Positions 1 to 64,000 of a stretch of DNA of 64,000 nucleotides are shown here, piece by piece (position 1 is the first letter of the stretch; each line of letters starts with the position of its first letter). The DNA comes from Lachnospiraceae bacterium. Lineage in GTDB: Bacteria; Bacillota; Clostridia; Lachnospirales; Lachnospiraceae. Made by a program: the position numbers and the translations under genes. The notes under the pieces are model-generated. The model was not told the DNA's origin and made no database searches. It worked only from the letters and a program-made list of their open reading frames with translations. Location of the stretch: the NCBI GenBank assembly GCA_017461045.1, contig JAFTZJ010000057.1:62001-126000 (forward strand), given 5' to 3'.

Positions 1-1
1 A

Positions 2-2971
2 GAGGTACTTCGATTAAACGAAGCGTCCCTTTCCATTAACGAAGACAATACATTGATGATGCTGCGAATAGCAGAAGAACATCAACAGGAGCGAAATAAT
101 CGACTGGAAATTCCTGAGAATGTCCGGACTCAATATGAAGAAAATGCAAATGGTTGGTCGCAGGAAGAAATGCGTGTTAAGAACTTCCTGTCTGACTTAA
201 TTTATTCAAAAAAGACCTGGGTATATGATAAGACAAAACTGTCACAGGGTGAGCGTACACGTCAGATGATGTTGGAATATGCGGATGTCATTGCTAAGCT
301 TATTATCGATGACAGTATATTGGACGGCATGATTGACCGTATGCCATTCCCGGCTATGGAAGAGCAGGGAACTGAAGCGGCAAATATTGGTAATGTTATT
401 AAGGACTCATTAAGAGTATTTTATGATAACCCGGAAATTATGTTGCTGAAGGAACTTGGTACAGAAGAAGAAATAAAGGCAGGATTAATTACATTACTGA
501 ATGCAGCACGATATTTAAGCGCACCGGATGATGCAATGGACGAAATGAATCCGATGTATGCTTTTGTGCAAATGGATAACCAAATTGGTGAAGTAGTAAG
601 AAATACCAGCAATCAATTGCAAGCTATGGTAACGAGTCTGGTAAATGAAATGTTTGGTCCGGCAAATGAGCAGGAAGAGCAACAGGCAAACCAACAGGCA
701 AATCAACAGGCAAATCAACAGGCAAATCAACAGGCAAACCAGCAGGATGAACAGGAATTAACGGAAGAACAGCGGAGATTGTTAGCACAACGAGCGGAAT
801 TGAGCCGTATTGTAAAAGAGGCGGCAACCGGTGGTCGTGGTCAGGGTCTATTTATCAAAACCGTACTTAGCCGATACTTTGAAGGCGCATCGGAATTAGA
901 ACAACGTTCTATGCTGGCATACTGTATTCGTGATATGCGACCAAAACAGGTGTTGCCGGAGGATGCAACGTTACAACAGAGAAACGAGGAAGAAGAACGT
1001 CAGAGAGGTTATACTTTGGGTGGTATTCTAAAGGGCGCAGGACCATTGCTTCAGAAAATGCTACAGGGATTCCCGGCAGAAGGAACACCGGAATCCTTGC
1101 AGTATGCATTGAAGGATATGAAGTCCAAGCTTGCACCGATTCCAATGGAAATTGTTGAGGCAGAATTGCAGGGTATTGTAGAACGTTCCCAAGGTAACAT
1201 TACCAAAATCAAGCTGACACGTTCCTTGGGTGCTGCTTCTGTGGGACAGGCATTTTTATGTACCATATATGGACCTTCCATACCGGAAGAAGGAAGAGAT
1301 GTAGTAGTAAAATTACTTCGTCCGGATGTTGGAAACCGAATGATGCGAGAAAAAGAAGTTATGCTCAATGCAGCAAGGGAAGCAGATCGGCTGGATCGTG
1401 TGAATGCACATGAACCGCAACTGCAGGATGGAGAAATCGGCGGTCTGGAAGCGACTTATCTTGGACAGTTACAGCGGATAGAGGAAGAATTAGATTTGAC
1501 CTTGGAGGCTGCGAATGTAGAAAAAGGTAAACTATATGATCAAGGTAGCAAGAATGTAAAGGCTATGAAGCTGTGTAATCTGGTAGAGCCTACCAAGGGA
1601 ACCATGGTTCTGGAACGGGCAAAGGGTGAAACGGTAGACCGGTATATGACTGACGTGAAAGCACAGATACAAGCGCAATATGACAGAATGTGCCAAGGGG
1701 AAGGGAACTTGAACGTTGGTCGTAGTCCGGATAAAATGCAAATTAATATGAAAAATATAGAAGTGGTTTTTGATGCACTGAATCAATTAATCAAAATCCA
1801 GACGGAACTTCGGGAACGGCAGAAGCATATGGTAGAATTGTCTTACAAATGGGTACAGGAGGGTCTGTTCCAAGGAGGGTTCTATCATGGAGACTTGCAT
1901 GCGGGAAATATTATGACGAGTGCAGAAGGATTAACCTTAATTGATTTCGGTAACGCTACATCACTTACAGAGGAACAAATCAAGCACATTATACGAGTTG
2001 TTGCGGCAACTTCTCTTGGCGCCAGTGAAGTGGATGCATTTCTGGAAGGATTCCACGCTTTGCTGGAGAATACAGATGAGCAGGAGTATGAAGCAAAGAA
2101 AGCACAACTGAGAGAAAAATTTGAACATGTCCTAAGCCTTGGAACGAAGGAAGATGCAGGTATGCGTATATCGGCAGCACTAATTGAGGCACAAAGTTTA
2201 GGTTTTGAATTGCCGGCGGCCATTAATAACTTTTCACAGTCACAAATGCGTTTGCAGAATGCGTTGGATGAAATGAACGCAATAATTAATGAAGTGCAGT
2301 CAGTTATTAACAATTTGCAAAGTATACCACTGGAAAGTACCGAGGTGATGATGCTTTATGGGGATCCACGAGTGGCCATTATGACTATAATGTCTTATAA
2401 AGATAGAGTAGAAACGAAAGAAGTTCCTGAAATTTTAGGACAAAATGTAGAGTTAATGAAGGCAATGGGTGATAGAGAAGCGGTTGTTGGAGATTTAATG
2501 AATCCGGAGAAAATGGACCAATTGGGAAATACACATTTTAAGGCGATTACATTTATATCACAACAATTGCAAAATGTTATTAATTATGTGGATCAGATTA
2601 AAGGTGATGAAGAATCTAATGCGATTTATACCGAGCATTCCAATACTCCAAAAAATAAAAGAGGTAAATATTCATCTAATAAGGTGTTTATGCCGTTAAG
2701 GGAACACTGTAACTGGATTGCAAATATTGCAAAACAATTCATGTTAATTGCACCAGAAGATGGAGAACTGGAGAATATTGCGGAGCATTTAATTGGAATA
2801 TCTGATGACCAACCACTGGAAAAAATGAAAGAAAGTGCTCTACGACTTGCAGGAATATTAAAGAATAAAACACAGGTATATTCTGACTTTTGCAATCAAG
2901 ATAGGGGCAAATGGGAGAACAACAGTTGCAAACAGAAGCAGGACAGGTGTACGAGGCGATGCATAAAATAA
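2..2971 (+). CDS. ABC1/UbiB-family atypical protein kinase-like protein, 5'-partial, probably frameshifted at its 3' end
   Basis: The reading frame is open to the window edge, so the true start may lie upstream; the first internal candidate start is TTG at 53. The central part carries ABC1/UbiB kinase hallmarks: an Ala/Ser-rich nucleotide loop (LGAASVGQ), a VAVK-type lysine (VVVKLLRPDV, about residue 420), EELDLTLEAANVEK, the catalytic-loop equivalent FYHGDLHAGNIM (about 612) and LIDFGN (about 630). These proteins are atypical kinases or ATPases, often linked to isoprenoid lipid metabolism, but this one is far longer than usual (more than 970 residues against about 450-550) and has long helical flanks and a Gln/Asn-Ala repeat near residues 210-230. 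The last 20 or so residues turn Cys/Lys/Arg-rich, and a natural-looking continuation lies in another frame from about 2905. Substrate unknown. Confidence 0.8.
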   Translation, partial: EVLRLNEASLSINEDNTLMMLRIAEEHQQERNNRLEIPENVRTQYEENANGWSQEEMRVKNFLSDLIYSKKTWVYDKTKLSQGERTRQMMLEYADVIAKLIIDDSILDGMIDRMPFPAMEEQGTEAANIGNVIKDSLRVFYDNPEIMLLKELGTEEEIKAGLITLLNAARYLSAPDDAMDEMNPMYAFVQMDNQIGEVVRNTSNQLQAMVTSLVNEMFGPANEQEEQQANQQANQQANQQANQQANQQDEQELTEEQRRLLAQRAELSRIVKEAATGGRGQGLFIKTVLSRYFEGASELEQRSMLAYCIRDMRPKQVLPEDATLQQRNEEEERQRGYTLGGILKGAGPLLQKMLQGFPAEGTPESLQYALKDMKSKLAPIPMEIVEAELQGIVERSQGNITKIKLTRSLGAASVGQAFLCTIYGPSIPEEGRDVVVKLLRPDVGNRMMREKEVMLNAAREADRLDRVNAHEPQLQDGEIGGLEATYLGQLQRIEEELDLTLEAANVEKGKLYDQGSKNVKAMKLCNLVEPTKGTMVLERAKGETVDRYMTDVKAQIQAQYDRMCQGEGNLNVGRSPDKMQINMKNIEVVFDALNQLIKIQTELRERQKHMVELSYKWVQEGLFQGGFYHGDLHAGNIMTSAEGLTLIDFGNATSLTEEQIKHIIRVVAATSLGASEVDAFLEGFHALLENTDEQEYEAKKAQLREKFEHVLSLGTKEDAGMRISAALIEAQSLGFELPAAINNFSQSQMRLQNALDEMNAIINEVQSVINNLQSIPLESTEVMMLYGDPRVAIMTIMSYKDRVETKEVPEILGQNVELMKAMGDREAVVGDLMNPEKMDQLGNTHFKAITFISQQLQNVINYVDQIKGDEESNAIYTEHSNTPKNKRGKYSSNKVFMPLREHCNWIANIAKQFMLIAPEDGELENIAEHLIGISDDQPLEKMKESALRLAGILKNKTQVYSDFCNQDRGKWENNSCKQKQDRCTRRCIK
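680..739 (+). repeat. Five-copy 12-bp tandem repeat coding for a Gln-Gln-Ala-Asn tract
   Basis: Five consecutive copies of a 12-base unit (CAACAGGCAAAY) in frame within the first gene, giving repeated QQAN. The units are nearly identical, so copy number is probably unstable. It separates the N-terminal helical region from the kinase-like domain and probably forms a flexible linker. Confidence 0.9.
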
Positions 2972-3435
2972 ATACGGCTTGTATAGCAAGCTTGCCGAGC
3001 ATGAAGAATATTGTGAACTGTATTATTCCGCATTTGCCGAATACTACTATTGATGATCCGGGAGTAAATGAAGTGTTTAAACAATGGGTAATGGACGAGG
3101 ATAATTATGGAGCGGAACTCGGTGAAGTGTTTGACCGTATCAGAGTATCCAACTTTAATGTCCAATCAAAAAATCTAACAAGCGAACAGAAGAAAGAAAG
3201 AGACCATAACAAATTAGTTCTTGGACAAGAAATGGCAGAAATAATGCGAAAGGCATTACCAAAGCATTTGGAACAGATGAAAGAATCATTGAGTTATACA
3301 ACAAGAAGAAAACCGGATTCATTCTTTGACGTAATGGCAGATGCAATTTCTAACAATGTTAGCACAGCGATTAAAAAGTTAGGCTTTTTCCGAGGTATTT
3401 ATTATGGTTATAAGATGAATCATCAGCAGGAGTAA
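2911..3435 (+). CDS. C-terminal continuation of the ABC1-like protein (or a separate overlapping gene)
   Basis: This 174-residue frame overlaps the end of the upstream frame by 61 bases. Adding one G to the GGGG run at 2904-2907 makes the two frames one continuous protein of about 1,145 residues, and removes the anomalous basic tail of the upstream frame. Only a weak AGGGG lies three bases before the ATG at 2911, a poor ribosome site compared with most genes here. It has no recognisable domain: it is helical, with a charged middle. The shift is either a real mutation or a sequencing error; no canonical X-XXY-YYZ slippery heptamer is present. Confidence 0.65.
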   Translation: MGEQQLQTEAGQVYEAMHKINTACIASLPSMKNIVNCIIPHLPNTTIDDPGVNEVFKQWVMDEDNYGAELGEVFDRIRVSNFNVQSKNLTSEQKKERDHNKLVLGQEMAEIMRKALPKHLEQMKESLSYTTRRKPDSFFDVMADAISNNVSTAIKKLGFFRGIYYGYKMNHQQE

Positions 3436-3474
3436 ATCGGGAATGGTATATAATGCTGAAAAGAGGAATGATCT

Positions 3475-4434
3475 ATGAAGATATTACAATTAGAAAAAGA
3501 GCACAGAGATTATTTTAAGAGCATGGACCCATTAATGAAGATGGATTATCTGGCATTTCCCGGATGCTTTGCACTTGTGGCAATGGAAAAAGCGAAACAT
3601 GGAGATAGTCCTGCCGGTCTTATGATTTGTCTGGCTACGGAAAAGGATTTAATCATTGAGTGGCTGTATGTTACTTCGGAGTACCGGGGCAGAGGAATTG
3701 GAGAGGCATTGTTGTGTAAAGCATTTAGCATTGCGGAGCAGCGAGGCTTGAAAACTTTGAAAGCATATATTAGCAAAGAGTACGGAAGAGAGTTGTTTTG
3801 CGTTAATGAAGAGTCGTTTTTTGAGGAACATTTATTCGAAGCAGAGCAGGCGCTTCCGGGTGAGTGGTTTACAAATCTTCGAAATATATCGAACCAGGTA
3901 TCTGCGAAGGAGAAAACGCAATATTCCATGCTTTCCCTATCTGCGTTTCCATCTGCTCAGCAGCGTATGGCGATTACAGAATTGTTGAAACATTCTGAAA
4001 CACAAGCTTTATATCCAATGCATAATGCTTATTCGTTATTGGACTCGGATTTAAGTATTTTAGTATCTGACGGAAAGCAGATATGCGGTGGTATCGGCGT
4101 ACAATATGTGCAGACTCCGTGTTTTGATATGCAAGGGGGACGAATTGTACGGCTTACACAAGAAACCTTGTATCCGGTACTGTTTTCGGCGAAGGATGAT
4201 AAGGTTGCCGGAGAACTGGTTCGGGCATCTGTGACTGCGGCTATGCGAAAGTACTCGCCGGATACGGAAATCCGTATTGTGTTGTTGACTGATATGTATG
4301 CAGAAGTTTTGAAGGACCTCTTGCCAAATGATTCCGTAGAAAGTAAAATGTTAGTGGCTCAAGTGTCTCAATATACTGAGATAAAGCAATTAGAGCAGTT
4401 GTACAAAGAGTTGGAACCGTATATGGAAGAATGA
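3475..4434 (+). CDS. GNAT-family N-acetyltransferase
   Basis: A 319-residue protein with an N-terminal GNAT domain. The acetyl-CoA-binding motif A is clear at about residues 65-90 (TSEYRGRGIGEALLCKAF), preceded by the central strands ending in IIEWLYV. The second half (about 140-319) looks like a degenerate second GNAT-like or SCP2-like region and has no motif I can assign. The start is supported by AGAGGAATG eight bases upstream. It follows the ABC1-like gene by 39 bases and precedes a diguanylate cyclase by 10 bases, so it is probably co-transcribed with the latter. The acceptor substrate cannot be predicted. Confidence 0.85.
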   Translation: MKILQLEKEHRDYFKSMDPLMKMDYLAFPGCFALVAMEKAKHGDSPAGLMICLATEKDLIIEWLYVTSEYRGRGIGEALLCKAFSIAEQRGLKTLKAYISKEYGRELFCVNEESFFEEHLFEAEQALPGEWFTNLRNISNQVSAKEKTQYSMLSLSAFPSAQQRMAITELLKHSETQALYPMHNAYSLLDSDLSILVSDGKQICGGIGVQYVQTPCFDMQGGRIVRLTQETLYPVLFSAKDDKVAGELVRASVTAAMRKYSPDTEIRIVLLTDMYAEVLKDLLPNDSVESKMLVAQVSQYTEIKQLEQLYKELEPYMEE

Positions 4435-4444
4435 AGGTAATATC

Positions 4445-6355
4445 ATGAAGACGCTAAAGAAAATAATCGGAACATACATGTATCAGGTGACGGCAGTATG
4501 CGTAGTTTTAATGGTACTGATTGTTTTGATTATCCAAGTTACAATTGAACAGAATCGTGCGTATGAGACGTCGATGCATTCCTTCTCCATGATTAACAGC
4601 AGGTTGGAAGAGAATGAGATTGAACTGGGGATTATACAGGAAGAATACAAGCAAACCTGTTTGTATAATGCCGAGGTCATAGCGTCTATTATAGAAGATG
4701 ATCCTGAGATGTTGCAGGGTACATCTGCATTGAGAGAATTAGCGGTCTTATTGGAAGTAGACGAAATTCACATATTTGATGAAACCGGATGTATTTTTGC
4801 CGGCACTCATCCGGAGTACTATAATTATACCTTTGATTCCGGTGATCAGATGTCATTCTTTAGACCGATGTTGGAGGATAAGACACTGAAGCTGGTTCAG
4901 GAAATTACTCCTAACACAGCGGAAGGTAAGCTGATGCAGTATTCAGCAATCTGGAGTGATAATGGCCGGTATATTGTACAGGTGGGTATGGAACCGGTCA
5001 ATGTAGAGAAAGTTACAGAAAAGAATGAAATATCTTATATTTTTTCTACATTTAAGTTTAATGCTGAGGCGGATTTCTACGACATTGACGCTACCAGTGG
5101 TGAAATTATAGGCTCTACAAATTTGGATAGTATCGGCTGTAATGTTGAGGAACTGGGTATTGATTTTGATAGAGTCAAGAATGATTCGGATGGTTTTCAT
5201 GCCCGGATTAACGATACATTTTCCTTTTGTGTTTTTAAGCAGGAGGGCAGTAGCTATTACGGAAGAGTTGTGTCGGCGGTTAAATTATATGAACGTGTAC
5301 CAACCTCTGTATTATTGCTATCCGCATGTTTGGTTACAATTTCATTTTTGTTGGCACATGTAGTTCTGAAACGAATGAATACATTAGTGGTAGATGAAAT
5401 ACATGGTGTGAATAAACAGCTAAATAAAATCGCTCATGGAGATTTTAATGAAATTATTGAAACAAGAAGCAGTTTAGAGCTTTCGGAGCTTAGTGATTAT
5501 ATCAATGTAATGCTGAAAAACATCTTAAATCATAATATTAAGATGTCTTATGTATTGAATAAAACGGATTTGCTTATAGGAATTTATGAATATAATAATT
5601 CCATGAATCAGGTTCAATTTACAGAAACGGTACCTCAGATTCTATCTATGGAACCGGAGAAGGTGGAATCCATAGCCGGTAATATAGAAGAATTTCAATT
5701 GTTTGTAAAAGGGATTCTGAGCAATCCGGTAGAAGATGAATCAAGTGTTTATCAGGTAGAAAAGAAGTACATTAAACTGGAAGAGATAGTAAATGGAGAT
5801 GACGTGTTTGGTGTTGTCATGGATGTGACAGCCGAAGTTCTAAGACGGAAGGAAATTGAAATCGAACGGGATATAGATGTATTAACCGGATTATATAACC
5901 GACGTGGTTTAGATGCTAAGCTGGAGATGCTGTTTGCAGAACCGGAGAAGTTAAGGAAATATGCCATGATCATGATTGATGCAGATGGCTTAAAAATACT
6001 AAATGATACCTATGGACATGAATGTGGTGATGTATATTTGAAAAAAATTGCTGCAATTATTCATAATTTTGGTATTCGAGAAAGTATTGCCTCCCGGCAG
6101 GGTGGAGATGAATTTATTTTATTCTTATACGACTACGATAGCGAAGACGAGTTAATACATACAATTGAAACCTTGCAATATATCCAGAGCAACAGCTCTG
6201 CACGTATTCGTGAAGACTTGAGTGTTCCTCTTGAATTTTCTATGGGATATTGCTATACCGCAGAGGACGAAAATTATCTGCAAATGATAAAAGAAGCAGA
6301 TAAGATGATGTATCAGAATAAATTAAAACGTCGTGAGAATACTAACCCTAAATAA
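4445..6355 (+). CDS. Membrane-anchored diguanylate cyclase (GGDEF protein)
   Basis: Makes cyclic di-GMP from two GTP. A transmembrane helix at about residues 10-32 and another at about 285-307 enclose an extracellular sensor region of about 250 residues, a Cache/PDC-like layout. A HAMP-like helical stretch and a PAS-like linker follow. The C-terminal GGDEF domain starts at DVLTGLYNRRGL (about 480) and has an intact catalytic GGDEF (about 554-558). The allosteric I-site RxxD expected a few residues upstream is absent (RESI instead), so product inhibition at that site is not expected. Together with the HD-GYP protein at 25757 this gives the window both c-di-GMP synthesis and breakdown. The extracellular ligand is unknown. 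Confidence 0.93.
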   Translation: MKTLKKIIGTYMYQVTAVCVVLMVLIVLIIQVTIEQNRAYETSMHSFSMINSRLEENEIELGIIQEEYKQTCLYNAEVIASIIEDDPEMLQGTSALRELAVLLEVDEIHIFDETGCIFAGTHPEYYNYTFDSGDQMSFFRPMLEDKTLKLVQEITPNTAEGKLMQYSAIWSDNGRYIVQVGMEPVNVEKVTEKNEISYIFSTFKFNAEADFYDIDATSGEIIGSTNLDSIGCNVEELGIDFDRVKNDSDGFHARINDTFSFCVFKQEGSSYYGRVVSAVKLYERVPTSVLLLSACLVTISFLLAHVVLKRMNTLVVDEIHGVNKQLNKIAHGDFNEIIETRSSLELSELSDYINVMLKNILNHNIKMSYVLNKTDLLIGIYEYNNSMNQVQFTETVPQILSMEPEKVESIAGNIEEFQLFVKGILSNPVEDESSVYQVEKKYIKLEEIVNGDDVFGVVMDVTAEVLRRKEIEIERDIDVLTGLYNRRGLDAKLEMLFAEPEKLRKYAMIMIDADGLKILNDTYGHECGDVYLKKIAAIIHNFGIRESIASRQGGDEFILFLYDYDSEDELIHTIETLQYIQSNSSARIREDLSVPLEFSMGYCYTAEDENYLQMIKEADKMMYQNKLKRRENTNPK

Positions 6356-6386
6356 TGACTTTGAATGGTAGGTATGAAGGGTTTGT

Positions 6387-7457
6387 ATGAAAGACTTTAT
6401 TGAACAATTAAAGAAGCGAAATGATATTCAAAACGGAATGATAATTCTGGCGATTATCCTGGGCATTGTATTAGCCTTTCGATATTTACTGCCGATTGTG
6501 ATTCCGTTTTTGATTGCACTAATTATCGCAGGAGTGTTGCGTCCGATTGTAGACTGGATTATAAGAAAGGTGCATTGGTCGGACAAAATAGCAGCAATTT
6601 TTGTTTTGGTTAGTATCGGTGTATTGGTATTACTTCTTGGTGGCGGCGTGGTATCTGCTTTGATTCGCCAAGCGGAAAATCTGGTGTCCTATTTGCCATT
6701 TTATAAAGCGCAGTTCATGGTAGGGCTTGGGAATTGTTGTCGATATATTGACAATGGGCTGCGATTGAATCAAGGTGCCAGTATTGCTTATGCCACCGAA
6801 GTATTGACCGGAATTTTTTCGGATTTTCAAATTACAGTGTTACCCAAGCTAACCAGTCAAACGGTAACCGTTGTAAAGTATGCATTTGCCGGGATTATTT
6901 TTCTCTTCATTATGCTTTATGCCACTCTTTGTATGCTGAAGAATTATCCGTATCTATTTGGTAAAAGTGAGATTGGGAATGGTGTAAGAACGATAGTAGA
7001 AAAAATGATAGCAGTGCTTAGTAAATATCTTCGGGCAGAGGGATTGATTATGCTGGCTCAAACTTTAATATGTGCAATCGGGTTATGGATTTTGGGTAGT
7101 CCGTATTTCATTTTGCTGGCTGTATTCATAGGTGTTTTGGATGCATTTCCGGTTTTTGGCTGTGGTACGATTCTGGTTCCCTGGGGGATTTTTCGCCTGC
7201 TAATGGGGGATGTATTTATGGCAGTTGGGTTGCTGGTTGTCTGGGGGCTGTGTGCCTTGAACCGACAATTTTTGGAACCGAGACTTTTGGGGAAGCAACT
7301 GGGCATGAGTACTTTGCATTCATTGTTTTTGATGTATGTAGGTTATCGGTTGTTTGGAATATTCGGATTTCTGTTAGGTCCTCTTGGTTATTTGATTGGA
7401 AGAGAAGTGTTTGAACTTGCGAAAAAGAAAAGGGAAACCTTGCATAATTCTCCATAG
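6387..7457 (+). CDS. AI-2E family (PerM/YtvI-like) membrane transporter
   Basis: A 356-residue multi-helix membrane protein of the AI-2E/UPF0118 family. Hydrophobic segments occur near residues 18-55, 68-90, 150-175 and in several closely spaced helices in the C-terminal half. The family's conserved late motif is recognisable as LNRQFLEPRLLGKQLGMSTLHS. Members export small molecules or ions; despite the name, few have been shown to move autoinducer-2, and some Firmicute members are linked to sporulation or ion/proton exchange. It stands 31 bases after the cyclase gene and may be in the same transcript. Substrate not inferable. Confidence 0.88.
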   Translation: MKDFIEQLKKRNDIQNGMIILAIILGIVLAFRYLLPIVIPFLIALIIAGVLRPIVDWIIRKVHWSDKIAAIFVLVSIGVLVLLLGGGVVSALIRQAENLVSYLPFYKAQFMVGLGNCCRYIDNGLRLNQGASIAYATEVLTGIFSDFQITVLPKLTSQTVTVVKYAFAGIIFLFIMLYATLCMLKNYPYLFGKSEIGNGVRTIVEKMIAVLSKYLRAEGLIMLAQTLICAIGLWILGSPYFILLAVFIGVLDAFPVFGCGTILVPWGIFRLLMGDVFMAVGLLVVWGLCALNRQFLEPRLLGKQLGMSTLHSLFLMYVGYRLFGIFGFLLGPLGYLIGREVFELAKKKRETLHNSP

Positions 7458-7544
7458 TTTACTATAATATCAATATTGTTGAACTTATGTTAGAGTTCCA
7501 TAGGGCAGGAATGCCGGAAAGTGAAAGAAAAGGAGAAAGTCATT

Positions 7545-8978
7545 ATGGCAAAGGACAAGAAGTTAGTAGAAGCAATTACATCTATGGACGAAGATTTTGC
7601 ACAATGGTATACCGATGTGGTAATTAAGGCAGGATTGATTTCCTATACCAATGTGAAAGGATGTATGGCAATTAAGCCCGCTGGCTACGCTATCTGGGAG
7701 TTAATTCAGAAGCAGTTAGATGATCGGTTCAAAGCAACCGGTGTGGAGAATGTATATATGCCGATGTTTATCCCCGAAAGTCTCTTGCAGAGGGAGAAGG
7801 ATCACGTAGAAGGATTCGCTCCGGAAGTGGCATGGGTAACGCACGGTGGCTTAAATGAATTGCAGGAGCGCATGTGTGTAAGACCGACTTCTGAAACCTT
7901 GTTCTGTGATTTTTATAAAGATGATATTCAGTCATACCGAGACTTACCAAAGGTATATAACCAGTGGTGTTCGGTAGTACGTTGGGAGAAGGAAACCAGA
8001 CCGTTCCTTCGTTCCAGAGAGTTTTTATGGCAGGAAGGACATACAGCTCATGCAACTGCAGAGGAAGCAGAAGAAAGAACCATTCAGATGTTGAATGTGT
8101 ATGCTGATTTCTGTGAAGAAGTGTTGGCAATGCCGGTTGTAAAAGGACGGAAGACAGATAAAGAGAAGTTTGCCGGTGCGGAAGCAACTTATACCATTGA
8201 AGCATTGATGCATGATGGTAAAGCATTGCAGTCCGGAACCAGTCATAATTTTGGTGATGGATTTGCCAAGGCATTTGATATTCAGTTTACAGATAAGGAT
8301 AATAAATTACATTATGTACATCAGACTTCATGGGGTATGACGACTCGTTTGATTGGTGCAATTATCATGGTACACGGTGATGATTCCGGATTGGTATTGC
8401 CTCCAAGAGTGGCTCCAACTCAGGTTATGATTATTCCGATTATGCAGAAGAAGGAAGGCGTATTGGAGAAGGCAGCAGAGCTGAAGGAGAAGCTGGGTGC
8501 ATATCGTGTAAAGGTAGACGATAGTGATAAGAGTCCGGGCTGGAAGTTCAGTGAGCAGGAAATGCGTGGTATTCCAATCCGAGTTGAAATCGGACCAAAG
8601 GATATTGAAGCGAATCAGGCAGTTTTGGTTCGCCGTGATACAAGAGAGAAGATTACCGTTTCTCTTGACGAAATTGATACAAAGGTTGGCGAATTGTTAG
8701 AAACGATTCAGAAGGATATGTTCGAACGTGCGAAAGCACATCGGGAAGCCAATACTCATGTAGCTATGAACTGGGAGGAATTCAAGGAAATTCTGGATAC
8801 CAAGCAGGGCTTTATCAAGGGTATGTGGTGTGGTGATACGGAATGTGAAACCGCAATTAAGGACGAGACCGGAGCAACCACAAGATGTATGCCATTTGCA
8901 CAGGAGAAACTGGGCGAGACCTGTGTACACTGTGGTAAACCGGCAACAAAGATGGTTTACTTTGGACGTGCATACTAG
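7545..8978 (+). CDS. proS: Prolyl-tRNA synthetase, short eukaryote/archaeon-like form
   Basis: Charges tRNA-Pro with proline; class II synthetase of 477 residues. Motif 2 is seen in [21 protein letters not shown], motif 3 in [10 protein letters not shown], and the C-terminus has the Cys-rich zinc-type domain ending MVYFGRAY that is typical of the type-3 (eukaryote/archaeon-like) ProS. The editing INS domain of the long bacterial type is absent. Start chosen at ATG 7545 because AGGAG (7531-7535) sits nine bases upstream; an in-frame GTG at 7521 would place the SD inside the coding region. No T-box leader is seen upstream; a TATAAT-like hexamer lies near 7464. Confidence 0.97.
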
Positions 8979-9020
8979 AATAGCATATTGATGAGACGAT
9001 ACAATGTATGGAGTGATAGC

Positions 9021-10370
9021 ATGAAGGTTCAAATGCCGAAAGAGGCAAGATATATAATTGAAACACTGATGCAACACGGTTATGAAGCCTATATTGTAGG
9101 TGGCTGTGTCCGGGATAGTATTCTGGGAAAGGAACCCCAGGATTGGGATATTACCACCTCGGCAACGCCGGAGCAGACCAAGGCATTGTTTCGTCGAACT
9201 ATCGATACAGGAATTGAGCATGGTACTGTAACTGTAATGATGGATAAAGTTGGATATGAGGTGACTACCTATCGCGTGGATGGTAAGTATGAGGACCATC
9301 GAAGACCGAAGGAAGTTACATTTACCGCAAGTCTGCTGGAAGATTTGAAACGTCGGGATTTCACCATCAATGCTATGGCATATAATGATGTGGAAGGTAT
9401 TGTTGATGAATTCGACGGAATTGGTGATTTGCAAAAAGGAATTATCCGTTGTGTAGGAGTACCGCAAGAGCGATTTGATGAAGATGCATTACGAATTCTG
9501 CGGGCAGTACGATTTGCCGCCCAGTTAAATTTTGCAATCGAAGAGGAAACCTGTCAGGCAATTCGGGAGAAAGCGGAATTCCTGCGGGATATTAGTGCTG
9601 AACGGATTCAGGTAGAATTAACAAAATTGATTACTTCCCGGAATCCGGAACGGCTAATAAATGCATATGAGCTAGGTATCACCAAGATTGTGTTACCGGA
9701 ATTTGATGCCATGATGGAAACAGAACAGAACAATATACATCATTGCTACAATGTGGGCGAACATAGTGTGGAAGTAATGAAGCATATTGACCCACAACCG
9801 ATTTTACGTTGGGCAGCATTGCTTCATGATGTCGCAAAGCCGATGTGCAGAACCACAGATGAGACAGGCGTAGATCATTTTTACAATCATCAGAAAGAAG
9901 GTCGGCCAATCGCCCATAGGGTATTGCGTCGTATGAAGCTGGATAATGATACCATTCATACGGTAGAGCGTTTGGTGGAATGGCATGATTATGCTTTGGA
10001 TGGTAACATCACCAAGAAGTCATTGCGGAAAGCATTGAACCAAATGGGGCCGGATTTATTTGATAATTACCGAAAACTACGATGGGCAGACATGATGGGG
10101 CAAAGTGATTATCGTCGACAGGAGAAGATAGAAGCATATGAACGATTGGTTCAAATGCAGAAAGAAATTATGGATGCTTCCGAGTGTCTGTCTATAAAAG
10201 AATTAAAGATAGACGGTAAAAAATTAATCCAATTAGGTGTGCAACCGGGACCTGCAATGGGTGAAATACTGCACTATTTATTAGAACAGGTGTTAGAACA
10301 ACCGGAGTTGAATTCAGAAGAAATTCTAACTCAATTAGCATTGAAATATTATCAGGAACAAACACAGTAA
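9021..10370 (+). CDS. cca: CCA-adding tRNA nucleotidyltransferase with HD domain
   Basis: Adds or repairs the 3' CCA end of tRNAs. The N-terminal nucleotidyltransferase head has VGGCVRD, the metal-binding DWDI pair and RRDFTINAMAY; the RNA-binding helical region follows, then an HD phosphohydrolase-type segment with LLHDVAKP. Total 449 residues from the ATG at 9021, selected because GGAG (9010-9013) is seven bases upstream; earlier in-frame TTG (8988) and ATG (8991) have no SD. It follows proS by 42 bases, so the two tRNA genes are probably an operon. A terminator-like hairpin follows the stop codon by 10 bases. Confidence 0.95.
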   Translation: MKVQMPKEARYIIETLMQHGYEAYIVGGCVRDSILGKEPQDWDITTSATPEQTKALFRRTIDTGIEHGTVTVMMDKVGYEVTTYRVDGKYEDHRRPKEVTFTASLLEDLKRRDFTINAMAYNDVEGIVDEFDGIGDLQKGIIRCVGVPQERFDEDALRILRAVRFAAQLNFAIEEETCQAIREKAEFLRDISAERIQVELTKLITSRNPERLINAYELGITKIVLPEFDAMMETEQNNIHHCYNVGEHSVEVMKHIDPQPILRWAALLHDVAKPMCRTTDETGVDHFYNHQKEGRPIAHRVLRRMKLDNDTIHTVERLVEWHDYALDGNITKKSLRKALNQMGPDLFDNYRKLRWADMMGQSDYRRQEKIEAYERLVQMQKEIMDASECLSIKELKIDGKKLIQLGVQPGPAMGEILHYLLEQVLEQPELNSEEILTQLALKYYQEQTQ

Positions 10371-10397
10371 TAAACTTTTTCATCCCCTCATAAGATA
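10368..10397 (+). promoter_or_regulatory. Putative sigma-E-type sporulation promoter
   Basis: TAATAAA at 10368-10374, then 14 bases, then CATAAGAT at 10389-10396. This matches the B. subtilis sigma-E pattern as I recall it ([TG][AC]ATA[AT][AT]-N14-CATACAHT): full -35 match, 6 of 8 at -10. Transcription would start near 10403, in the loop of the hairpin described next, upstream of the CotS-like gene. Confidence 0.5.
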
Positions 10398-10431
10398 GAA
10401 CGTAGAAAGGCTTATGGGGGGATGATTTTTT
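10381..10431 (+). terminator. Terminator hairpin of cca whose right arm contains the SD of the next gene
   Basis: CATCCCCTCATAAG (10381-10394) pairs with CTTATGGGGGGATG (10411-10424) with a single G-U wobble, and is followed by a run of T's (10426-10431), a textbook intrinsic terminator. The right arm includes the G-rich Shine-Dalgarno sequence of the gene starting at TTG 10430, and the start codon lies in the T tract itself. It would therefore both end cca transcripts and mask the downstream SD in read-through RNA. Confidence 0.85.
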
Positions 10432-11419
10432 GTCTGACAAATTAGCAGAAGTATGGGAACAATATGATATGGAGGTAGTAAGTACCGGCAAGGGGCGTGG
10501 AATGACCATTTTGCGTACCGATAGAGGTGTTCGGGTGCTACAGCCATTTGTAACCTCAGAAAGCCGTTTGGAGCAGGAGGCCCTGTTAAAGGAAGCAATT
10601 TATCAGGCTGGTTATCGTTATATAGACCGATTTGTACGAAATCGGGAGGAAGAGTTAATTACCTGTGATCGTTACCATACACCCTTTGTGTTAAAGGAAT
10701 ATTTTGAGGGACGAGAGTGCAACATTCGTCAGGAAAGTGACATGATAGCGGCGGTAGAGAATTTGGCAAGGCTCCATTTGGTGCTTCAGAAAATAGAGAA
10801 TCCGGTTCATCAAAAAGAACTGAAGACCTTGTATTCCTTCCGAAGACATAATCAGGAATTGAAACGGGTTCGGGGATATATGCGACAGAAGCCAACCAAG
10901 TCAGAATTTGACTATTTATATTTGTCCTGTTATGAAACCTTCTATGGGCAAGCAGAAGAGGTGGTACGGGAACTGGAACAGGTGCAGGAGGGGTTGGTGA
11001 AGCGGCGATGGTTCTATTGTCATGGTGCGTATCATCAGCACAATGTTCTGATTCTAAAAGAAGGAATAGCAACTGTGAATTTCGAACGCTTTATGGTGGA
11101 TAATCAGCTGGTTGATTTGTACACCTTTCTTCGAAAAGCGATGGAGAAAAATGAATATCAGTGGGAGCTGTTATTCCGCTTGATTGAAGCTTATAGTAAG
11201 TATATGAATTTAGTGGAAGAAGACTACGTATTTCTATATTATTTACTTCGATATCCGGAGAAGTTTTGGAAAATATCCAATCAGTACAACAATATGAATA
11301 AGGCGTGGATACCGCCTAAGACTTATGAAAAGTTGCAGACAGTGATACGCCAGGATGCAATAAAACAACAATTATTGGAGCAATATGTTCGTCATTACGG
11401 TCTGAATTTACAAAAGTAA
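10430..11419 (+). CDS. CotS-like spore coat-associated kinase-fold protein
   Basis: A 329-residue member of the CotS/YtaA/YsxE group of aminoglycoside-phosphotransferase-fold proteins found in the spore coats of Bacillota. The N-terminus EQYDMEVVSTGKGRGMTIL fits that group's opening strands, and YCHGAYHQHNVL is the equivalent of the catalytic HGD-x4-N loop (HGAYHQHN), with the usual Asp replaced by Ala. Kinase activity is therefore doubtful. The only plausible start that keeps the family N-terminus is TTG 10430, eight bases after a G6 SD. A sigma-E-like promoter sits directly upstream, fitting mother-cell expression. Confidence 0.82.
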   Translation: MSDKLAEVWEQYDMEVVSTGKGRGMTILRTDRGVRVLQPFVTSESRLEQEALLKEAIYQAGYRYIDRFVRNREEELITCDRYHTPFVLKEYFEGRECNIRQESDMIAAVENLARLHLVLQKIENPVHQKELKTLYSFRRHNQELKRVRGYMRQKPTKSEFDYLYLSCYETFYGQAEEVVRELEQVQEGLVKRRWFYCHGAYHQHNVLILKEGIATVNFERFMVDNQLVDLYTFLRKAMEKNEYQWELLFRLIEAYSKYMNLVEEDYVFLYYLLRYPEKFWKISNQYNNMNKAWIPPKTYEKLQTVIRQDAIKQQLLEQYVRHYGLNLQK

Positions 11420-11463
11420 TACCTCGTGTTATACTGAATTGAAATAAAATAGCAGGTGGGAAC

Positions 11464-12831
11464 ATGAAAATACAAAAGAGTAGACAACAGAATATATGGA
11501 AGTTGATACCGGTATGCGTCCTATTAATGCTTTGTCTGACCGGATGTGAAAATCAAAAGCCAGAACCTACCACAGAAGCCTATGATCCATATGCCAGTGC
11601 GGTAGAGGAAACAGCTGTCATTCGGGACATTGATTTGGATGCAGGAACAATGTCATTTGTAGATATTGATGATGGAAAACTATACGAATTGCTTTATAAC
11701 AATGGCGTGGATGTTCGGAATAAGTATGATGAAATAATGTCAGGCAATCAACTGGAAGAAGGTCAGATTGTTGATATTGTGTACAATACAACGAATCAAA
11801 AGTTGTTGGAGATTCGTATTAATCCGGACGCATGGGAAGTTCGGGAAATATCCGGATTTGAATTCGATAAGGCGAATCGACAGGCAGAGATTTTGAATGA
11901 ATATTACAAATACACCAACGACCTTGTAATTGTTTCCAATGGTGAAATTATCGGTGTTAACGAAGTGTGTCGGGAAGATCAGGTAACTGCCAGAGGATAT
12001 GGCGGTAAGCTCTGCTCTGTCACAGTGGATTTGGGTCACGGATATGTAAAATTAGAGAATTACGATACCTACATAGGTGGTATGATTGAAATAGGTTATG
12101 ATGTAATTGTACCTGTAACTGAAGATATGCTGTTAACTGTTCGCGAGGGTGAATATAAGCTTAAAATCACCAAAGGCGAGCATAGTGGATATAAGAATAT
12201 TGTGGTGATTCGTGATGAGGAAAATGTGGTAAGTTTGCAGGAATTGCAGATTGCACCGGATCCGATTGGTACCTTATTCTTTGATGTAACACCGGCAGAT
12301 GCAAGGGTTATGATTGATGGTGAAACCATTGATACCAGTGAAACCATTGAACTAACTTATGGTAAACACCATATTCGAATAACCGCAGACGGATATGAGA
12401 CGAAGGCAGGTTATATTACGGTTAATGCAGCTTATAAGATATTTACGATTGAATTGGAGGGTGGAGATGAAGAGGATGATGACTCCGATTCCACAACCAG
12501 TAACAATTCGGAAATAACCAGCAGTAATAATTCGGAAGATTCCTCCCAAGATGACGATTCGGAAGATGGTGCAGCCACAACAGAATCCACCAGTAATACC
12601 ATAACCATCGAAAAGCCGGTAGGCGCTTATTGTTATGTGGATGGAGATTTAAAAGGAACCGTGCCTTGTACATTTGATAAGACACCGGGGAGTCATGTGG
12701 TGACCTTTAGCATGACCGGGTGCATGGTGAAAAGTTACACCATTACCTGTCAGGATAACGGACTAAATGATACCTATTCCTTTGATAATTTGCCCACCTA
12801 CGATTCTGTATTGTTTGAGGAAACGGAATAA
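11464..12831 (+). CDS. Secreted lipoprotein with PEGA domains
   Basis: An exported, lipid-anchored protein of 455 residues. The signal peptide ends in the lipobox CLTGC (Cys about residue 28). A PEGA domain is clear around residues 270-325 (FFDVTPADARVMIDG ... ITADGYE), and a second, shorter PEGA-like unit is at the C-terminus after an acidic Ser/Asn/Asp-rich linker (about 335-375). PEGA domains occur in surface proteins and are thought to be structural or wall-associated. The middle region (about 35-265) has no assigned family. SD: GCAGGTGGG before the ATG. A strong terminator follows. Confidence 0.85.
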   Translation: MKIQKSRQQNIWKLIPVCVLLMLCLTGCENQKPEPTTEAYDPYASAVEETAVIRDIDLDAGTMSFVDIDDGKLYELLYNNGVDVRNKYDEIMSGNQLEEGQIVDIVYNTTNQKLLEIRINPDAWEVREISGFEFDKANRQAEILNEYYKYTNDLVIVSNGEIIGVNEVCREDQVTARGYGGKLCSVTVDLGHGYVKLENYDTYIGGMIEIGYDVIVPVTEDMLLTVREGEYKLKITKGEHSGYKNIVVIRDEENVVSLQELQIAPDPIGTLFFDVTPADARVMIDGETIDTSETIELTYGKHHIRITADGYETKAGYITVNAAYKIFTIELEGGDEEDDDSDSTTSNNSEITSSNNSEDSSQDDDSEDGAATTESTSNTITIEKPVGAYCYVDGDLKGTVPCTFDKTPGSHVVTFSMTGCMVKSYTITCQDNGLNDTYSFDNLPTYDSVLFEETE

Positions 12832-12859
12832 TTAAAAGCAGAATAATAAAGAATTAGAG

Positions 12860-12919
12860 GAACACTCTGATATGAAAGCTGTTTGTTTGACAGATTGATA
12901 TCAGTAGTGTTCTTTTTTT
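12860..12919 (+). terminator. Intrinsic terminator after the PEGA lipoprotein gene
   Basis: GAACACT plus CTGATAT (12860-12873) pair with ATATCAG and AGTGTTC (ending near 12912) with one bulged T, followed by TTTTTTT. Confidence 0.85.
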
Positions 12920-12927
12920 GGCGAATA

Positions 12928-12964
12928 TTCGATAAAAACCGACGTCATTCGACGGGAATCGACG
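12928..12964 (+). promoter_or_regulatory. Four CGA boxes at exact 10-bp spacing upstream of agrB
   Basis: CGA occurs at 12930, 12940, 12950 and 12960; the seven-base boxes centred on them read TTCGATA, ACCGACG, TTCGACG and ATCGACG. The Spo0A box is TTCGACA, and Spo0A dimers bind tandem boxes 10 bp apart. The last box abuts a TTGAAA (12966-12971) that could be a -35. A LytTR-type regulator site is the alternative, but that family usually uses about 21-bp spacing. Confidence 0.5.
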
Positions 12965-13017
12965 TTTGAAAAAATCGAGCAAAACCAAATATGTGAAAAA
13001 CAGGGTCAATTATGTGG

Positions 13018-13042
13018 AAAGCCGGATAATTGGCTTTTTTTG
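13018..13042 (+). terminator. Short terminator-like hairpin in the agrB leader
   Basis: AAGCC (13019-13023) and GGCTT (13032-13036) with an eight-base loop, followed by a seven-T run and then, about 20 bases on, the agrB SD. It could be a weak attenuator between the putative operator and agrB. Confidence 0.45.
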
Positions 13043-13072
13043 TGCATAATTGTACAAGTAGGAGGGAAAAAG

Positions 13073-13657
13073 ATGACAGAACGAATTGCAAACAGAATAA
13101 CAAGAGAGCTTGTGGAGAATCAAATGATTCAGCCGGAGGCCCAAGAGTTCTACCAGTACTCGCTATTAGTTTTAATAGAGAAGATTATAGGTGTTACAGC
13201 GATTCTTTTGTTGGCTTTGTGGTTTCGATTACTACCCCAGACGATTGTGTTTATATTTTTCTTCTTTCGGATACGCAATCGAAGTGGTGGATTTCACCTG
13301 AATACCTTCGGTGGGTGCTTTGTTGGAACCTTGGCAGTCTATGTGATATATGCTCTATGGTTATACCCCTTACTACTGGATCATCCAATGGTAAATTATG
13401 GGATGCTGGGAATTGCAGCTGTATTGATTTTAGTGCTTGGAGCCGTAAATCATCCCAACATGGAATGGAGCAAGGAGGAATTCCTTGTAAGCAGACGAAT
13501 GGCAAGATTTACGGTTTTGTTAGAATTGCTCTGTATAGGAGTTTTTGTTTTCCTTCAGGGAGATGAAAGCTATATCCTATTCATGAGCTATGGAGTGATT
13601 TTAAGTGCCATCTTATTGGTGCTTGGAAAAATAATAAAACAGGAGGTAACATCATGA
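13073..13657 (+). CDS. agrB: AgrB-like accessory gene regulator protease
   Basis: Integral-membrane cysteine endopeptidase that cuts the C-terminal tail from the AgrD precursor and closes the thiolactone ring. The 194 residues include the AgrB signature GGFHLNTFGGC, giving His75 and Cys82 with the same seven-residue spacing as the catalytic pair of S. aureus AgrB, plus four to six hydrophobic helices. Start at ATG 13073 with AGGAGGG seven bases upstream. It overlaps agrD as ATGA, so the protease and its substrate are translationally coupled. Response regulator and sensor genes follow at 13937 and 14662. Confidence 0.94.
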   Translation: MTERIANRITRELVENQMIQPEAQEFYQYSLLVLIEKIIGVTAILLLALWFRLLPQTIVFIFFFFRIRNRSGGFHLNTFGGCFVGTLAVYVIYALWLYPLLLDHPMVNYGMLGIAAVLILVLGAVNHPNMEWSKEEFLVSRRMARFTVLLELLCIGVFVFLQGDESYILFMSYGVILSAILLVLGKIIKQEVTS

Positions 13658-13785
13658 AAAAGGTATTGTTATCAATGACTAAGAAAGTGGTTGAAGCAGA
13701 AGGCACTGTAGTGTCAGAATGGCCGCCAGGATGTGTTGGAATTTTACATCAGCCAAAGCGTCCGGTAAAGCCTGCAGTGAAGTAG
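13654..13785 (+). CDS. agrD: AgrD-like autoinducing peptide precursor (43 residues)
   Basis: A short frame starting at ATG 13654, overlapping the agrB stop, with AGGAGG nine bases upstream. The peptide has a basic, amphipathic N-terminus (MKKVLLSMTKKVVEAEG) and the segment SEWPPGCVGILHQPKRP, matching the clostridial AgrD pattern of a single Cys, four mostly hydrophobic residues, then a QP-x-x-P tail. By analogy the mature signal would be a five-membered thiolactone ring Cys27-Val-Gly-Ile-Leu31 with an N-terminal tail of unknown length. The ring and tail boundaries are inference. Confidence 0.9.
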   Translation: MKKVLLSMTKKVVEAEGTVVSEWPPGCVGILHQPKRPVKPAVK

Positions 13786-13795
13786 GTTCGGATAG

Positions 13796-13835
13796 AAAAG
13801 GAGGTTATGACAGGGAACTGTCATAGCCTCCTTTT
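13796..13835 (+). terminator. Intrinsic terminator after agrD
   Basis: AAAAGGAGG (13796-13804) pairs with CCTCCTTTT (13827-13835), extended inwards by TTATGACAG / CTGTCATAG. A second small hairpin (ACGGAA / TTCCGT followed by a T run) lies just after it at about 13845-13866. Confidence 0.85.
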
Positions 13836-13874
13836 CTGCAAATACGGAAGTTTTCCGTTTTTTTCAGAAAAGCA

Positions 13875-13903
13875 TTGCAAAGGAGGGAACAATTCGCCAT
13901 AAT
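13875..13903 (+). promoter_or_regulatory. Putative sigma-A promoter of the agrA/agrC-like operon
   Basis: TTGCAA (13875-13880), 17 bases, CATAAT (13898-13903). It lies between the agrBD terminator and the response regulator start at 13937, so the signalling pair appears to be transcribed separately from agrBD. Confidence 0.6.
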
Positions 13904-13936
13904 AATTAAGAGAATGACGAAAGAAGAGGTACAGAG

Positions 13937-14665
13937 ATGTTTCGTATAGCACTTTGCGATGATGAAGAGGAATACTTAGAACATGAAGAAAAATATATAA
14001 GTAAGTATCTGGATAAGCTGGATTTCGATTACAAGATTACGAAGTTCACCAATGGCTTTCAATTGGTGAATGCTATGTCCCAACCCCATGATTTTGATAT
14101 GATATTCTTAGACATAGATATGGCAGGGCTGAATGGAATTGAAACTGCCAAGCAGCTTCGTAAGGTTTCAGATGAAGTGTTCATTGTATTCGTGACCGCC
14201 TATGTGAATTACTCCATGGAGGGATATGAGGCAAGAGCCTTTCGGTACCTTCTTAAGACTAAGGATGACTTCAAGGTTCGTATGCGGGAATGTATGAATG
14301 CGATTATTCTGGAATATGACCGGAGGAAGAATTGTTATTTCTTCAGTTTTCGGGAAGGTATGGTTCAGTTGTTTGCAGATGAGATTCTCTATGTGGAAAG
14401 TGAGTTGCATGTGGTTACCTTCGTAGTATATCGGAACAATCAACTGGAACGGTTGACCCGGTACGTTGGCTTAAATGAGATTGAGGAAATGCTGAAGAAA
14501 AGTCTGTTCTGTAGAATCAGTCAAAGCTATCTGGTAAATATCCGGCACATTCTGCGTATGGAGGAGAATCAGGTCCAAATGCGGGATGGAACCTGGCTTC
14601 CTTTCTCCAAATCCCGAAAGGCAAAAGCAAAGGAAGCAATTTTAGGATATTGGGGTGAAGTATGA
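13937..14665 (+). CDS. AgrA-like LytTR-family response regulator
   Basis: A 242-residue two-domain regulator. The receiver domain has the acidic pocket (CDDEEE near the N-terminus), the phospho-acceptor Asp in IFLDIDMAG (about residue 57) and the conserved Thr/Lys region (FVTAY). The C-terminal LytTR DNA-binding domain (about 140-240) shows ILYVESELHVVTF and CRISQSYLVNIRHI. By position it should respond to the peptide made by agrBD, through the sensor encoded in the overlapping next gene. SD: AAGAGGT. LytTR proteins bind paired direct repeats; its target here is not certain. Confidence 0.92.
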   Translation: MFRIALCDDEEEYLEHEEKYISKYLDKLDFDYKITKFTNGFQLVNAMSQPHDFDMIFLDIDMAGLNGIETAKQLRKVSDEVFIVFVTAYVNYSMEGYEARAFRYLLKTKDDFKVRMRECMNAIILEYDRRKNCYFFSFREGMVQLFADEILYVESELHVVTFVVYRNNQLERLTRYVGLNEIEEMLKKSLFCRISQSYLVNIRHILRMEENQVQMRDGTWLPFSKSRKAKAKEAILGYWGEV

Positions 14666-15972
14666 TGTTTTTGCTTCATTGTTTATTTTCGGTTATTTGC
14701 TACACAATATATATGACAATTTATGCTAAAATTTTTCTTAAAAGAAGAAACAATAGTAGTCTAATAGCAATGCTATTGTATACATTTTCTATTTTTACAG
14801 TATTTGGATTGACTGTATCACTACATAGTAATCTTGTCTTGAAGGAGATTGGAATTATATTTGTCTTTTCAATATTTCTATGGCGTCTTTATGAAACGTC
14901 ATACTTAAAATCACTAGCACTAACTTTCCTATTTATCTGTGGTTGCATAGTTGCGGATTATGCAATACTGATTCTAATAATGTTAATAATGCCGGAAGGT
15001 AGTAATGCATTATTGGCTTCGACTATGGGAAGTAGTTTAGTAGAAGTATTTAGTGAATGTGTCCACTTATTGATTGTTATTATTTTGGTAAGATGTTTTA
15101 AGAAGCAAGATTCCAAATTATTAAGTACAATAGAATGGTTGCGTTTTGCGATTGTTCCGATTTGCACTTTGGGAATCATTATGGGATTGATGGTGGAATT
15201 TGATTTAGCAAAAGAGCAACAACAAGAAGCCATTTTCCTACTAATTGCCATTGGATTGGTAATTATGAACATTATCATTTATTTCCTGTTGAATGACATT
15301 ATTAAACGGGAAGCAATTTTGAGAAGAAATCAGATTTCAACAGAACGAACAAAGAATGAAATTAAACGTTATGAAAATTTGTCTGAGAACTATGAGAAGC
15401 AAAGAAAACTTCAACATGAATATAACCATCGCTTAAATAGTATAGCGGCATTGGCACGGGATGGCCAGATTGAAGAATTAAAGGAGTATTTGCACCGGCT
15501 GAATTATGAGGTTGGTGAATTGAATCGGGTATATGATTTTAAGAATACCATGCTGAACGCGCTTTTGAATGCGAAGGAGCATGAGATGCACAGGAAGGGA
15601 ATCACATTTATTATATTTAGTATGAATTTGGATAATCTTCCTATCTATAATGAAGATCTTGTAGTGATTTTAGAGAATCTATTGAACAACGCTATGGAAG
15701 CTTGTGAGGAATGCGAAGATAAGGTGGTTAAACTAAAAATCACAGAGGATGACAGAGGAACCTTGCTGGCAGTCGAGAATACATATGTAACCGCACCGAT
15801 TAAGGTTGGCGATAAGTTCATTACAACGAAGAATGAAAACCGTGATTTCCATGGCATTGGTATTGAAAATGTAAAGGATGTTGTTGAAAAGTATCATGGA
15901 GAAACAATGATTAATGTATTTGAAGACGTATTTCGTTTTACAATACGATTACCACAAATAACAGAGGATTAG
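14662..15972 (+). CDS. AgrC-like sensor histidine kinase (GHKL ATPase)
   Basis: A 436-residue membrane kinase, overlapping the response-regulator stop codon by four bases (ATGA). The N-terminal half is six or so hydrophobic helices, the usual AgrC peptide-sensing region. The dimerisation helix carries the likely phospho-acceptor in QHEYNHRLNS (about residue 252), and the ATP-binding domain has the N box NLLNNAMEACE and the G box GIGIENV. The GHKL type and the absence of a HAMP domain fit AgrC/ComD-type peptide receptors. An intrinsic terminator follows. Confidence 0.92.
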   Translation: MMFLLHCLFSVICYTIYMTIYAKIFLKRRNNSSLIAMLLYTFSIFTVFGLTVSLHSNLVLKEIGIIFVFSIFLWRLYETSYLKSLALTFLFICGCIVADYAILILIMLIMPEGSNALLASTMGSSLVEVFSECVHLLIVIILVRCFKKQDSKLLSTIEWLRFAIVPICTLGIIMGLMVEFDLAKEQQQEAIFLLIAIGLVIMNIIIYFLLNDIIKREAILRRNQISTERTKNEIKRYENLSENYEKQRKLQHEYNHRLNSIAALARDGQIEELKEYLHRLNYEVGELNRVYDFKNTMLNALLNAKEHEMHRKGITFIIFSMNLDNLPIYNEDLVVILENLLNNAMEACEECEDKVVKLKITEDDRGTLLAVENTYVTAPIKVGDKFITTKNENRDFHGIGIENVKDVVEKYHGETMINVFEDVFRFTIRLPQITED

Positions 15973-15995
15973 AAAAATATGTTCTAATAAAAGAA

Positions 15996-16025
15996 AGAAG
16001 GCACCAAAGCGGTGCCTTCTTTTTG
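15996..16025 (+). terminator. Intrinsic terminator after the agrC-like gene
   Basis: AGAAGGCACC (15996-16005) pairs with GGTGCCTTCT (16011-16020), followed by a T run. Confidence 0.93.
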
Positions 16026-16094
16026 CATGGGTGTGTGGTATGGATATGATATATAATTATGACGATAAATAATAAATAAATATTTACAAAACTA

Positions 16095-16122
16095 TTGACA
16101 AATCAAATGTAGAATGTATAAT
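16095..16122 (+). promoter_or_regulatory. Consensus sigma-A promoter
   Basis: TTGACA at 16095-16100 and TATAAT at 16117-16122 with a 16-base spacer: both hexamers match consensus fully. It drives the coiled-coil gene, whose ATG is about 90 bases from the expected start point. Confidence 0.88.
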
Positions 16123-16216
16123 CGATAGTACAGCACGTTTCGTGCAATAGGGGACAAATCGTAATGGAAAATGTTGGATGGATTGTTTGTACTGGGCATA
16201 GGAAAGGAGGGCTAGT

Positions 16217-16567
16217 ATGAGAGATGAGTCACTTTTAATCGCAATTGAGGAGCTGTTGGATCGTAAGTTGGAAGAGAAACTAGAAGAGAAACTAGAAGAG
16301 AAACTGGAGCCTATAAAAGCCGAAATTGCATCCATGAAAGAAGAGATAGCGTCCATGAAGACAGATATGCTATCCATGATGAATGAGATGACGTCCATGA
16401 AGACAGATATGCTATCCATGATGAATGACATAGAAATCATGAAAAAAGATATTCTTTCTAAGTATGATGAGTTACGCAAGACAGATGGCATGATTCTCGA
16501 TGAAATTGAACGAGTACATGAAATTATGTTACGCAGAACCGATGCATTAAGTGCGAAGATCGGATAA
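16217..16567 (+). CDS. Small coiled-coil protein of unknown function
   Basis: A 116-residue, highly charged heptad-repeat protein with no transmembrane segment. It begins with an acidic/basic helix containing three copies of EEKLEEKL-type heptads (12-base DNA repeats at about 16268-16303), then repeats MKTDMLSMMNEMTS twice from a nearly exact 42-bp duplication. SD AAAGGAGGG is strong and the promoter is consensus, so it is probably well expressed. It is monocistronic. It resembles the generic coiled-coil segments of methyl-accepting or tail proteins but has no catalytic domain; a role cannot be assigned. Confidence 0.75.
   Translation: MRDESLLIAIEELLDRKLEEKLEEKLEEKLEPIKAEIASMKEEIASMKTDMLSMMNEMTSMKTDMLSMMNDIEIMKKDILSKYDELRKTDGMILDEIERVHEIMLRRTDALSAKIG
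16350..16428 (+). repeat. In-frame 42-bp tandem duplication inside the coiled-coil gene
   Basis: The 36 bases at 16351-16386 recur at 16393-16428 essentially unchanged. The period of 42 bp is 14 residues, exactly two heptads, so the coiled-coil register is kept. Confidence 0.85.
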
Positions 16568-16573
16568 TAAGAT

Positions 16574-16597
16574 AAAGGGCTACGTGTGTAGCCCTTT
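16574..16597. terminator. Bidirectional terminator between convergent genes
   Basis: AAAGGGCTAC (16574-16583) and GTAGCCCTTT (16588-16597), with A's on the left and T's on the right, so it can act for both the coiled-coil gene and the minus-strand lipoprotein gene. Confidence 0.8.
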
Positions 16598-16614
16598 GCG
16601 TTAAAAGCAATTAC

Positions 16615-17361
16615 TTATTCTGCAACCGGAGCATCTGTACTTGCTTCCGGAGTTTCGGTTGCTTCTGTAGCACCGGTTGTGCCATCTTCATTTACAATTG
16701 TAGTAGTAAGGATGGCCTTATCTAATGCAAGGAAATCAGCATCACTAATGTAATAGTATTCGCCATTATCTAAAATAGTCACAGTGATAGGAACCCCTTC
16801 ACCATTTCCAATGTTAGGGATTGCTTCGTTTAAGATGTTAATAATACCCTGTGCATATTCGATTTCATATTCGTCTAATTCATAGTCGTTGTATTCGCCT
16901 GCGGTTACACGCTGATTCATGTCTTCAATATAGGCAACTACATCGTCGTATGTAATCAGCAGAATATCAATCGGATAAATGGTAACAGTTACACTGTAGA
17001 CCCCATCCACCTTTACTACTTCTGTAATTTCATAGCTGGCATGGCTGTAAATATTCTTTGCCAACTCAACGAACTGATTTTTAATATCGGAGCCTTCTAC
17101 ATCATTTACACCGTAAGCAACCATTAAAGCATCTGCCAGATAATTCAGGCCATCGTCATATACGGCTTGGGCTTCCTCCTGTGTAGCACCTGTAATGTTC
17201 ATGTAATTGGTGAATTCTGCTTTGTAGTTTACATCCAGTAGACTCTGTACATAATTAGCATATGTCTTTTTACCATTTCCAAATAAAGAGCATCCTGTCA
17301 ATGAGGTTATGGTAAGAAGGACAAGAAAAACAGCTGTTATTTTCTTCATTGCGAATTTCAT
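16615..17361 (-). CDS. Predicted lipoprotein of unknown function
   Basis: A 248-residue exported protein. The signal peptide (MKFAMKKITAVFLVLL) ends in the lipobox SLTGC, so the mature protein should be lipid-anchored outside the membrane. The mature part is acidic and helical (NITGATQEEAQAVYDDGLNYL, about residues 50-80), with a Thr/Glu/Ala-rich C-terminal tail; it resembles small Clostridial lipoproteins that I cannot place in a named family. Start at 17361 because GGGAGG lies seven bases upstream; longer frames to 17421 have no SD. It converges on the coiled-coil gene. Confidence 0.8.
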   Translation of the reverse strand: MKFAMKKITAVFLVLLTITSLTGCSLFGNGKKTYANYVQSLLDVNYKAEFTNYMNITGATQEEAQAVYDDGLNYLADALMVAYGVNDVEGSDIKNQFVELAKNIYSHASYEITEVVKVDGVYSVTVTIYPIDILLITYDDVVAYIEDMNQRVTAGEYNDYELDEYEIEYAQGIINILNEAIPNIGNGEGVPITVTILDNGEYYYISDADFLALDKAILTTTIVNEDGTTGATEATETPEASTDAPVAE

Positions 17362-17565
17362 TCTAAATTCCTCCCAAATGATTTTCATCTTCATTTTATA
17401 AACACAGACAGTATACCACAAGTTTTCTTATTTTGCGATAGGAATATTATGAAGTTTTACTTGCAATTCCGGAAAGCATGAATTAGCATAAAGGATGTGT
17501 GGATAGCAATCAGGCAGATTGTCGTCCTCATGTGAATACAAATGAAGCTGGAAAGAAGGCAGATT

Positions 17566-18336
17566 ATGATATTTGATACCCATGCACATTATGATGATGA
17601 AGCATTTGATGAAGATAGAGAAGCGTTATTAGGCAGTATGCAGGCAGCAGGCATCCAACGTATTGTAAATATTGGTGCCAGCATGCAGTCGTCGGCAATG
17701 ACGGTTTCTTTGACAGAGCAATATGAATTCCTTTACGGAGCGGTTGGTGTTCATCCGAATGAAGTAGGAACTATGCAGGAAGAAGATATGGAACAACTGC
17801 GCAAATGGTCTGAACGGGAGAAAATTGTTGCAATTGGAGAAATCGGTTTGGATTATCACTATGATGAACCGTCGAAAGCAATTCAGTTTCGCTGGTTTGA
17901 AGCACAGATGGAGCTTGCCAGACAGGTAAAACTTCCGATTGTTGTTCACAGCAGAGATGCGGCAAAAGATACCATAGACTTGATGAAGGCGTGTCATGCA
18001 GAAACCATTGGTGGTGTCGTACATTGCTACTCTTATACAAAGGAACTTGCAAGAGACTTTTTGAATATGAACTATTACTTTGGAATTGGAGGAGTTGTAA
18101 CTTTTCCGAATGCGAAGAAGTTGAAGGAAGCAGTGGAGTATATTCCCTTAGAGAAGATTGTATTGGAAACGGACTGTCCATATCTGGCTCCGGTTCCGAA
18201 TCGTGGTAAACGGAATTCTTCTTTGAATCTTCCTTATGTGGTAGAGGTACTGGCAGAAATCAAGGGCGTATCCAAGGAAGAAATTATGGCGGTGACTTTT
18301 GAAAATGGCAAGCGATTATATGGAATGAAGGAATAG
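17566..18336 (+). CDS. tatD: TatD-family metal-dependent hydrolase/deoxyribonuclease
   Basis: A 256-residue TIM-barrel metallohydrolase. The metal ligands of the family are visible: FDTHAHYDD at the N-terminus, GEIGLDYHY (about residues 90-98), VVHSRDA (about 127), VHCYSY (about 152) and LETDCPYLAP (about 203). TatD proteins have 3'-5' exonuclease activity in several bacteria. Start at ATG 17566 with AAGAAGG upstream; the frame also has ATG 17542 with no SD. rsmA starts three bases after the stop, an arrangement common in Bacillota. Confidence 0.93.
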   Translation: MIFDTHAHYDDEAFDEDREALLGSMQAAGIQRIVNIGASMQSSAMTVSLTEQYEFLYGAVGVHPNEVGTMQEEDMEQLRKWSEREKIVAIGEIGLDYHYDEPSKAIQFRWFEAQMELARQVKLPIVVHSRDAAKDTIDLMKACHAETIGGVVHCYSYTKELARDFLNMNYYFGIGGVVTFPNAKKLKEAVEYIPLEKIVLETDCPYLAPVPNRGKRNSSLNLPYVVEVLAEIKGVSKEEIMAVTFENGKRLYGMKE

Positions 18337-18339
18337 AAA

Positions 18340-19218
18340 ATGGAAAAACTTAGTAACCCACAAGTAACAATTGAAACCATAAAGAAATATGGATTTGATT
18401 TTCAGAAAAAGTTCGGACAGAATTTCTTAATCGATGCACATGTATTAGAGAAAATCATGGATGCGGCTGAGATTACAAAGGAGGACTGTGTATTGGAAAT
18501 CGGGCCGGGAATCGGTACTATGACACAGTACTTGGCAGAACGGGCAAAGAAGGTTATTGCAGTTGAAATTGACAACAACCTAATACCGATTCTGAAGGAG
18601 ACCTTAGGTGCTTATGATAATGTTCGAGTGATTAATGAAGATATATTAAAGCTGGATATAGAAACCTTGGTAAAGGAGGAGAATCAAGGAAAGCCAATTA
18701 AAGTGGTTGCGAATCTTCCTTACTATATTACGACGCCTATTATCATGGGTTTGTTTGAGCAACATGTGCCATTGGAAAATATTACAGTCATGGTACAAAA
18801 AGAAGTGGCAGACCGTATGCAGGTAGGTCCGGGAACGAAGGATTATGGGGCACTATCTCTGGCAGTACAGTACTATGCAAAACCGTACATTGTTGCCAAT
18901 GTACCGCCGAATTGCTTTATTCCCCGGCCTAATGTAGCATCCGCAGTAATTCGTTTAACCCGTTACCAGGATCCGCCGGTAAAGGTGCAGAACGAGAAGT
19001 TGATGTTCCAATTGATTCGGGCGTCCTTTAATCAGAGAAGAAAAACTCTGGTAAACGGCATTGGAAACGCACCGGATGTTCCATTTACAAAGGAGCAAAC
19101 GGCAAAGGCATTAGAACAAATGGGATTCAGTGCTACGATTCGCGGTGAAGCATTGAACCTGGAGGAATTTGCAAGGCTAAGTGATGTATTAAGTACACTT
19201 GTAGAAGCAGAAGAATAA
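18340..19218 (+). CDS. rsmA: 16S rRNA dimethyladenosine transferase
   Basis: Dimethylates two adjacent adenosines in the 3'-terminal helix of 16S rRNA during 30S maturation. The 292-residue protein has the SAM-binding motif LEIGPGIGTMTQYLAE (about residues 50-65), AVEIDNNLIP, and the catalytic NLPYYITTPI (NLPY). The start FGQNFLIDAHVLEKI region is typical for KsgA. It is coupled to tatD. The gene downstream begins within a long hairpin that would follow the rsmA stop by about 35 bases. Confidence 0.96.
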   Translation: MEKLSNPQVTIETIKKYGFDFQKKFGQNFLIDAHVLEKIMDAAEITKEDCVLEIGPGIGTMTQYLAERAKKVIAVEIDNNLIPILKETLGAYDNVRVINEDILKLDIETLVKEENQGKPIKVVANLPYYITTPIIMGLFEQHVPLENITVMVQKEVADRMQVGPGTKDYGALSLAVQYYAKPYIVANVPPNCFIPRPNVASAVIRLTRYQDPPVKVQNEKLMFQLIRASFNQRRKTLVNGIGNAPDVPFTKEQTAKALEQMGFSATIRGEALNLEEFARLSDVLSTLVEAEE

Positions 19219-19249
19219 AACAACTGAAAAATGTGTCGAGTGAATTCAG

Positions 19250-19279
19250 ACATAACATGTCCCATCTCTTCATATGATA
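19250..19279 (+). promoter_or_regulatory. Putative sigma-E-type sporulation promoter inside a hairpin
   Basis: ACATAAC (19250-19256), 14 bases, CATATGAT (19271-19278). The spacing matches the sigma-E pattern exactly, with 6 of 8 at -10 and the central ATA at -35. The expected start point, near 19285, falls in the loop of the hairpin that masks the downstream SD. Confidence 0.45.
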
Positions 19280-19324
19280 GAATAGAATGTTTTTCTATAT
19301 TATCAAGAAGGGGTGGGACATGTT
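19254..19324 (+). promoter_or_regulatory. Long hairpin that sequesters SD and start codon
   Basis: AACATGTCCCATCTCTTC (19254-19271) pairs with GAAGGGGTGGGACATGTT (19307-19324) through 18 positions with two G-U pairs; inner GATAGAATAGA pairs imperfectly with TCTATATTATC. The right arm contains the SD and the ATG at 19320. Confidence 0.75.
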
Positions 19325-20330
19325 GGATTATAGGCGTTTTATTTCTTATCTATATAGCTATGTGGAAGGTGAAAAGGGAGTGAATGTGGGATACATACGT
19401 TGCGAACAGCGACAAGGGAACTGCCGATTCACATTAAATCTACTAGACCGTCAAGGCATCGAAGGTGGGCGGTATAAGGTGTATTTGTATAAAATAAATG
19501 AAGAAGAACGGCCCATTGGATATTATCTGGATGAGATACTTATCCGCAGATGCAACGCAGAGCTACGGAAGCAAACCAGTAGTGAAAATGTGTGGAATAC
19601 GAATCATAGACTGGAAGATTTTGATGGAGTAATTGCAATTTATGATAAAGACCATATGTATGTCAGTCAGTGGAGTGACGAACCAATGCAGCTTTCCCAA
19701 TTTCAGACTTATCGGGAATGGCAGCAGCAAAGAGTGCCGGAACAGCCGGTTTATCAAAAAGAAAGCGAAGGTTTGGCATTGCATGCGGTGGAGTTGAAAA
19801 CGGTGGAACTAGCGACGGAATTAATGCGTGAATTATCCGAAGAATGCAAGGAAGAAAGGGAAGGAAACTATAAGCCGGCATCTGAAGTAACGGATATTGC
19901 AGCAATGAATTCTGAAGCAATGAATTCTGAGGCGATGGAATCCAAAGTAATGGAGCCTATGCGGAAACCTATATCGGATGCTACTCTTCGGTTAATGGAA
20001 AGTCGTACGAAACTTCCGGATTTTGAAAATCATGAAATTTACGATTGCGTGCGAATTGTACCTAATGATATTGGGCTTTTGGAAATGGAGAATTGGAGGC
20101 TGGGGGTCAATAGCTTTTTGACCCATGGTTACTATAATTATAAGTATTTAATGCTAGGGAAATTACGGTTTCAAGACGGAGTGGTAAAAGCGGTGCTGGG
20201 AGTGCCTGGAGTATATGACAATAAAGAACAGTACATTGCCAAAATCTTTGGTTTTGAAGTATTCGTTCCGGTCAAGCATACCAATATTAAAACCGGAAAT
20301 TTTGGTTATTGGATTGTAGAACTGGTATAA
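19320..20330 (+). CDS. Conserved hypothetical protein, probably sporulation-linked
   Basis: A soluble 336-residue protein that I recognise only as a Lachnospiraceae-type conserved protein (perhaps DUF6128). The N-terminal about 110 residues (LDYRRFISYLYSYVEGEKG, GYIRCEQRQGNCRFTLN) look like a beta-rich domain; the C-terminal about 110 residues (IYDCVRIVPNDIGLLEMENW ... TGNFGYWIVEL) form a second conserved block. The linker holds two copies of MNSEA and is acidic. The SD and ATG lie inside a hairpin, behind a sigma-E-like promoter, so mother-cell expression is inferred. ATG 19320 is preferred over 19287, which has no SD. The last 25 bases overlap the opposing GNAT gene. Confidence 0.72.
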   Translation: MLDYRRFISYLYSYVEGEKGVNVGYIRCEQRQGNCRFTLNLLDRQGIEGGRYKVYLYKINEEERPIGYYLDEILIRRCNAELRKQTSSENVWNTNHRLEDFDGVIAIYDKDHMYVSQWSDEPMQLSQFQTYREWQQQRVPEQPVYQKESEGLALHAVELKTVELATELMRELSEECKEEREGNYKPASEVTDIAAMNSEAMNSEAMESKVMEPMRKPISDATLRLMESRTKLPDFENHEIYDCVRIVPNDIGLLEMENWRLGVNSFLTHGYYNYKYLMLGKLRFQDGVVKAVLGVPGVYDNKEQYIAKIFGFEVFVPVKHTNIKTGNFGYWIVELV

Positions 20331-20872
20331 GGATTTAACTTCGCAAACCGGTGTAAATCCTCCCAACGGTGATTGATTTCGGCCGATTCTTTTTCGGTAC
20401 CTTCATAAGAAAAACCAAGACGCTGGATTAAGCGAATGGAGGCTTGATTCGAAGGCATAATATTTGCTTCCATTCTATGAAGCCCATAATCCCGGAATAT
20501 GAAATCAAGACAAGAAGTACATGCTTCATATGCGTATCCCTGATGCCAGAATCGATGGTCGAACTTGTAGCCAAAGGATGCCTTTTGCATACAACCAAAC
20601 CGAATGTCTGAAACATTTACAGAGCCGATAATCATAGAAGGCTCCTCTTTTAAAAATACAAAATAACGAAGACAGCGACGTGCCTCCATTTCCTTTAATT
20701 CCCAATCCAGAGCTGCTGTATGGTAGCTAACGGTATAGAAATTCCGTGGGCGCGTCAGTTCATATTGGTCAAAATAAGGTTGATTCTCTTTGTAAAATTC
20801 CAAAACGGCAAATGCAGATTCATTGGTTAAGCATTGCATACGTAGCCGCTTGGTTTCCAGTTTTGGTAGCAT
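20306..20872 (-). CDS. GNAT acetyltransferase, RimJ/RimL type
   Basis: A 188-residue acetyltransferase. The opening LETKRLRMQCL and the domain order fit the RimJ/RimL branch, which acetylates ribosomal-protein N-termini or small amines. Acetyl-CoA contacts are expected in FDHRFWHQGYAYEACTSCLD (about residues 105-124), and the late NQASIRLIQRLGFSYEGT motif is the family's usual helix-strand pair. It runs divergently from tadA (68 bases between starts). Substrate not inferable. Confidence 0.88.
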   Translation of the reverse strand: MLPKLETKRLRMQCLTNESAFAVLEFYKENQPYFDQYELTRPRNFYTVSYHTAALDWELKEMEARRCLRYFVFLKEEPSMIIGSVNVSDIRFGCMQKASFGYKFDHRFWHQGYAYEACTSCLDFIFRDYGLHRMEANIMPSNQASIRLIQRLGFSYEGTEKESAEINHRWEDLHRFAKLNPYTSSTIQ

Positions 20873-20940
20873 TCTTGGTTGTTCCTTTGAATTATTTGGT
20901 ATATAATATAGTACACCAATTCAGAAAGGTTCGCAATAGA

Positions 20941-21414
20941 ATGACAGAAGAAGAACGTTACATGGGTCAGGCAATCCGACAAGCAAAAAAAGCACTTTTG
21001 CATGAAGATGTTCCAATCGGTTGCGTGATTGTTTATGAAAATCGAATTATAGCCAGAGGTTATAACAAACGGAATAAGAATAAGACTACATTGGCACATG
21101 CGGAGTTGGATGCCATTGCCAAGGCGTCTAAGGTATTGGGGGACTGGCGATTAGAGGAATGTACTATGTATGTGACCTTAGAACCCTGTCAAATGTGTGC
21201 AGGGGCGATTGTACAAGCGAGAATTCCCAAAGTAGTTATAGGCTGTATGAATCCGAAAGCAGGATGTGCCGGTTCGATTTTAAATCTGTTGCAAATGCAG
21301 GAATTCAACCATCAGGTAGAGGTGGTACGAGGTGTACGGGAAGCAGAATGTTCCGAAATGCTATCTGCTTTTTTTAAGGAGTTGCGACAAAAGCGGAAAG
21401 AATCGAAAGATTGA
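20941..21414 (+). CDS. tadA: tRNA-specific adenosine deaminase
   Basis: Converts A34 to inosine in the anticodon of tRNA-Arg(ACG). The 157-residue zinc enzyme has the catalytic HAE (LAHAELDAI) and zinc-binding PCQMCAGAI motifs. The start at ATG 20941 (MTEEERYMGQAIRQAKKA) matches the family and has AGAAAGG upstream; a longer frame from 20746 would overlap the divergent GNAT gene. Its stop codon lies within the -35 of the SRP RNA promoter; tadA next to the SRP RNA gene is a common Gram-positive arrangement. Confidence 0.95.
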   Translation: MTEEERYMGQAIRQAKKALLHEDVPIGCVIVYENRIIARGYNKRNKNKTTLAHAELDAIAKASKVLGDWRLEECTMYVTLEPCQMCAGAIVQARIPKVVIGCMNPKAGCAGSILNLLQMQEFNHQVEVVRGVREAECSEMLSAFFKELRQKRKESKD

Positions 21415-21439
21415 CAGAAAGAGAAGTTTTCGTTATACT
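21411..21439 (+). promoter_or_regulatory. Sigma-A promoter of the SRP RNA gene
   Basis: TTGACA (21411-21416), 17 bases, TATACT (21434-21439). Transcription should begin near 21446, giving a leader of about 40 bases before the mature 5' end, to be removed by processing. Confidence 0.85.
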
Positions 21440-21487
21440 GAAAAACGGTGCGAGGAATCGTACATAATTTCATATGTTTTCAAGTTT

Positions 21488-21743
21488 CTGTGCAACCGGG
21501 GAGGTAGCGGTTCCCTGTACCTGCATCGCTTTAGCAGGGGTCATGGGCTGATTCGGGTATTTTACGAAGCCGCCCTTTGCAAGTGGTGTTGAAGCTTGGG
21601 TCTTGCGCAATAGATGCCCACGAACCGTGTCAGGTCGGGAACGGAGCAGCACTAAGAGGGATTTTCTATGTGCCGTAAGGGTGCCTGGGAAGAGCTAACT
21701 GCAAAGGTAACGATGGTAAAATTACACAACTCAGCCCGCACAG
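21488..21743 (+). ncRNA. ffs: Signal recognition particle RNA, large Gram-positive type
   Basis: The terminal pairing CTGTGC (21488-21493) with GCACAG (21738-21743) sets the ends, about 256 nt. The SRP-binding hairpin is plain at about 21629-21660: GTGTCAGGTC, a GGAA tetraloop, then GGAGCAGCACTAAG. The closing pair of the tetraloop is G-C rather than the usual C-G, a covariation consistent with a true helix. The remaining 5' and 3' sequences form the Alu-type domain found in Bacillus and Clostridia. It binds Ffh for co-translational membrane targeting. Confidence 0.93.
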
Positions 21744-21766
21744 ATTTTAAATTTTAAACCAAAAAG

Positions 21767-21797
21767 TGATAGCATTTTTTCTTGAATCATGCTATCA
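21767..21797 (+). terminator. Inverted repeat between SRP RNA and HD-domain gene
   Basis: TGATAGCAT (21767-21775) and ATGCTATCA (21789-21797) are perfect nine-base arms with T's in the loop and a weak T-rich tail. It may be the SRP RNA terminator or an operator for the next gene. Confidence 0.5.
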
Positions 21798-21905
21798 TCA
21801 TTATTAGGTATTTTAAATTGGGGTAAGTATTAATATTATTAAAATGACAGACGGGATGCCGGAGGGCATCATTTAGATAGACTGGTATTTAAGGGGTGCA
21901 AACTA

Positions 21906-22496
21906 ATGGATTACACGAAAGTAATAGAATTCGTGAAAGAAACAACTGCACAGAACGGAAGACCGGACAATTATCCATTCCGTAGCCGTTTTGAACATAT
22001 TATGCGGGTGTATCGTTGGGCGATTAAGCTTCAGGCTCAAGAAGGTGGAGACTTGGAGATTATTGCTCTGTCGGCACTGCTTCATGATGTAGGTTGGGAT
22101 TCGGAACGCCCACATGAAGAAGTGAGCGCAGAGATTGCAGTTGAGTATTTGGTAGAACAGGAATACGACGAAGCAAAGATTGGTCGTATTGGAGATATTA
22201 TCCTTCGCCATCCGGACAAGGATACAGAAGAAGAGCTGTCTTTGGAGTGCAGAATTGTAATGGATGCGGATTTGTTAGATGAAGTAGGAGCGATGAGCAT
22301 TCTTTGGGATGCAATGGCAACTGCTTGTGAAGACGAGGCAAGTTATAAGAAAGCATACTATCGCATCAAGAATTATTATCGTATTAATCAGCCAAAGATA
22401 CGTCGTTGTAAGACGGCTGCCGGACGGCTGGAATACACCAAGCGTATGAAGTGTATTGAAGAATATTTGAACGAATTAGAACGAGAGTTATTCTAG
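21906..22496 (+). CDS. HD-domain phosphohydrolase
   Basis: A 196-residue single-domain HD protein. Metal ligands are seen in FEHIMRVYRWA (about residues 28-38), LLHDVGWDS (about 59-67) and DADLLDEVGAM (about 120-130). HD-domain proteins of this size often hydrolyse nucleotides or phosphate esters, as in the YedJ/YpgQ group. SD AAGGGGTG lies seven bases before ATG 21906. Upstream, at about 21855, a small GATGCC/GGCATC hairpin lies in the leader. The gene is monocistronic and followed by a terminator. Confidence 0.85.
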   Translation: MDYTKVIEFVKETTAQNGRPDNYPFRSRFEHIMRVYRWAIKLQAQEGGDLEIIALSALLHDVGWDSERPHEEVSAEIAVEYLVEQEYDEAKIGRIGDIILRHPDKDTEEELSLECRIVMDADLLDEVGAMSILWDAMATACEDEASYKKAYYRIKNYYRINQPKIRRCKTAAGRLEYTKRMKCIEEYLNELERELF

Positions 22497-22518
22497 AACG
22501 GAATATAGAAATTAAACA

Positions 22519-22555
22519 GTCGCTTTGACGAGGAATCGTTGAGGCGACATTTTTA
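22519..22555 (+). terminator. Intrinsic terminator after the HD-domain gene
   Basis: GTCGC (22519-22523) pairs with GCGAC (22544-22548), with inner ACGA/TCGT, then ATTTTTA. Confidence 0.75.
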
Positions 22556-22664
22556 TGCACAGAAATCGATGGATTGTTCACAGGATTTTCAAACTCTTTT
22601 CACAGAAAAAATGTAAAAGAAAGGTAAATTCAATGTAATGACTTAGCAATAGGGAGGTACTCCT

Positions 22665-23381
22665 ATGGGAGCAGAGGAGCGTATTTTTAAGCGGTATGAA
22701 GTCAAATATCTATTAAGTGCTACACAATATGAAGCACTACGACAACGGATAGATGAATATTTGGTGGAGGACGTATATGGTGAGAAGGATATCTGCAACT
22801 GCTATTATGATACACCGGATTTTCGCTTGATTCGGAATTCCTTGGAGAAGCCGGTGTATAAAGAAAAGCTACGGTTAAGAAGTTATGGCGTGCCGGAGGA
22901 AATGGACAGTACCGTTTATCTGGAATTAAAAAAGAAATTCAAAGGTGTCGTGTATAAACGCAGAGAAGCCATGACACTGGAAGCAGCAATAAAATTCTTG
23001 AAAACGCAGCAATTACCAGTTGAAGAAAACCAGATTTTAAGAGAGATGAAATGGTTTTTGGATTTCTATCACAACCTTCAGCCAGCCATGTATTTGTCCT
23101 ATCGGAGAGTTGCATTGTTTGAAAAAGAATCAGAAGTACGTGTTACCTTTGACTGGGATATACGTTGGCGAAGGTCAGAAGTGGATTTACTGAAAGGAAT
23201 CTATGGGGAATTGTTATTACAGCCGGGACAACGGATTATGGAGGTCAAGACGCTTGGGGCAATGCCAAAGTGGTTTGCAGACACGCTGGACGAATTACAG
23301 ATTTATCCGTGTTCTTTTTCAAAATACGGTAGGGCGTATGAACAGTGGCTCAGTCGCAAACAATCAAGTCAAATAGCGTAA
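22665..23381 (+). CDS. VTC-domain protein (polyphosphate polymerase-like)
   Basis: A 238-residue soluble protein formed by a single VTC tunnel domain. Basic tunnel positions seen in yeast Vtc4-type proteins are visible: KRYEVKYLLS, EKLRLRSYG, YLELKKKFKGVVYKRR, VTFDWDIRWRR, MEVKT and SKYGRAYEQW. In eukaryotes this domain makes polyphosphate from ATP. In bacteria it is usually encoded with a DUF4956 membrane protein and a secreted partner, exactly as here (next two genes, gaps of 16 and 10 bases), and its product is not established. SD GGGAGG. Confidence 0.9.
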   Translation: MGAEERIFKRYEVKYLLSATQYEALRQRIDEYLVEDVYGEKDICNCYYDTPDFRLIRNSLEKPVYKEKLRLRSYGVPEEMDSTVYLELKKKFKGVVYKRREAMTLEAAIKFLKTQQLPVEENQILREMKWFLDFYHNLQPAMYLSYRRVALFEKESEVRVTFDWDIRWRRSEVDLLKGIYGELLLQPGQRIMEVKTLGAMPKWFADTLDELQIYPCSFSKYGRAYEQWLSRKQSSQIA

Positions 23382-23397
23382 TAAAGGAGAATATACT

Positions 23398-24090
23398 ATG
23401 AATCAAATTATGGAATCAATTTTTACTGTAACTGCCAATGGTTCAATCAGTGCAAGTAGCTTTTTAATCTGTCTTGGAATTTCAATTCTGTTGGGAGGGA
23501 TAATAGCCGGTTGCTATATGTTCCGAAATACATATACGAAAAGCTTTGTGATAACATTGGTACTATTGCCGGCAATTGTGCAGGTGATTATAATGCTGGT
23601 AAATGGGAATGTTGGAGCCGGAATTGCGGTAATGGGTACATTTTCGCTGGTACGGTTTCGTTCTGCACAGGGAACTGCCAGAGAGATTGGAAGTATTTTT
23701 CTTGCTATGGCAGTAGGACTTGCTACGGGTATGGGCTACATCTGGGTAGCAATCGTATTCGCAGTATTGATGGAATTGGTAAATCTTATTTTGGTTTTGG
23801 CAAACTTTGGAGAAAAGCGCAATCCGGAGATGCTACTTCGTATAACCATACCGGAATCCTTGGATTATACGCAGGTATTCGATGAGGTGTTCGATATATA
23901 TACCAAGCAGTGCAAACTTATGCAGGTGAAAACCACGAATATGGGTAGTCTGTTCAAGTTAGAATATCGCATGACGTTGAAAGATATGAAGCAGGAGAAG
24001 GAAATGATAGATGCATTACGTTGCCGAAACGGGAACTTGGAGATTCTATGCAGTTATGCGGAGGCATATATAGAAACGCCGGGCTTATAG
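23398..24090 (+). CDS. DUF4956 integral-membrane protein
   Basis: A 230-residue protein with four predicted helices at about residues 20-40, 48-68, 75-95 and 105-130, then a cytosolic C-terminal domain (LLRITIPESLDYTQVF, KTTNMGSLFKLEYRMTLK) with a ferredoxin-like feel. The family co-occurs with VTC-domain proteins and presumably passes the VTC product, or a signal from it, across the membrane. SD AAAGGAG, and the 16-base gap to the VTC gene implies co-transcription. Confidence 0.87.
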   Translation: MNQIMESIFTVTANGSISASSFLICLGISILLGGIIAGCYMFRNTYTKSFVITLVLLPAIVQVIIMLVNGNVGAGIAVMGTFSLVRFRSAQGTAREIGSIFLAMAVGLATGMGYIWVAIVFAVLMELVNLILVLANFGEKRNPEMLLRITIPESLDYTQVFDEVFDIYTKQCKLMQVKTTNMGSLFKLEYRMTLKDMKQEKEMIDALRCRNGNLEILCSYAEAYIETPGL

Positions 24091-24100
24091 GAGGTATTTT

Positions 24101-25729
24101 ATGAAGCGAAGAATATTAGCAGGCACACTGGTGCTTATTCTGGTAACCGGACTATGCACAGGATGTCAGAATTCACAAGGAGTTCAAAGTACAGAGCAGA
24201 CAGCAGTAGAACAGGAAGATGCAGTAGCAGTACAAGGCAAACAAGAGACAGGAATTTCAATACATTTTCAGGCGGATGGTATACAAGCTGATGCGTCGCA
24301 GGTGACCGTGGAAGGAAATGTAGTGACGATTACACAGGCGGGCACCTATGTTTTGACCGGAACAACCTCGAATGGGCGTGTTGTGGTAGAAGTGGGAAAA
24401 GAAGAGGATGTAGAGTTGGTGTTGAACGGCGTGGATATTACATGTCCGGACTATGCGCCAATTCGAGTAACACAGGCCGGTGATGTGACAATTGATTTGG
24501 CAGAAGGCTCTGTAAATATTTTGTCCGATGGCAGTAGTTATCAGTTGACGGACGAGGAGGATAATACCGATGGAGTTATCTTTAGCAAAGATGATTTGAA
24601 GTTGAAAGGCGACGGCACCTTATACATCAATGGCAACTACAAGCATGGAATTGTTGGCAAAGACGATGTGGAAATCAAGGGCGGAATCTATATTATTCAA
24701 GCTGTGGAGGATGGCATTAATGCCAACGATAGTATCACCATTGAGGATGGCACATTTACGGTGTCTGTTGGGGATGATGGTATGCATGTAGATGAGTTGT
24801 TTACCATAAATAATGGAACGATAACAATTACGGAAAGCACCGAAGGTCTGGAAGGACATCAAGTAATTATAAATAATGGAATGATTGACATAACAGCAAG
24901 TGATGACGGAATTAATTCCAATAATGGTAGCGATTCGGAAAGCAGTGAGACGGCAACCGGTGATTTGGAAGGAAATGAATCTACAGATGAGCAAACGTCG
25001 GAATTCTCAGGAGGATTCACTATTTCGGAAAATGGGATGATGCCGGACAGAATGACCCCGCCGGAGATGTGGTCGGACGGAACGATGCCGGAAGGCATGA
25101 CTCCGCCAGAAATGTCAGAAGACGGAGGGATGCCGGAAATGCCCGAAGATGGTATGATGCCGGAAGTAATTGAGCCGGAAGAGGTTCCACAATTACAAGA
25201 AGGGCAAGCAGGAAGACAACCGGACGGTGGCAGAATGCAATTTGACAGTCAGAATCAAGGTATGCCGGAAGGCATGGGAATGATGATGGATGCAGATGAA
25301 GAATCTCTGATACAAATTTGTGGTGGAACTATAACAGTTGATGCAGGTGGCGATGGATTAGATTCAAACGGATACCTGAAACTAGAAGGCGGCACCGTTC
25401 GTGTAAGCGGAGCAATGAATGACGGAGACAGTGCTATTGATTACGGAATTGAAGGAACCACATCCGGAGGAACACTAATCGCTACAGGCTTTAGTGGTAT
25501 GGCAACCTCTCTTAGTCGTAGCTCTACCCAATATAATGTGATGCATCGAACACAAGAAACACAAGCAGCAGGTACGCAGATTGTAGTGAAGGACAGTCAG
25601 GGGCAGGAGATTCTTTCCTGGACACCAAAAAAAGAATTCAATAATATCATCCTGTCTTTTCCGGAATTGGAAGAAGACGAGGAATATACCATTGAATTCG
25701 ATGGGAACGCCGAAACGTTAATGATTTAA
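24101..25729 (+). CDS. Secreted carbohydrate-binding-domain lipoprotein (DUF4353-like)
   Basis: A 542-residue lipoprotein: signal peptide ending in the lipobox TGLCTGC (Cys about 22), then a right-handed beta-repeat region (about 60-270: VVEVGKEEDVELVLNGVDI, INGNYKHGIVGKDDVEIK, EDGINANDSITIEDGTFTV) characteristic of the carbohydrate-binding DUF4353 family. A low-complexity Met/Pro/Glu-rich insert with repeats of MPEGMTPPEM (about 300-400) interrupts the solenoid, which resumes with GGTITVDAGGDGLDSNGYL. It is the third gene of the VTC/DUF4956 operon and probably acts at the cell surface. Ligand unknown. Confidence 0.87.
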   Translation: MKRRILAGTLVLILVTGLCTGCQNSQGVQSTEQTAVEQEDAVAVQGKQETGISIHFQADGIQADASQVTVEGNVVTITQAGTYVLTGTTSNGRVVVEVGKEEDVELVLNGVDITCPDYAPIRVTQAGDVTIDLAEGSVNILSDGSSYQLTDEEDNTDGVIFSKDDLKLKGDGTLYINGNYKHGIVGKDDVEIKGGIYIIQAVEDGINANDSITIEDGTFTVSVGDDGMHVDELFTINNGTITITESTEGLEGHQVIINNGMIDITASDDGINSNNGSDSESSETATGDLEGNESTDEQTSEFSGGFTISENGMMPDRMTPPEMWSDGTMPEGMTPPEMSEDGGMPEMPEDGMMPEVIEPEEVPQLQEGQAGRQPDGGRMQFDSQNQGMPEGMGMMMDADEESLIQICGGTITVDAGGDGLDSNGYLKLEGGTVRVSGAMNDGDSAIDYGIEGTTSGGTLIATGFSGMATSLSRSSTQYNVMHRTQETQAAGTQIVVKDSQGQEILSWTPKKEFNNIILSFPELEEDEEYTIEFDGNAETLMI

Positions 25730-25756
25730 TTGTTGTTTTGCTGTATAAACAGCCGC

Positions 25757-26836
25757 TTATAAAATTTGAATAATTTCCAATTCCGGTTCTTTCGAAAGGT
25801 CGATAAAACGGTCTTTCGTATGAATCATTGGTCGTGACGGGGTGTTATCATTTAACATGATGATTTCACCTCGTTCGTTATTGGATAAAAGTACGGTTTC
25901 ATGCAAATACGTCTGCGCTATGCCTTTTAGGAAAGTAAGTAAATAGTGTGGGTCATATTTCTGATAGCCTTCTGCCTCAAAACTTCGGATAACATCAAAT
26001 GGACACATTCCCTTGCGATATACCCGGTCGGCTGTCATAGCTTCATAAATATCTACAATACAAACGATTTTCGCAAATGGCGGAATCTTCTTTGCAGGCC
26101 ATCCCATAGGATAGCCGGAACCATCGCATTTCTCATGGTGACAAAGTACTGCATGAGCGATTCGTGGGTCCAATCCCTGACGTGCGATTAGTTCAAAGCC
26201 ACGCTTGGTATGTTCCTTAATCGTTGTATATTCTTCATCTGTAAGCTTGCCCGGTTTGGTTATAATTTCCGATGGAATTAATAACTTTCCAACATCATGC
26301 ATCAGACCTGCTACCGTTAGAATCTTAGTATCCTCTTCTGACATATCCAACCATTTTCCCATGATGTTACAGATAATGGATACGTTGAGAGAATGGGCAT
26401 AAGTAGAATCGTCGAAATTCCGCATGTTGTGAAGCATGTCAAATACCTGATAAGAGGTATCAGCATTTTTGATGATTTCCGCCGTAGTCTCAAACATCTT
26501 ATCGATGTCTACCTGGGCATTCCGGTCAGCAATATCATTTAATTCATATTGAAATGCATCTTTTGCTTCATAGAAGGCTTCGCTGTATTGATAGAAAGCC
26601 TGACTCTCACGGATTCTTTGGGCATGAGTCTTCGGCTCCGTCTGCTCAGATGGCGTAACAGGATCATCAACGAGAATCGGAACACTTAAGATGGAATGAA
26701 ATGTGAGACGCTCAATTACCTTCTCGTTAACCTCGATGCCCTTTGGAATGATAAGCTGGGCACTTCGATTATATACATCATCCGCAATTTTCATGCCGTT
26801 TTTTAAGTTGTATAATTTTACACGTTTTGATGCCAT
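25757..26836 (-). CDS. HD-GYP domain protein, putative c-di-GMP phosphodiesterase
   Basis: A 359-residue protein. The N-terminal about 110 residues (LKNGMKIADDVYNRSAQLIIPKG) are the DUF3391-like lead-in common to HD-GYP proteins. The catalytic region has HDVGKLLIP and HHEKCDGSGYP, so the metal ligands and the GYP signature are intact, and c-di-GMP hydrolysis is likely. The ATG at 26836 suits the family but has no recognisable SD (TTTTTTCT precedes it), unusual in this window. It is convergent with the DUF4353 gene and divergent from the metK leader. Confidence 0.9.
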   Translation of the reverse strand: MASKRVKLYNLKNGMKIADDVYNRSAQLIIPKGIEVNEKVIERLTFHSILSVPILVDDPVTPSEQTEPKTHAQRIRESQAFYQYSEAFYEAKDAFQYELNDIADRNAQVDIDKMFETTAEIIKNADTSYQVFDMLHNMRNFDDSTYAHSLNVSIICNIMGKWLDMSEEDTKILTVAGLMHDVGKLLIPSEIITKPGKLTDEEYTTIKEHTKRGFELIARQGLDPRIAHAVLCHHEKCDGSGYPMGWPAKKIPPFAKIVCIVDIYEAMTADRVYRKGMCPFDVIRSFEAEGYQKYDPHYLLTFLKGIAQTYLHETVLLSNNERGEIIMLNDNTPSRPMIHTKDRFIDLSKEPELEIIQIL

Positions 26837-26975
26837 AGAAAAAATATAAATCGCGATTATTAGCTACATAGAATAGTATAAAATATCATGTAGTAAAAAG
26901 TCAATAATTCTAAAAGAGTAGTTGACGAAATGTAGCAATTGTAGTAATGTGAAACTGTAATTATATAAGATACTT

Positions 26976-27108
26976 CTCTTATTCAGAACGGTGGAGGCAG
27001 AAGGGCCAGAGAAGCCGTGGCAACCCCAGATTTGGAAGGTGCCTACCTGAGCGAGCAAGTATGATACTTTATCATACAACATCTGAAAGATGAATCGAGC
27101 AATAAGAG
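26976..27108 (+). promoter_or_regulatory. SAM-I (S-box) riboswitch aptamer
   Basis: P1 is CTCTTATT (26976-26983) pairing with AATAAGAG (27101-27108), eight perfect pairs. Between them are S-box landmarks: GGTGGAGG with GGGCCAG, GCCGTGGCAACC, GGAAGGTGCC and the P4-type arm ending CATCTGAAAGATG. It lies directly upstream of metK, the SAM synthetase gene, as expected for SAM feedback. A TTGACG near 26922 could be the -35 of its promoter. Confidence 0.93.
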
Positions 27109-27124
27109 GATTTGACCAGCATTC

Positions 27125-27150
27125 AAGTCCGATTATTTCGGACTTTTTCT
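27125..27150 (+). terminator. Riboswitch-controlled terminator
   Basis: AAGTCCGA (27125-27132) and TCGGACTT (27138-27145), followed by T's. When SAM is bound this hairpin should form and stop transcription before metK; without SAM an antiterminator using P1 3' sequence would compete. Confidence 0.88.
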
Positions 27151-27221
27151 TATGTAAGAGAAGATATTAGCCATTGGGCAAAAGGAACATGTACAAAAGC
27201 AGTGAAAGAATGGAGGAACAC

Positions 27222-28409
27222 ATGGAAAAACGATTATTTACTTCAGAGTCTGTAACAGAAGGACATCCGGATAAAATCTGTGACCAGATTTCGGATGCAA
27301 TTTTAGATGAATTATTAAAGCAGGACCCAATGAGCCGCGTAGCTTGTGAAACAGCGGTTACTACCGGCTTGGTATTGGTAATGGGTGAGATTACAACAAA
27401 AGGCTATGTTGACATCCAGAAAACAGTACGAGAGACCATTCGCAACATTGGTTATGACCGTGCAAAATTCGGATTTGATGCAGAGACCTGTGGCGTAATT
27501 GTTGCCTTAGACGAGCAGTCCGGCGATATTGCTATGGGTGTTAATAAAGCATTAGAAGCAAGAGAAACAGATATGAGCGATGCTGAAATTGAAGCCATCG
27601 GAGCCGGAGACCAGGGCATGATGTTCGGTTATGCGGTAAATGAAACAGAAGAATTAATGCCATATCCAATCGCTTTGGCTCATAAATTAGCAATTAAATT
27701 AACTGAAATCCGGAAAGATGGTACTTTGCCATATTTAAGACCGGACGGAAAAACACAGGTATCCGTAGAGTATGATGAAAATGGTAAGCCATTCCGTTTA
27801 GATGCAGTAGTGCTTTCTACCCAGCATGATGAGAAGGTAACACAGGAGCAGATTCACGAGGATATTAAGAAGTACGTATTTGATCCGATTTTGCCAAAGG
27901 AAATGGTAGACGCAGAAACCAAGTTCTTCATTAATCCAACGGGACGATTTGTAATTGGCGGACCGCATGGTGACAGTGGTTTGACCGGACGTAAGATTAT
28001 CGTAGATACCTATGGTGGTTACGGACGTCATGGTGGTGGTGCATTTTCCGGTAAGGATTGCACGAAGGTAGACCGCTCTGCGGCATATGCAGCACGTTAT
28101 GTAGCAAAGAATATCGTGGCAGCAGGATTGGCAGATAAATGTGAGATTCAGTTATCTTACGCAATTGGTGTTGCAAGCCCAACCTCTATTATGGTAGATA
28201 CCTTTGGAACCGGCAAATTGTCGGATGAAAAATTAGTTGCAATCGTTCGTGAAAACTTCGATTTGCGTCCGGCAGGCATTATTAAAATGTTAGATTTGCG
28301 CCGTCCGATTTATAAGCAGACCGCAGCCTACGGACACTTTGGCAGAACAGATTTGAATTTGCCATGGGAGCGTACTGATAAGGTTGAGGACTTGAAGAAA
28401 TATTTGTAA
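27222..28409 (+). CDS. metK: S-adenosylmethionine synthetase
   Basis: Makes S-adenosylmethionine from ATP and methionine. The 395-residue protein has the family motifs [19 protein letters not shown] at the N-terminus, [12 protein letters not shown] (about 118) and the P-loop-like GGGAFSGKD (about 265). Start at ATG 27222, with GGAGG five bases upstream; 16 codons upstream in frame have no SD. Regulated by the S-box riboswitch in its leader. Full length, no damage. Confidence 0.97.
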
Positions 28410-28464
28410 AATCAGCAAGTTAATAAATGTTGAAAATATCTGTACGACGAAAGGAATGGCGGAT

Positions 28465-29339
28465 ATGGATGAGATTTCATTACAGGCATATGCGAAAATT
28501 AATCTGGGCTTAGATGTATTGCGAAGCGTGAAGATGGATACCATGAAGTGAAGATGATTATGCAGAACATTTCATTGGCTGATACACTGGTGATTCGAAA
28601 GTCAGCGGAAGCAGGCATTCGGCTTCAGAGCAACGATGGTACGGAAAATCCAGACGTACCAATGGACCAGTCCAATCTGGTATACAAAGCCATACAGATG
28701 ATAAAGGATGAATTCGGAATTACAGATGGCATAGAAGCCACTCTGACAAAGCGAATTCCGGTAGCAGCAGGTATGGCTGGTGGAAGCACTGATGCAGCAG
28801 CTGCATTAAAGGGCATGAACCAGTTATTTTCACTGGGATTGTCTACACAGGAATTGTGTGACCGGGGAGTAAAGTTAGGTGCTGATATTCCATATTGTAT
28901 TCAGGGCGGCACAGCACTTTCCGAGGGCATCGGGGAGGTATTAACCACCTTACCAAAGATGCCGGCATGTTGGATATTAATTGCAAAACCGCCGATAAAT
29001 GTATCCACCGCATTCGTCTATGGCAACCTAAAAGCCAATGAATTAACGGAGCATCCGGATATAGATGGTATGATACAGGCAATTGAAGCACAGGATTTGG
29101 CAGGAATTGCCCAACGATTAGGAAATGTATTGGAAACGGTTACTGTTCCGGCATATCCGGTAATTGCGGAGATTAAGCAGGTGATGCTGGACGCAGGAGC
29201 AATGCAATCCTTAATGAGCGGTAGCGGCCCTACGGTATTCGGAATCTTCGCAGAAGAACAGAAGGCACATGAAGCGGCAGAGATCATACGAACAGCCGGG
29301 TTGGCACAGCAGGTGTATGTGACGCAGCCCTATAATTAA
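28465..29339 (+). CDS. ispE: 4-diphosphocytidyl-2-C-methyl-D-erythritol kinase, frameshifted near the N-terminus
   Basis: IspE phosphorylates CDP-methylerythritol in the non-mevalonate isoprenoid pathway. The N-terminus MDEISLQAYAKINLGLDVL is read from ATG 28465, then the frame ends after a few aberrant residues. The rest (from about 28521: AKREDGYHEVKMIMQNISL) continues in another frame to 29339. Restoring one G near 28520 gives the conserved K-R-E-D-G-Y-H motif and a full-length GHMP kinase, with the ATP loop PVAAGMAGGSTDAAAAL at about 28761-28811. IspE is normally essential, so a sequence error is as likely as real inactivation. A shorter start at GTG 28548 would lack the substrate-binding N-terminus. 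Confidence 0.87.
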
Positions 29340-29345
29340 ATGATG

Positions 29346-29559
29346 TATAAATTGTGTTTATCTGTATGTGGGAATGTGGTCGCAGCGAATGAGCATATGT
29401 GTTCCTGCAAAGACCGTAGAAGCACGTCGGCACTTAGGCTGCGTTTTTGGCAGCCTTATGTACCGCTACGTGCTGGCCAGAGCGCAAGCGTGTCTGGCAG
29501 GAATACATATGTCTCGAAGCTGCGTTGTAGATATTCGAACAGACAAACCACAATTTATA
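29346..29559. repeat. 214-bp imperfect inverted-repeat element (MITE-like or structured leader RNA)
   Basis: The ends TATAAATTGTG (29346-29356) and CACAATTTATA (29549-29559) are perfect 11-base inverted repeats. Further nested pairings follow inward: GCAGC/GCTGC, CATATGTGTTCCTGC with GCAGGAATACATATG (one G-U), AGCACGT/ACGTGCT, and a central GGCTGC/GCAGCC hairpin, plus a side hairpin CCAGA/TCTGG. The element fills nearly the whole gap between ispE and the FadR-type gene, ending 16 bases before the latter's ATG. It contains no credible gene. Confidence 0.8.
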
Positions 29560-29575
29560 ACAGAAAGGTGAACAG

Positions 29576-30283
29576 ATGGAATTAAAGTTTGATGTAAATG
29601 AATATTTGCCCCTACGGGATGTGGTATTCCAGACCTTGCGTCAGGCAATTATTACCGGAGAAATCGGTCCCGGCGAACGTCTGATGGAGATTCCTTTGGC
29701 GAAGAAGCTGGGTGTGAGCCGGACGCCGGTTCGTGAAGCGATTCGTATGCTGGAATTGGAGGGCTTGGTAGTGATGATTCCTCGTCGGGGCGCAGAAGTG
29801 GCTCGCATTACAGAGAAGGATTTGCGAGATGCACTTGAGGTGCGTTGTGCCTTGGAGGAGCAGGCTGTAGTATTAGCTTGTCAGCGGATTACCAAAGAAG
29901 GAAAAGAAAAACTGAAAGCAGTTTGTATTGCCTTCCGGGAAGCAATTAGTACCAAGCATGTTCCGTCTATTGTGGACAGTGATGTGGCATTCCATGATGC
30001 GATTTTAGAAGCGACCCAGAACCAGCGATTGATTACGATTACCCATAATCTGTGGGAGCAGGTATATCGCTATCGGGTAGAATATGTAAAGGACTTCAGT
30101 TACCACGATGTTCTGGTAAGTGAGCATGATGCAATCACCAACGCCATTCTTCTTGGAGATGTAGAACAAGCAAGAGCAGTCATGCGAAAGCACATATACA
30201 ATCAGGAAGCCATTGTGATTACCAATGTTCAAAGTCAGATTGATAATCAAAGCGTAATACATTCAGAAAATGATTTTAATTAG
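29576..30283 (+). CDS. GntR/FadR-family transcriptional regulator
   Basis: A 235-residue regulator: winged helix at about residues 15-80 (FQTLRQAIITGEIGPGERL, KKLGVSRTPVREAIRMLELEGLV) and an all-helical FCD ligand-binding domain (about 85-215) with the expected metal/ligand positions (DVAFHDAILEAT, SEHDAITNAIL). FadR-subfamily proteins usually sense acyl-CoA or organic acids. SD AAAGGTG. The long inverted-repeat element directly upstream may separate or modulate its expression. Target genes are not evident nearby; the next gene has its own sporulation-type promoter. Confidence 0.92.
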   Translation: MELKFDVNEYLPLRDVVFQTLRQAIITGEIGPGERLMEIPLAKKLGVSRTPVREAIRMLELEGLVVMIPRRGAEVARITEKDLRDALEVRCALEEQAVVLACQRITKEGKEKLKAVCIAFREAISTKHVPSIVDSDVAFHDAILEATQNQRLITITHNLWEQVYRYRVEYVKDFSYHDVLVSEHDAITNAILLGDVEQARAVMRKHIYNQEAIVITNVQSQIDNQSVIHSENDFN

Positions 30284-30310
30284 GAAATTGATTTCTGTAA
30301 TTATAAAATC

Positions 30311-30340
30311 GAATAATTCAAAGAAACCTCACACATACTA
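30311..30340 (+). promoter_or_regulatory. Putative sigma-G promoter of the germination operon
   Basis: GAATA (30311-30315), an 18-base spacer, and CATACTA (30334-30340) match the B. subtilis sigma-G consensus as I recall it (GHATR-N18-CATNHTA) at every specified position. gerA-type operons are sigma-G-dependent in B. subtilis. Start point near 30347, at the base of the right arm of the hairpin. Confidence 0.65.
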
Positions 30341-30363
30341 TAAAAAATGTGTGAGGTTTTTTT
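30326..30363 (+). terminator. Terminator hairpin overlapping the sigma-G -10 and the gerA SD
   Basis: AAACCTCACACAT (30325-30337) pairs with ATGTGTGAGGTTT (about 30347-30359), followed by a seven-T run that ends at the gerA ATG. The SD GAGG (30353-30356) is in the right arm; CATACTA overlaps the left arm and loop. It terminates read-through from the FadR-type gene. Confidence 0.9.
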
Positions 30364-31872
30364 ATGGAACAATTATACAATTCTAGTCATGAAATAATTG
30401 CGAAGCTAAGTTCGAATTTAAAGGAAAACATAGCAATAATTGAAACGCTGTTCCGGGATTGCGATGATGTTGTGAAGAAAGAGTTCCAATTCATACGCGG
30501 AAGCCAAAGGATTTCTGCGTATATGGTATACATTGATGGATTGGTTGATACCGAAATGATACAAGATAATGTAATCGCACCCCTGCAAGAAAAAGAGCCC
30601 GTCTTGCAGGAAGATGTGTTTGCCTCTTTTTTTCATAGCGAAATTGACGCGGCAGATATACGAGAGGATTCCAACTTTGATTCGCTGGTGAACAGCATTT
30701 TGAGAGGGGATACCGTTCTGTTTTTAGACGGGTATGCAAAAGTGATTGTTATATCCAGTAAGAAGCTGCCTATCCGAACCATACAGGAATCCAAGACAGA
30801 AGCAGTTATGCGAGGGCCAAGGGATAGTTTTAACGAAAGTGTCCGAATCGGTACCGCATTGATCCGACGACGCATTAAAGATCCGAAATGTAAGGTTGTA
30901 CAGGATAAATTTGGAGAACGTTCCCGTACTGATTATGCGTTGGTATATATGGAGGATTTGGTTCCGGACGGCTTGGTGGAACAGGTAAAAGCAGAGTTAA
31001 ATGCATACAAAACCGATGCTATATATGACAGCGGTATGCTGGAGCATTTTATGAATCGGAAATGGTACTCGCCATTTCCGGTAATTCAGAGTACTGAACG
31101 ACCGGATAAAGTGGCGGCCTCCGTACTGGAAGGACGGGTAGCAATAGTGGTGGATAATTCGCCGGAGGTTCTGTTATTGCCGGCAACCTTTAATACATTT
31201 TTTCAGGCATCCGACGACTATTACACCCAGTGGTCAGTAGCTTCATTTGCCAGAATTCTACGATACATTGCTTCGATTCTGGCCATAGGACTTCCGGGAT
31301 TTTATATAGCAATTACCAGTTTTCATTTGGAAATGCTTCCGACGGAATTGTTGCTTGCCATTGCACAAGCCAGAAGTAGTATCACCTTTCCGGTAGTACT
31401 AGAAGTGCTTTTAATTGAATTGGAATTCGAATTACTTCGGGAAGCAGGAATCCGCTTGCCGGGACCTATGGGAAATACCATCGGAATTGTAGGCGGTTTG
31501 ATTGTGGGACAAGCGGCAGTGGAAGCAGGCTTGGTCAGCACGATTGTAGTAATTGTAGTTGCTCTTGCTGCACTGGCATCCTTTACCATTCCAAATGAGA
31601 GCTTTGCATCTGCCTACCGGTTGTTGAAATTCTTCTTAATAGCCCTGAGTGCAGTATGGGGATTGTATGGATTTGTGTTGGGAATGTTGGTTCTTGCTGT
31701 TCATTTGTCAGGACTTACCAGCTTTGGAGTTCCGTATATGACTCCGGCAGTATCCGCAAACGGACAGTATGAAAGCATCAAAGACTTTATCCTGCGACTT
31801 CCGATTTACACCATGAAAAAGCGACCAATATTCACCAAAGAAGGACAACGAAATCGCATGCGGAGGTTATAA
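30364..31872 (+). CDS. gerA: GerA-family spore germination protein (A subunit)
   Basis: The A subunit of a nutrient germinant receptor, or a SpoVAF-like relative, in the spore inner membrane. The 502-residue protein has an N-terminal soluble two-lobe domain (about 1-240) and a C-terminal membrane domain of about five helices (about 290-430), with the family's conserved PGFYIAITSFHLEMLPTELL and GPMGNTIGIVGGLIVGQAAV. The ATG immediately follows the T tract of the upstream hairpin, with GAGG seven bases before. gerB starts two bases after the stop. Expressed in the forespore by inference from the sigma-G-like promoter. Confidence 0.93.
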   Translation: MEQLYNSSHEIIAKLSSNLKENIAIIETLFRDCDDVVKKEFQFIRGSQRISAYMVYIDGLVDTEMIQDNVIAPLQEKEPVLQEDVFASFFHSEIDAADIREDSNFDSLVNSILRGDTVLFLDGYAKVIVISSKKLPIRTIQESKTEAVMRGPRDSFNESVRIGTALIRRRIKDPKCKVVQDKFGERSRTDYALVYMEDLVPDGLVEQVKAELNAYKTDAIYDSGMLEHFMNRKWYSPFPVIQSTERPDKVAASVLEGRVAIVVDNSPEVLLLPATFNTFFQASDDYYTQWSVASFARILRYIASILAIGLPGFYIAITSFHLEMLPTELLLAIAQARSSITFPVVLEVLLIELEFELLREAGIRLPGPMGNTIGIVGGLIVGQAAVEAGLVSTIVVIVVALAALASFTIPNESFASAYRLLKFFLIALSAVWGLYGFVLGMLVLAVHLSGLTSFGVPYMTPAVSANGQYESIKDFILRLPIYTMKKRPIFTKEGQRNRMRRL

Positions 31873-31873
31873 C

Positions 31874-33571
31874 ATGGAAGTATCACAATATCGCATTTCG
31901 CCAAAGCAGTTGCGCCGAATGATTATTTTGGAAACCGGTTCGATTGGGTGTTTGTTTGTAACTCTTTGGTCGGGAGAACGAAATGGAATTCTAACTGTCA
32001 TGATGGCGGTGATTGGAAGCTTGGTTTATGGTGGAATTCTCATGGCAATCGGACGGGCAGACGGTGGTTATTTCTCTATGACCGAGCGGTCAATGGGTGG
32101 ATTTCTGGGGCGAGTTATCTGGTTGATTTATGCGTTGCGTTTTGCAATTCGGGGAGCATGGATATTGGCATATGCGGAGCATTTAATACGGGAAACCTTG
32201 TTTGAGGGCTCCCGATTCATGATTATCATTCCTCTTATGCTGGTGTGTGCATATGCCGGATTGCGGAATCTGCAGGGACGTGCCAGGTTCGTGGAATTGC
32301 TGTTCTGGTGGGTGGTTCTGCCGTTAGTTTTATTGTTTCTGGTTGGATTGTGGAAAGCAGATATTATAAATGTACTGCCAAAGGAGCCCATTCAGGTACG
32401 GGAATTACTTGTGGGTGATTATCGGCTAATGGTGTTATTTCTGCCATTGGAATTATTGCTGTTTCGTATGTCTGCATTAGAAGGGGGCAATCAAAAGGCT
32501 TGGGTAGCCGGAATGAAAGGCGTTTTGCTTTCCGGACTTTGGTTGCTACTAGTGTATGTTGTAACAGTTGGCATTGTTGGATTGCATTGGGGGCACCGTT
32601 CCTTGCTTGTGGTTACAGATGCCATGGAATTGATTACTATACGGGGCGGCGGAATGGAGCGATTGGATATCCTGATGATTCTGTTTTGGCTGGTAGGAAC
32701 CGTTGTGACCTTAAGTGCATATTTGTTTCAAGGCCAGCAGCTATTGCGGAGAACCTTTCCGTTTGGCAGTCGCTATGGAGTGGCAACCCTGTGGATGACC
32801 TTGGCGATTGTAGCAATTTATTTTAGCTTCGAATCCGCACAGGAATGGACGGATTGGTATTTACGATATGCTTGCGTAATTGACTTCCCGATTTCCATTG
32901 TATTGCCATTGATAATCTGGATTGTCTATCGGTTTCGAAGCAGGCATGAACGACGATTACGTCAGAATAAGGAGCAAGCAGTTAAAGTATTTACCGGTTG
33001 TTTATTGTTAGTGGTTACCTTGCTTGGTTTAACCGGGTGTAGCCAACAAGCCTCTTTAGAGGATCGGACTTATGTGGAAGAGATTCATATATCACCAATT
33101 ATGGGAGGGTATGAATACCGATGTACTTTGGCATATATGGATAAACAATCTATGGATACCCTTGGAAAGGGTGAGAACACCGGAGGAACCTTAGAGCAGG
33201 GGAGCGGACAGGATAAGAGTCAAAGTGGTTCCCAGGGAAATGAGCAAAGTAGCGGTCAGAATAGTGCACAGGGAAATGGACAAGAGACCACAAGTGGGAA
33301 AGCCTCGGAAGAATATACGGCAACAGCAGAAGAAATCGATGACTTTAATCGGGAATATACAAGAGTTACCGGAAGTGTGTTGGATTACTCTCATTTACAG
33401 GGGATTTATTTGGCAGAGAATTTATACCAACCGGAAGCTGCAGAAGATGTGTTAGAGGATATTCGGGAAGAAACACAGGCGGTGCTTTCGACTCCCATTT
33501 ATCAGGAAGGTTTAGAAATCGGCGAACAGAAAAAAGAAACGCTGGGAGACTGGTTGCGGGAAATTCAATAG
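31874..33571 (+). CDS. gerB: GerB-family germination permease fused to a GerC-like lipoprotein domain
   Basis: Residues 1-355 form the ten-helix amino-acid-permease-like GerB subunit (RISPKQLRRMIILE ... FRMSALEGGN). After a basic loop (about 356-368) comes a second export-type hydrophobic stretch with a perfect internal lipobox LLGLTGC (Cys 389), then a soluble domain resembling the first part of GerC (EDRTYVEEIHISPIMGGYEY, EYTRVTGSVLDYSHLQGIYLAENLY) with a Gln/Ser/Gly-rich linker (about 430-470). Normal operons encode GerC separately, at about 350-400 residues. Here there is no stop, SD or ATG between the parts, so this is a true fusion with a shortened C subunit. The lipobox may still be processed. 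Confidence 0.9.
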   Translation: MEVSQYRISPKQLRRMIILETGSIGCLFVTLWSGERNGILTVMMAVIGSLVYGGILMAIGRADGGYFSMTERSMGGFLGRVIWLIYALRFAIRGAWILAYAEHLIRETLFEGSRFMIIIPLMLVCAYAGLRNLQGRARFVELLFWWVVLPLVLLFLVGLWKADIINVLPKEPIQVRELLVGDYRLMVLFLPLELLLFRMSALEGGNQKAWVAGMKGVLLSGLWLLLVYVVTVGIVGLHWGHRSLLVVTDAMELITIRGGGMERLDILMILFWLVGTVVTLSAYLFQGQQLLRRTFPFGSRYGVATLWMTLAIVAIYFSFESAQEWTDWYLRYACVIDFPISIVLPLIIWIVYRFRSRHERRLRQNKEQAVKVFTGCLLLVVTLLGLTGCSQQASLEDRTYVEEIHISPIMGGYEYRCTLAYMDKQSMDTLGKGENTGGTLEQGSGQDKSQSGSQGNEQSSGQNSAQGNGQETTSGKASEEYTATAEEIDDFNREYTRVTGSVLDYSHLQGIYLAENLYQPEAAEDVLEDIREETQAVLSTPIYQEGLEIGEQKKETLGDWLREIQ

Positions 33572-33577
33572 TCCATT

Positions 33578-33605
33578 GTATAAATCACTTGCAAATGGAA
33601 ATAAT
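33578..33605 (+). promoter_or_regulatory. Putative sigma-F promoter of spoIIR
   Basis: GTATA (33578-33582), 14 bases, GGAAATAAT (33597-33605). The -10 fits the sigma-F pattern (GGHRAR-type) well; the spacer is about one base short of the usual 15. spoIIR is sigma-F-dependent in B. subtilis. The expected start point near 33611 is at the loop of the following hairpin. Confidence 0.5.
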
Positions 33606-33628
33606 CTCCATAAAGAAGTGGAGGTTAT
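33601..33628 (+). promoter_or_regulatory. Hairpin sequestering the spoIIR SD
   Basis: ATAATCTCCAT (33601-33611) pairs with GTGGAGGTTAT (33618-33628) across a six-base loop, with two G-U wobbles. The SD GGAGG (33620-33624) is in the right arm. A transcript started at the sigma-F-like promoter would lack the left arm. Confidence 0.6.
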
Positions 33629-33632
33629 GAAT

Positions 33633-34361
33633 ATGAATCTATATAAAACAGCATTGTCTGCGTTGTTGCTTGCACCGGTGGTTGGCGGCATAGGCATTCA
33701 CTCTATACAACAATATCAAGCCATGAAGGAGCAGGCAGAGGCACTAACTATGCAAACAGAGCAGAGCATTTTGGAGGTGGAAACTCTGCTAAATGATGAA
33801 TTAGATGAGGAAAATATATTTGCAAGTAACGTGGCAAATGAAGTGATACGCTTTCATGTGCGGGCCAATTCTGATTCGGAGGAAGACCAAGCGTTAAAAC
33901 TATTGGTACGGGACGCCATTCTTTCGGAGTTGGGAACGGAGCTTGCACTGGCAGAATCCAAGGAAGATGCAAGAACAATCATGGAAGACAACCTAACACG
34001 CATTGAGGAAATCGGGGCAACGGTTATTAAGGAAGCCGGCTATGACTATGAGATAAATGCTTATATGACAGTAGAAGAATTTCCGATGAAAGCCTATGGA
34101 GATTTGATGTTTCCGGCCGGAGAATATGAAGCCCTTCGGGTAGATATCGGTAATGAAAACGGAGGCAACTGGTGGTGTGTTATGTATCCGGGATTGTGTT
34201 TCGTAGATACGGTTGGCGGTGTGGTTGCCACAGATGGAAAAGAAGAAATGCAACAGGTATTAACACCGGAGGATTATGAGAAATTACTATTCTCTCCTGA
34301 TGAAGATACAGAAATAGAATATCGCAGCTTAATATGGGATGCATGGTTTCGGAACTCGTGA
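33633..34361 (+). CDS. spoIIR: Stage II sporulation protein R
   Basis: Secreted forespore signal that activates SpoIIGA processing of pro-sigma-E. The 242-residue protein has an N-terminal hydrophobic export segment (YKTALSALLLAPVVGG) and the family hallmarks FHVRANSDSEEDQALKLLVRDA (about residues 70-90), FPMKAYGDLMFPAGEYEALRV and NWWCVMYPGLCFVD. ATG 33633 gives an eight-base SD spacing; ATG 33627 also is in frame, at three bases. It follows gerB by 61 bases but has its own sigma-F-like promoter. Confidence 0.94.
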   Translation: MNLYKTALSALLLAPVVGGIGIHSIQQYQAMKEQAEALTMQTEQSILEVETLLNDELDEENIFASNVANEVIRFHVRANSDSEEDQALKLLVRDAILSELGTELALAESKEDARTIMEDNLTRIEEIGATVIKEAGYDYEINAYMTVEEFPMKAYGDLMFPAGEYEALRVDIGNENGGNWWCVMYPGLCFVDTVGGVVATDGKEEMQQVLTPEDYEKLLFSPDEDTEIEYRSLIWDAWFRNS

Positions 34362-34376
34362 GGGTTCCGAATTTTG
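34350..34376 (+). terminator. Terminator overlapping the spoIIR stop codon
   Basis: TTTCGGAAC and GTTCCGAATTTT form a hairpin with the spoIIR TGA in its loop, followed by T's. Confidence 0.6.
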
Positions 34377-34427
34377 CGTTGCGTGAAAGAACAATTTATC
34401 TGAATACGAAACCGATAATCCAAATTC

Positions 34428-34456
34428 TTTACATATTTTGCGGCTTGCGTTATACT
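34428..34456 (+). promoter_or_regulatory. Sigma-A promoter of the ddl-murI operon
   Basis: TTTACA (34428-34433), 17 bases, TATACT (34451-34456). Confidence 0.75.
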
Positions 34457-34541
34457 GTTAATAATTATGAGATTCTATAAAATGGTAGTGAATCAAGAAT
34501 TTCAAGAATACAATGAATAGAAATGAAAGAGGAATATTAGT

Positions 34542-35600
34542 ATGGAAAAGAAAACCATAGCCGTATTATTTGGAGGTCAGTCTTCGGAGCATGAGGTGTC
34601 CTGTATATCAGCAGTGACAATCATGAATGCTATTAATACAGATGAGTATGAAATTGTCCGAATCGGAATTACCAAGGAAGGACATTGGTTATATGTTGCA
34701 TCTGTGGATGATATTACCAGCGGAGCATGGAGAAACAGTGATACCACAGCTGTGATTTCACCGGATGCTACGAGAAAAGAAATTATTTGTATTGGACCGG
34801 AAGGAACAAAAGGAATTCCGGTAGATGTAGTGTTCCCGGTTCTTCATGGTTTATACGGAGAAGATGGAACGGTACAGGGCTTGTTGGAACTGGCACAGAT
34901 TCCGTATGTAGGTTGTGGTGTCATAGCGTCTGCAGTTGGCATGGATAAGTTATATACGAAAATCGTAGTGGATACTCTGGGTATTGCACAGGCTACTTAT
35001 GTATCTCTGCGGAAGTCTGATTTGAAGGACATGAATGGAGCATTAGATAAAGTAGAAGCAAAGCTAGAATATCCGGTATTTGTAAAACCGTCGAATGCAG
35101 GTTCTTCTAAGGGTATTTCTAAAGCACACAATCGGGCAGAATTAGAAGCAGCTTTTGTTGAAGCGGCAAAGCATGATGAGAAGATTTTAGTAGAAGAGAC
35201 TATTATCGGACGAGAACTGGAATGTGCTGTATTAGGAGGAACGGATGTAGAGGCATCCGGCATTGGAGAAATTCTTGCGGCAGCAGAATTCTATGATTAT
35301 GACGCAAAATATAATGATGCGGCTTCTAAAACTATTATCGGACCGGAACTTCCGGAGGGTAAGGAAGAGGAGATTCGCCGGGCTGCAGTGGCAATTTTCA
35401 AGGCATTAGATGGTTTCGGATTGTCCAGAGTCGATTTCTTCTTAGAGAAAGATACCAATCGGGTGGTATTCAATGAGATTAATACCTTGCCGGGATTTAC
35501 CGGCATTAGCATGTATCCAATGCTTTGGAATGCAAAGGGCTTGGATATTCGTACATTAGTAGCAAAGAATATTGAATTGGCTTACCAGAGAAGAAAGTAG
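34542..35600 (+). CDS. ddl: D-alanine--D-alanine ligase
   Basis: ATP-grasp ligase that joins two D-alanines for the peptidoglycan stem peptide. The 352-residue protein has LFGGQSSEHEVSCISA at the N-terminus, the ATP-grasp core VFVKPSNAGSSKGISKA (about residues 183-199) and the metal-binding end NEINTLPGFTGISMYP (about 308-323). SD GAGGAAT. The next gene is glutamate racemase, seven bases on, so two D-amino-acid wall enzymes form an operon. Long-type insertion between the first domains (about 55-90) is typical of the Clostridial form. Confidence 0.96.
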   Translation: MEKKTIAVLFGGQSSEHEVSCISAVTIMNAINTDEYEIVRIGITKEGHWLYVASVDDITSGAWRNSDTTAVISPDATRKEIICIGPEGTKGIPVDVVFPVLHGLYGEDGTVQGLLELAQIPYVGCGVIASAVGMDKLYTKIVVDTLGIAQATYVSLRKSDLKDMNGALDKVEAKLEYPVFVKPSNAGSSKGISKAHNRAELEAAFVEAAKHDEKILVEETIIGRELECAVLGGTDVEASGIGEILAAAEFYDYDAKYNDAASKTIIGPELPEGKEEEIRRAAVAIFKALDGFGLSRVDFFLEKDTNRVVFNEINTLPGFTGISMYPMLWNAKGLDIRTLVAKNIELAYQRRK

Positions 35601-35607
35601 GGAAGAT

Positions 35608-36417
35608 ATGAGTTCACATTCTCCAATTGGTGTATTTGATTCAGGTGTCGGCGGATTGACTGTTGTTAAGGAAATCATGCGGCAGTTGCCGGGAGAAAGT
35701 ATGGTGTATTTTGGTGATACTGCCAGAGTGCCATATGGTTCCAAATCAAAAGACACCGTGTTAAAATACTCAAAGCAAATTGTTCATTTTCTGCGAAAGA
35801 AAGAAGTGAAGGCAATTGTGGTTGCCTGCAACACTGCCAGTGCTTTGGCATTGGATGAAATCAAGCAGGAAATTGATATACCGATTATTGGTGTAGTAGA
35901 GCCGGGTGCAAAGATGGCAGCAGAAATTACCAAAACCAACAGTATCGGAATTATCGGAACGGAAAGCACAATTAAAAGTGGAATTTATACCAAGTATTTG
36001 CGTGCAATCAATCCGGAGATTACTGCAGTAGGACGGGCATGTCCGCTATTTGTTCCATTGGTGGAAGAAGGCTTGCTGGAGGATCGGATTACAGATGATG
36101 TAATCGAGCGGTATTTGCATGAAATGAAGGAATATGGAATTGATTCCCTGATTTTAGGTTGTACTCATTATCCGTTAATACGTAATGCCATCGGGCGTTA
36201 CATGGGGGCGGAAGTGAATTTGGTGAATCCTGCATATGAGACCGCCAAGAGCTTGAAAGCCTTATTGACAGAACAGCAGATATTGAATCAGTCAGGGGAG
36301 CAGGCGCATTACGAATATTATGTAAGCGATGGGGTGGATAAGTTCAGCACCTTCGCTGCGAAAGTATTGCCTTGCCATGTAGAACGGGCAACGGTAGTAG
36401 ATATAGAGAGTTATTAA
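35608..36417 (+). CDS. murI: Glutamate racemase
   Basis: Makes D-glutamate for peptidoglycan. The 269-residue protein has the two catalytic cysteine regions VVACNTASALA (about residue 74) and LGCTHYPLI (about 184), and the N-terminal GVFDSGVGGLTV. Start at ATG 35608 with AGGGAAG upstream; frames extending to 35572 overlap ddl and have no SD. The DUF1934 gene starts nine bases after its stop. Confidence 0.96.
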   Translation: MSSHSPIGVFDSGVGGLTVVKEIMRQLPGESMVYFGDTARVPYGSKSKDTVLKYSKQIVHFLRKKEVKAIVVACNTASALALDEIKQEIDIPIIGVVEPGAKMAAEITKTNSIGIIGTESTIKSGIYTKYLRAINPEITAVGRACPLFVPLVEEGLLEDRITDDVIERYLHEMKEYGIDSLILGCTHYPLIRNAIGRYMGAEVNLVNPAYETAKSLKALLTEQQILNQSGEQAHYEYYVSDGVDKFSTFAAKVLPCHVERATVVDIESY

Positions 36418-36426
36418 GGTGTAGCA

Positions 36427-36864
36427 ATGACAAAACAAGTGTTATTATCGATTACCGGCAGCCAGTTCGCCGACGAGGAAAATGATAGCATAGAGCTGGT
36501 AACGGTGGCTAATTATTATAAACGGAACGGACGACATTTCATCCTGTACGAAGAGATTCCCGAAGGAGAGGATTCTGCAATTAAGAATACCTTGAAGTTC
36601 GATGAAACCTTTTTTGAAATGTCGAAAAAAGGCTCGGTGAATACCCAGTTGTTATTTAATCCGAAGGAAAGTAATACCAATTACTACTCAACACCTGCAG
36701 GTTTAATGACCATTAACGTAACGACAACTGAGTATCGATTTATTGAGAAAGAGAACTACATGGAGGTGTACATTAAGTACACCTTAGATATTAACTACAG
36801 TTATACCTCAGAGAATGAAATTCTGATTCGCGTTGCGGCTCAGGAACAAGAAGAATGCACATAG
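36427..36864 (+). CDS. DUF1934 (YwiB-like) beta-barrel protein
   Basis: A 145-residue soluble protein of the DUF1934 family, a lipocalin-like beta-barrel. Features: VLLSITGSQF at the N-terminus, VTVANYYKRNGRHFILYEE, NTQLLFNPKESNTNYYSTPAG and YTLDINYSYTSENEILIRV, as alternating strands. Members lie beside argS or wall genes in Bacillota; function unknown. SD AAGGTG. Methyltransferase gene follows after 12 bases. Confidence 0.87.
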   Translation: MTKQVLLSITGSQFADEENDSIELVTVANYYKRNGRHFILYEEIPEGEDSAIKNTLKFDETFFEMSKKGSVNTQLLFNPKESNTNYYSTPAGLMTINVTTTEYRFIEKENYMEVYIKYTLDINYSYTSENEILIRVAAQEQEECT

Positions 36865-36876
36865 AAGGAGTACCAT

Positions 36877-37497
36877 ATGCTGGAATACGATTATGAACGA
36901 ATGTATGATGCATTTCTTGGAATTGATACCAAGGAAGAGGAATGGGAAGAGGAAGGCATTCCGGAAGAATATAACCGTTATGAAGTGACTCCCTATGATG
37001 CCCTTAGTGTAGTATGCGAACAACTTCGAATTAAACCGACAGACTGCGTGGTGGATTTTGGTTGTGGTAAAGGACGAATTGTTTTCTTTTTTAATAATTT
37101 CTATTTGTGCCGAACCAAAGGCATTGAACAGGATGCGCAGCTATATCAGCAGTTAGAAGACAACAAGGCTTATTACTCGGTGAAATTCAGAGATCGGGAA
37201 GAGATGATTGACCTGTACCACATGAAAGCAGAGGATTACGCAATTGCTAAGGAAGATAATATATTTTATTTCTTCAATCCTTGTTCGCCGGAGCATTTTG
37301 CAACCATATTAGAGAACATTGTTCTTTCTATTGAGGAGCATTCCAGAGTGGTTACCTTGATTCTGTATTATATATCCGATGACTATCTGAAGATTATTCG
37401 GGAGATGTGTTGGAAGCAAAAGCGCATGATACGCTTGCCGAATTATGCAGAGGATACAGACGAGAAGATGTACATATTCCAGAACCCGTTGTACTAA
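36877..37497 (+). CDS. SAM-dependent methyltransferase
   Basis: A 206-residue class I methyltransferase. Motif I is DCVVDFGCGKGRIVFFF (about residues 55-70) and NIFYFFNPCSPEHF (about 128-141) replaces the motif IV/post-IV segment. The fold resembles small histone-methyltransferase-like or RNA-modifying enzymes but no substrate can be named. SD AGAAGGAG. It sits at the end of the ddl-murI-DUF1934 set and is followed 23 bases later by a small membrane-protein gene. Confidence 0.85.
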   Translation: MLEYDYERMYDAFLGIDTKEEEWEEEGIPEEYNRYEVTPYDALSVVCEQLRIKPTDCVVDFGCGKGRIVFFFNNFYLCRTKGIEQDAQLYQQLEDNKAYYSVKFRDREEMIDLYHMKAEDYAIAKEDNIFYFFNPCSPEHFATILENIVLSIEEHSRVVTLILYYISDDYLKIIREMCWKQKRMIRLPNYAEDTDEKMYIFQNPLY

Positions 37498-37520
37498 CGG
37501 ATAGAAAAGGAGGAAGCCAT

Positions 37521-37661
37521 ATGAGTATGATGATGATATTGGCACTGGTTGCAGTTGCATTTGTAGTTTTATTTTGCTTTGCAGCCTTGGCAGTCGTTAT
37601 CGTATTGATAGTGAATGCTGTATCTAAAAAAGAGAAGAATGAAACAAACCATTATGACTAA
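37521..37661 (+). CDS. Small single-span membrane protein (46 residues)
   Basis: From ATG 37521 with a strong AAAGGAGG SD ten bases upstream: a hydrophobic helix (about residues 5-33, LALVAVAFVVLFCFAALAVV) and a short charged tail (KKEKNETNHYD). Not homologous to anything I recognise. Its strong SD and clean reading frame support translation. Likely last gene of the ddl operon; a weak hairpin (CTCGCAT/ATGCGTGAG) follows. Confidence 0.7.
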   Translation: MSMMMILALVAVAFVVLFCFAALAVVIVLIVNAVSKKEKNETNHYD

Positions 37662-38013
37662 GACCTCGCATTTCATGCGTGAGAAATTCTGTTCTGTCTT
37701 TTGATTGACAAAAGACAGACTAGCTTGTTATTCTATATGTGCACATGCGATTCTGTGTATGTGCATGATGTTCTGTGTGATAATCTGAGAGAACAAATCA
37801 TCATTCCATAGTAACCAATCCCAAAGTGATTTTAACACACCAATAACTTAAGTCCTAGTAATTTCATTTTACTAAGAAATTCAAGTTCTTGTGGCATTAT
37901 CCTGCCAAGCAGTCCAAGTTCCAGTGGCATTATCCTACCAAGCAGTACCAAGTTCCAGTGGTATTATCCTACCAAGCAGTCCAAGACCCACAATGATTCC
38001 CAATTTTACACAA
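37662..38013. other. Non-coding region with hairpins and a triple repeat
   Basis: No gene is visible. Notable are a perfect 10-bp hairpin CTGTCTTTTG / CAAAAGACAG (37694-37718), a GCACAT/ATGTGC pair (about 37740-37764), repeated TTCTGTGT words, and the 33-bp repeats listed separately. Confidence 0.7.
37882..37981. repeat. Three tandem 33/34-bp repeats
   Basis: Units at 37882-37914, 37915-37948 and 37949-37981 share CAAGTTCCAGTGGCATTATC and CTACCAAGCAGT with two to four differences. No spacers separate them, so this is not a CRISPR. A partial fourth unit (CCAAG) follows. Confidence 0.88.
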
Positions 38014-38302
38014 ATACGGATAAGGAACATAATTAGTGCTCTATATCTGTAAAAGTGAACAAATTTTGTTTGGCATTGCTATAGAATATTAAGAAAATAC
38101 AGATGAAGTAGGCGAGGTTGAGTAATTATCTGTAAATGCAGAAGCGAATTTGGTGATATTTGGGTCATAGCGGTGAAAAAGTACAGATGGATAAAGAGAA
38201 TAGCTTTACTTATCTGTAAATCAAGAGAAAAAGAGAGGTGATGAGCGAGATTTGTCGGAAAAAATTACATAGGATAATTTGTTAATCAATAAATATCCGT
38301 AA
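38014..38302. repeat. Left array of phased inverted boxes (four units, about 83 bp)
   Basis: Box pairs ATAC(A/G)GAT ... ATC(T/C)GTAA start at 38014/38045, 38097/38128 and 38181/38212, with a degenerate fourth at about 38264/38295. Within each pair the starts are 31 bp apart; consecutive units are 83, 84 and about 83 bp apart. The sequence between boxes is not conserved. The last unit ends about 50 bp before the gene at 38354. Confidence 0.8.
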
Positions 38303-38353
38303 TACAAGGTATACTATTACCCTACAAGCACTATTAACGAAAGAAGGTGAAAT

Positions 38354-39154
38354 ATGAATAGACTATTGAAAGAATTACTGGTTGAAAAAGAAAAGTTAGA
38401 GAATATAATATGCTTTTCCGAGAATATTATCAAGAACGCTCCGCAAGGGAAGGTACGAGTTTCAAAATGTCATAACTCTAAACAATTCTATTATCATGAT
38501 GAATCATCAGAAACTCCAAATGGAAAGTATATGAGAAAAAGTGAAGAAGAACTAGCAAGCAGAATAGTTGAACGAGAATACTATGAAAAATTACTGAAAG
38601 TATGCTATAAACGAAATCGTGAGATAGAAAAGATGATTTCTTGCATACAATCTACGGAAATCGAAGAAGTTTATGAATTAATGCCGAAAGTAAAGCGAGA
38701 GTGTTTTGACCCCGTTGTAATAAGTAAAGAATTGTTTCGACAACGGTGGGAAAGCAAAGTATACGAGGGTAAATTATTTGCGGAAGATTATCCTGAAATC
38801 TACTCCGAAAAAGGAGAACGGGTTCGCTCTAAAACGGAAAAAATCATTGCTGATAAGTTATACAAGGAAGGGATTCCGTATCGATACGAGGAACCCCTTG
38901 AATTAAAAGATCGTAGAGTGATATATCCGGATTTCAAAATTCTGGATATTGAAAACAGGAAAGAGATAATATTGGAACATTTTGGAATGATGGATGATGA
39001 AAACTATGTCAGTAAGACATTAATGAAGCTAAAGCTGTATGAAAAAAGTGGGTTTGTGCTAGGGAAGGATCTGTTAATTACCTTTGAAACAAGTATTGAA
39101 CCATTTGATTCCAGACAGTTTGATAGAATGCTGAGGGAACATGGATTGAAGTAG
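38354..39154 (+). CDS. Putative PD-(D/E)XK-type nuclease-domain protein
   Basis: A 266-residue protein with a helical, probably coiled-coil N-terminal half (about 1-130, rich in Glu/Lys) and a C-terminal domain resembling the nuclease-like module seen in some helicases and small accessory proteins: SKTEKIIADKLYKEGIPYRYEEPL, then VIYPDF and IILEHFGMMDDENY, then TLMKLKLYEKSGF. The Asp of YPDF, the Glu of LEHFG and the downstream Lys fit a PD-(D/E)XK core, though the exact catalytic Lys is uncertain. SD AAGAAGGTG. It lies alone in a poorly coding region between two phased repeat arrays, suggesting an accessory or mobile unit. Function unproven. Confidence 0.65.
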   Translation: MNRLLKELLVEKEKLENIICFSENIIKNAPQGKVRVSKCHNSKQFYYHDESSETPNGKYMRKSEEELASRIVEREYYEKLLKVCYKRNREIEKMISCIQSTEIEEVYELMPKVKRECFDPVVISKELFRQRWESKVYEGKLFAEDYPEIYSEKGERVRSKTEKIIADKLYKEGIPYRYEEPLELKDRRVIYPDFKILDIENRKEIILEHFGMMDDENYVSKTLMKLKLYEKSGFVLGKDLLITFETSIEPFDSRQFDRMLREHGLK

Positions 39155-39306
39155 TTTTACTTGTCTCTGGTGGAAGCGTTTTTAGTAGTTCTTCTGCAAT
39201 GCGTGATTCAAAACAACGAGAAAGCCTGGTTACTATTTGAAAAACAGGCAGGGAAAGAACTGTGCATAGAGATATTGCACTAAAGAGGGCAGGAACCAAA
39301 GCAAGA
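39155..39306. other. Non-coding stretch
   Basis: Between the nuclease-like gene and the right array I see no gene, box or stable hairpin. Confidence 0.6.
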
Positions 39307-39594
39307 ATACAGATATATCTGTAAGAGAGTCGCGCTATCTGTAAGAAATAAAAGAAAACCAAGTGGTTTTTGTGAAATCTTAGGAGCAATACGGATAGAA
39401 TACCTCGATTTTTTCAAGTATCTGTAGAAATCAGTGCGAAAGCTGTGTAGAAGAAGTCATTTTATTAATTTTGTACAGATGAAAATACAAAGTATATCAC
39501 ATCATCTGTAAAATACTAGGAATACTAAAAAAAATGAATGATTCTAGGGCAATAATTACAGATGATTTCAGCACATAGTCCACAATGTCCGTAA
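39307..39594. repeat. Right array of phased inverted boxes (four units, about 83 bp)
   Basis: Box pairs start at 39307/39337 (with an extra ATCTGTAA at 39317 that makes the palindrome TACAGATATATCTGTA), 39389/39420, 39473/39504 and 39556/39587. Unit spacing is 82, 84 and 83 bp; within-pair spacing 30-31 bp. Same boxes and phasing as the left array, with unrelated sequence between boxes. Confidence 0.82.
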
Positions 39595-39623
39595 ATGAGA
39601 AAACAAGAGCATATAAACAAAAT

Positions 39624-39662
39624 CGGAACGATTATCTGCGTTACTAAACGCCAATCGTTCCG
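39624..39662 (-). terminator. Minus-strand terminator of the malQ-plsC operon
   Basis: CGGAACGATT (39624-39633) and AATCGTTCCG (39653-39662) enclose an inner GCGTT/AACGC pair. Read on the minus strand it is followed by ATTTTGTTT. Confidence 0.8.
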
Positions 39663-39729
39663 GTTTATGCTACTTCAATATAGAATAGCTATATGCGATT
39701 GTATGTCACAAGTCTGCTTGAATAGTCAA

Positions 39730-40314
39730 TTATTTAGTAATCTTCTTAGCTGCTTCCTTCTGCGCCTTGGCACGAGCCTTAGCAGCCTTTTCAGCTTCTT
39801 TGTTTTTCTCTTCTTCTACCATTAACTTCTGGTATTCATTCTGCTTTTTACGAAGCTTTGCACCCCAGCTGGACTTCTTCTTTTCATCTGCAGGAGCAAC
39901 CTTACCACGAACATTCTTTACACTTACAATATAAATGCCGCTAACCATAGCTTTTACTTCGCCCTTGGTTGGAAGCTCATCGAAAATAGTGTCATCTGCG
40001 ATTAATGTAAGAATCTGCGGACCAACCTTTGCCTTAACAACCGGAAGCTTCTGGTTCTGGTAACGCTTTGGTGTCTGTTCCATAACAACCTTAGGAAGCT
40101 TTGCGTCCTTCATCTTCATGTATTTCTTGTCAATAATTAACATGGTAACCTGTTGTGCAGCTTCGGCCATCTGTTCCTTCTGTGCCATCTGCTTTTTCTG
40201 CATTTTGTTGCCCCAAATATAAAGTACAACCATTGCAATTATCAAAACAACCAAAATTGCTGTTGGGATAATCCATAAGGCCGGATTTGGAGCTGCGGTA
40301 ATAATTCCAATCAT
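39730..40314 (-). CDS. Membrane-anchored protein of unknown function
   Basis: A 194-residue protein with one N-terminal transmembrane helix (about residues 12-34, ALWIIPTAILVVLIIAMVV), a middle domain (about 55-135, QVTMLIIDKKYMKMKDAKLP, QILTLIADDTIFDELPTKGEV) and a strongly basic Lys/Ala-rich C-terminal helix. It probably sits on the cytoplasmic face; the basic tail could bind lipid head groups or nucleic acid. SD GAGG. It is the last gene of an operon malQ, plsC, this gene, with a terminator 68 bases downstream. No named family recognised. Confidence 0.75.
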   Translation of the reverse strand: MIGIITAAPNPALWIIPTAILVVLIIAMVVLYIWGNKMQKKQMAQKEQMAEAAQQVTMLIIDKKYMKMKDAKLPKVVMEQTPKRYQNQKLPVVKAKVGPQILTLIADDTIFDELPTKGEVKAMVSGIYIVSVKNVRGKVAPADEKKKSSWGAKLRKKQNEYQKLMVEEEKNKEAEKAAKARAKAQKEAAKKITK

Positions 40315-40326
40315 CGGGAATCCTCA

Positions 40327-41091
40327 TTAATTCTTCTGATTCAAGGCCATATGCTCTGCCTTGTTATTTTCATATAACTCTTTTACAAATGTCTGTGTGT
40401 AGCCGCCTAAGTGCTTTTTTTGCTCTGTTTCCAGCTCAGAAAGTATAATAGGCTTGCCGTATGCAATGGTAATCGTACCCTTTGTGATTTTGAAGCCTTC
40501 GTTGTTTTCCAGACAATCATCCGTTCCGAGAATGGCTACCGGCACTACCGGTACATTTGCCTTGGTTGCCATTTTCAAACTACCATCCTTGAATTCCTTC
40601 ATTTCATCGGTGTGTCCACGAGTGCCTTCCGGACAAATGCTCATAGAACAACCGCATTTAATATGCTCTGTTGCATCAGCAATACTCTTGATGGAAGCCT
40701 TAATATTGGCGCGGTCTAAGAAGACGCAACCAATGTCACTCATCCACAATCCAAGTAACGGAATTTGACGTAATTCTTTTTTGGCTACAAAACCAACCGG
40801 TACACCGGCGGTGGTTTGTAATAGTAAAATATCTAAGTAGCTACGATGGTTGCTGACAAATAATACGGGAGTGTCTGTCGGAATGTTTTCAACACCCACC
40901 ACATTTTTCTTAACACCTCCAAGCCAAAGGACACAGTTAAATGCCCAACGAATCATCTTGTGTGAAACCCGGTATTTTGTCATTGGCTTTTTCTTTCCGA
41001 TTAACCAAAGTACCAAGTGTAATGGCAAGAAAAAGATCAAATACCACGCAACGTACAAAACACATAGTACGGAACGAAAATTGACTTTCAT
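40327..41091 (-). CDS. plsC: 1-acyl-sn-glycerol-3-phosphate acyltransferase (PlsC family)
   Basis: Transfers an acyl chain to lysophosphatidic acid to give phosphatidic acid. The 254-residue membrane-associated protein has an N-terminal hydrophobic helix, the catalytic HX4D as SNHRSYLDILL (about residues 79-89) and the substrate-binding motif CPEGTRG (about 153). SD AGGAGG. It overlaps the operon with malQ upstream (nine bases) and the small membrane protein gene downstream. Three PlsC-type genes occur in this window; this one, with full motifs, is the best candidate for the housekeeping enzyme. Confidence 0.92.
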   Translation of the reverse strand: MKVNFRSVLCVLYVAWYLIFFLPLHLVLWLIGKKKPMTKYRVSHKMIRWAFNCVLWLGGVKKNVVGVENIPTDTPVLFVSNHRSYLDILLLQTTAGVPVGFVAKKELRQIPLLGLWMSDIGCVFLDRANIKASIKSIADATEHIKCGCSMSICPEGTRGHTDEMKEFKDGSLKMATKANVPVVPVAILGTDDCLENNEGFKITKGTITIAYGKPIILSELETEQKKHLGGYTQTFVKELYENNKAEHMALNQKN

Positions 41092-41100
41092 GAATACCTC

Positions 41101-42633
41101 CTATCTACCATAGAGCTTCGCTGTTTCATATAATCTGGCGGCAAGCGTGTCGCCTAAATCCGCATCGGTAAAACGCCAACTCCAGTTGCCGTCTGCCACA
41201 CCCGGAGTATTTAGACGTGCCCAAGAGTCCAAACAAAGAATATCCTGCATTGGAACGATTGCCATGTTTGCAACAGAAGCAAAACAAGAACGAATCATAA
41301 CCCAGCAGATATCACTTGCATCAGTACTGAAATAACGACGTAATTTATCTCTGGATGCTTCATATGCTTTGTTATACCAGCCCAAGGTAGTATCGTTGTC
41401 ATGAGTGCCGGTATAGCATACGCAATTACGGGTAAAGTTATGTGGAAGAAAATGGTTTTCCTCCGGATTTTCAAATGCGAACTGTAAAATCTTCATACCC
41501 GGCAAACTGAACTTATCACGAAGCTCTACAACCGAGTGATCAATCTCGCCTAAGTCTTCTGCAATGATTGGAAGGTTATAACCTAAGGTTGCTTCCAAAG
41601 TAGTAAAGAAGTTGATTCCCGGTGCTTCCTGCCATTTACCGTTTACGGCAGTTTCATCCCCATAAGGGATTTCCCAGTACTTATCAAAGCCACGGAAGTG
41701 GTCAATTCGCAGGAAGTCCGTTAAGGTTAACTGATAACGAATACGGTCAATCCACCACTGGTAACCGGTCTTAGTATGATTCTTCCAATTGTATAATGGG
41801 TTACCCCATAACTGACCGGTAGCACTGAAGTAATCCGGCGGTACACCGGCAACAACTGTCGGATAACCCTTGGAATCCAACTTAAATAAGCTAGGATTGC
41901 TCCATACATCTACACTGTCCCAAGCAACGAAAATCGGAATGTCACCTACAATCTTAATTCCCTTTTCGTTGGCATATTCTTTTACTGCCATCCAGTCATG
42001 ATGGAACAAGAACTGGATAAACTTATAATAACCCATTTCGGTTTTTAATTTCTCAATCCAAGTAGCCTTCTGCTTAGCAGTTGGTTTCTTCAAGGAATCC
42101 TCCCACATGTACCAAGGGGCTCCTTGATGATAATCCTTGCCTGCCATAAAGAGGGCATAATCTTCCAGCCAAAATGTATTGTTACAGAATTTCTCGTATT
42201 CTGCCATTAATTCCGGATTGCCGTTAAAGTCATCCGGAAGCTCCGGATTTATAAAGCGCTCATAAGCCTTATGTAAAAGTCCTGTCTTAAATTCAATCAA
42301 TGGACCATATTCAACCTTCACCGGGTCCCATTGTGGCATTTCAGCGAAATCACAATCGCTTAACAAATGAACCTTCTTCAAGAAATCCAAGCTAATAATT
42401 AAAGGTTGTCCGGCAAAAGAAGAAAATGGCTGGTATGGTGAATCGCCAAAACCGGTGTGGCCCAAAGGTAATACCTGCCACAGGTTTAGACCGGACTTTG
42501 CCAAAAAATCGATAAAACGATAAGCCCCATCTCCCAAATCGCCGATACCATATGGTCCCGGAAAAGAAGTCGGATGGGCTAAGACGCCTGCATATTTTTC
42601 AATCGGTGCTTCGGCACCTGTTATATTTGTCAT
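41101..42633 (-). CDS. malQ: 4-alpha-glucanotransferase (GH77 amylomaltase)
   Basis: Disproportionates maltodextrins in glycogen/starch metabolism. The 510-residue protein has the GH77 opening HPTSFPGPYGIGDLG, WQVLPLGHTGFGDSPYQ, the nucleophile region LRIDHFRGFDKYWEIPYG and the acid/base region IIAEDLGEI, then TGTHDNDTTLGWY. SD AGGAGG eight bases from ATG 42633. It fits functionally with glgC/glgD at 58758 (glycogen synthesis). First gene of a three-gene minus-strand operon. Confidence 0.96.
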   Translation of the reverse strand: MTNITGAEAPIEKYAGVLAHPTSFPGPYGIGDLGDGAYRFIDFLAKSGLNLWQVLPLGHTGFGDSPYQPFSSFAGQPLIISLDFLKKVHLLSDCDFAEMPQWDPVKVEYGPLIEFKTGLLHKAYERFINPELPDDFNGNPELMAEYEKFCNNTFWLEDYALFMAGKDYHQGAPWYMWEDSLKKPTAKQKATWIEKLKTEMGYYKFIQFLFHHDWMAVKEYANEKGIKIVGDIPIFVAWDSVDVWSNPSLFKLDSKGYPTVVAGVPPDYFSATGQLWGNPLYNWKNHTKTGYQWWIDRIRYQLTLTDFLRIDHFRGFDKYWEIPYGDETAVNGKWQEAPGINFFTTLEATLGYNLPIIAEDLGEIDHSVVELRDKFSLPGMKILQFAFENPEENHFLPHNFTRNCVCYTGTHDNDTTLGWYNKAYEASRDKLRRYFSTDASDICWVMIRSCFASVANMAIVPMQDILCLDSWARLNTPGVADGNWSWRFTDADLGDTLAARLYETAKLYGR

Positions 42634-42787
42634 AAGAAGTTCCTCCTAGATTCTCTTCGTAAAAATGCAATGTTACAACTGATATATTATACATAAAAAC
42701 TCAAGAAAATACAATAAGAGAAAAGCTTCTTGTGCTGTATTTGATTTTATGTTACACTTTTTTCGCTAGTTTGATAAAAGAATCATT

Positions 42788-43789
42788 TCAATTCGTGGTG
42801 TCTTGATAAAAATCCAGCATAGAATGATATAGCAATTCCAGCACCTCATAAGAACCGGTATAAGTAGTGTGCTTACTATTCGGTACTACTTGGAAACTGC
42901 AATCGGATAGTTTTGAAGCCAGCTTCTTTTGAAGATGATTTTTGACAACGGTATCGTTTTCGGCTGACAATAGTAAAACCTTTGCGTGAATATTATTGGT
43001 AACAGCAGGAGAAAGCAAAGGCTTCTATATGCTCAGTGCCTGGTGCATCCAACAATTGGTTGATGCTGAGGTCTGATATCGGGTGTCCCGAATACGATAT
43101 TCCAGATTGTGTTTGAACCGGGCATAACTCACATCGGAGGTTTTGTGGTGATCCACATTCGGGTCAAAGTCGTGACTGTGTGGGAACCGGGTAGTCCATC
43201 CGTACTTTTTCCCGTAATGACGGGACGCAATACGAACAATCGGTGCCGGAATTCCTTCCGTAACCGGACATACCATCGGAGAAGAAAGCACCGCTTTTGA
43301 GACCTTGCATTCATCGGAAGCAAGATAAAAGGTGCCCACTGCGCCGCCCATGGAATGTGCAAATAAATATATAGGAAGATTCGCACTTGCAGGTAATACG
43401 ACCTTATCAATCACTTGGGTTAAATCCTGTACATAATCTTGAAAATGGTCTACATGAACCAGACGAGGCTCCTCTTCGGACTGCTTATTTGTCTGACCGG
43501 ACAAGCCGTGACCCCGGTGGTCATATAGAAAGACATTGTAGCCCATGTTTAACAAATACCATGTCATTTCATAGTATTTTTCATAGAATTCCGTAAAACC
43601 ATGAACGATTACGACGGATGCACGACTGTTTTCAGCTAAATAGTATTCATACTCCAGATTGCAACCATCGAAGGTGGTTAAGGAACCACGGGTTGCATAT
43701 TTTTGAAGAGTGGTTTCGATTTCAGTAATCGCTGCTTCAAACTGGTTTTCCTGAATGATATGAAGTTGATAACTGGGTTGAAATAACAT
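42788..43789 (-). pseudogene. Alpha/beta hydrolase (lysophospholipase-like) with an in-frame TAG
   Basis: The gene reads from ATG 43789 (GGAG upstream) as a monoacylglycerol-lipase-like serine hydrolase: SVVIVHGFTEFYEKYYE, FLYDHRGHGLSGQ and the nucleophile elbow FAHSMGGAVG. A TAG at 43025-43027 ends the frame after ALSI, but the same frame resumes at once with KPLLSPAVTNNIHAKVLLLSAENDTVV, carrying the catalytic Asp (END), and PNSKHTTY with the catalytic His. So one nonsense codon removes Asp and His. One substitution from TCG, CAG, GAG, AAG, TGG, TTG or TAT/TAC would explain it. No downstream SD supports a separate second protein. Confidence 0.85.
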
Positions 43790-43868
43790 ATATACTCCAA
43801 TCTGCCAAGGAATGGCAATGTAATGGTTATTAATTACAGATTATTATAAATCAAAGGTGGTGATAATA

Positions 43869-44816
43869 ATGAAAACAAATACATCAAAACGAATCAAAGG
43901 ATGGCGTATCATTATTATTACTTTATTATCATTCATACTTGCGTCTTTTGCAATGACAAAATTGATTTATGATGCATGTTTTCAGCGGTATGATGTAGTA
44001 AATGAAGAAATACCGGAAGAATTCCAACCTCTATTGGAAGAACGGCAAAACATTTCTCTTCAATCCGGCAAAAACAAGATTCAAGGATATCTGTATTCTG
44101 AAGCAGATTCCGATGCTCTGGTGGTAATTGCTCCCGGATATTGTGCCAGTGCAGATTCTTATCTGGGGTTGGTACAAGATTTTGTAGACTATGGCTGGGA
44201 TGTTTTTATTTTTGATTCTACCGGCAGTTGTACAAGTGAGGGAAAAACTTCTGTTGGGTTTTCGCAGGAATTATTAGATTTAGATGTTGCCTTAACATAT
44301 ATTGAAGCAAATTATGAATATGAGGATTTGTTGTTGTTCGGACATAGTCGCGGCGGTTATTCCGTTTGCGGAATGCTGGGAAGTGACCATGATATAACGG
44401 CAGTGGTATCCGTTGGAGGTGTAAATAGTGCCATGGAGGCGGTGATTCAGCCGGCAACCAATTATGTGGGGGTTCTTGCCTATGGAAATTATCCGTTTTT
44501 ATGGCTATATCAGGTATTGCTGTTCGATATGGAAACCGTAAATATAAGAGCGGACAGGCAAATTTCGAATTCTGAAGTTCCGACATTGATTATACAAGGT
44601 TCTAATGATATAATCGTACCAATGGACAAAAGTTCAATTTATTCTTATAGAGAGCAGATTGAATCGGAACATGTTGAATTTATCTTGAATGAAGTGCCCG
44701 GACAGGATGGGCATCGGGATATTTTATTTGACAGTGATGGAACAGCCAATAATGAATTGATGGAAAACATAAATCGGTTCTACATGGAAAGTATGGAGGA
44801 CCAGGGGAGAAACTAA
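43869..44816 (+). CDS. Membrane-anchored alpha/beta hydrolase
   Basis: A 315-residue serine hydrolase with an N-terminal transmembrane helix (about residues 12-32). The nucleophile elbow LLFGHSRGGYSV (GHSRG) is intact, DVFIFDSTGSC is the oxyanion-region strand, IIQGSNDIIVP carries the catalytic Asp and GQDGHRDILF the His. Start at ATG 43869 with AAAGGTGG eight bases upstream. The active site faces outside if the helix is N-in. Glycosyltransferase gene follows two bases later. Substrate unknown; ester-bond cleavage by inference. Confidence 0.88.
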   Translation: MKTNTSKRIKGWRIIIITLLSFILASFAMTKLIYDACFQRYDVVNEEIPEEFQPLLEERQNISLQSGKNKIQGYLYSEADSDALVVIAPGYCASADSYLGLVQDFVDYGWDVFIFDSTGSCTSEGKTSVGFSQELLDLDVALTYIEANYEYEDLLLFGHSRGGYSVCGMLGSDHDITAVVSVGGVNSAMEAVIQPATNYVGVLAYGNYPFLWLYQVLLFDMETVNIRADRQISNSEVPTLIIQGSNDIIVPMDKSSIYSYREQIESEHVEFILNEVPGQDGHRDILFDSDGTANNELMENINRFYMESMEDQGRN

Positions 44817-44818
44817 GG

Positions 44819-45835
44819 ATGAACGTCATATTGATTCCGGCATACAAACCGGGTGAAGAGCTTCTAAAGCTGATTGACCAATTGCATAGCAGACATCTGT
44901 CTATACTAGTCGTGGATGATGGTAGTGGAGCGGATTATAACAAGATTTTCGAAAAGGCTTCTGAAAAAGCAGTGGTGCTCCACAATTCTAAGAATTTGGG
45001 CAAGGGAGCTACCTTGAAGCATGGTATGCGGGAATTGCGAAAACATTATCCGGACTGTACCCATTTTATTACGGTGGATGCAGACGGACAGCATAGAATC
45101 GAGGATATTTGTAAGGTTCATGAAGAGTTAGAAAAAGGTGCTTCCTTTGTGTTGACCATGCGTGATTTGCAAGGAAAGATTCCGGCAAAATCAAAATTCG
45201 GTAATCTGTTGTCCCGTTGGATTTATACACTTTTAACCGGACATTATTTCAAAGATAACCAATCAGGCTTGCGTGGTTTTGCGGTAGAGCATATTGATTG
45301 GATGTTAAAGGTGGCTGGAGATAAGTATGATTATGAAATTAATGTACTTTATTATGCAGATATGCAAAAGGTCACCATTACAACGTTGCCAATTGAAACA
45401 GTTTATATTGATGGTAATCGTTCTACCCATTTTAGCCCGGTTAAGGATACCTTGTGGATTTACAGACGCTTATTTGACAGTGCCAAAGGAACTTTGATTA
45501 CAACACTGCTATATGAAGTGTTCATGTTGATTATTACGATTATCTGGGGATATGATTGGTGCTTTGTCACCATTCCTGCAGCAGGAGTTATCTGTGCAGG
45601 AATTGGGACATTGATGAACGGAATTTCCTTCCGAGATGTTGATTATAAGAGTCACGGACGTATGTGGTTCTTCGCTGCAGGGGTTGGAACCTATAACACG
45701 GTTATGTGTACGTTGGCAGGACTTCTATGTAGCGAACTGCCATTGATATTGGTCTTTAATATACTCTTGTTGTTGCGTTTGCCTATCCAATATCTTGTAT
45801 ATCAGCTATGTGCCGGTCGAAACCGCCGGCGTTAA
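44819..45835 (+). CDS. Family 2 glycosyltransferase with C-terminal GtrA-like membrane domain
   Basis: A 338-residue protein: a GT-A fold catalytic domain (about 1-215; ILIPAYKPGEELL, VVDDGSG, FITVDADGQH as the DxD motif, DNQSGLRGFAVEH) followed by four helices (about 225-330) resembling the GtrA/DPMS-associated module. That combination usually transfers a sugar from a nucleotide donor to a polyprenyl phosphate for later flipping. It starts two bases after the hydrolase gene. Its last 53 bases overlap, on the opposite strand, the end of plsX. Sugar not inferable. Confidence 0.88.
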   Translation: MNVILIPAYKPGEELLKLIDQLHSRHLSILVVDDGSGADYNKIFEKASEKAVVLHNSKNLGKGATLKHGMRELRKHYPDCTHFITVDADGQHRIEDICKVHEELEKGASFVLTMRDLQGKIPAKSKFGNLLSRWIYTLLTGHYFKDNQSGLRGFAVEHIDWMLKVAGDKYDYEINVLYYADMQKVTITTLPIETVYIDGNRSTHFSPVKDTLWIYRRLFDSAKGTLITTLLYEVFMLIITIIWGYDWCFVTIPAAGVICAGIGTLMNGISFRDVDYKSHGRMWFFAAGVGTYNTVMCTLAGLLCSELPLILVFNILLLLRLPIQYLVYQLCAGRNRRR

Positions 45836-46775
45836 GGTTTAACAGCTGTCCAACACAGGCAACCACTGTTTCTTCTGTAGCACAGCCGTGCATTTTTACC
45901 ACCGGCTTTTTTGTGCCAAGGAATGTAGCACCGCCTCTGGTATTTAATTCAAAGACATCATTTAATTTTTCTAATATGGAATCATACATAGCAGCGTCTT
46001 CTGAAGATGCTGCTTTTTGTTGCTCCCGAACAATCTGCATAGCAGCCTTGCCGGCACCTTCTACACATTTCAGCATAATATTTCCGGCGAATCCGTCAGC
46101 AACGACTACATCTGCATATCCATTGATTAAGTCGTATCCCTCTGCGTTGCCGATAAAATTAATCGGAAGTTCTTCCATTAATGCATAGGCTTCTAGTGCA
46201 AGGGGATTTCCTTTTCCTTTCTCACGACCAACGGAAAGCAAAGCAACCCGAGGTTCTTCTAATTGATACATACTACGGGCAAATGCATTACCAAGTAATG
46301 CAAAGTTCGCCATGTCTTTCGCGGTACAATTCACATTGGCACCGCAGTCTACTAAGCAAACCATTTTACCGTTGATGCACTGTAATGAAGAAGATAAAGC
46401 CGGTGTTTTTAAGCCGGCAGTTAAGCCGAGGCGGAAGGTGGAACCTACCAGTAAGGCTCCGGTGTTGCCGGCACTTAATAAGCCGATGCAATCATTGTCC
46501 TTCTTCAATGCTTCAATGGCACGAACCATAGAAGAGTTATCCTTGCCGTTAAAGATACAGGTGGCAGGCTCGTCGTTGGTTATTACATCTTCGGCGTGTA
46601 TAATTTCTATGCGGGATAAATCCGCATCTTCCGGCAATTCCTTGCGAATATCTGTTTCGTTTCCGGTAACAACAATCTGAATTTCCGGAAATGCGTCTAA
46701 GGACCGGATAGCACCCTGTAAGATAGGGAGCATACCGTCATCGGCACCCATTAAATCAATCACAATTTTCTTCAT
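45783..46775 (-). CDS. plsX: Acyl-ACP:phosphate acyltransferase
   Basis: Makes acyl phosphate from acyl-ACP for the PlsX/PlsY phospholipid route. The 330-residue protein opens KKIVIDLMGADDGM and has SAGNTGALL and DCGANVNC, all usual for PlsX. ATG 46775 is chosen over ATG 46781 because AGGAGG lies seven bases upstream rather than one. It is the last of four minus-strand genes for fatty-acid use (fakB, fakB, fakA, plsX), although a terminator-like hairpin lies between fakA and plsX. The 3' end overlaps the opposing glycosyltransferase gene by 53 bases. Confidence 0.95.
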   Translation of the reverse strand: MKKIVIDLMGADDGMLPILQGAIRSLDAFPEIQIVVTGNETDIRKELPEDADLSRIEIIHAEDVITNDEPATCIFNGKDNSSMVRAIEALKKDNDCIGLLSAGNTGALLVGSTFRLGLTAGLKTPALSSSLQCINGKMVCLVDCGANVNCTAKDMANFALLGNAFARSMYQLEEPRVALLSVGREKGKGNPLALEAYALMEELPINFIGNAEGYDLINGYADVVVADGFAGNIMLKCVEGAGKAAMQIVREQQKAASSEDAAMYDSILEKLNDVFELNTRGGATFLGTKKPVVKMHGCATEETVVACVGQLLNLNAGGFDRHIADIQDIG

Positions 46776-46835
46776 ATACATACCTCCTATTTGTATTGTC
46801 TTACTTTTTTACCTGACAAAATTTTCCTAAAAGAA

Positions 46836-46861
46836 AGTGGCAGATATTTCACTGCCACTTG
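46836..46861 (-). terminator. Minus-strand terminator between fakA and plsX
   Basis: AAGTGGCAG (minus strand) pairs with CTGCCACTT across a seven-base loop, followed by TCTTTT. It begins right at the fakA stop, so plsX may need its own promoter or depend on partial read-through. Confidence 0.75.
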
Positions 46862-46863
46862 TA

Positions 46864-48495
46864 TTACTCAATTGCAAAAATAAAACTATAAACATCCTGA
46901 CCGCCGTCAATAATACCCACCTCGATGAGCGGATAACGCTCCAATACCATACGACGGAATGCGGATTTCTCACCCAGGGTTACATCACATCCGCAGAATG
47001 CAGTAATAACCTGCTTATCCTCGATGTCCGGTAACTTTTCGATTAATGCCAAAGCAGCATCTACCTTGTCGGTAGAATCAGACAAGATACAGTCATGAAT
47101 CAGACCGATGTAATCGTCCTTCTTAATTTCAATACCATTCATAACCGCATCCCGGGTTGCAGTGCTGACATAACCGGTGGTAACGTTTGGCAGATAATAG
47201 GTCATTTCAGAAATAACTTCCTCAATGGTATCATAGGTCAAATCCATCATGGAAAGGGCAGAGTAACCCTCGGCAATAGACTTGGTCTGAATGACACGGA
47301 CATCTGCATCCTTGTAAATATCAGCTGCTTGTTGTGCAGTCATAATAATATTCGAATCATTTGGCAGAACAATAATGTGGTCTGCGTTTAATTGACGGAA
47401 TACATCAATAAAATCCTGTGAAGACGGATTGTTGGTTTTGCCACCGTCTACAATGATTGCCGCGCCTGCGCCCTTAAAGTATTTCTTGATGCCATGACCG
47501 GTTGCAGTTGCCACTACCGCATACTTCACATGCTCCATTGGCTTCTTCTGGGCTGTGATTTCTGAATGCTGGAAGGTCATATTTTCAATTTTAATGGTGA
47601 TTAATTCTCCGTAGGTTCTTGCATAAGCAATTACCTTCTCCGGATAATGAGAGTGTACATGAACCTTTACTAAGGTGCCGTCACATACCGCTACAATGGA
47701 ATCACCAATGGTCTCTAGGTAACGAATAACTTCGTCAATATCAAACTCATCAATATTTGTCTTGAATGCCTGTAACTGTAAAATGAATTCAGTACAGTAT
47801 CCAAATGTTAACAAGTTCTCCGGATCATAATCTGAGAACTGAATATGTGTTCCTAAATCAGAAGATGAATCGTCCAATAATTCATTACGCAATGCTAGAA
47901 GCATACCCTCGAATATATAAATCAATCCGGCACCACCGCTATCTATAACACCGGCTTCCTTCAATACAGGAAGTAATTCCGGAGTGCGAATCAGAGACTT
48001 TTTCATTTCCGATACAACCCGATCCAAACAATCCTCAAAGTCTGTATATCCGGCACGCTTTTTCATTGCTTTTTCAGCAGATTCCCGCATAACGGTCAGC
48101 ATAGTACCCTCTACCGGCTTGGAAACAGCTGAATAAGCCCGATTCGAACCACTAAGCAATGCTTCCAGAAAATCATCAATGGAAATCTCTGCTTTGTCCT
48201 GTACGCTTTCAGAAATGCCTCGGATAAATTGCGACAAAATAACACCGGAATTACCACGGGCCGCCAGTAAGGTTCCGTGTGCAAATTCCTTCATATAGGT
48301 ACCGGCAGATTCCGGTTCTTCAGAACCTCGGTTTACACCACCTTCGATTGTCATTGTCATATTCTTACCGGTGTCTCCATCCGGTACAGGAAAGACATTT
48401 AATTCATCAACAGTTTCTGCATTACGCTTCAAATTACGATAACCGTTGATTAACATATTGCGTAATTGTATACCATCTAAAACGGTAGTACCCAT
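46864..48495 (-). CDS. fakA: Fatty acid kinase ATP-binding subunit (DAK2/DegV-type)
   Basis: Phosphorylates fatty acids presented by FakB, allowing exogenous or recycled fatty acids to enter phospholipids through PlsX. The 543-residue protein has the DhaL-like nucleotide domain (NVFPVPDGDTGKNMTMTIEGG, about residues 29-49; LLAARGNSGVILSQF; DSGGAGLIYI) then a DAK1-like middle domain and a DegV-like C-terminal domain. SD AAGGAGG. fakB stops two bases upstream. The DGDTGKN metal-binding triad is complete. Confidence 0.93.
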   Translation of the reverse strand: MGTTVLDGIQLRNMLINGYRNLKRNAETVDELNVFPVPDGDTGKNMTMTIEGGVNRGSEEPESAGTYMKEFAHGTLLAARGNSGVILSQFIRGISESVQDKAEISIDDFLEALLSGSNRAYSAVSKPVEGTMLTVMRESAEKAMKKRAGYTDFEDCLDRVVSEMKKSLIRTPELLPVLKEAGVIDSGGAGLIYIFEGMLLALRNELLDDSSSDLGTHIQFSDYDPENLLTFGYCTEFILQLQAFKTNIDEFDIDEVIRYLETIGDSIVAVCDGTLVKVHVHSHYPEKVIAYARTYGELITIKIENMTFQHSEITAQKKPMEHVKYAVVATATGHGIKKYFKGAGAAIIVDGGKTNNPSSQDFIDVFRQLNADHIIVLPNDSNIIMTAQQAADIYKDADVRVIQTKSIAEGYSALSMMDLTYDTIEEVISEMTYYLPNVTTGYVSTATRDAVMNGIEIKKDDYIGLIHDCILSDSTDKVDAALALIEKLPDIEDKQVITAFCGCDVTLGEKSAFRRMVLERYPLIEVGIIDGGQDVYSFIFAIE

Positions 48496-48497
48496 TG

Positions 48498-49388
48498 CTA
48501 TTTTCCTCCTTCAATCGTCACTTCGGTACCCCAACAATATACGTTTACGGTACCCGGACCTACAGAAGCACCAACAATTGGTCCAATGCAACTGATAATG
48601 CAATCCTTAAAAGGAACCTTTTCTAAAATTGCATCACGATAAGCCTCTGCTTCTGTTAAATTATCTGCATGTGAAATGTATAATGTATTATTTTCCGGTT
48701 CAACGGCTGCTTCTACAATACGGGCAACGATTTCGTTGCGGGTATTCACAGCACCCTTTACCTTCTTAATTGCATAATTCTGACCGATTTTGTCCGAAAT
48801 AATAATAGGCTTAATTCCTAAAAAGTTTCCGAAAAATGCACTGGTAGCAGTCACACGACCGGCTCTGCGCAGGAATTCCAAATCAGCAACTGTTGCAAAC
48901 TGGTTTACATTTAATCGAATGGATTCGATGTATTCTGCAACCTCAGAAACAGTCTTACCCTCGTCACGCATATCGGCAGCAACCATGGCCAAATGTCCCT
49001 GTCCTAAAGAACTGATTAAGGAATCTACACAGCAAATGGTACGATCCGGATATTCGGCAACCAGATTCTTGGCAACGATTCGAGCTACGTTAATGGAACC
49101 GCTTAATGCAGAAGAACAAGATATGTAAAGGACATCCTTGCCTTCCTTTAACCACTTTGTAAAGTGTTCTTCGTAAACAATGCTAGGAACCTGAGTGGTC
49201 TTAATAATGGTTCCGCAACGCATAGATTCGTAAAAATCATGTACTGAATGAGAGGACCAGTCCAATAAGGCCGGAAATTCCTCTGTTCCGATAGTGTAAT
49301 TCATTGGAGTATAATCAATGTCATACTTTTCCAATAACTCCATACTTAAATCGCAGGTTGAATCTGCAATAACAACAAATGTTCCCAT
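48498..49388 (-). CDS. DegV-family fatty-acid-binding protein (FakB type), copy 1
   Basis: A 296-residue DegV-family protein that presents a fatty acid to FakA. Seen: VVIADSTCDLSMELLEKYDI at the N-terminus, TTQVPS and the fatty-acid pocket region ISCSSALSGS (about residues 88-97), AGRVTATSAFFGNFLGIKPII (about 180) and ISHADNLTEAEAY. Adjacent to fakA (gap two bases) and to a second paralogue (39 bases), so this locus has two binders, probably with different acyl-chain preferences. SD GGAGGG. Confidence 0.92.
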   Translation of the reverse strand: MGTFVVIADSTCDLSMELLEKYDIDYTPMNYTIGTEEFPALLDWSSHSVHDFYESMRCGTIIKTTQVPSIVYEEHFTKWLKEGKDVLYISCSSALSGSINVARIVAKNLVAEYPDRTICCVDSLISSLGQGHLAMVAADMRDEGKTVSEVAEYIESIRLNVNQFATVADLEFLRRAGRVTATSAFFGNFLGIKPIIISDKIGQNYAIKKVKGAVNTRNEIVARIVEAAVEPENNTLYISHADNLTEAEAYRDAILEKVPFKDCIISCIGPIVGASVGPGTVNVYCWGTEVTIEGGK

Positions 49389-49427
49389 GATAAATCCCTC
49401 CGTTTTATCTTAAATATATGTGCTAAA

Positions 49428-50378
49428 CTATGCTCCTTGTGTTTTAATATTGGCTGAAATCTCATCCATTAACGCACGTTCTTTTTCTAATCCCTTGCTG
49501 GCAGGTTCTCCCTTATAGAACACAGCACACAGACCAGGTCCGATATTAGCACCGCAACCCTGACCAACCTCAGTAATAATAATTTCCTTTGGCGCAAATT
49601 CTTTTTGTACCATGTCTGCAAGTACCTGAGCATATTCTTTACGCTTAGAATGTGCAACGAAGATAATCTGCTCTTCCGGATTGGAAATGGTTTCTTTAAT
49701 ATATGCAGTAATTGCTTTTGTAGCATCCCGCTTTCCCTTGAATTTACCGATTACCTCGGACATACCCTGTTCATTAAAGTCTGCCAACAGATTCAATCCA
49801 ACCATACTTCCGAAGAAGGCCTTGAAATTCGAAATACGACCTTTTTTAACAAGGAAGAATAAGTCGTCCATTGGACCCATTTGATGAATGGTATGCTTCT
49901 CTTTCTCAATGTATTCTACTACTTCATCTAAGGAGCATCCTTCCTGACGCTTCATAGCAGCAGAAATAACTAACAAAGCAAGGGAAGTGGAGTAGCGTAA
50001 GGAATCCACACATACAACACGTCTGCCCGGATACTTCTCCATCAAATCTTTGGCTACCAGCTGACAATCGTTATAGGTAGAGGATAAGCCACTGGAAATA
50101 CCCATGGTTAATACATCATAGCCCTGAGCAAGATATTTTTCGAACTTTTCTGTGATTTCCGCAATTGGAGGTGCGGCAGTCTTGTACAGAACCTTATGGT
50201 TTCTCATGGAATGATAGAAATCCTCCGCTGAGATATTGTTCCAATCCATGTCAATAGGTTCAGAATGACCATCCGGGAAATACAAAACACCACGGATATA
50301 ATCCGGTATATCAAAACGTTCTCGCATTTCAGCATTTAAGTCACAACAACTATCAGGAATAATTACAAAATTACTCAT
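49428..50378 (-). CDS. DegV-family fatty-acid-binding protein (FakB type), copy 2
   Basis: A 316-residue paralogue: VIIPDSCCDLNAEMRERFDI at the N-terminus, TAAPPIAEITEKF, GISSGLSSTYND (about residues 90-101) and KGRISNFKAFFGSMVGLNLL. It differs from copy 1 across the pocket (TAAPP for TTQVPS), so chain-length or saturation preference may differ. First gene of the minus-strand fatty-acid operon; SD AAGGAGG, with a TTGAAA-N17-TATACT promoter about 65-95 bases upstream of the ATG. Confidence 0.91.
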   Translation of the reverse strand: MSNFVIIPDSCCDLNAEMRERFDIPDYIRGVLYFPDGHSEPIDMDWNNISAEDFYHSMRNHKVLYKTAAPPIAEITEKFEKYLAQGYDVLTMGISSGLSSTYNDCQLVAKDLMEKYPGRRVVCVDSLRYSTSLALLVISAAMKRQEGCSLDEVVEYIEKEKHTIHQMGPMDDLFFLVKKGRISNFKAFFGSMVGLNLLADFNEQGMSEVIGKFKGKRDATKAITAYIKETISNPEEQIIFVAHSKRKEYAQVLADMVQKEFAPKEIIITEVGQGCGANIGPGLCAVFYKGEPASKGLEKERALMDEISANIKTQGA

Positions 50379-50441
50379 AGTTCCTCCTTAATTCTCAGAA
50401 AAATATATTTCTTTTATTTCTATTTAAAAACAATCTTCTAA

Positions 50442-50470
50442 AGTATAGCACAAGCATAAATGGTTTTCAA
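50442..50470 (-). promoter_or_regulatory. Minus-strand sigma-A promoter of the fak operon
   Basis: Read on the minus strand: TTGAAA (50470-50465), 17 bases, TATACT (50447-50442). Confidence 0.75.
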
Positions 50471-50486
50471 TCGGATTTTCGACAAG

Positions 50487-50521
50487 AAACCCTAGGATTC
50501 TGTTGGGAATAATAGGGTTTT
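50487..50521. repeat. Inverted repeat in the divergent promoter region
   Basis: AAACCCTA (50487-50494) and TAGGGTTT (50513-50520) between the divergent fak and lipid-cluster promoters. It could be a shared operator for a fatty-acid regulator or a simple terminator-like hairpin; the sequence does not decide. Confidence 0.45.
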
Positions 50522-50539
50522 ATTAGGTATGGAAAGAAG

Positions 50540-50568
50540 TTGCAAAAATGAAAGGCGTTTGGTATCAT
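50540..50568 (+). promoter_or_regulatory. Sigma-A promoter of the acyl-lipid cluster
   Basis: TTGCAA (50540-50545), 17 bases, TATCAT (50563-50568), 44 bases before the first ATG. Confidence 0.65.
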
Positions 50569-50611
50569 AGTTGAGTTAGATAATACTATGCAAATAAGAA
50601 GGGATATTAGT

Positions 50612-51571
50612 ATGCTTTGGTTATATATTTTAATAGGTGTAATCGTAATTCTAATAATTGGTGGTGTAGTGGCTATGCTATGTATAACACTGCCGATTGC
50701 AAAACGTGTATATAGAGAGCAGTTAGTAAAAGAAACTCCGGAGAAGTGGTTGCGGGAATGTTCCGCACCGGAGCATGAGGAACAGGCATATATGTGGAAA
50801 ACCGGTTGTGAATGGGCAGACGGCAAGAAGGACTATATGCGTGAAGTAATGATAGAACGTGAGGGTTTGAAGCTATACGGCGAATTTTATCAATTCGGCG
50901 GAAATGAATGCGTCATTATTGTTCCGGGACGCTGCGAGTGTCTGAAATACTCTTATTATTTTGCGGAACCTTACGAAAAGCTTGGTATGAATGTATTCGT
51001 ATTTGATCAACGGGCGCATGGAAAAAGCGATGGAGAATATAATACCATTGGCGGCAAAGAACATGGTGACCTGATTGCATGGATTCAATATTTGGAAAAG
51101 GAATTTTCTATAGATTCCGTGTGGTTACATACCATTTGTGTCGGTACATCTTCGGCGATGCTTGCTATGGTATCGGAAGCCTGCCCAGAGAGTGTAAAGG
51201 GTTTGATTACAGAAGGTTGCTTTATTTCTTTCCGGGAAACCTTCAAACAACATATGATTGATATTAATAAGCCATGCTTCCCTGTATTGGATGAGGTAAT
51301 GTGGTACATCAAACGATATACCGGAACCAACGTATACAAAACCGCACCGGGACGTTTGGTGACGCAGATAAAGCAACCGGTACTGTTCTTATATGGTGAA
51401 AAAGATATCTTCTCCCGTCCGGAAAAGAGTAAAATCATATTTGAGAAATGTGCCAGTCTGCAAAAAGAACTGGTATGGTTTGAAAAAGGTTCTCATTCTC
51501 ATTTGAGACAGAATAATTTAGAGCAATACGACACAGCTATTGCAGAATTTGTAAATAGAAACCGAAAATAG
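50612..51571 (+). CDS. Membrane-anchored alpha/beta hydrolase-like protein
   Basis: A 319-residue protein with an N-terminal transmembrane helix (LWLYILIGVIVILIIGGVV) and an alpha/beta hydrolase fold: VIIVPGRCECLKYSYYFAEP, VFVFDQRAHGKSDGE, and FLYGEKDIFSRPEKS plus GSHSHLR near the C-terminus for the Asp and His. The nucleophile elbow is CVGTSSAM, so the second Gly of G-x-S-x-G is replaced by Ala (or the motif is shifted); reduced or altered activity is possible. ATG 50612 has AGAAGGG eight bases upstream. First gene of a cluster with gaps of 2 to 12 bases, so it should act with the ligase and acyltransferases that follow. Confidence 0.83.
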   Translation: MLWLYILIGVIVILIIGGVVAMLCITLPIAKRVYREQLVKETPEKWLRECSAPEHEEQAYMWKTGCEWADGKKDYMREVMIEREGLKLYGEFYQFGGNECVIIVPGRCECLKYSYYFAEPYEKLGMNVFVFDQRAHGKSDGEYNTIGGKEHGDLIAWIQYLEKEFSIDSVWLHTICVGTSSAMLAMVSEACPESVKGLITEGCFISFRETFKQHMIDINKPCFPVLDEVMWYIKRYTGTNVYKTAPGRLVTQIKQPVLFLYGEKDIFSRPEKSKIIFEKCASLQKELVWFEKGSHSHLRQNNLEQYDTAIAEFVNRNRK

Positions 51572-51579
51572 GTATTATT

Positions 51580-53505
51580 ATGAAGAAAATGATTCGACAG
51601 TTGGTAAATAAGAATTGTGCCGACTTAGAACAATCGAATAAGGATTTTGAAGCCATTTATAAGATTATGTTTCGCTTAACGGATAATGTGCTGGCAGAAA
51701 CCAACGATGGATATGAGATTCAGAAATATACATACGGGGATGTACAAAAGCGGATTGAAACAACCTCGGCTGCATTACACGCACGCATTGGAGCGACCCA
51801 TGGATATGTTGGTTTAGAAATGGAAAACTGCGTGGAGTGGATTGTGGCATTTTGGGCGATTTTGCGAAGTGGAAATAAGCCGTATCTGGTGAATTGCCGG
51901 CATCCGAAAACCTTGTCGGATGGCATATTAAACACCCTGAATATTCAATATGTTGTCAGCAATCGTCCCACAGAATTGAATGCAGAATACATTGATATTA
52001 ACACGTTAACAGAGGCAGTTCCTTTCGAAGGTGAATTTGAAAATGAAATTGCATTATCTACCTCTGCCACAACTTTGAAAGAAACTATATGCTTTTATAC
52101 CGGAAAAGAAATTGCGGCCCAGCTATTGAATACCAAAGGTGTGTTAAAGGAAAGTGAAGGCTTATCTGCCTTTTACCATGGAGAAATTAAGCAACTGGCA
52201 TTCTTACCTTTCTATCATGTATTTGGTTTGTTTGCAGTGTATTTTTGGTATACATATTTTGGCAGAATACTTGTGTTTATGCGTGACTATGCGCCGGATA
52301 CAATATTAACCACTTGTCGTAAGCATGAGGTAACGCACATTTTTGCAGTACCGATGCTGTGGCATACCATAGAGAAAAAACTGTTAAAGCAGTTGGAACA
52401 AAAGGGCGAGAAAACTCAGAAGAAATTCCAAAAAGGAATTCGGATTTGTACAGCATTACAGAATGTATGTCCAACTCTGGGAGCCAAGCTGGCAAAACGG
52501 ATTATGCGGGAAGTAACAGATCAGTTGTTTGGGCCAAGTGTTCAGTTCTGTATTACCGGAGGCAGTTATATTAAAACTTCTACATTGGAGCTGTTTAACG
52601 GAATCGGTTATCCGCTGCACAATGGTTATGGTATGAGCGAGGTGGGAATTACATCTGCGGATTTGCGGAACCGACCGAAAGAGTTGAATCAGAATACGGT
52701 GGGAAAACCATTTACATGCGTTACCTATGAGATACAGCAGGACGGAACCTTATGCATTGGCGGCGATTCTATGTGTCATGCCCGAATGATTGATGGTGAA
52801 TATATACCAACCGGAGCCCGGTTAGAAACCGGAGATGTTATGGAATGTAATGAGTCCGGACAATACATAATTCAAGGACGAATGGGAGATGTGGTCATCG
52901 GTGAAAATGGTGAGAACATCAACCCGGACACCATAGAAAAGCAATTTGCTTTGCCGGATGCCCTGCAGTATGTAGTGCTTGGAATTCCGCAGGAATCAGA
53001 GGAAGTGCTTTCTATGATTGTCGCTATCCATCCATACCTTGCGTTGGAACGGATGCAGCAATTAATGGAACAAGTCTATGCTATTAATGAAACCCTTCCA
53101 ATGACCAGTCGGATACGAAAGTTCTATGTTACCTATGATGAACTGGCACCAAAGACCGCTATTAAGGTAGGACGGAAGTATGTGCTGAGAGGTCTGGAAA
53201 ATGACACTATTCATTTGATACCGTTTTCGGAACTCAGTCAGCAACTGCAAGAGATACCGAAGGGTGAGGTGAATCCTCAACTGGTAGCAACTGTTCGGAG
53301 AATTGTAGCAGAAGTGCTGGGAATAGACGAAACAGAACTTGGATTGGATACACATATTATTCTGGATTTGGATACCGATAGTTTGCAGTACTTTGAAATA
53401 TTGTCGCGACTGGCGGCGGAATTTGATTTGCAGGGAACTGTAGGAGAAAACGAAGGAACCGATACCATACGGGAATTTTGTAAATATATAGAGGAACACA
53501 TTTAA
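51580..53505 (+). CDS. Adenylate-forming acyl ligase with C-terminal acyl-carrier domain
   Basis: A 641-residue protein. Residues about 40-530 form an AMP-binding (acyl-CoA/ACP synthetase) domain: YVGLEMENCVEWIVAFWAI, LAFLPFYHVFGLFAVYFW, GYGMSEVGITS and ETGDVMECNESGQYIIQGR. The P-loop is degenerate (STSATTLKET in place of SGTTGxPKG). The C-terminal 80 residues are an acyl-carrier domain with the phosphopantetheine serine in LDTDSLQYFEIL. It should activate a carboxylic acid and load its own carrier domain. Such ligase-ACP fusions are found in lipid and polyketide-type pathways. It lies eight bases after the hydrolase gene. Substrate unknown. Confidence 0.88.
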   Translation: MKKMIRQLVNKNCADLEQSNKDFEAIYKIMFRLTDNVLAETNDGYEIQKYTYGDVQKRIETTSAALHARIGATHGYVGLEMENCVEWIVAFWAILRSGNKPYLVNCRHPKTLSDGILNTLNIQYVVSNRPTELNAEYIDINTLTEAVPFEGEFENEIALSTSATTLKETICFYTGKEIAAQLLNTKGVLKESEGLSAFYHGEIKQLAFLPFYHVFGLFAVYFWYTYFGRILVFMRDYAPDTILTTCRKHEVTHIFAVPMLWHTIEKKLLKQLEQKGEKTQKKFQKGIRICTALQNVCPTLGAKLAKRIMREVTDQLFGPSVQFCITGGSYIKTSTLELFNGIGYPLHNGYGMSEVGITSADLRNRPKELNQNTVGKPFTCVTYEIQQDGTLCIGGDSMCHARMIDGEYIPTGARLETGDVMECNESGQYIIQGRMGDVVIGENGENINPDTIEKQFALPDALQYVVLGIPQESEEVLSMIVAIHPYLALERMQQLMEQVYAINETLPMTSRIRKFYVTYDELAPKTAIKVGRKYVLRGLENDTIHLIPFSELSQQLQEIPKGEVNPQLVATVRRIVAEVLGIDETELGLDTHIILDLDTDSLQYFEILSRLAAEFDLQGTVGENEGTDTIREFCKYIEEHI

Positions 53506-53507
53506 TC

Positions 53508-54155
53508 ATGAAGAAGAAAAAAATGAATTTATTTTTTCTTTGGTTCATGAAGATTACAGGATGGCTGGGAGCAGTTGTTTTCTTCAAACCGAAGATTTAT
53601 TACATGAATCGAAAAAAGCAGGGACGTCGCATAAAAGGGGCATGTATTTTAATGTCTAACCATGTGTCCCTTTGGGATTTCTTTTTGTATCTGTTAATAT
53701 TTGTGGAGCGGAATATCCGGTTTCTTATGGCGGAAATCTTATTTACCAAGAATCCGTTTATGACCTTCCTCTGTTATGCAACCGGCGGCATTTATGTTAA
53801 TCGGGATGCGGTTAATATGAGTTTTTTGAAGGAATCCCTAGAAACTCTGAAAAAGGGTGGTGTTGTTGGAATCTTCCCTCAGGGACGTGTTGCAGTAAAG
53901 GGGAAGACCTGGCCGTTTAAGCCGGGGATTGTGTCCATTGCCCTTCATTCCGGAGCTCCGATTCTTCCGGTGTATACGGATGGTAATTATGGAATTTTCA
54001 AGCAAACCCATGTAATGATAGGGGAAAAGATTTATCTTAAGGATTATTTTGATATAGAAGATACAAGTGAAGAAAATATTCGTAAGATGACGCAATTTTT
54101 GCAGGATAAAACCTTTGAATTAAAGGATGAGATGGAACGTAGAATGAGAAAGTAG
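53508..54155 (+). CDS. PlsC-family acyltransferase, first of a pair
   Basis: A 215-residue glycerolipid-type acyltransferase starting two bases after the ligase stop. It has an N-terminal hydrophobic helix (LFFLWFMKITGWLGAVVFF), the catalytic HX4D as SNHVSLWDFFLY (about residues 47-58) and the acceptor motif FPQGRVAVKG (about 124). The usual FPEGTR Glu is Gln here, as in its neighbour, unlike plsC at 40327. This shared change suggests a different acyl acceptor from lysophosphatidic acid. Confidence 0.88.
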   Translation: MKKKKMNLFFLWFMKITGWLGAVVFFKPKIYYMNRKKQGRRIKGACILMSNHVSLWDFFLYLLIFVERNIRFLMAEILFTKNPFMTFLCYATGGIYVNRDAVNMSFLKESLETLKKGGVVGIFPQGRVAVKGKTWPFKPGIVSIALHSGAPILPVYTDGNYGIFKQTHVMIGEKIYLKDYFDIEDTSEENIRKMTQFLQDKTFELKDEMERRMRK

Positions 54156-54157
54156 CC

Positions 54158-54829
54158 ATGAAGAATAAACAAGAGAGTGAAAAGACGAAAAAAAACGAGA
54201 AGCAAAAGCCGGGAAAGTATCTAATGTTAGATTTGGCGCGAATTTTCTGTATTCCGACACAGCTTTATTACCGCATGAAGCGGGAATATGTGGGTGAGAG
54301 TACAAAGATTCAAGGGGGAGCATTGATTGTGGCCAATCACAGTTCCTTTTTAGACCCGCTGACTTTGATTGATGCATTCTGGTATCGGCGTTTGTACTTT
54401 TTGGCGGCAGAAGCTGTAATGAGTACCAAATTAAAACGGTTTCTCATGGGAAAGATTTGCATAACAATTGATCGCAACATTTCAGATATCGAGGCAATTC
54501 GAAAGGCAGTTTCTGTGTTGAAGGAAGGGCAGTGCCTTGGAATGTTTCCCCAAGGAGCTATTCAACAGGAACAGGAAGTGAACAGTATTAAATCCGGTGC
54601 CATATTGATAGCGGTTCAAGCGAAAGTTCCTATTGTGCCGGTTTATATTGCGAAGCGGGAACATTGGTGGCAACGCCAGAAAGTGGTAATTGGCGAGCCA
54701 TTTTATTACAAAGATTATTGCGATAAGATAATGCCTTCTATGGGAGATATTCAGCGATTGTCACAGATGTTATTGGAACGCATGCAGGAATGTGAAACGA
54801 AATACGAAACCTTATATAAGAAGAAATAG
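54158..54829 (+). CDS. PlsC-family acyltransferase, second of a pair
   Basis: A 223-residue paralogue starting two bases after the first. HX4D is ANHSSFLDPLTL (about residues 59-70) and the acceptor motif is FPQGAIQQEQE (about 130), again Gln for Glu and lacking the Arg of FPEGTR. No strong N-terminal transmembrane helix; the start is rich in Lys/Glu, so association with the membrane is likely peripheral. Two adjacent acyltransferases with one ligase-ACP suggest attachment of two acyl chains, or two acyl types, to one acceptor. Confidence 0.87.
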   Translation: MKNKQESEKTKKNEKQKPGKYLMLDLARIFCIPTQLYYRMKREYVGESTKIQGGALIVANHSSFLDPLTLIDAFWYRRLYFLAAEAVMSTKLKRFLMGKICITIDRNISDIEAIRKAVSVLKEGQCLGMFPQGAIQQEQEVNSIKSGAILIAVQAKVPIVPVYIAKREHWWQRQKVVIGEPFYYKDYCDKIMPSMGDIQRLSQMLLERMQECETKYETLYKKK

Positions 54830-54841
54830 GAGGAAACGATT

Positions 54842-55078
54842 ATGAGTACATTTGAAACCTTATTGGAGCTGGTAAAGAGTGTGTTTGACGGAGAACTTGA
54901 TGTTACCAACATCACACCGGAATCCCGGTTAATAGAGGATATTGGAATGCAGTCTATCGGAATGCTTTACATGGCAGTTGCCATTGAAGAGAAATTCGGT
55001 ATTAAGTTTAATAACGATGATTTCGCAAAGATTAAAACTGTGAAGGATATTGTTGCCCGGATTGAAGGCGAGGTGTAG
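54842..55078 (+). CDS. Acyl carrier protein
   Basis: A 78-residue acidic carrier protein (helices at about 2-16, 37-51, 56-62, 66-76). The phosphopantetheine site reads EDIGMQSIGML with Ser38; the usual D-S-L is Q-S-I, an uncommon variant that suggests a dedicated carrier rather than fatty-acid-synthase AcpP. SD AGGAGG. It lies 12 bases after the second acyltransferase and three bases before the LRAT-like gene, so it probably supplies acyl chains within this cluster. Confidence 0.9.
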   Translation: MSTFETLLELVKSVFDGELDVTNITPESRLIEDIGMQSIGMLYMAVAIEEKFGIKFNNDDFAKIKTVKDIVARIEGEV

Positions 55079-55081
55079 ACC

Positions 55082-55483
55082 GTGCGTTGGGTAGAACAGA
55101 AACCAAAGTGCGGTGATATTGTTCGTGTGAAATGCAAGTTCTATTATCACTATGGGCTATTTGAAGATGCGAAGCATGTAATACAGTTTGGACTGCCGGA
55201 CAATACCGGAGTGAATCCGGATGAGATTGAAGTGTTGTCAACAGATGTACAGACCTTTTTGGCAGGAGGCAGTTTGGAAACTGCGAAGCTGAGCCTGACA
55301 GAAAAGGCAAAACGACGTTCGGTAAAGGATACCATTGCGTACGCCCATGAAAAGATAGGTATGCGGGGGTACAATATACTTCATAACAACTGCGAGCATT
55401 TTGTAAATGAGTGCGTTTTTGGTGTTGCTTACTCAACGATGGTTAGCGGAGTACGGGAAGATGTAAAGAAGAAAATGCAATAG
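55082..55483 (+). CDS. LRAT/PLAAT-like acyltransferase (NlpC/P60 fold)
   Basis: A 133-residue cysteine-enzyme candidate. NNCEHFVNE is nearly the same as the catalytic motif of human LRAT and PLAAT enzymes (NCEHFV), giving Cys104, and KFYYHYGLF (His23) matches the family's first histidine. These eukaryotic enzymes move acyl chains via an acyl-thioester, including N-acylation of phosphatidylethanolamine. GTG start at 55082, three bases after the ACP stop, with only a weak GAGG upstream: likely translationally coupled. Activity here as an acyl or N-acyl transferase is inference; a hydrolase or peptidase role is also possible for this fold. Confidence 0.85.
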   Translation: MRWVEQKPKCGDIVRVKCKFYYHYGLFEDAKHVIQFGLPDNTGVNPDEIEVLSTDVQTFLAGGSLETAKLSLTEKAKRRSVKDTIAYAHEKIGMRGYNILHNNCEHFVNECVFGVAYSTMVSGVREDVKKKMQ

Positions 55484-55527
55484 AAACAGACAAATATTGT
55501 CGAATTAAGAAATTGTTAACAGAAATG

Positions 55528-55556
55528 TTGCATTTTATTAAGAAACGTGTTACACT
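55528..55556 (+). promoter_or_regulatory. Sigma-A promoter
   Basis: TTGCAT (55528-55533), 17 bases, TACACT (55551-55556), before the small membrane protein gene at 55617. Confidence 0.65.
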
Positions 55557-55616
55557 GTGTCATGGTGAGTTTCTATGCTGACCGATTATTTTATTTATGA
55601 GAATGGAGGAAGACAA

Positions 55617-55886
55617 ATGGACGCACAGAAGACAGGTTGGATTGCATATGTTACATTAGTAGGCTGGTTTATCGCTTTCTTTGCAGGTGATAGAGAAGGT
55701 GCTAAGTTCCACATTAACCAGGCATTGGTTATCTGGATCGCATTTGCTGTATGCGCTATCATCCCAATCATCGGATGGATCGCTGAGATCTTCGTAGTTG
55801 TTTGCTTTGTTATGGGTCTTATCGCTGCTATTAAGGGCGAAGAGAATGAAGTACCTTTATTAGGCAAGATTCATATCATCAAATAA
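55617..55886 (+). CDS. Small membrane protein, DUF4870-like
   Basis: An 89-residue protein: short cytosolic start (MDAQKTGW), then three hydrophobic stretches with GWFIAFFAGDREGAKFHINQALVIWIAF, the conserved FH-x-NQ motif of DUF4870/Tic20-type proteins, and a polar tail (VPLLGKIHIIK). GGAGG lies nine bases before ATG 55617. It has its own promoter, and it is paralogous to the protein at 56454, with which it shares the F-H-x-N-Q-x-L and PLxGxxHI elements. Function unknown. Confidence 0.82.
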   Translation: MDAQKTGWIAYVTLVGWFIAFFAGDREGAKFHINQALVIWIAFAVCAIIPIIGWIAEIFVVVCFVMGLIAAIKGEENEVPLLGKIHIIK

Positions 55887-56005
55887 TTAAGAAACATTTT
55901 ATTATAAATATGAGGCGGAGTCTTCGGATTCTGCCTTATATTTATTTTAAAGTCAAATACAGCCCCAATAATAGTGAACGTAAGACTATCGTAAGTTAAT
56001 TATCG

Positions 56006-56034
56006 TTGCGAACTGTCGGATTTTGTGATATGAT
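56006..56034 (+). promoter_or_regulatory. Sigma-A promoter
   Basis: TTGCGA (56006-56011), 17 bases, TATGAT (56029-56034), upstream of the DUF4190-like gene. The gap 55887-56005 holds only an imperfect inverted repeat (GGCGGAGTCTTC / GGATTCTGCC). Confidence 0.65.
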
Positions 56035-56099
56035 GCACACGTAAATATTATTAAAAATGTAGCATATATTGCTATAGAGGAAAAACGGAGGTAATCAAT

Positions 56100-56384
56100 A
56101 TGGATAACAATTACGCACCAGAAGTAAGAACACCGGGAAAGGCAGTTGCTTGTTTGATTATGGGTATCTGCTCACTTGTATTTAGTGCTTCATATGGTAT
56201 TGGAGTTATTTTTGCAATTATCGGTTTGGTATTGTTTGGACAGATTAAGAAGCAGGTGTCAGAACTTCCAAAGATGGCAAAAATCGGAAAGATTCTTTGC
56301 ATGATTGGATTGATTCTGGATATTCTGATTATTGTAGGTCTCATTCTGGTATTTGGATTGGCAATTCTTGCAGAGTATATGTAA
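56100..56384 (+). CDS. Small membrane protein, DUF4190-like
   Basis: A 94-residue protein with a short polar N-terminus and two hydrophobic helices (about residues 16-42, 62-90) around a polar loop (QIKKQVSELPKMAKIGKIL). The G-K-A-V-A-C-L-I-M-G-I and later I-G-K-I-L pattern is that of DUF4190 proteins. SD GGAGGT. It is paralogous to the gene at 56867, so a DUF4870-like/DUF4190-like pair occurs twice in a row. Confidence 0.8.
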   Translation: MDNNYAPEVRTPGKAVACLIMGICSLVFSASYGIGVIFAIIGLVLFGQIKKQVSELPKMAKIGKILCMIGLILDILIIVGLILVFGLAILAEYM

Positions 56385-56407
56385 AATAGAACCTACGTAT
56401 TTGATGA

Positions 56408-56436
56408 GAAGCATCACGTAAGTGATGCTTCTTTCT
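56408..56436 (+). terminator. Terminator before the second DUF4870-like gene
   Basis: AGAAGCATCAC (56407-56417) and GTGATGCTTCT (56422-56432), then TTCTTT; the SD of the next gene follows at 56439. Confidence 0.8.
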
Positions 56437-56453
56437 TTAAGGAGGAAATGAAG

Positions 56454-56843
56454 ATGAATGACTTTTTAGATACAAGAGAGATTCCGATGGATGCACAGGA
56501 TGTGGAACAAAATAAGATATTTGCAATTATTAGTTATATCAATCTGTTATTCCTTGTGCCAATCTTTGCAGCAAAGGATTCTGCGTTTGCAAAATTTCAT
56601 GCAAACCAAGGTCTGGTGCTTTTCATTGTGACTTTTATAGTAAATGTAATCAATGGTACAATTTGTGGATTGTTAGGTGCACTTCACCTTGGTTGGCTGG
56701 CAAGCATTGTAGGTCCGATTGTGGGAATGGTGATGGTTGCATTTATGGTAGTAGGTATTATTAATGCTGCAAAGGGTGTGGCAAAAGAACTTCCGCTATT
56801 TGGTCGATTTCATATACTTGACAGCGAGAACAAAGAAGTGTAA
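56454..56843 (+). CDS. Membrane protein, DUF4870-like
   Basis: A 129-residue protein with three or four hydrophobic stretches. FAKFHANQGLVLFIVTF is the family motif, and the tail ELPLFGRFHIL matches its paralogue at 55617. Start at ATG 56454, with AAGGAGG eight bases upstream; ATG 56448 would be two bases from the SD. The DUF4190-like gene at 56867 follows by 23 bases, so they are probably co-transcribed. Function unknown. Confidence 0.82.
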   Translation: MNDFLDTREIPMDAQDVEQNKIFAIISYINLLFLVPIFAAKDSAFAKFHANQGLVLFIVTFIVNVINGTICGLLGALHLGWLASIVGPIVGMVMVAFMVVGIINAAKGVAKELPLFGRFHILDSENKEV

Positions 56844-56866
56844 AAGCGCGTGACGGAGGAACAGGA

Positions 56867-57250
56867 ATGGGTAAAAATAAAAAGTCTGCAGGGATTACAC
56901 AGCAGAGAATAAATCCATATCAGGGCAGTGCTATTGAACAAGCGAAGAAAATAGAGAAACAAGCATTTGTAGCGTGTGTTGCAGCAGTCGCAGCTGTACC
57001 AACGTCATTATTAGGCTTTGGTATAATTATGGGTGTTGTAGGCTTAGTTCTGGGACTTAAGGCAAAACGTCCGGACGGAAGCAGACCTATTGGTGCAATT
57101 GTGGCAATTGTGATGGGAATTTTAAGTGTTATTCTTGCGATTCCCGGTTTGATTGTGATTTATGGAACTTATATTAATCCGAATTCGCAATTTGTTCAGA
57201 ATTTAGTAAATGCTATTTTCGGTCTTGAGAATATGATAATGTTCCTGTAA
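56867..57250 (+). CDS. Membrane protein, DUF4190-like
   Basis: A 127-residue protein: a polar N-terminus (GKNKKSAGITQQRINPYQG), then two helices (about residues 34-66 and 75-105) with GLVLGLKAKRPDGSRPIGAIVAIVMG, the DUF4190-type central loop. No signal-peptide cleavage site. Paralogue of 56100, with a longer N-terminus. SD GGAGGAA. Function unknown. Confidence 0.8.
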   Translation: MGKNKKSAGITQQRINPYQGSAIEQAKKIEKQAFVACVAAVAAVPTSLLGFGIIMGVVGLVLGLKAKRPDGSRPIGAIVAIVMGILSVILAIPGLIVIYGTYINPNSQFVQNLVNAIFGLENMIMFL

Positions 57251-57353
57251 TAATTTTTATTGTAAGAAGCCTTGGGATGTGCATCCATAATAGGTGCATA
57301 AGAGAATGGTATTTGGAGATAATAACCAGATATTGAACAGTGAGGAAATGGTT

Positions 57354-57995
57354 ATGAAACAAGGAATATTATTTGATTTGGACGGAACCCTTTGGAATTC
57401 CAGCCTGCAGGTAGTTGAGTCTTGGAATGAGATTCTTACAACCTTACCGGATGTGAATTTTCGGGTGACAGAGGAAAGTATACAAAGTGTCATGGGACTT
57501 CAAATGGATGAAATAGGAAGACGATTCTTTCAAGGGCTGCCGGAATCCCGAGTGGAAGAAATCATGCAGTCCTGTATGAAGCATGAGAATGAATATCTTC
57601 GAACCCATGGCGGTGTGTTGTTTCCGCATTTGGAAGAAGTGTTAGAGCAGTTATCCAAAGATTATTTTCTGGCAATTGTCAGCAACTGTCAGGTGGGATA
57701 TATTGAAGCGTTTTTGGAATATCACAAGCTTGGAAACTATTTTCAGGATTTTGAAAGCTTTGGTGCTACCGGCATGTCAAAAGGCGATAATATTCGGTTG
57801 GTATGTCAGAGAAATGACTTAGACAAGGCTGTATATCTGGGTGATATCCAAGGGGATTATGATTCGGCTTGTAAGGCAGGAGTGCCGTTTATATTAGCCG
57901 GATATGGATTTGGCAGCGTGGACGCAGAAGTTCCGGTGATTCAGAGCTTGCTTGAATTGCCGACGGTTGCGGAAAAGATACTGAATCAGATGTAG
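57354..57995 (+). CDS. HAD-superfamily hydrolase (phosphoglycolate phosphatase-like)
   Basis: A 213-residue HAD phosphatase. Motif I FDLDGTLW (nucleophile Asp at residue 8), motif II IVSNCQ (about 105), and motif III/IV AVYLGDIQGDYDSA (about 166). A helical cap follows motif I (subclass I). GAGG sits eight bases before ATG 57354; longer frames are unsupported. Substrate unknown; phosphoglycolate or sugar phosphates are typical for this branch. It precedes a thioesterase gene by 46 bases. Confidence 0.9.
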   Translation: MKQGILFDLDGTLWNSSLQVVESWNEILTTLPDVNFRVTEESIQSVMGLQMDEIGRRFFQGLPESRVEEIMQSCMKHENEYLRTHGGVLFPHLEEVLEQLSKDYFLAIVSNCQVGYIEAFLEYHKLGNYFQDFESFGATGMSKGDNIRLVCQRNDLDKAVYLGDIQGDYDSACKAGVPFILAGYGFGSVDAEVPVIQSLLELPTVAEKILNQM

Positions 57996-58041
57996 TTACC
58001 ACAAGAGATAATTCTTGGCCTGGATAGAAAGGGGAATACCA

Positions 58042-58461
58042 ATGATAGTGTATGAGCATGAGGCACAGTATTACGAAACCGATCAAATGGGAATTATTCA
58101 TCATTCCAATTATATTCGGTGGTTTGAATCGGCTCGGATTCATTATTTGAAAGAAATCGGAATTGATTATGCAAAATGTGAAGAAATGGGTTTCATTAGT
58201 CCGGTAATGGAAGTGAATTGTACCTATAAATCCATGGTGCGGTTTGGGGATACCGTTCAAGTATTTACCAGATTCGAAGAATATACCGGTGTCAAATTCT
58301 ATGTATCCTATGAAGTTCGGGATAAGGCAACCGGTGAAATACGGACAATCGGACGAAGCAAACATTGCTTTGCAGATAAAGAAGGAAAACCAATTTCGCT
58401 AAAAAGGTCCTTCCCGGAAATACATGAGAAGTTTTTGGAATTTGTGGAAGAAACTGAATAG
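58042..58461 (+). CDS. Acyl-CoA thioesterase (YbgC/4HBT hotdog fold)
   Basis: A 139-residue hotdog-fold thioesterase. YYETDQMGIIHHSNYIRWFESARI is split over the active-site motif: Asp (ETDQMG) and the HHSNY element are intact, as in YbgC and 4-hydroxybenzoyl-CoA thioesterases. It hydrolyses acyl-CoA or acyl-ACP. Start at ATG 58042 with GAAAGGGGAA upstream. In the setting of nearby acyl-transfer genes it may release or proof-read acyl thioesters, but that is inference. Confidence 0.92.
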   Translation: MIVYEHEAQYYETDQMGIIHHSNYIRWFESARIHYLKEIGIDYAKCEEMGFISPVMEVNCTYKSMVRFGDTVQVFTRFEEYTGVKFYVSYEVRDKATGEIRTIGRSKHCFADKEGKPISLKRSFPEIHEKFLEFVEETE

Positions 58462-58473
58462 AAGAACCAGAAT

Positions 58474-58510
58474 AAGGAGTGTATCGCTATGATGATAGGA
58501 TGCACTCCTT
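58474..58510 (+). terminator. Hairpin after the thioesterase gene
   Basis: AAGGAGTG (58474-58481) and CACTCCTT (58503-58510) with inner TATC/GATA; only a weak T-rich tail. Confidence 0.5.
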
Positions 58511-58697
58511 GTTATTATATGTGCCTTTTGTACAATTTGCGTAATTTTTTATCAGAATTGATGAAATTTCAACAAAGAAAAAACGAAAAAAGCCACCAAG
58601 AAACGATTTTTGCTTACATTTTTCCAGATATTTACAGTTAATTTGCAGAAAAAGGCGAAAAAAACGGAATAAAATTTGTGAAGTTGCATAAAAACCA

Positions 58698-58726
58698 TTT
58701 TCAAAATCGAATTCAGGTGGTATAAT
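58698..58726 (+). promoter_or_regulatory. Promoter of glgCD
   Basis: TATAAT (58721-58726) with a weak TTTTCA 17 bases upstream. The gap before it (58511-58697) is A/T-rich with no gene. Confidence 0.55.
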
Positions 58727-58757
58727 AGCATTATCATGCGCAAATGGGTGACGACTT

Positions 58758-60032
58758 ATGATTAAGAAGGAAATGATAGCAATGCTTTTGGCAGGCGGTC
58801 AGGGCAGTCGTTTAGGTGTTTTGACTTCCAGATTAGCCAAGCCTGCGGTTGCTTTCGGTGGTAAATACAAGATCATCGATTTTCCACTCAGTAACTGTAT
58901 TAATTCGGGAGTGGATACAGTAGGTGTTCTTACACAGTACCGTCCTCTTAGACTGAATCAGCATATTGGAATTGGTATGCCATGGGATTTGGACCGCAAT
59001 ATTGGTGGTGTAACCGTATTGCCTCCATATGAGAAGAGCACAGACAGCTCTTGGTATACAGGAACGGCAAATGCAATCTACCAGAACTTAGAATTTATGG
59101 AATATTATAATCCGGAGTATGTATTAATTCTTTCTGGTGACCACATCTATAAGATGGATTATGAGGTAATGTTGGATTACCATAAGGCAAGCAAGGCGGC
59201 AGTTACTTTGGCTACATATGAAGTGCCAATGGAAGAAGCAAGCCGTTTTGGTGTTGTAATCACAGATGAGAATGGTTGTATTCAGGAATTTGAGGAGAAA
59301 CCGGAACATCCAAGAAGTAATAAAGCATCGATGGGTATTTATATCTTCAATTGGAGTGTATTGAAGAATGCGCTTCAGGTGATGAAGGACGTGCCATCCT
59401 GTGACTTTGGTAAGCATATTATTCCATACTGCCACGAGCAGGGAGAAAGAATCTGTGCTTACGACTTCAAGGGATATTGGAAGGATGTAGGAACCTTAGG
59501 TTCTTATTGGGAAGCCAACATGGAGTTGGTTGATATTATTCCGGAATTTAACTTATATGAAGAATTCTGGAGAATTTACACAAAGAGTGATGCATTGCCA
59601 CCACAGTATATTGCAGATACAACAAAGGTTGGCAAGTGTATTATCGGTGAAGGAACAGAGATTTATGGAGAGGTTGAGCACTCTGTAATCGGTTCTGCAG
59701 TAACTATTGGTGAAGGAGCGGTTGTAAAGGATTCCATCATCATGAACGGTGCTGTAATCGGTAAGAATTGTGTAATTGACAAGGCAATTATTGCAGAGAA
59801 TACAGTGATTGGTGATGGAGCAGTCTTAGGTGTTGGTGAGTATGAACCAAGTGAGTACAATCCAAAGGTATACGCATTTGACTTGGTAACCATCGGTGAG
59901 AAATCTGTAATTCCGGCAAATGTTAAAATTGGAAAGAACACTGCTATATTTGGAGAAACGACTCTTGAGGATTACCCGAATGGCGAGCTGAAGAGTGGCG
60001 GAAGTTTGATAAAGGTAGGTGATTTGGCATGA
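58758..60032 (+). CDS. glgC: Glucose-1-phosphate adenylyltransferase, catalytic subunit
   Basis: Makes ADP-glucose for glycogen synthesis. The 424-residue protein has the nucleotidyl-transfer motif [41 protein letters not shown], and [19 protein letters not shown]; the C-terminal left-handed beta-helix begins near residue 290. The AGGxGxRL-K and active-site Asp residues are intact. GlgD overlaps its last four bases (ATGA). Allosteric control by glycolytic intermediates is known for the family. Confidence 0.96.
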
Positions 60033-61153
60033 GAGCAATCGGTATCATTTTAGCAGGTGGTAACAGCAATCGTATGGGTGGCTTATCAGCAAAGAGAGCA
60101 GTTGCTGCAATGCCTATGGCAGGAAGCTATCGTAGTATTGACTTTTCATTAAGTAATATGACGAACTCACATATTCAGAAGGTTGCAGTATTTACCCAGT
60201 ATAATTCCCGCTCATTAAATGAGCATTTGAATTCTTCAAAATGGTGGGATTTCGGTAGAAAGCAGGGTGGCTTGTATGTATTTACACCAACCATTACAAC
60301 TACCAACAGCTATTGGTACAAGGGTACAGCAGATGCTTTATACCAGAACATCAGCTTTTTGAAGAATAGCCATGAACCGTATGTTGTAATTGCATCCGGT
60401 GATGGTATTTACAAAATGGACTACAACAAGGTATTGGAAGAACACATCAGTACCGGAGCTGACATTACAATCGTTTGTAAAGAAGTGAAGCCGGAGGATG
60501 ATGACATCAGCCGTTTCGGTGTGGTTACATTAAGTGATGATGGTTGGGTAAAGGATTTTGAAGAGAAGCCATTAGTTGCACAGAGCAATCTGGCATCAAT
60601 CGGTGTATATGTTATCCGTAGAAGACAGTTAATCGAACTTCTTGAGAACTGTGCAAAGGAAGGCAGAAGCGACTTTGTAAAGGACATCTTAATCCGTTAT
60701 AAAGATGTTAAGAAGATTCATGGTTATGTTATGGATACCTTTTGGAGAAATATTGGTAGCGTAGAGTCTTACTTCAAGACCAACATGGATTTCCTGAACA
60801 AGGATATCCGGGATTACTTCTTCCGGACACATCCGGATGTATATTCCAAGGTAGAAGACTTGCCGCCGGCTAAGTATAATGGGGATGCTGTTGTTAAGAA
60901 CAGTTTAGTAGCAAGTGGATGTATTATTAACGGTACTGTAGAGAATTCCGTATTATTTAAGAAGGTTTACGTTGGTAACAATTGTGTAATCAAGAATTCT
61001 ATTATTCTGAATGATGTTCACATCGGTGACAATTGTTACATCGAGAACTGTATCGTAGAAAGTCGGGATACCTTACGTGCCAATACCGAATACATTGGCG
61101 ATGCAGATAAGATTAAGGTAGTAGTTGAGAAGAACTTCAGATATGCACTTTAA
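60029..61153 (+). CDS. glgD: Glucose-1-phosphate adenylyltransferase, GlgD subunit
   Basis: Partner of GlgC in Bacillota, mainly regulatory. The 374-residue protein keeps the fold ([18 protein letters not shown]) but the catalytic loop reads GGNSNRMG rather than GGQGSRLG and the substrate Lys region differs, consistent with reduced catalysis. The C-terminal beta-helix ([19 protein letters not shown]) is clear. Translationally coupled to glgC. Together with MalQ at 41101 it indicates glycogen metabolism, probably connected to sporulation or stationary phase. Confidence 0.95.
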
Positions 61154-61164
61154 TCGAAAATAAA

Positions 61165-61192
61165 TGTGGGTGTAGAAACTGCTTTTGCAGTT
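61165..61192 (+). terminator. Hairpin after glgD
   Basis: AAACTGC and GCAGTTT with a four-base loop near 61178-61195, weak T tail. It may separate glgCD from spoVG. Confidence 0.4.
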
Positions 61193-61217
61193 TGTAAAAT
61201 GACAGGGGGTTTAGCAA

Positions 61218-61493
61218 ATGAAGATTACGGACGTAAGAGTACGGAAGGTTACAAAAGAAGGTAAAATGAAAGCTGTCGTATCAATTACAATCGACGAAGA
61301 GTTTGTTGTACATGATATTAAGGTTATCGAAGGCGAAAAGGGGTTATTTATCGCCATGCCTAGCCGGAAAGCAGTAGATGGAGAGTATCGGGATATTGCG
61401 CATCCGATTAATTCTACTACCAGAGACCGTATTCAGAATCTGATTCTGGATGCTTACGAAAAAGCATTATTGGAAGCAGACGAGACAGAATAG
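61218..61493 (+). CDS. spoVG: Septation regulator SpoVG
   Basis: A 91-residue nucleic-acid-binding regulator: [11 protein letters not shown], then [21 protein letters not shown] and [20 protein letters not shown], the conserved SpoVG core, with an acidic tail. It affects asymmetric septation and other developmental processes in Bacillota. SD CAGGGGG. Followed by a strong terminator. Confidence 0.95.
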
Positions 61494-61511
61494 CTGTCAT
61501 AACGAAGATGA

Positions 61512-61556
61512 GAACCCGAATTCCTGGTGGGGTTATACAGGAATTCGGGTTTTTTG
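61512..61556 (+). terminator. Intrinsic terminator after spoVG
   Basis: AACCCGAATTCCTG (about 61512-61525) and CAGGAATTCGGGTT (about 61538-61551), followed by TTTTTT. Confidence 0.92.
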
Positions 61557-61711
61557 TTTTTTAAAAAGCACGAATTGTGCAAAGTATATCAGAAAATGTA
61601 TAAAAATTTTCTTAAATGCGAAATTTAGAGTTGCGGTTTTTTAACAGTCGATTATAATGGAAAATGGTTGATTTTAAATAAATAAGATACATGATTCAGG
61701 AGGAGTTAAAA

Positions 61712-64000
61712 ATGCCAAAGTTTAGTGTTAAAAAACCATATACAATACTGGTAGCAGTTATTGCTCTGTTGGTATTTGGTTTTGTTACCTTTACGCGGTT
61801 ATCTACAGACCTGTTGCCTTCCATGGAATTGCCGTACGTTGTAGTCGTTACGACATATCCGGGTGCAGCACCGGAGCGTGTAGAAAGCCAAGTAACGGAA
61901 TTGCTGGAGTCCACACTGGGAACCATTAATGGTGTGGAGAATGTTACCAGTACATCCAGTGAGAATTACAGTATGGTTATGTTGGAGTTTTCAGAAGGAA
62001 CCAACATGGACAGTGCTATGGTTGATTTGTCTACGGCAATTGATCAGATGGTGTTACCGGAGAATTGCGGTACACCAATGTTGATGGAAGTGTCCATGGA
62101 TATGATGCCGACCATGCAGGTAACAGTTGACTGCGACGATATGGATATCTATGAATTAACAGAGTTTGCAGAAGAAACCATTATGCCATATATGGAACGT
62201 CAGACCGGTGTTGCCAGCGTAGATGGTATGGGTCTGGTAAATGAGATGGTAGAAATTCGTTTGGATGGAGAACGCATAGATGAGTTAAATGATGATTTGG
62301 CAGCCTATGTAGATGATTCCCTGGCAGATGCAAAGGAACAGTTGGATAGTGCAAATTCAGAATTGGGAAGTGCACAGGCACAGCTGGATACTGCGAAGAA
62401 GACATTAGAAGAACAGCAAAGCCAAACAGCCAAAGAATTAGCACAGACCAGTCAGTTGTTAGACGAAGCAATGGCAACTCGTGCAGCATACAGTGCACAA
62501 GTAACCAGTTTACAGGCAAGTAAGGCAGCGTTACAGACAGAACAGAAGGCTTATGAGGATGCAGGAATTGTAACGACTTATGAGCAAATGAATACATTGT
62601 TTACCTCTATGTATACGGCAGCGTCACAACCACCGTTGTCTATGATGATAGATGCAAATACTCTTCCGAAGGATATTATAGAAGCAAGTGAAAGTCCGGA
62701 GAAATTAGCGGCAGTTATTTCATTGGCAGAAACTATGTCGTCTATGCCGGGTTCTATGATTACAGCAGAGCAGGTTGCCGGATTAAAGGCACTGACTTCC
62801 GATAATTTAAAGCAAATTGTAACGGCATATAATCGGATTCCTGTAATTGAAACAGAGCTTGCGAATTTAGAAATTGAGATTGCTGCGGCACAGGCTGTAT
62901 TGGATAATGTGAATTCCGCTACTCAGGAAGCAGTGAATAATTATGCTACCTTGGAGGAAGGAAAGATTACAGCGGCAGCAGGTTTTGGTTCTGCAACTGC
63001 ACAGTTAGAAGCAGCACAGACAGCTTTGAATGAAGGTAAAGCAGAAATGGAAAGTGCAGAGGATTCTTATGAATCTGCAAAGGAAACTGCCCTGAAGAGT
63101 GCGAACTTAGATGCATTACTGAATCTGGAAACCTTATCCGGCATGATTTATGCACAGAACTTTGCGATGCCTGCCGGTTATATATATGAAGATGAAGACC
63201 AGTATTTATTGAAGGTTGGAGAAGAATTTACAAGTGTTAAGGAATTAGAAAATGCACTGTTATGTGATATTGATGGTATTGGTGAAGTGCGATTAAAGGA
63301 TGTTGCAACTGTTACCATGATTGATAATTCCGGTGCATCCTATGCAAAGGTAAATGGTAATCAGGCAATTATTCTGGCGATTTATAAAGCAAGTACCGCA
63401 GGTACTGCCAGTGTATCCGATGAGTGTAATGAAGCCTTTGAAGAACTGGAAGAAAAGTATGCAGGCTTACATATTATGAACCTGATGGATCAGGGCGAAT
63501 ATATAGACATGATTATTAAGTCCGTATTATCCAATCTGATTTATGGTGCAATCCTTGCGATTATCGTCCTTGCAATCTTCTTAAAGGATGTAAAGCCAAC
63601 AATCGTAGTTGCAATCAGTATTCCGTTAAGTGTATTGTTTGCTATGGTATTAATGTACTTCTCAGGAATGACAATGAATATTATTTCCCTGTCCGGTTTG
63701 GCACTGGGTGTTGGTATGTTGGTGGATAACTCTATCGTAGTTATTGAGAATATATATCGATTGCGAAACAAAGGAATTCCGTCTGCCCGTGCAGCGGTTA
63801 TGGGTGCAAATCAGGTTGCAGGTGCGATTATTGCATCAACGCTTACGACTATTTGTGTATTCGTACCAATGGTATTTGCAGGCGGTATTGCTAAGCAGTT
63901 ATTGCCGGATATGGCTTGGACCATTGCATTTAGTTTGGTGCCAGTCTGATTGTAGCGTTAACGGTTGTTCCAAGTATGAGTGCAACTGTTTTGCGGAATA
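61712..64000 (+). CDS. RND-family efflux transporter, 3'-partial, frameshifted near 63938
   Basis: Proton-driven export pump of the AcrB/RND superfamily. The first 750 residues are seen: TM1 (YTILVAVIALLVFGFVTF), a porter region (YVVVVTTYPGAAPERVESQV), a long coiled-coil insert (about 200-470) typical of Gram-positive RND pumps, then TM2-TM4 with LGVGMLVDNSIVVIENIYRLR. The frame stops at TGA 63947, but one extra G near 63937 restores FSLGASLIVALTVVPSMSA, the expected next helix, through to the window edge. Start at ATG 61712 with AGGAGG upstream. Substrate unknown. Confidence 0.9.

Follow-up and report, generated by a model that had tools for sequence, protein, structure and literature searches.

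In IS10-type transposase genes, an inverted repeat masks the Shine-Dalgarno sequence (SD) solely in RNA that enters from outside promoters; these genes belong to mobile elements, unlike the developmental genes discussed here. A comparable arrangement has been described for the phage T4 late genes e (lysozyme), I-TevI and segB and for mobE of phage Aeh1, where long RNAs from upstream hide the SD in a hairpin while a late promoter in the 5' part of that hairpin gives rise to RNA without the 5' arm, which is translated, and for T4 e a 100-fold repression was measured (PMC3014915, PMC2988022). There the genes and promoters are those of phages and the repression is a measured one, whereas in the present case it is predicted, several sigma factors are involved and the hairpin is partly fused with a terminator.

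For the sigG (spoIIIG) gene of Bacillus subtilis, a hairpin of 20+ bp was proposed to block translation of the spoIIG read-through RNA, and RNA from PsigG cannot form it (PMC5942855). The likeness lies in a sporulation gene with a read-through hairpin that is avoided by RNA from its own promoter, but it concerns one Bacillus gene, whereas here cotS, yabP, spoIIQ, spoIIR and gerA are involved and sigG of the genus is without the hairpin (it is present in none of the seven scored and in 3/25 across the whole set, with L234, which has no usable start, and L221, at a contig edge, left out). Intrinsic terminators are resembled at cotS and gerA, though not at spoIIR or 19320, by a G+C-rich stem followed by a T-run; they differ in that here the stem or the T-run includes the SD and the start codon, and in that many members have no T-run. 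The sequence-only reading of this DNA knew of no general description of such a design, and none was found in the openly licensed literature, but the single cases of B. subtilis sigG and phage T4 qualify that statement: the logic itself is already known, and what is new is the recurrence of a read-through hairpin at several Lachnospiraceae spore genes.

The window, that is, the whole 64,000-nucleotide stretch of a Lachnospiraceae genome that was analysed, contains four such genes, cotS, 19320 (named after its position), gerA and spoIIR, all of which, like every feature given below, lie on the + strand. Sequence and folds confirm a hairpin with the SD in its right arm at all four, so that the SD and/or the start codon sits within the 3' arm of a stable predicted hairpin, and in each case the left arm overlaps or abuts a match to a sporulation-type promoter. 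This combination, claimed in the sequence-only reading, holds up in the folds, in the shuffle tests (p 0.003-0.023, the DNA upstream of each gene being dinucleotide-shuffled 300 times with the SD kept) and in the promoter scores, which use sigma consensus sequences with weights of our own choosing, the transcription starts being predicted from the consensus. The same-strand neighbours of the hairpin genes end 59-101 nt upstream.

The first of these junctions joins cca (8988..10370; NCBIfam NF009814, over cut-off), a vegetative-type gene for CCA tRNA nucleotidyltransferase, to a cotS-family spore coat gene with a TTG start (10430..11419; TIGR02906, 156.5 bits, under the cut-off of 172.7). The sigma E (or K)-type promoter at 10368..10396 has its -35 box, TAATAAA (10368-10374), overlapping the cca stop codon and its -10 box, CATAAGAT, at 10389-10396, and predicts a transcription start near 10403, in the loop of the hairpin at 10380..10425 (15-bp stem, arms 10380-10394 and 10411-10425; p = 0.003). 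The SD, GGGGGG, sits in the right arm, and an adjoining T6 run (10426-10431), terminator-like, extends into the TTG start. At 19320 the upstream gene is the vegetative-type ksgA/rsmA (18340..19218; TIGR00755, over cut-off), and the product is of unknown function with a C-terminal DUF6128 (19320..20330; PF19623). Its sigma E/K-type promoter at 19250..19278 combines a poor -35, ACATAAC (19250-19256), with the -10 CATATGAT (19271-19278), the start being predicted near 19285 in the loop of a hairpin at 19253..19325 (19-bp stem, arms 19253-19271 and 19307-19325; p = 0.003), whose right arm holds both the SD and the start codon.

The third gene, gerA, for a spore germination protein (30364..31872; PF03323, 581.6 bits), follows a GntR/FCD-type regulator gene (29576..30283; PF00392, PF07729). 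The sigma G-type promoter at 30311..30340, GAATA-18-CATACTA (boxes 30311-30315 and 30334-30340), places the predicted start near 30347, the first base of the right arm of the hairpin at 30320..30363 (17-bp stem, arms 30320-30336 and 30347-30363; p = 0.003); the right arm carries the SD, GAGG, and a terminator-like T7 reaches the ATG. Behind gerA stands a spore permease-type, gerB-like gene (31874..33571; PF03845, over cut-off), the upstream neighbour of spoIIR (33633..34361; TIGR02837, over cut-off). Here the sigma F-type promoter at 33578..33606, GTATA-14-GGAAATAATC (boxes 33578-33582 and 33597-33606), predicts a start near 33613 in the loop of the hairpin at 33601..33628 (arms 33601-33611 and 33618-33628; p = 0.023), which has a modest stem of 11 bp, the SD GGAGG in its right arm and no T-run.

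The sigma types E, E, G and F proposed in the sequence-only reading were retained for gerA (G, score 1.00) and spoIIR (F, 0.95), whereas cotS and 19320 score higher as sigma K, at 0.90 for both TAATAAA-14-CATAAGAT and ACATAAC-14-CATATGAT against 0.87 and 0.83, respectively, for sigma E (by hand, same weights). For cotS we nevertheless prefer sigma E as the predicted type, because among the hairpin-bearing cotS genes of relatives, counted by hand, the promoter spacer is 14 nt in 37/38 and the -35 retains the ATA core in 30/38. The same reading had called the upstream genes vegetative, which describes the neighbours of cotS (cca) and 19320 (ksgA/rsmA) but not that of spoIIR; given the spore permease gene upstream, read-through into spoIIR would originate in a germination operon, presumably at a late stage of the forespore, rather than in a vegetative gene.

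A screen for the full geometry, defined as an SD-arm stem of -10 or better together with a promoter score of at least 0.88, returned 4/49 scored starts in the window. That other genes in the window do not have this geometry is likewise upheld, with none of the 45 other scored starts having it at a stem of -10 or better and one weak borderline case at 6387 (stem -8.6, promoter 0.89). Across about half of the genome it was found at 7/715 scored starts, namely the four genes above plus spoIIQ, yabP and sipL, whereas 50 sets with shuffled upstream DNA gave a mean of 1.04 and a maximum of 4; at alternative cut-offs, five were observed against a mean of 0.24 (0.9/-10) and nine against 1.8 (0.88/-8). 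The first screen demanded a start before the SD, so that spoIIQ and yabP were missed, and the rule was relaxed after SpoIIQ had been spotted by eye; the shuffle controls used the relaxed rule. About one of the seven genome matches is expected by chance. Sporulation families are matched by 6/7, CotS and SpoIIQ under their curated cut-offs, compared with at most 1/30 random starts (8/30 of which had no match at all). A bias of this geometry towards spore genes is upheld, but with only seven of 715 starts it does not amount to a rule. A universal rule for spore genes was rejected, given that spoVT has a full sigma G match without the hairpin geometry, that sigG of the genus is without it and that several starts with strong sporulation-type promoter matches also are.

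Within the genus, hairpins with p <= 0.03 occur at cotS in 8/8, spoIIR in 7/7, spoIIQ in 7/8, 19320 in 6/7, yabP in 6/8 and gerA in 5/7 cases; for gerA one genome (G005) has no hairpin and another (G007) a weak one, and the gene of G002 (L038), whose 5' part is in a separate match, was left out of the count. The 19320 orthologue of G007 has a stem with a 94-nt loop, and that of G003 a stem that appears in RNAfold only. For sipL the hairpin is found in only 2/8, the promoter being nevertheless kept. The background rate is 28/715 starts, the seven genes included, and 10/288 in a second set.

For cotS, 105 loci were examined (22 plus loci located or among 60 fetched) and one at a contig end (L268) was dropped; in other genera the hairpin is present in 35/79 with cca upstream versus 3/25 without it, the remaining 44 of the 79 cca-linked loci not being significant singly. 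In 37/38 hairpin-bearing cotS genes the predicted start is internal to the hairpin, either ahead of the right arm or at it; the shortened RNA of L309 cotS retains an SD stem (-18.4), as does that of spoIIR in G002 (-10.2). Other genera gave hairpins at 9/22 yabP and 9/22 sipL loci, both counted by the hairpin alone, irrespective of promoter geometry, and at 5/14 spoIIQ loci, 8/30 loci of this gene having been set aside because their match started a long way from the N terminus. Of four spoIIR hairpins in other genera, two are without a qualifying promoter. As a family-wide case gerA was rejected, the 4/22 hairpins outside the genus all being without a qualifying promoter.

Swap tests between genomes indicate that the pairing of SD and promoter is under selection. 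Among 79 cca-cotS loci outside the genus, cognate promoter and SD regions pair at -15.2 kcal/mol versus -11.1 when swapped (0/5000 permutations), and the effect is specific to these two regions, since in the same 79 genomes neither the coding start nor the DNA further upstream shows a cognate advantage. The tests for yabP and sipL were also at 0/5000, as was spoIIQ in a narrower window (wider window, z -2.3, 74/5000); in the wider window the control of cotS without cca was weakly positive too (z -2.2, 91/5000). When the test is confined to the genus, yabP and spoIIQ give values near z -2. For neighbour starts the effect was slight (-0.63 kcal/mol, z -4.5), and random own-genome starts gave none (z 0.2 and -0.5). 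In spoIIR and 19320 covariation was seen by eye in single orthologues, and gerA hardly varies. Start-anchored pair counts were discarded as a measure, because one-base shifts between orthologues create false double changes. What the DNA itself shows is that the two regions are complementary, that this pairing is in register with the promoter motif and the SD, that it recurs at spore genes and that it covaries from one genome to another.

From these features we infer read-through RNA, the transcription start sites, a block of translation or transcription by the hairpin, and its purpose. The SD is complementary to part of the promoter region of the same gene, and therefore RNA entering from the upstream gene would likely fold the SD shut; where a U-tract adjoins the hairpin, transcription of that RNA would likely be ended as well. 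By prediction, RNA from the sporulation promoter inside the hairpin is without the left arm, which would leave the SD open and the message translatable. The hairpin thus probably silences read-through RNA, while RNA from the internal promoter escapes. The unwanted transcription would come from a vegetative-type neighbour for cotS, 19320, gerA and yabP and from the germination operon for spoIIR, and the purpose may be to prevent a spore protein from appearing in a phase or cell where it does not belong.

That the upstream genes simply end in ordinary intrinsic terminators or 3'-end stabilisers, which in short gaps overlap the spore promoter and the SD with no role for the masking itself, is an unlikely explanation overall. 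It would suit cotS and gerA, where the T-run hairpins are the sole terminator-like structures in their gaps, and likewise the TTTT at the right-arm end in 15/38 hairpin-bearing cotS genes and the association of cotS hairpins with a same-strand cca upstream. But 23/38 cotS genes, as well as spoIIR and 19320 of the window, have no such T-run, and in spoIIQ and spoIIR the left arm is the promoter spacer or -10 sequence; the search required an SD in the right arm, but the covariation is specific to promoter region and SD region.

We regard it as less probable still that the hairpin is cut by RNase III or otherwise processed, or that it acts as a tuned attenuator, passing some upstream RNA and so giving low, controlled vegetative expression of the spore gene. 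Stable stems between co-directional genes can indeed be cut or leak, but cutting in the stem gives no reason for several unrelated genes to have their promoter in the left arm or the loop. That short promoter motifs and G-rich SDs merely give hairpins when these are sought is hardly credible as a general account: the spoIIR stem is short, the motifs are short and scored with our own weights, and a chance share among the genome matches is expected, yet arm swaps between genomes weaken the pairing though the motifs persist, and random own-genome starts show no such effect. For the cotS, yabP and sipL groups chance is refuted; individual genes could still be due to it.

Sporulation requires that each protein be made at the proper stage and in the proper compartment, yet many spore genes directly follow genes expressed at other times. 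We would give even chances to a broader proposal, according to which, in Lachnospiraceae and perhaps in endospore formers generally, the -10 region or spacer of sporulation promoters doubles as a complement of the SD, so that a polymerase crossing the promoter would yield a self-silencing message and the vegetative, mother-cell and forespore programmes would be isolated from each other in a gene-dense genome. Each gene offers a separate test of the idea. If it is true, promoters would be under a further sequence constraint, which promoter models leave out of account, co-transcription seen in RNA-seq would not equal expression, and a trick of phage T4 that has also been proposed for one Bacillus gene would prove to be used repeatedly in a large gut family.

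The SD hairpins claimed by the sequence-only reading for four genes of the window, a cotS-like gene (10430), a DUF6128 gene (19320), gerA (30364) and spoIIR (33633), were all found at the positions given there. The gene at 10430 is a coat gene of the CotS family, matched below the curated cut-off. Sequence and folds place the SD within the right arm of each hairpin, and the predicted sporulation-type start falls in the loop or on the first right-arm base. In a comparison with 300 dinucleotide-shuffled versions of the upstream sequence that retained the SD, the stems were significant at p = 0.003 (cotS, 19320 and gerA) and p = 0.023 (spoIIR). The genes directly upstream, namely cca, ksgA, a GntR/FCD regulator and a spore permease gene, respectively, are co-directional with the gene that follows in all four cases, with gaps of 59-101 nt. 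The closest named records of gerA relatives belong to metagenome-assembled uncultured Lachnospiraceae or Clostridium genomes. At 10368-10374, the candidate -35 box of cotS shares bases with the cca stop codon. Beyond the gene ending at 15972, a terminator-like repeat of the ordinary kind, with a T-run, occupies 15990-16025 and does not overlap an SD.

At a predicted folding energy of -10 or lower, the geometry was indeed limited to these four genes among the 49 window starts scored. The screen was then extended to roughly half the assembly (924,400 bases including the window), in which a simple script called 808 genes, and the 715 starts with an SD and sufficient DNA upstream were scored; SD-arm stems reached -8 or lower at 52 starts and -10 or lower at 29. 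A sigma E/F/G/K match of at least 0.88 starting within the hairpin, with a shortened RNA that loses most of the stem, was present at nine of the 52, seven of them at -10 or lower: cotS, 19320, gerA, spoIIR, yabP, spoIIQ and sipL. At the same thresholds, 50 shuffled sets yielded a mean of 1.04 and a maximum of 4, so chance may account for roughly one of the seven. Stricter thresholds (0.9 and -10) left five genes against 0.24 in shuffled sets, with cotS and 19320 just under the line. YabP and SpoIIR exceed NCBIfam cut-offs and SipL and GerA exceed Pfam cut-offs, while the assignment of SpoIIQ depends on a weak match (41.5 bits, cut-off 250) together with an M23 peptidase domain. Among 30 random starts, eight of which had no family match, at most one was sporulation-like (CwlD-like, under the cut-off).

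Other stems were seen in the screen. A tyrosine-recombinase (phage integrase family) gene (L131:18529-19455, minus strand) has a strong SD-arm hairpin (-17.4) that contains no sporulation-type promoter and may protect a mobile element from read-through. At a MerR-type regulator gene with weak RacA similarity (L131:6639-7325, minus strand), a terminator-like hairpin of -20.1 covers the SD, and the promoter scan gave no qualifying promoter inside it. A 287-aa gene without a match in the family search (L123:18444-19307) is preceded by a large inverted repeat (-23.1) that carries a T-run, and the sigma F match of this gene is just 0.80.

Within the genus (p <= 0.03), the hairpin was found at cotS in 8/8 loci, spoIIR in 7/7, spoIIQ in 7/8, yabP in 6/8, gerA in 5/7 (one of the others weak, one absent) and sipL in just 2/8. 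For 19320 it was found in 6/7, the seventh being seen by RNAfold only; its loop is very long in genome G007. The spoIIR loop has grown to >100 nt in G002 (L007) and to about 40 nt in G003 (L005) with both arms intact, and the arms read TAATCTCTGCT/AGCAGAGGTTA in G002 vs TAATCTCCAT/ATGGAGGTTA in G007, a joint change at several pairs. Likewise, the 19320 arms change from CATG/CATG to CTTG/CAAG in G001 and G002. At spoIIQ, the spacer of a sigma F promoter, between its -35 and -10 boxes, serves as the left arm; this promoter scores 1.0 in all eight genus members.

Outside the genus, 105 cotS loci, mostly one per genus, were examined and 104 were usable. A significant SD-arm hairpin (p <= 0.03 and stem <= -8) preceded cotS in 35/79 loci with cca directly upstream vs 3/25 without it (Fisher p = 0.004). 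The same rule gave a background of 28/715 own-genome starts, a count that includes the seven genes, and of 10/288 neighbour starts in the fetched loci; these ten include yabP itself, yabQ and two PrcB-type relatives of the gene found close to sipL. The best promoter in the 38 hairpin-bearing cotS loci has a CATA -10, which the scan itself nearly demands; the spacer is 14 nt in 37, the -35 contains an ATA core in 30, and for 37 transcription is predicted to start within the hairpin, at the right arm or 5' of it. Hairpins were also present in other genera at yabP (9/22), sipL (9/22), spoIIQ (5/14), spoIIR (4/23, two of the four with a qualifying promoter) and gerA (4/22, none of the four with one). 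For sigG, 3/25 loci, from three other genera (L211, L212 and L236), have a hairpin reminiscent of that of B. subtilis sigG, and none of those from the genus itself in this set does. PrcB-type lipoprotein genes near sipL (L189:3908-4324 and L199:3154-3561, both minus strand) have SD-arm hairpins of -17.4 and -21.3; their relative close to sipL in the genome studied (L123:7465-7926) shows a sigma E match of 0.96 and no hairpin.

Were the complementarity a mere product of two conserved motifs, a promoter region should pair no better with its own SD region than with that of a different genome, which is not what was found. For cca-linked cotS, cognate pairing averaged -15.2 vs -11.1 kcal/mol for swapped pairs, and 0/5000 permutations were as low; cotS without cca gave -10.1 vs -9.5 (629/5000), becoming weakly positive with a wider window (91/5000). 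At cca-linked cotS, preferential pairing was not found between the -10 region and codons 2-9 (338/2000) or between DNA 28-50 nt further upstream and the SD (1443/2000), and covariation persists, as a group (z -6.9), in those 44 cca-linked loci that had no hairpin call. The wider window gave 0/5000 for yabP (30 loci), sipL (30 loci) and even sigG (24 loci); spoIIQ gave 74/5000 with it and 0/5000 with a narrower one. Random own-genome starts showed z of 0.2 and -0.5, and 288 neighbour starts a small effect of -0.63 kcal/mol (z -4.5) vs -4 to -5 at cotS, yabP and sipL. Since kinship between genomes improves swapped pairs, the test is conservative in this respect.

On the simplest reading, a polymerase coming from upstream would copy both arms and yield RNA with a paired SD, which at cotS and gerA would additionally resemble an intrinsic terminator, while a polymerase initiating at the internal promoter would copy too little of the left arm for the hairpin; we infer all of these functional steps. 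Because the right arm is downstream of the promoter, termination there could not stop a polymerase from crossing the promoter and could only prevent expression of the gene. The proposed vegetative source of read-through would suit the upstream neighbours of cotS, 19320 and gerA but not those of spoIIR, which are germination genes, so that its hairpin would separate early from late spore programmes rather than growth from sporulation.

The kind of arrangement is already known: the same logic is described for T4 gene e, where repression was measured, and I-TevI (PMC3014915, PMC2988022), and a read-through hairpin of 20+ bp that RNA from PsigG cannot form was proposed for B. subtilis sigG (PMC5942855). 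The finding stands on firmer ground than the sequence-only reading could give it, yet it has more precedent and is less universal than was claimed there. What is new is the spread across several spore genes and sigma factors, the partial fusion of the SD hairpin with terminators, and the conservation at defined junctions despite sequence turnover.
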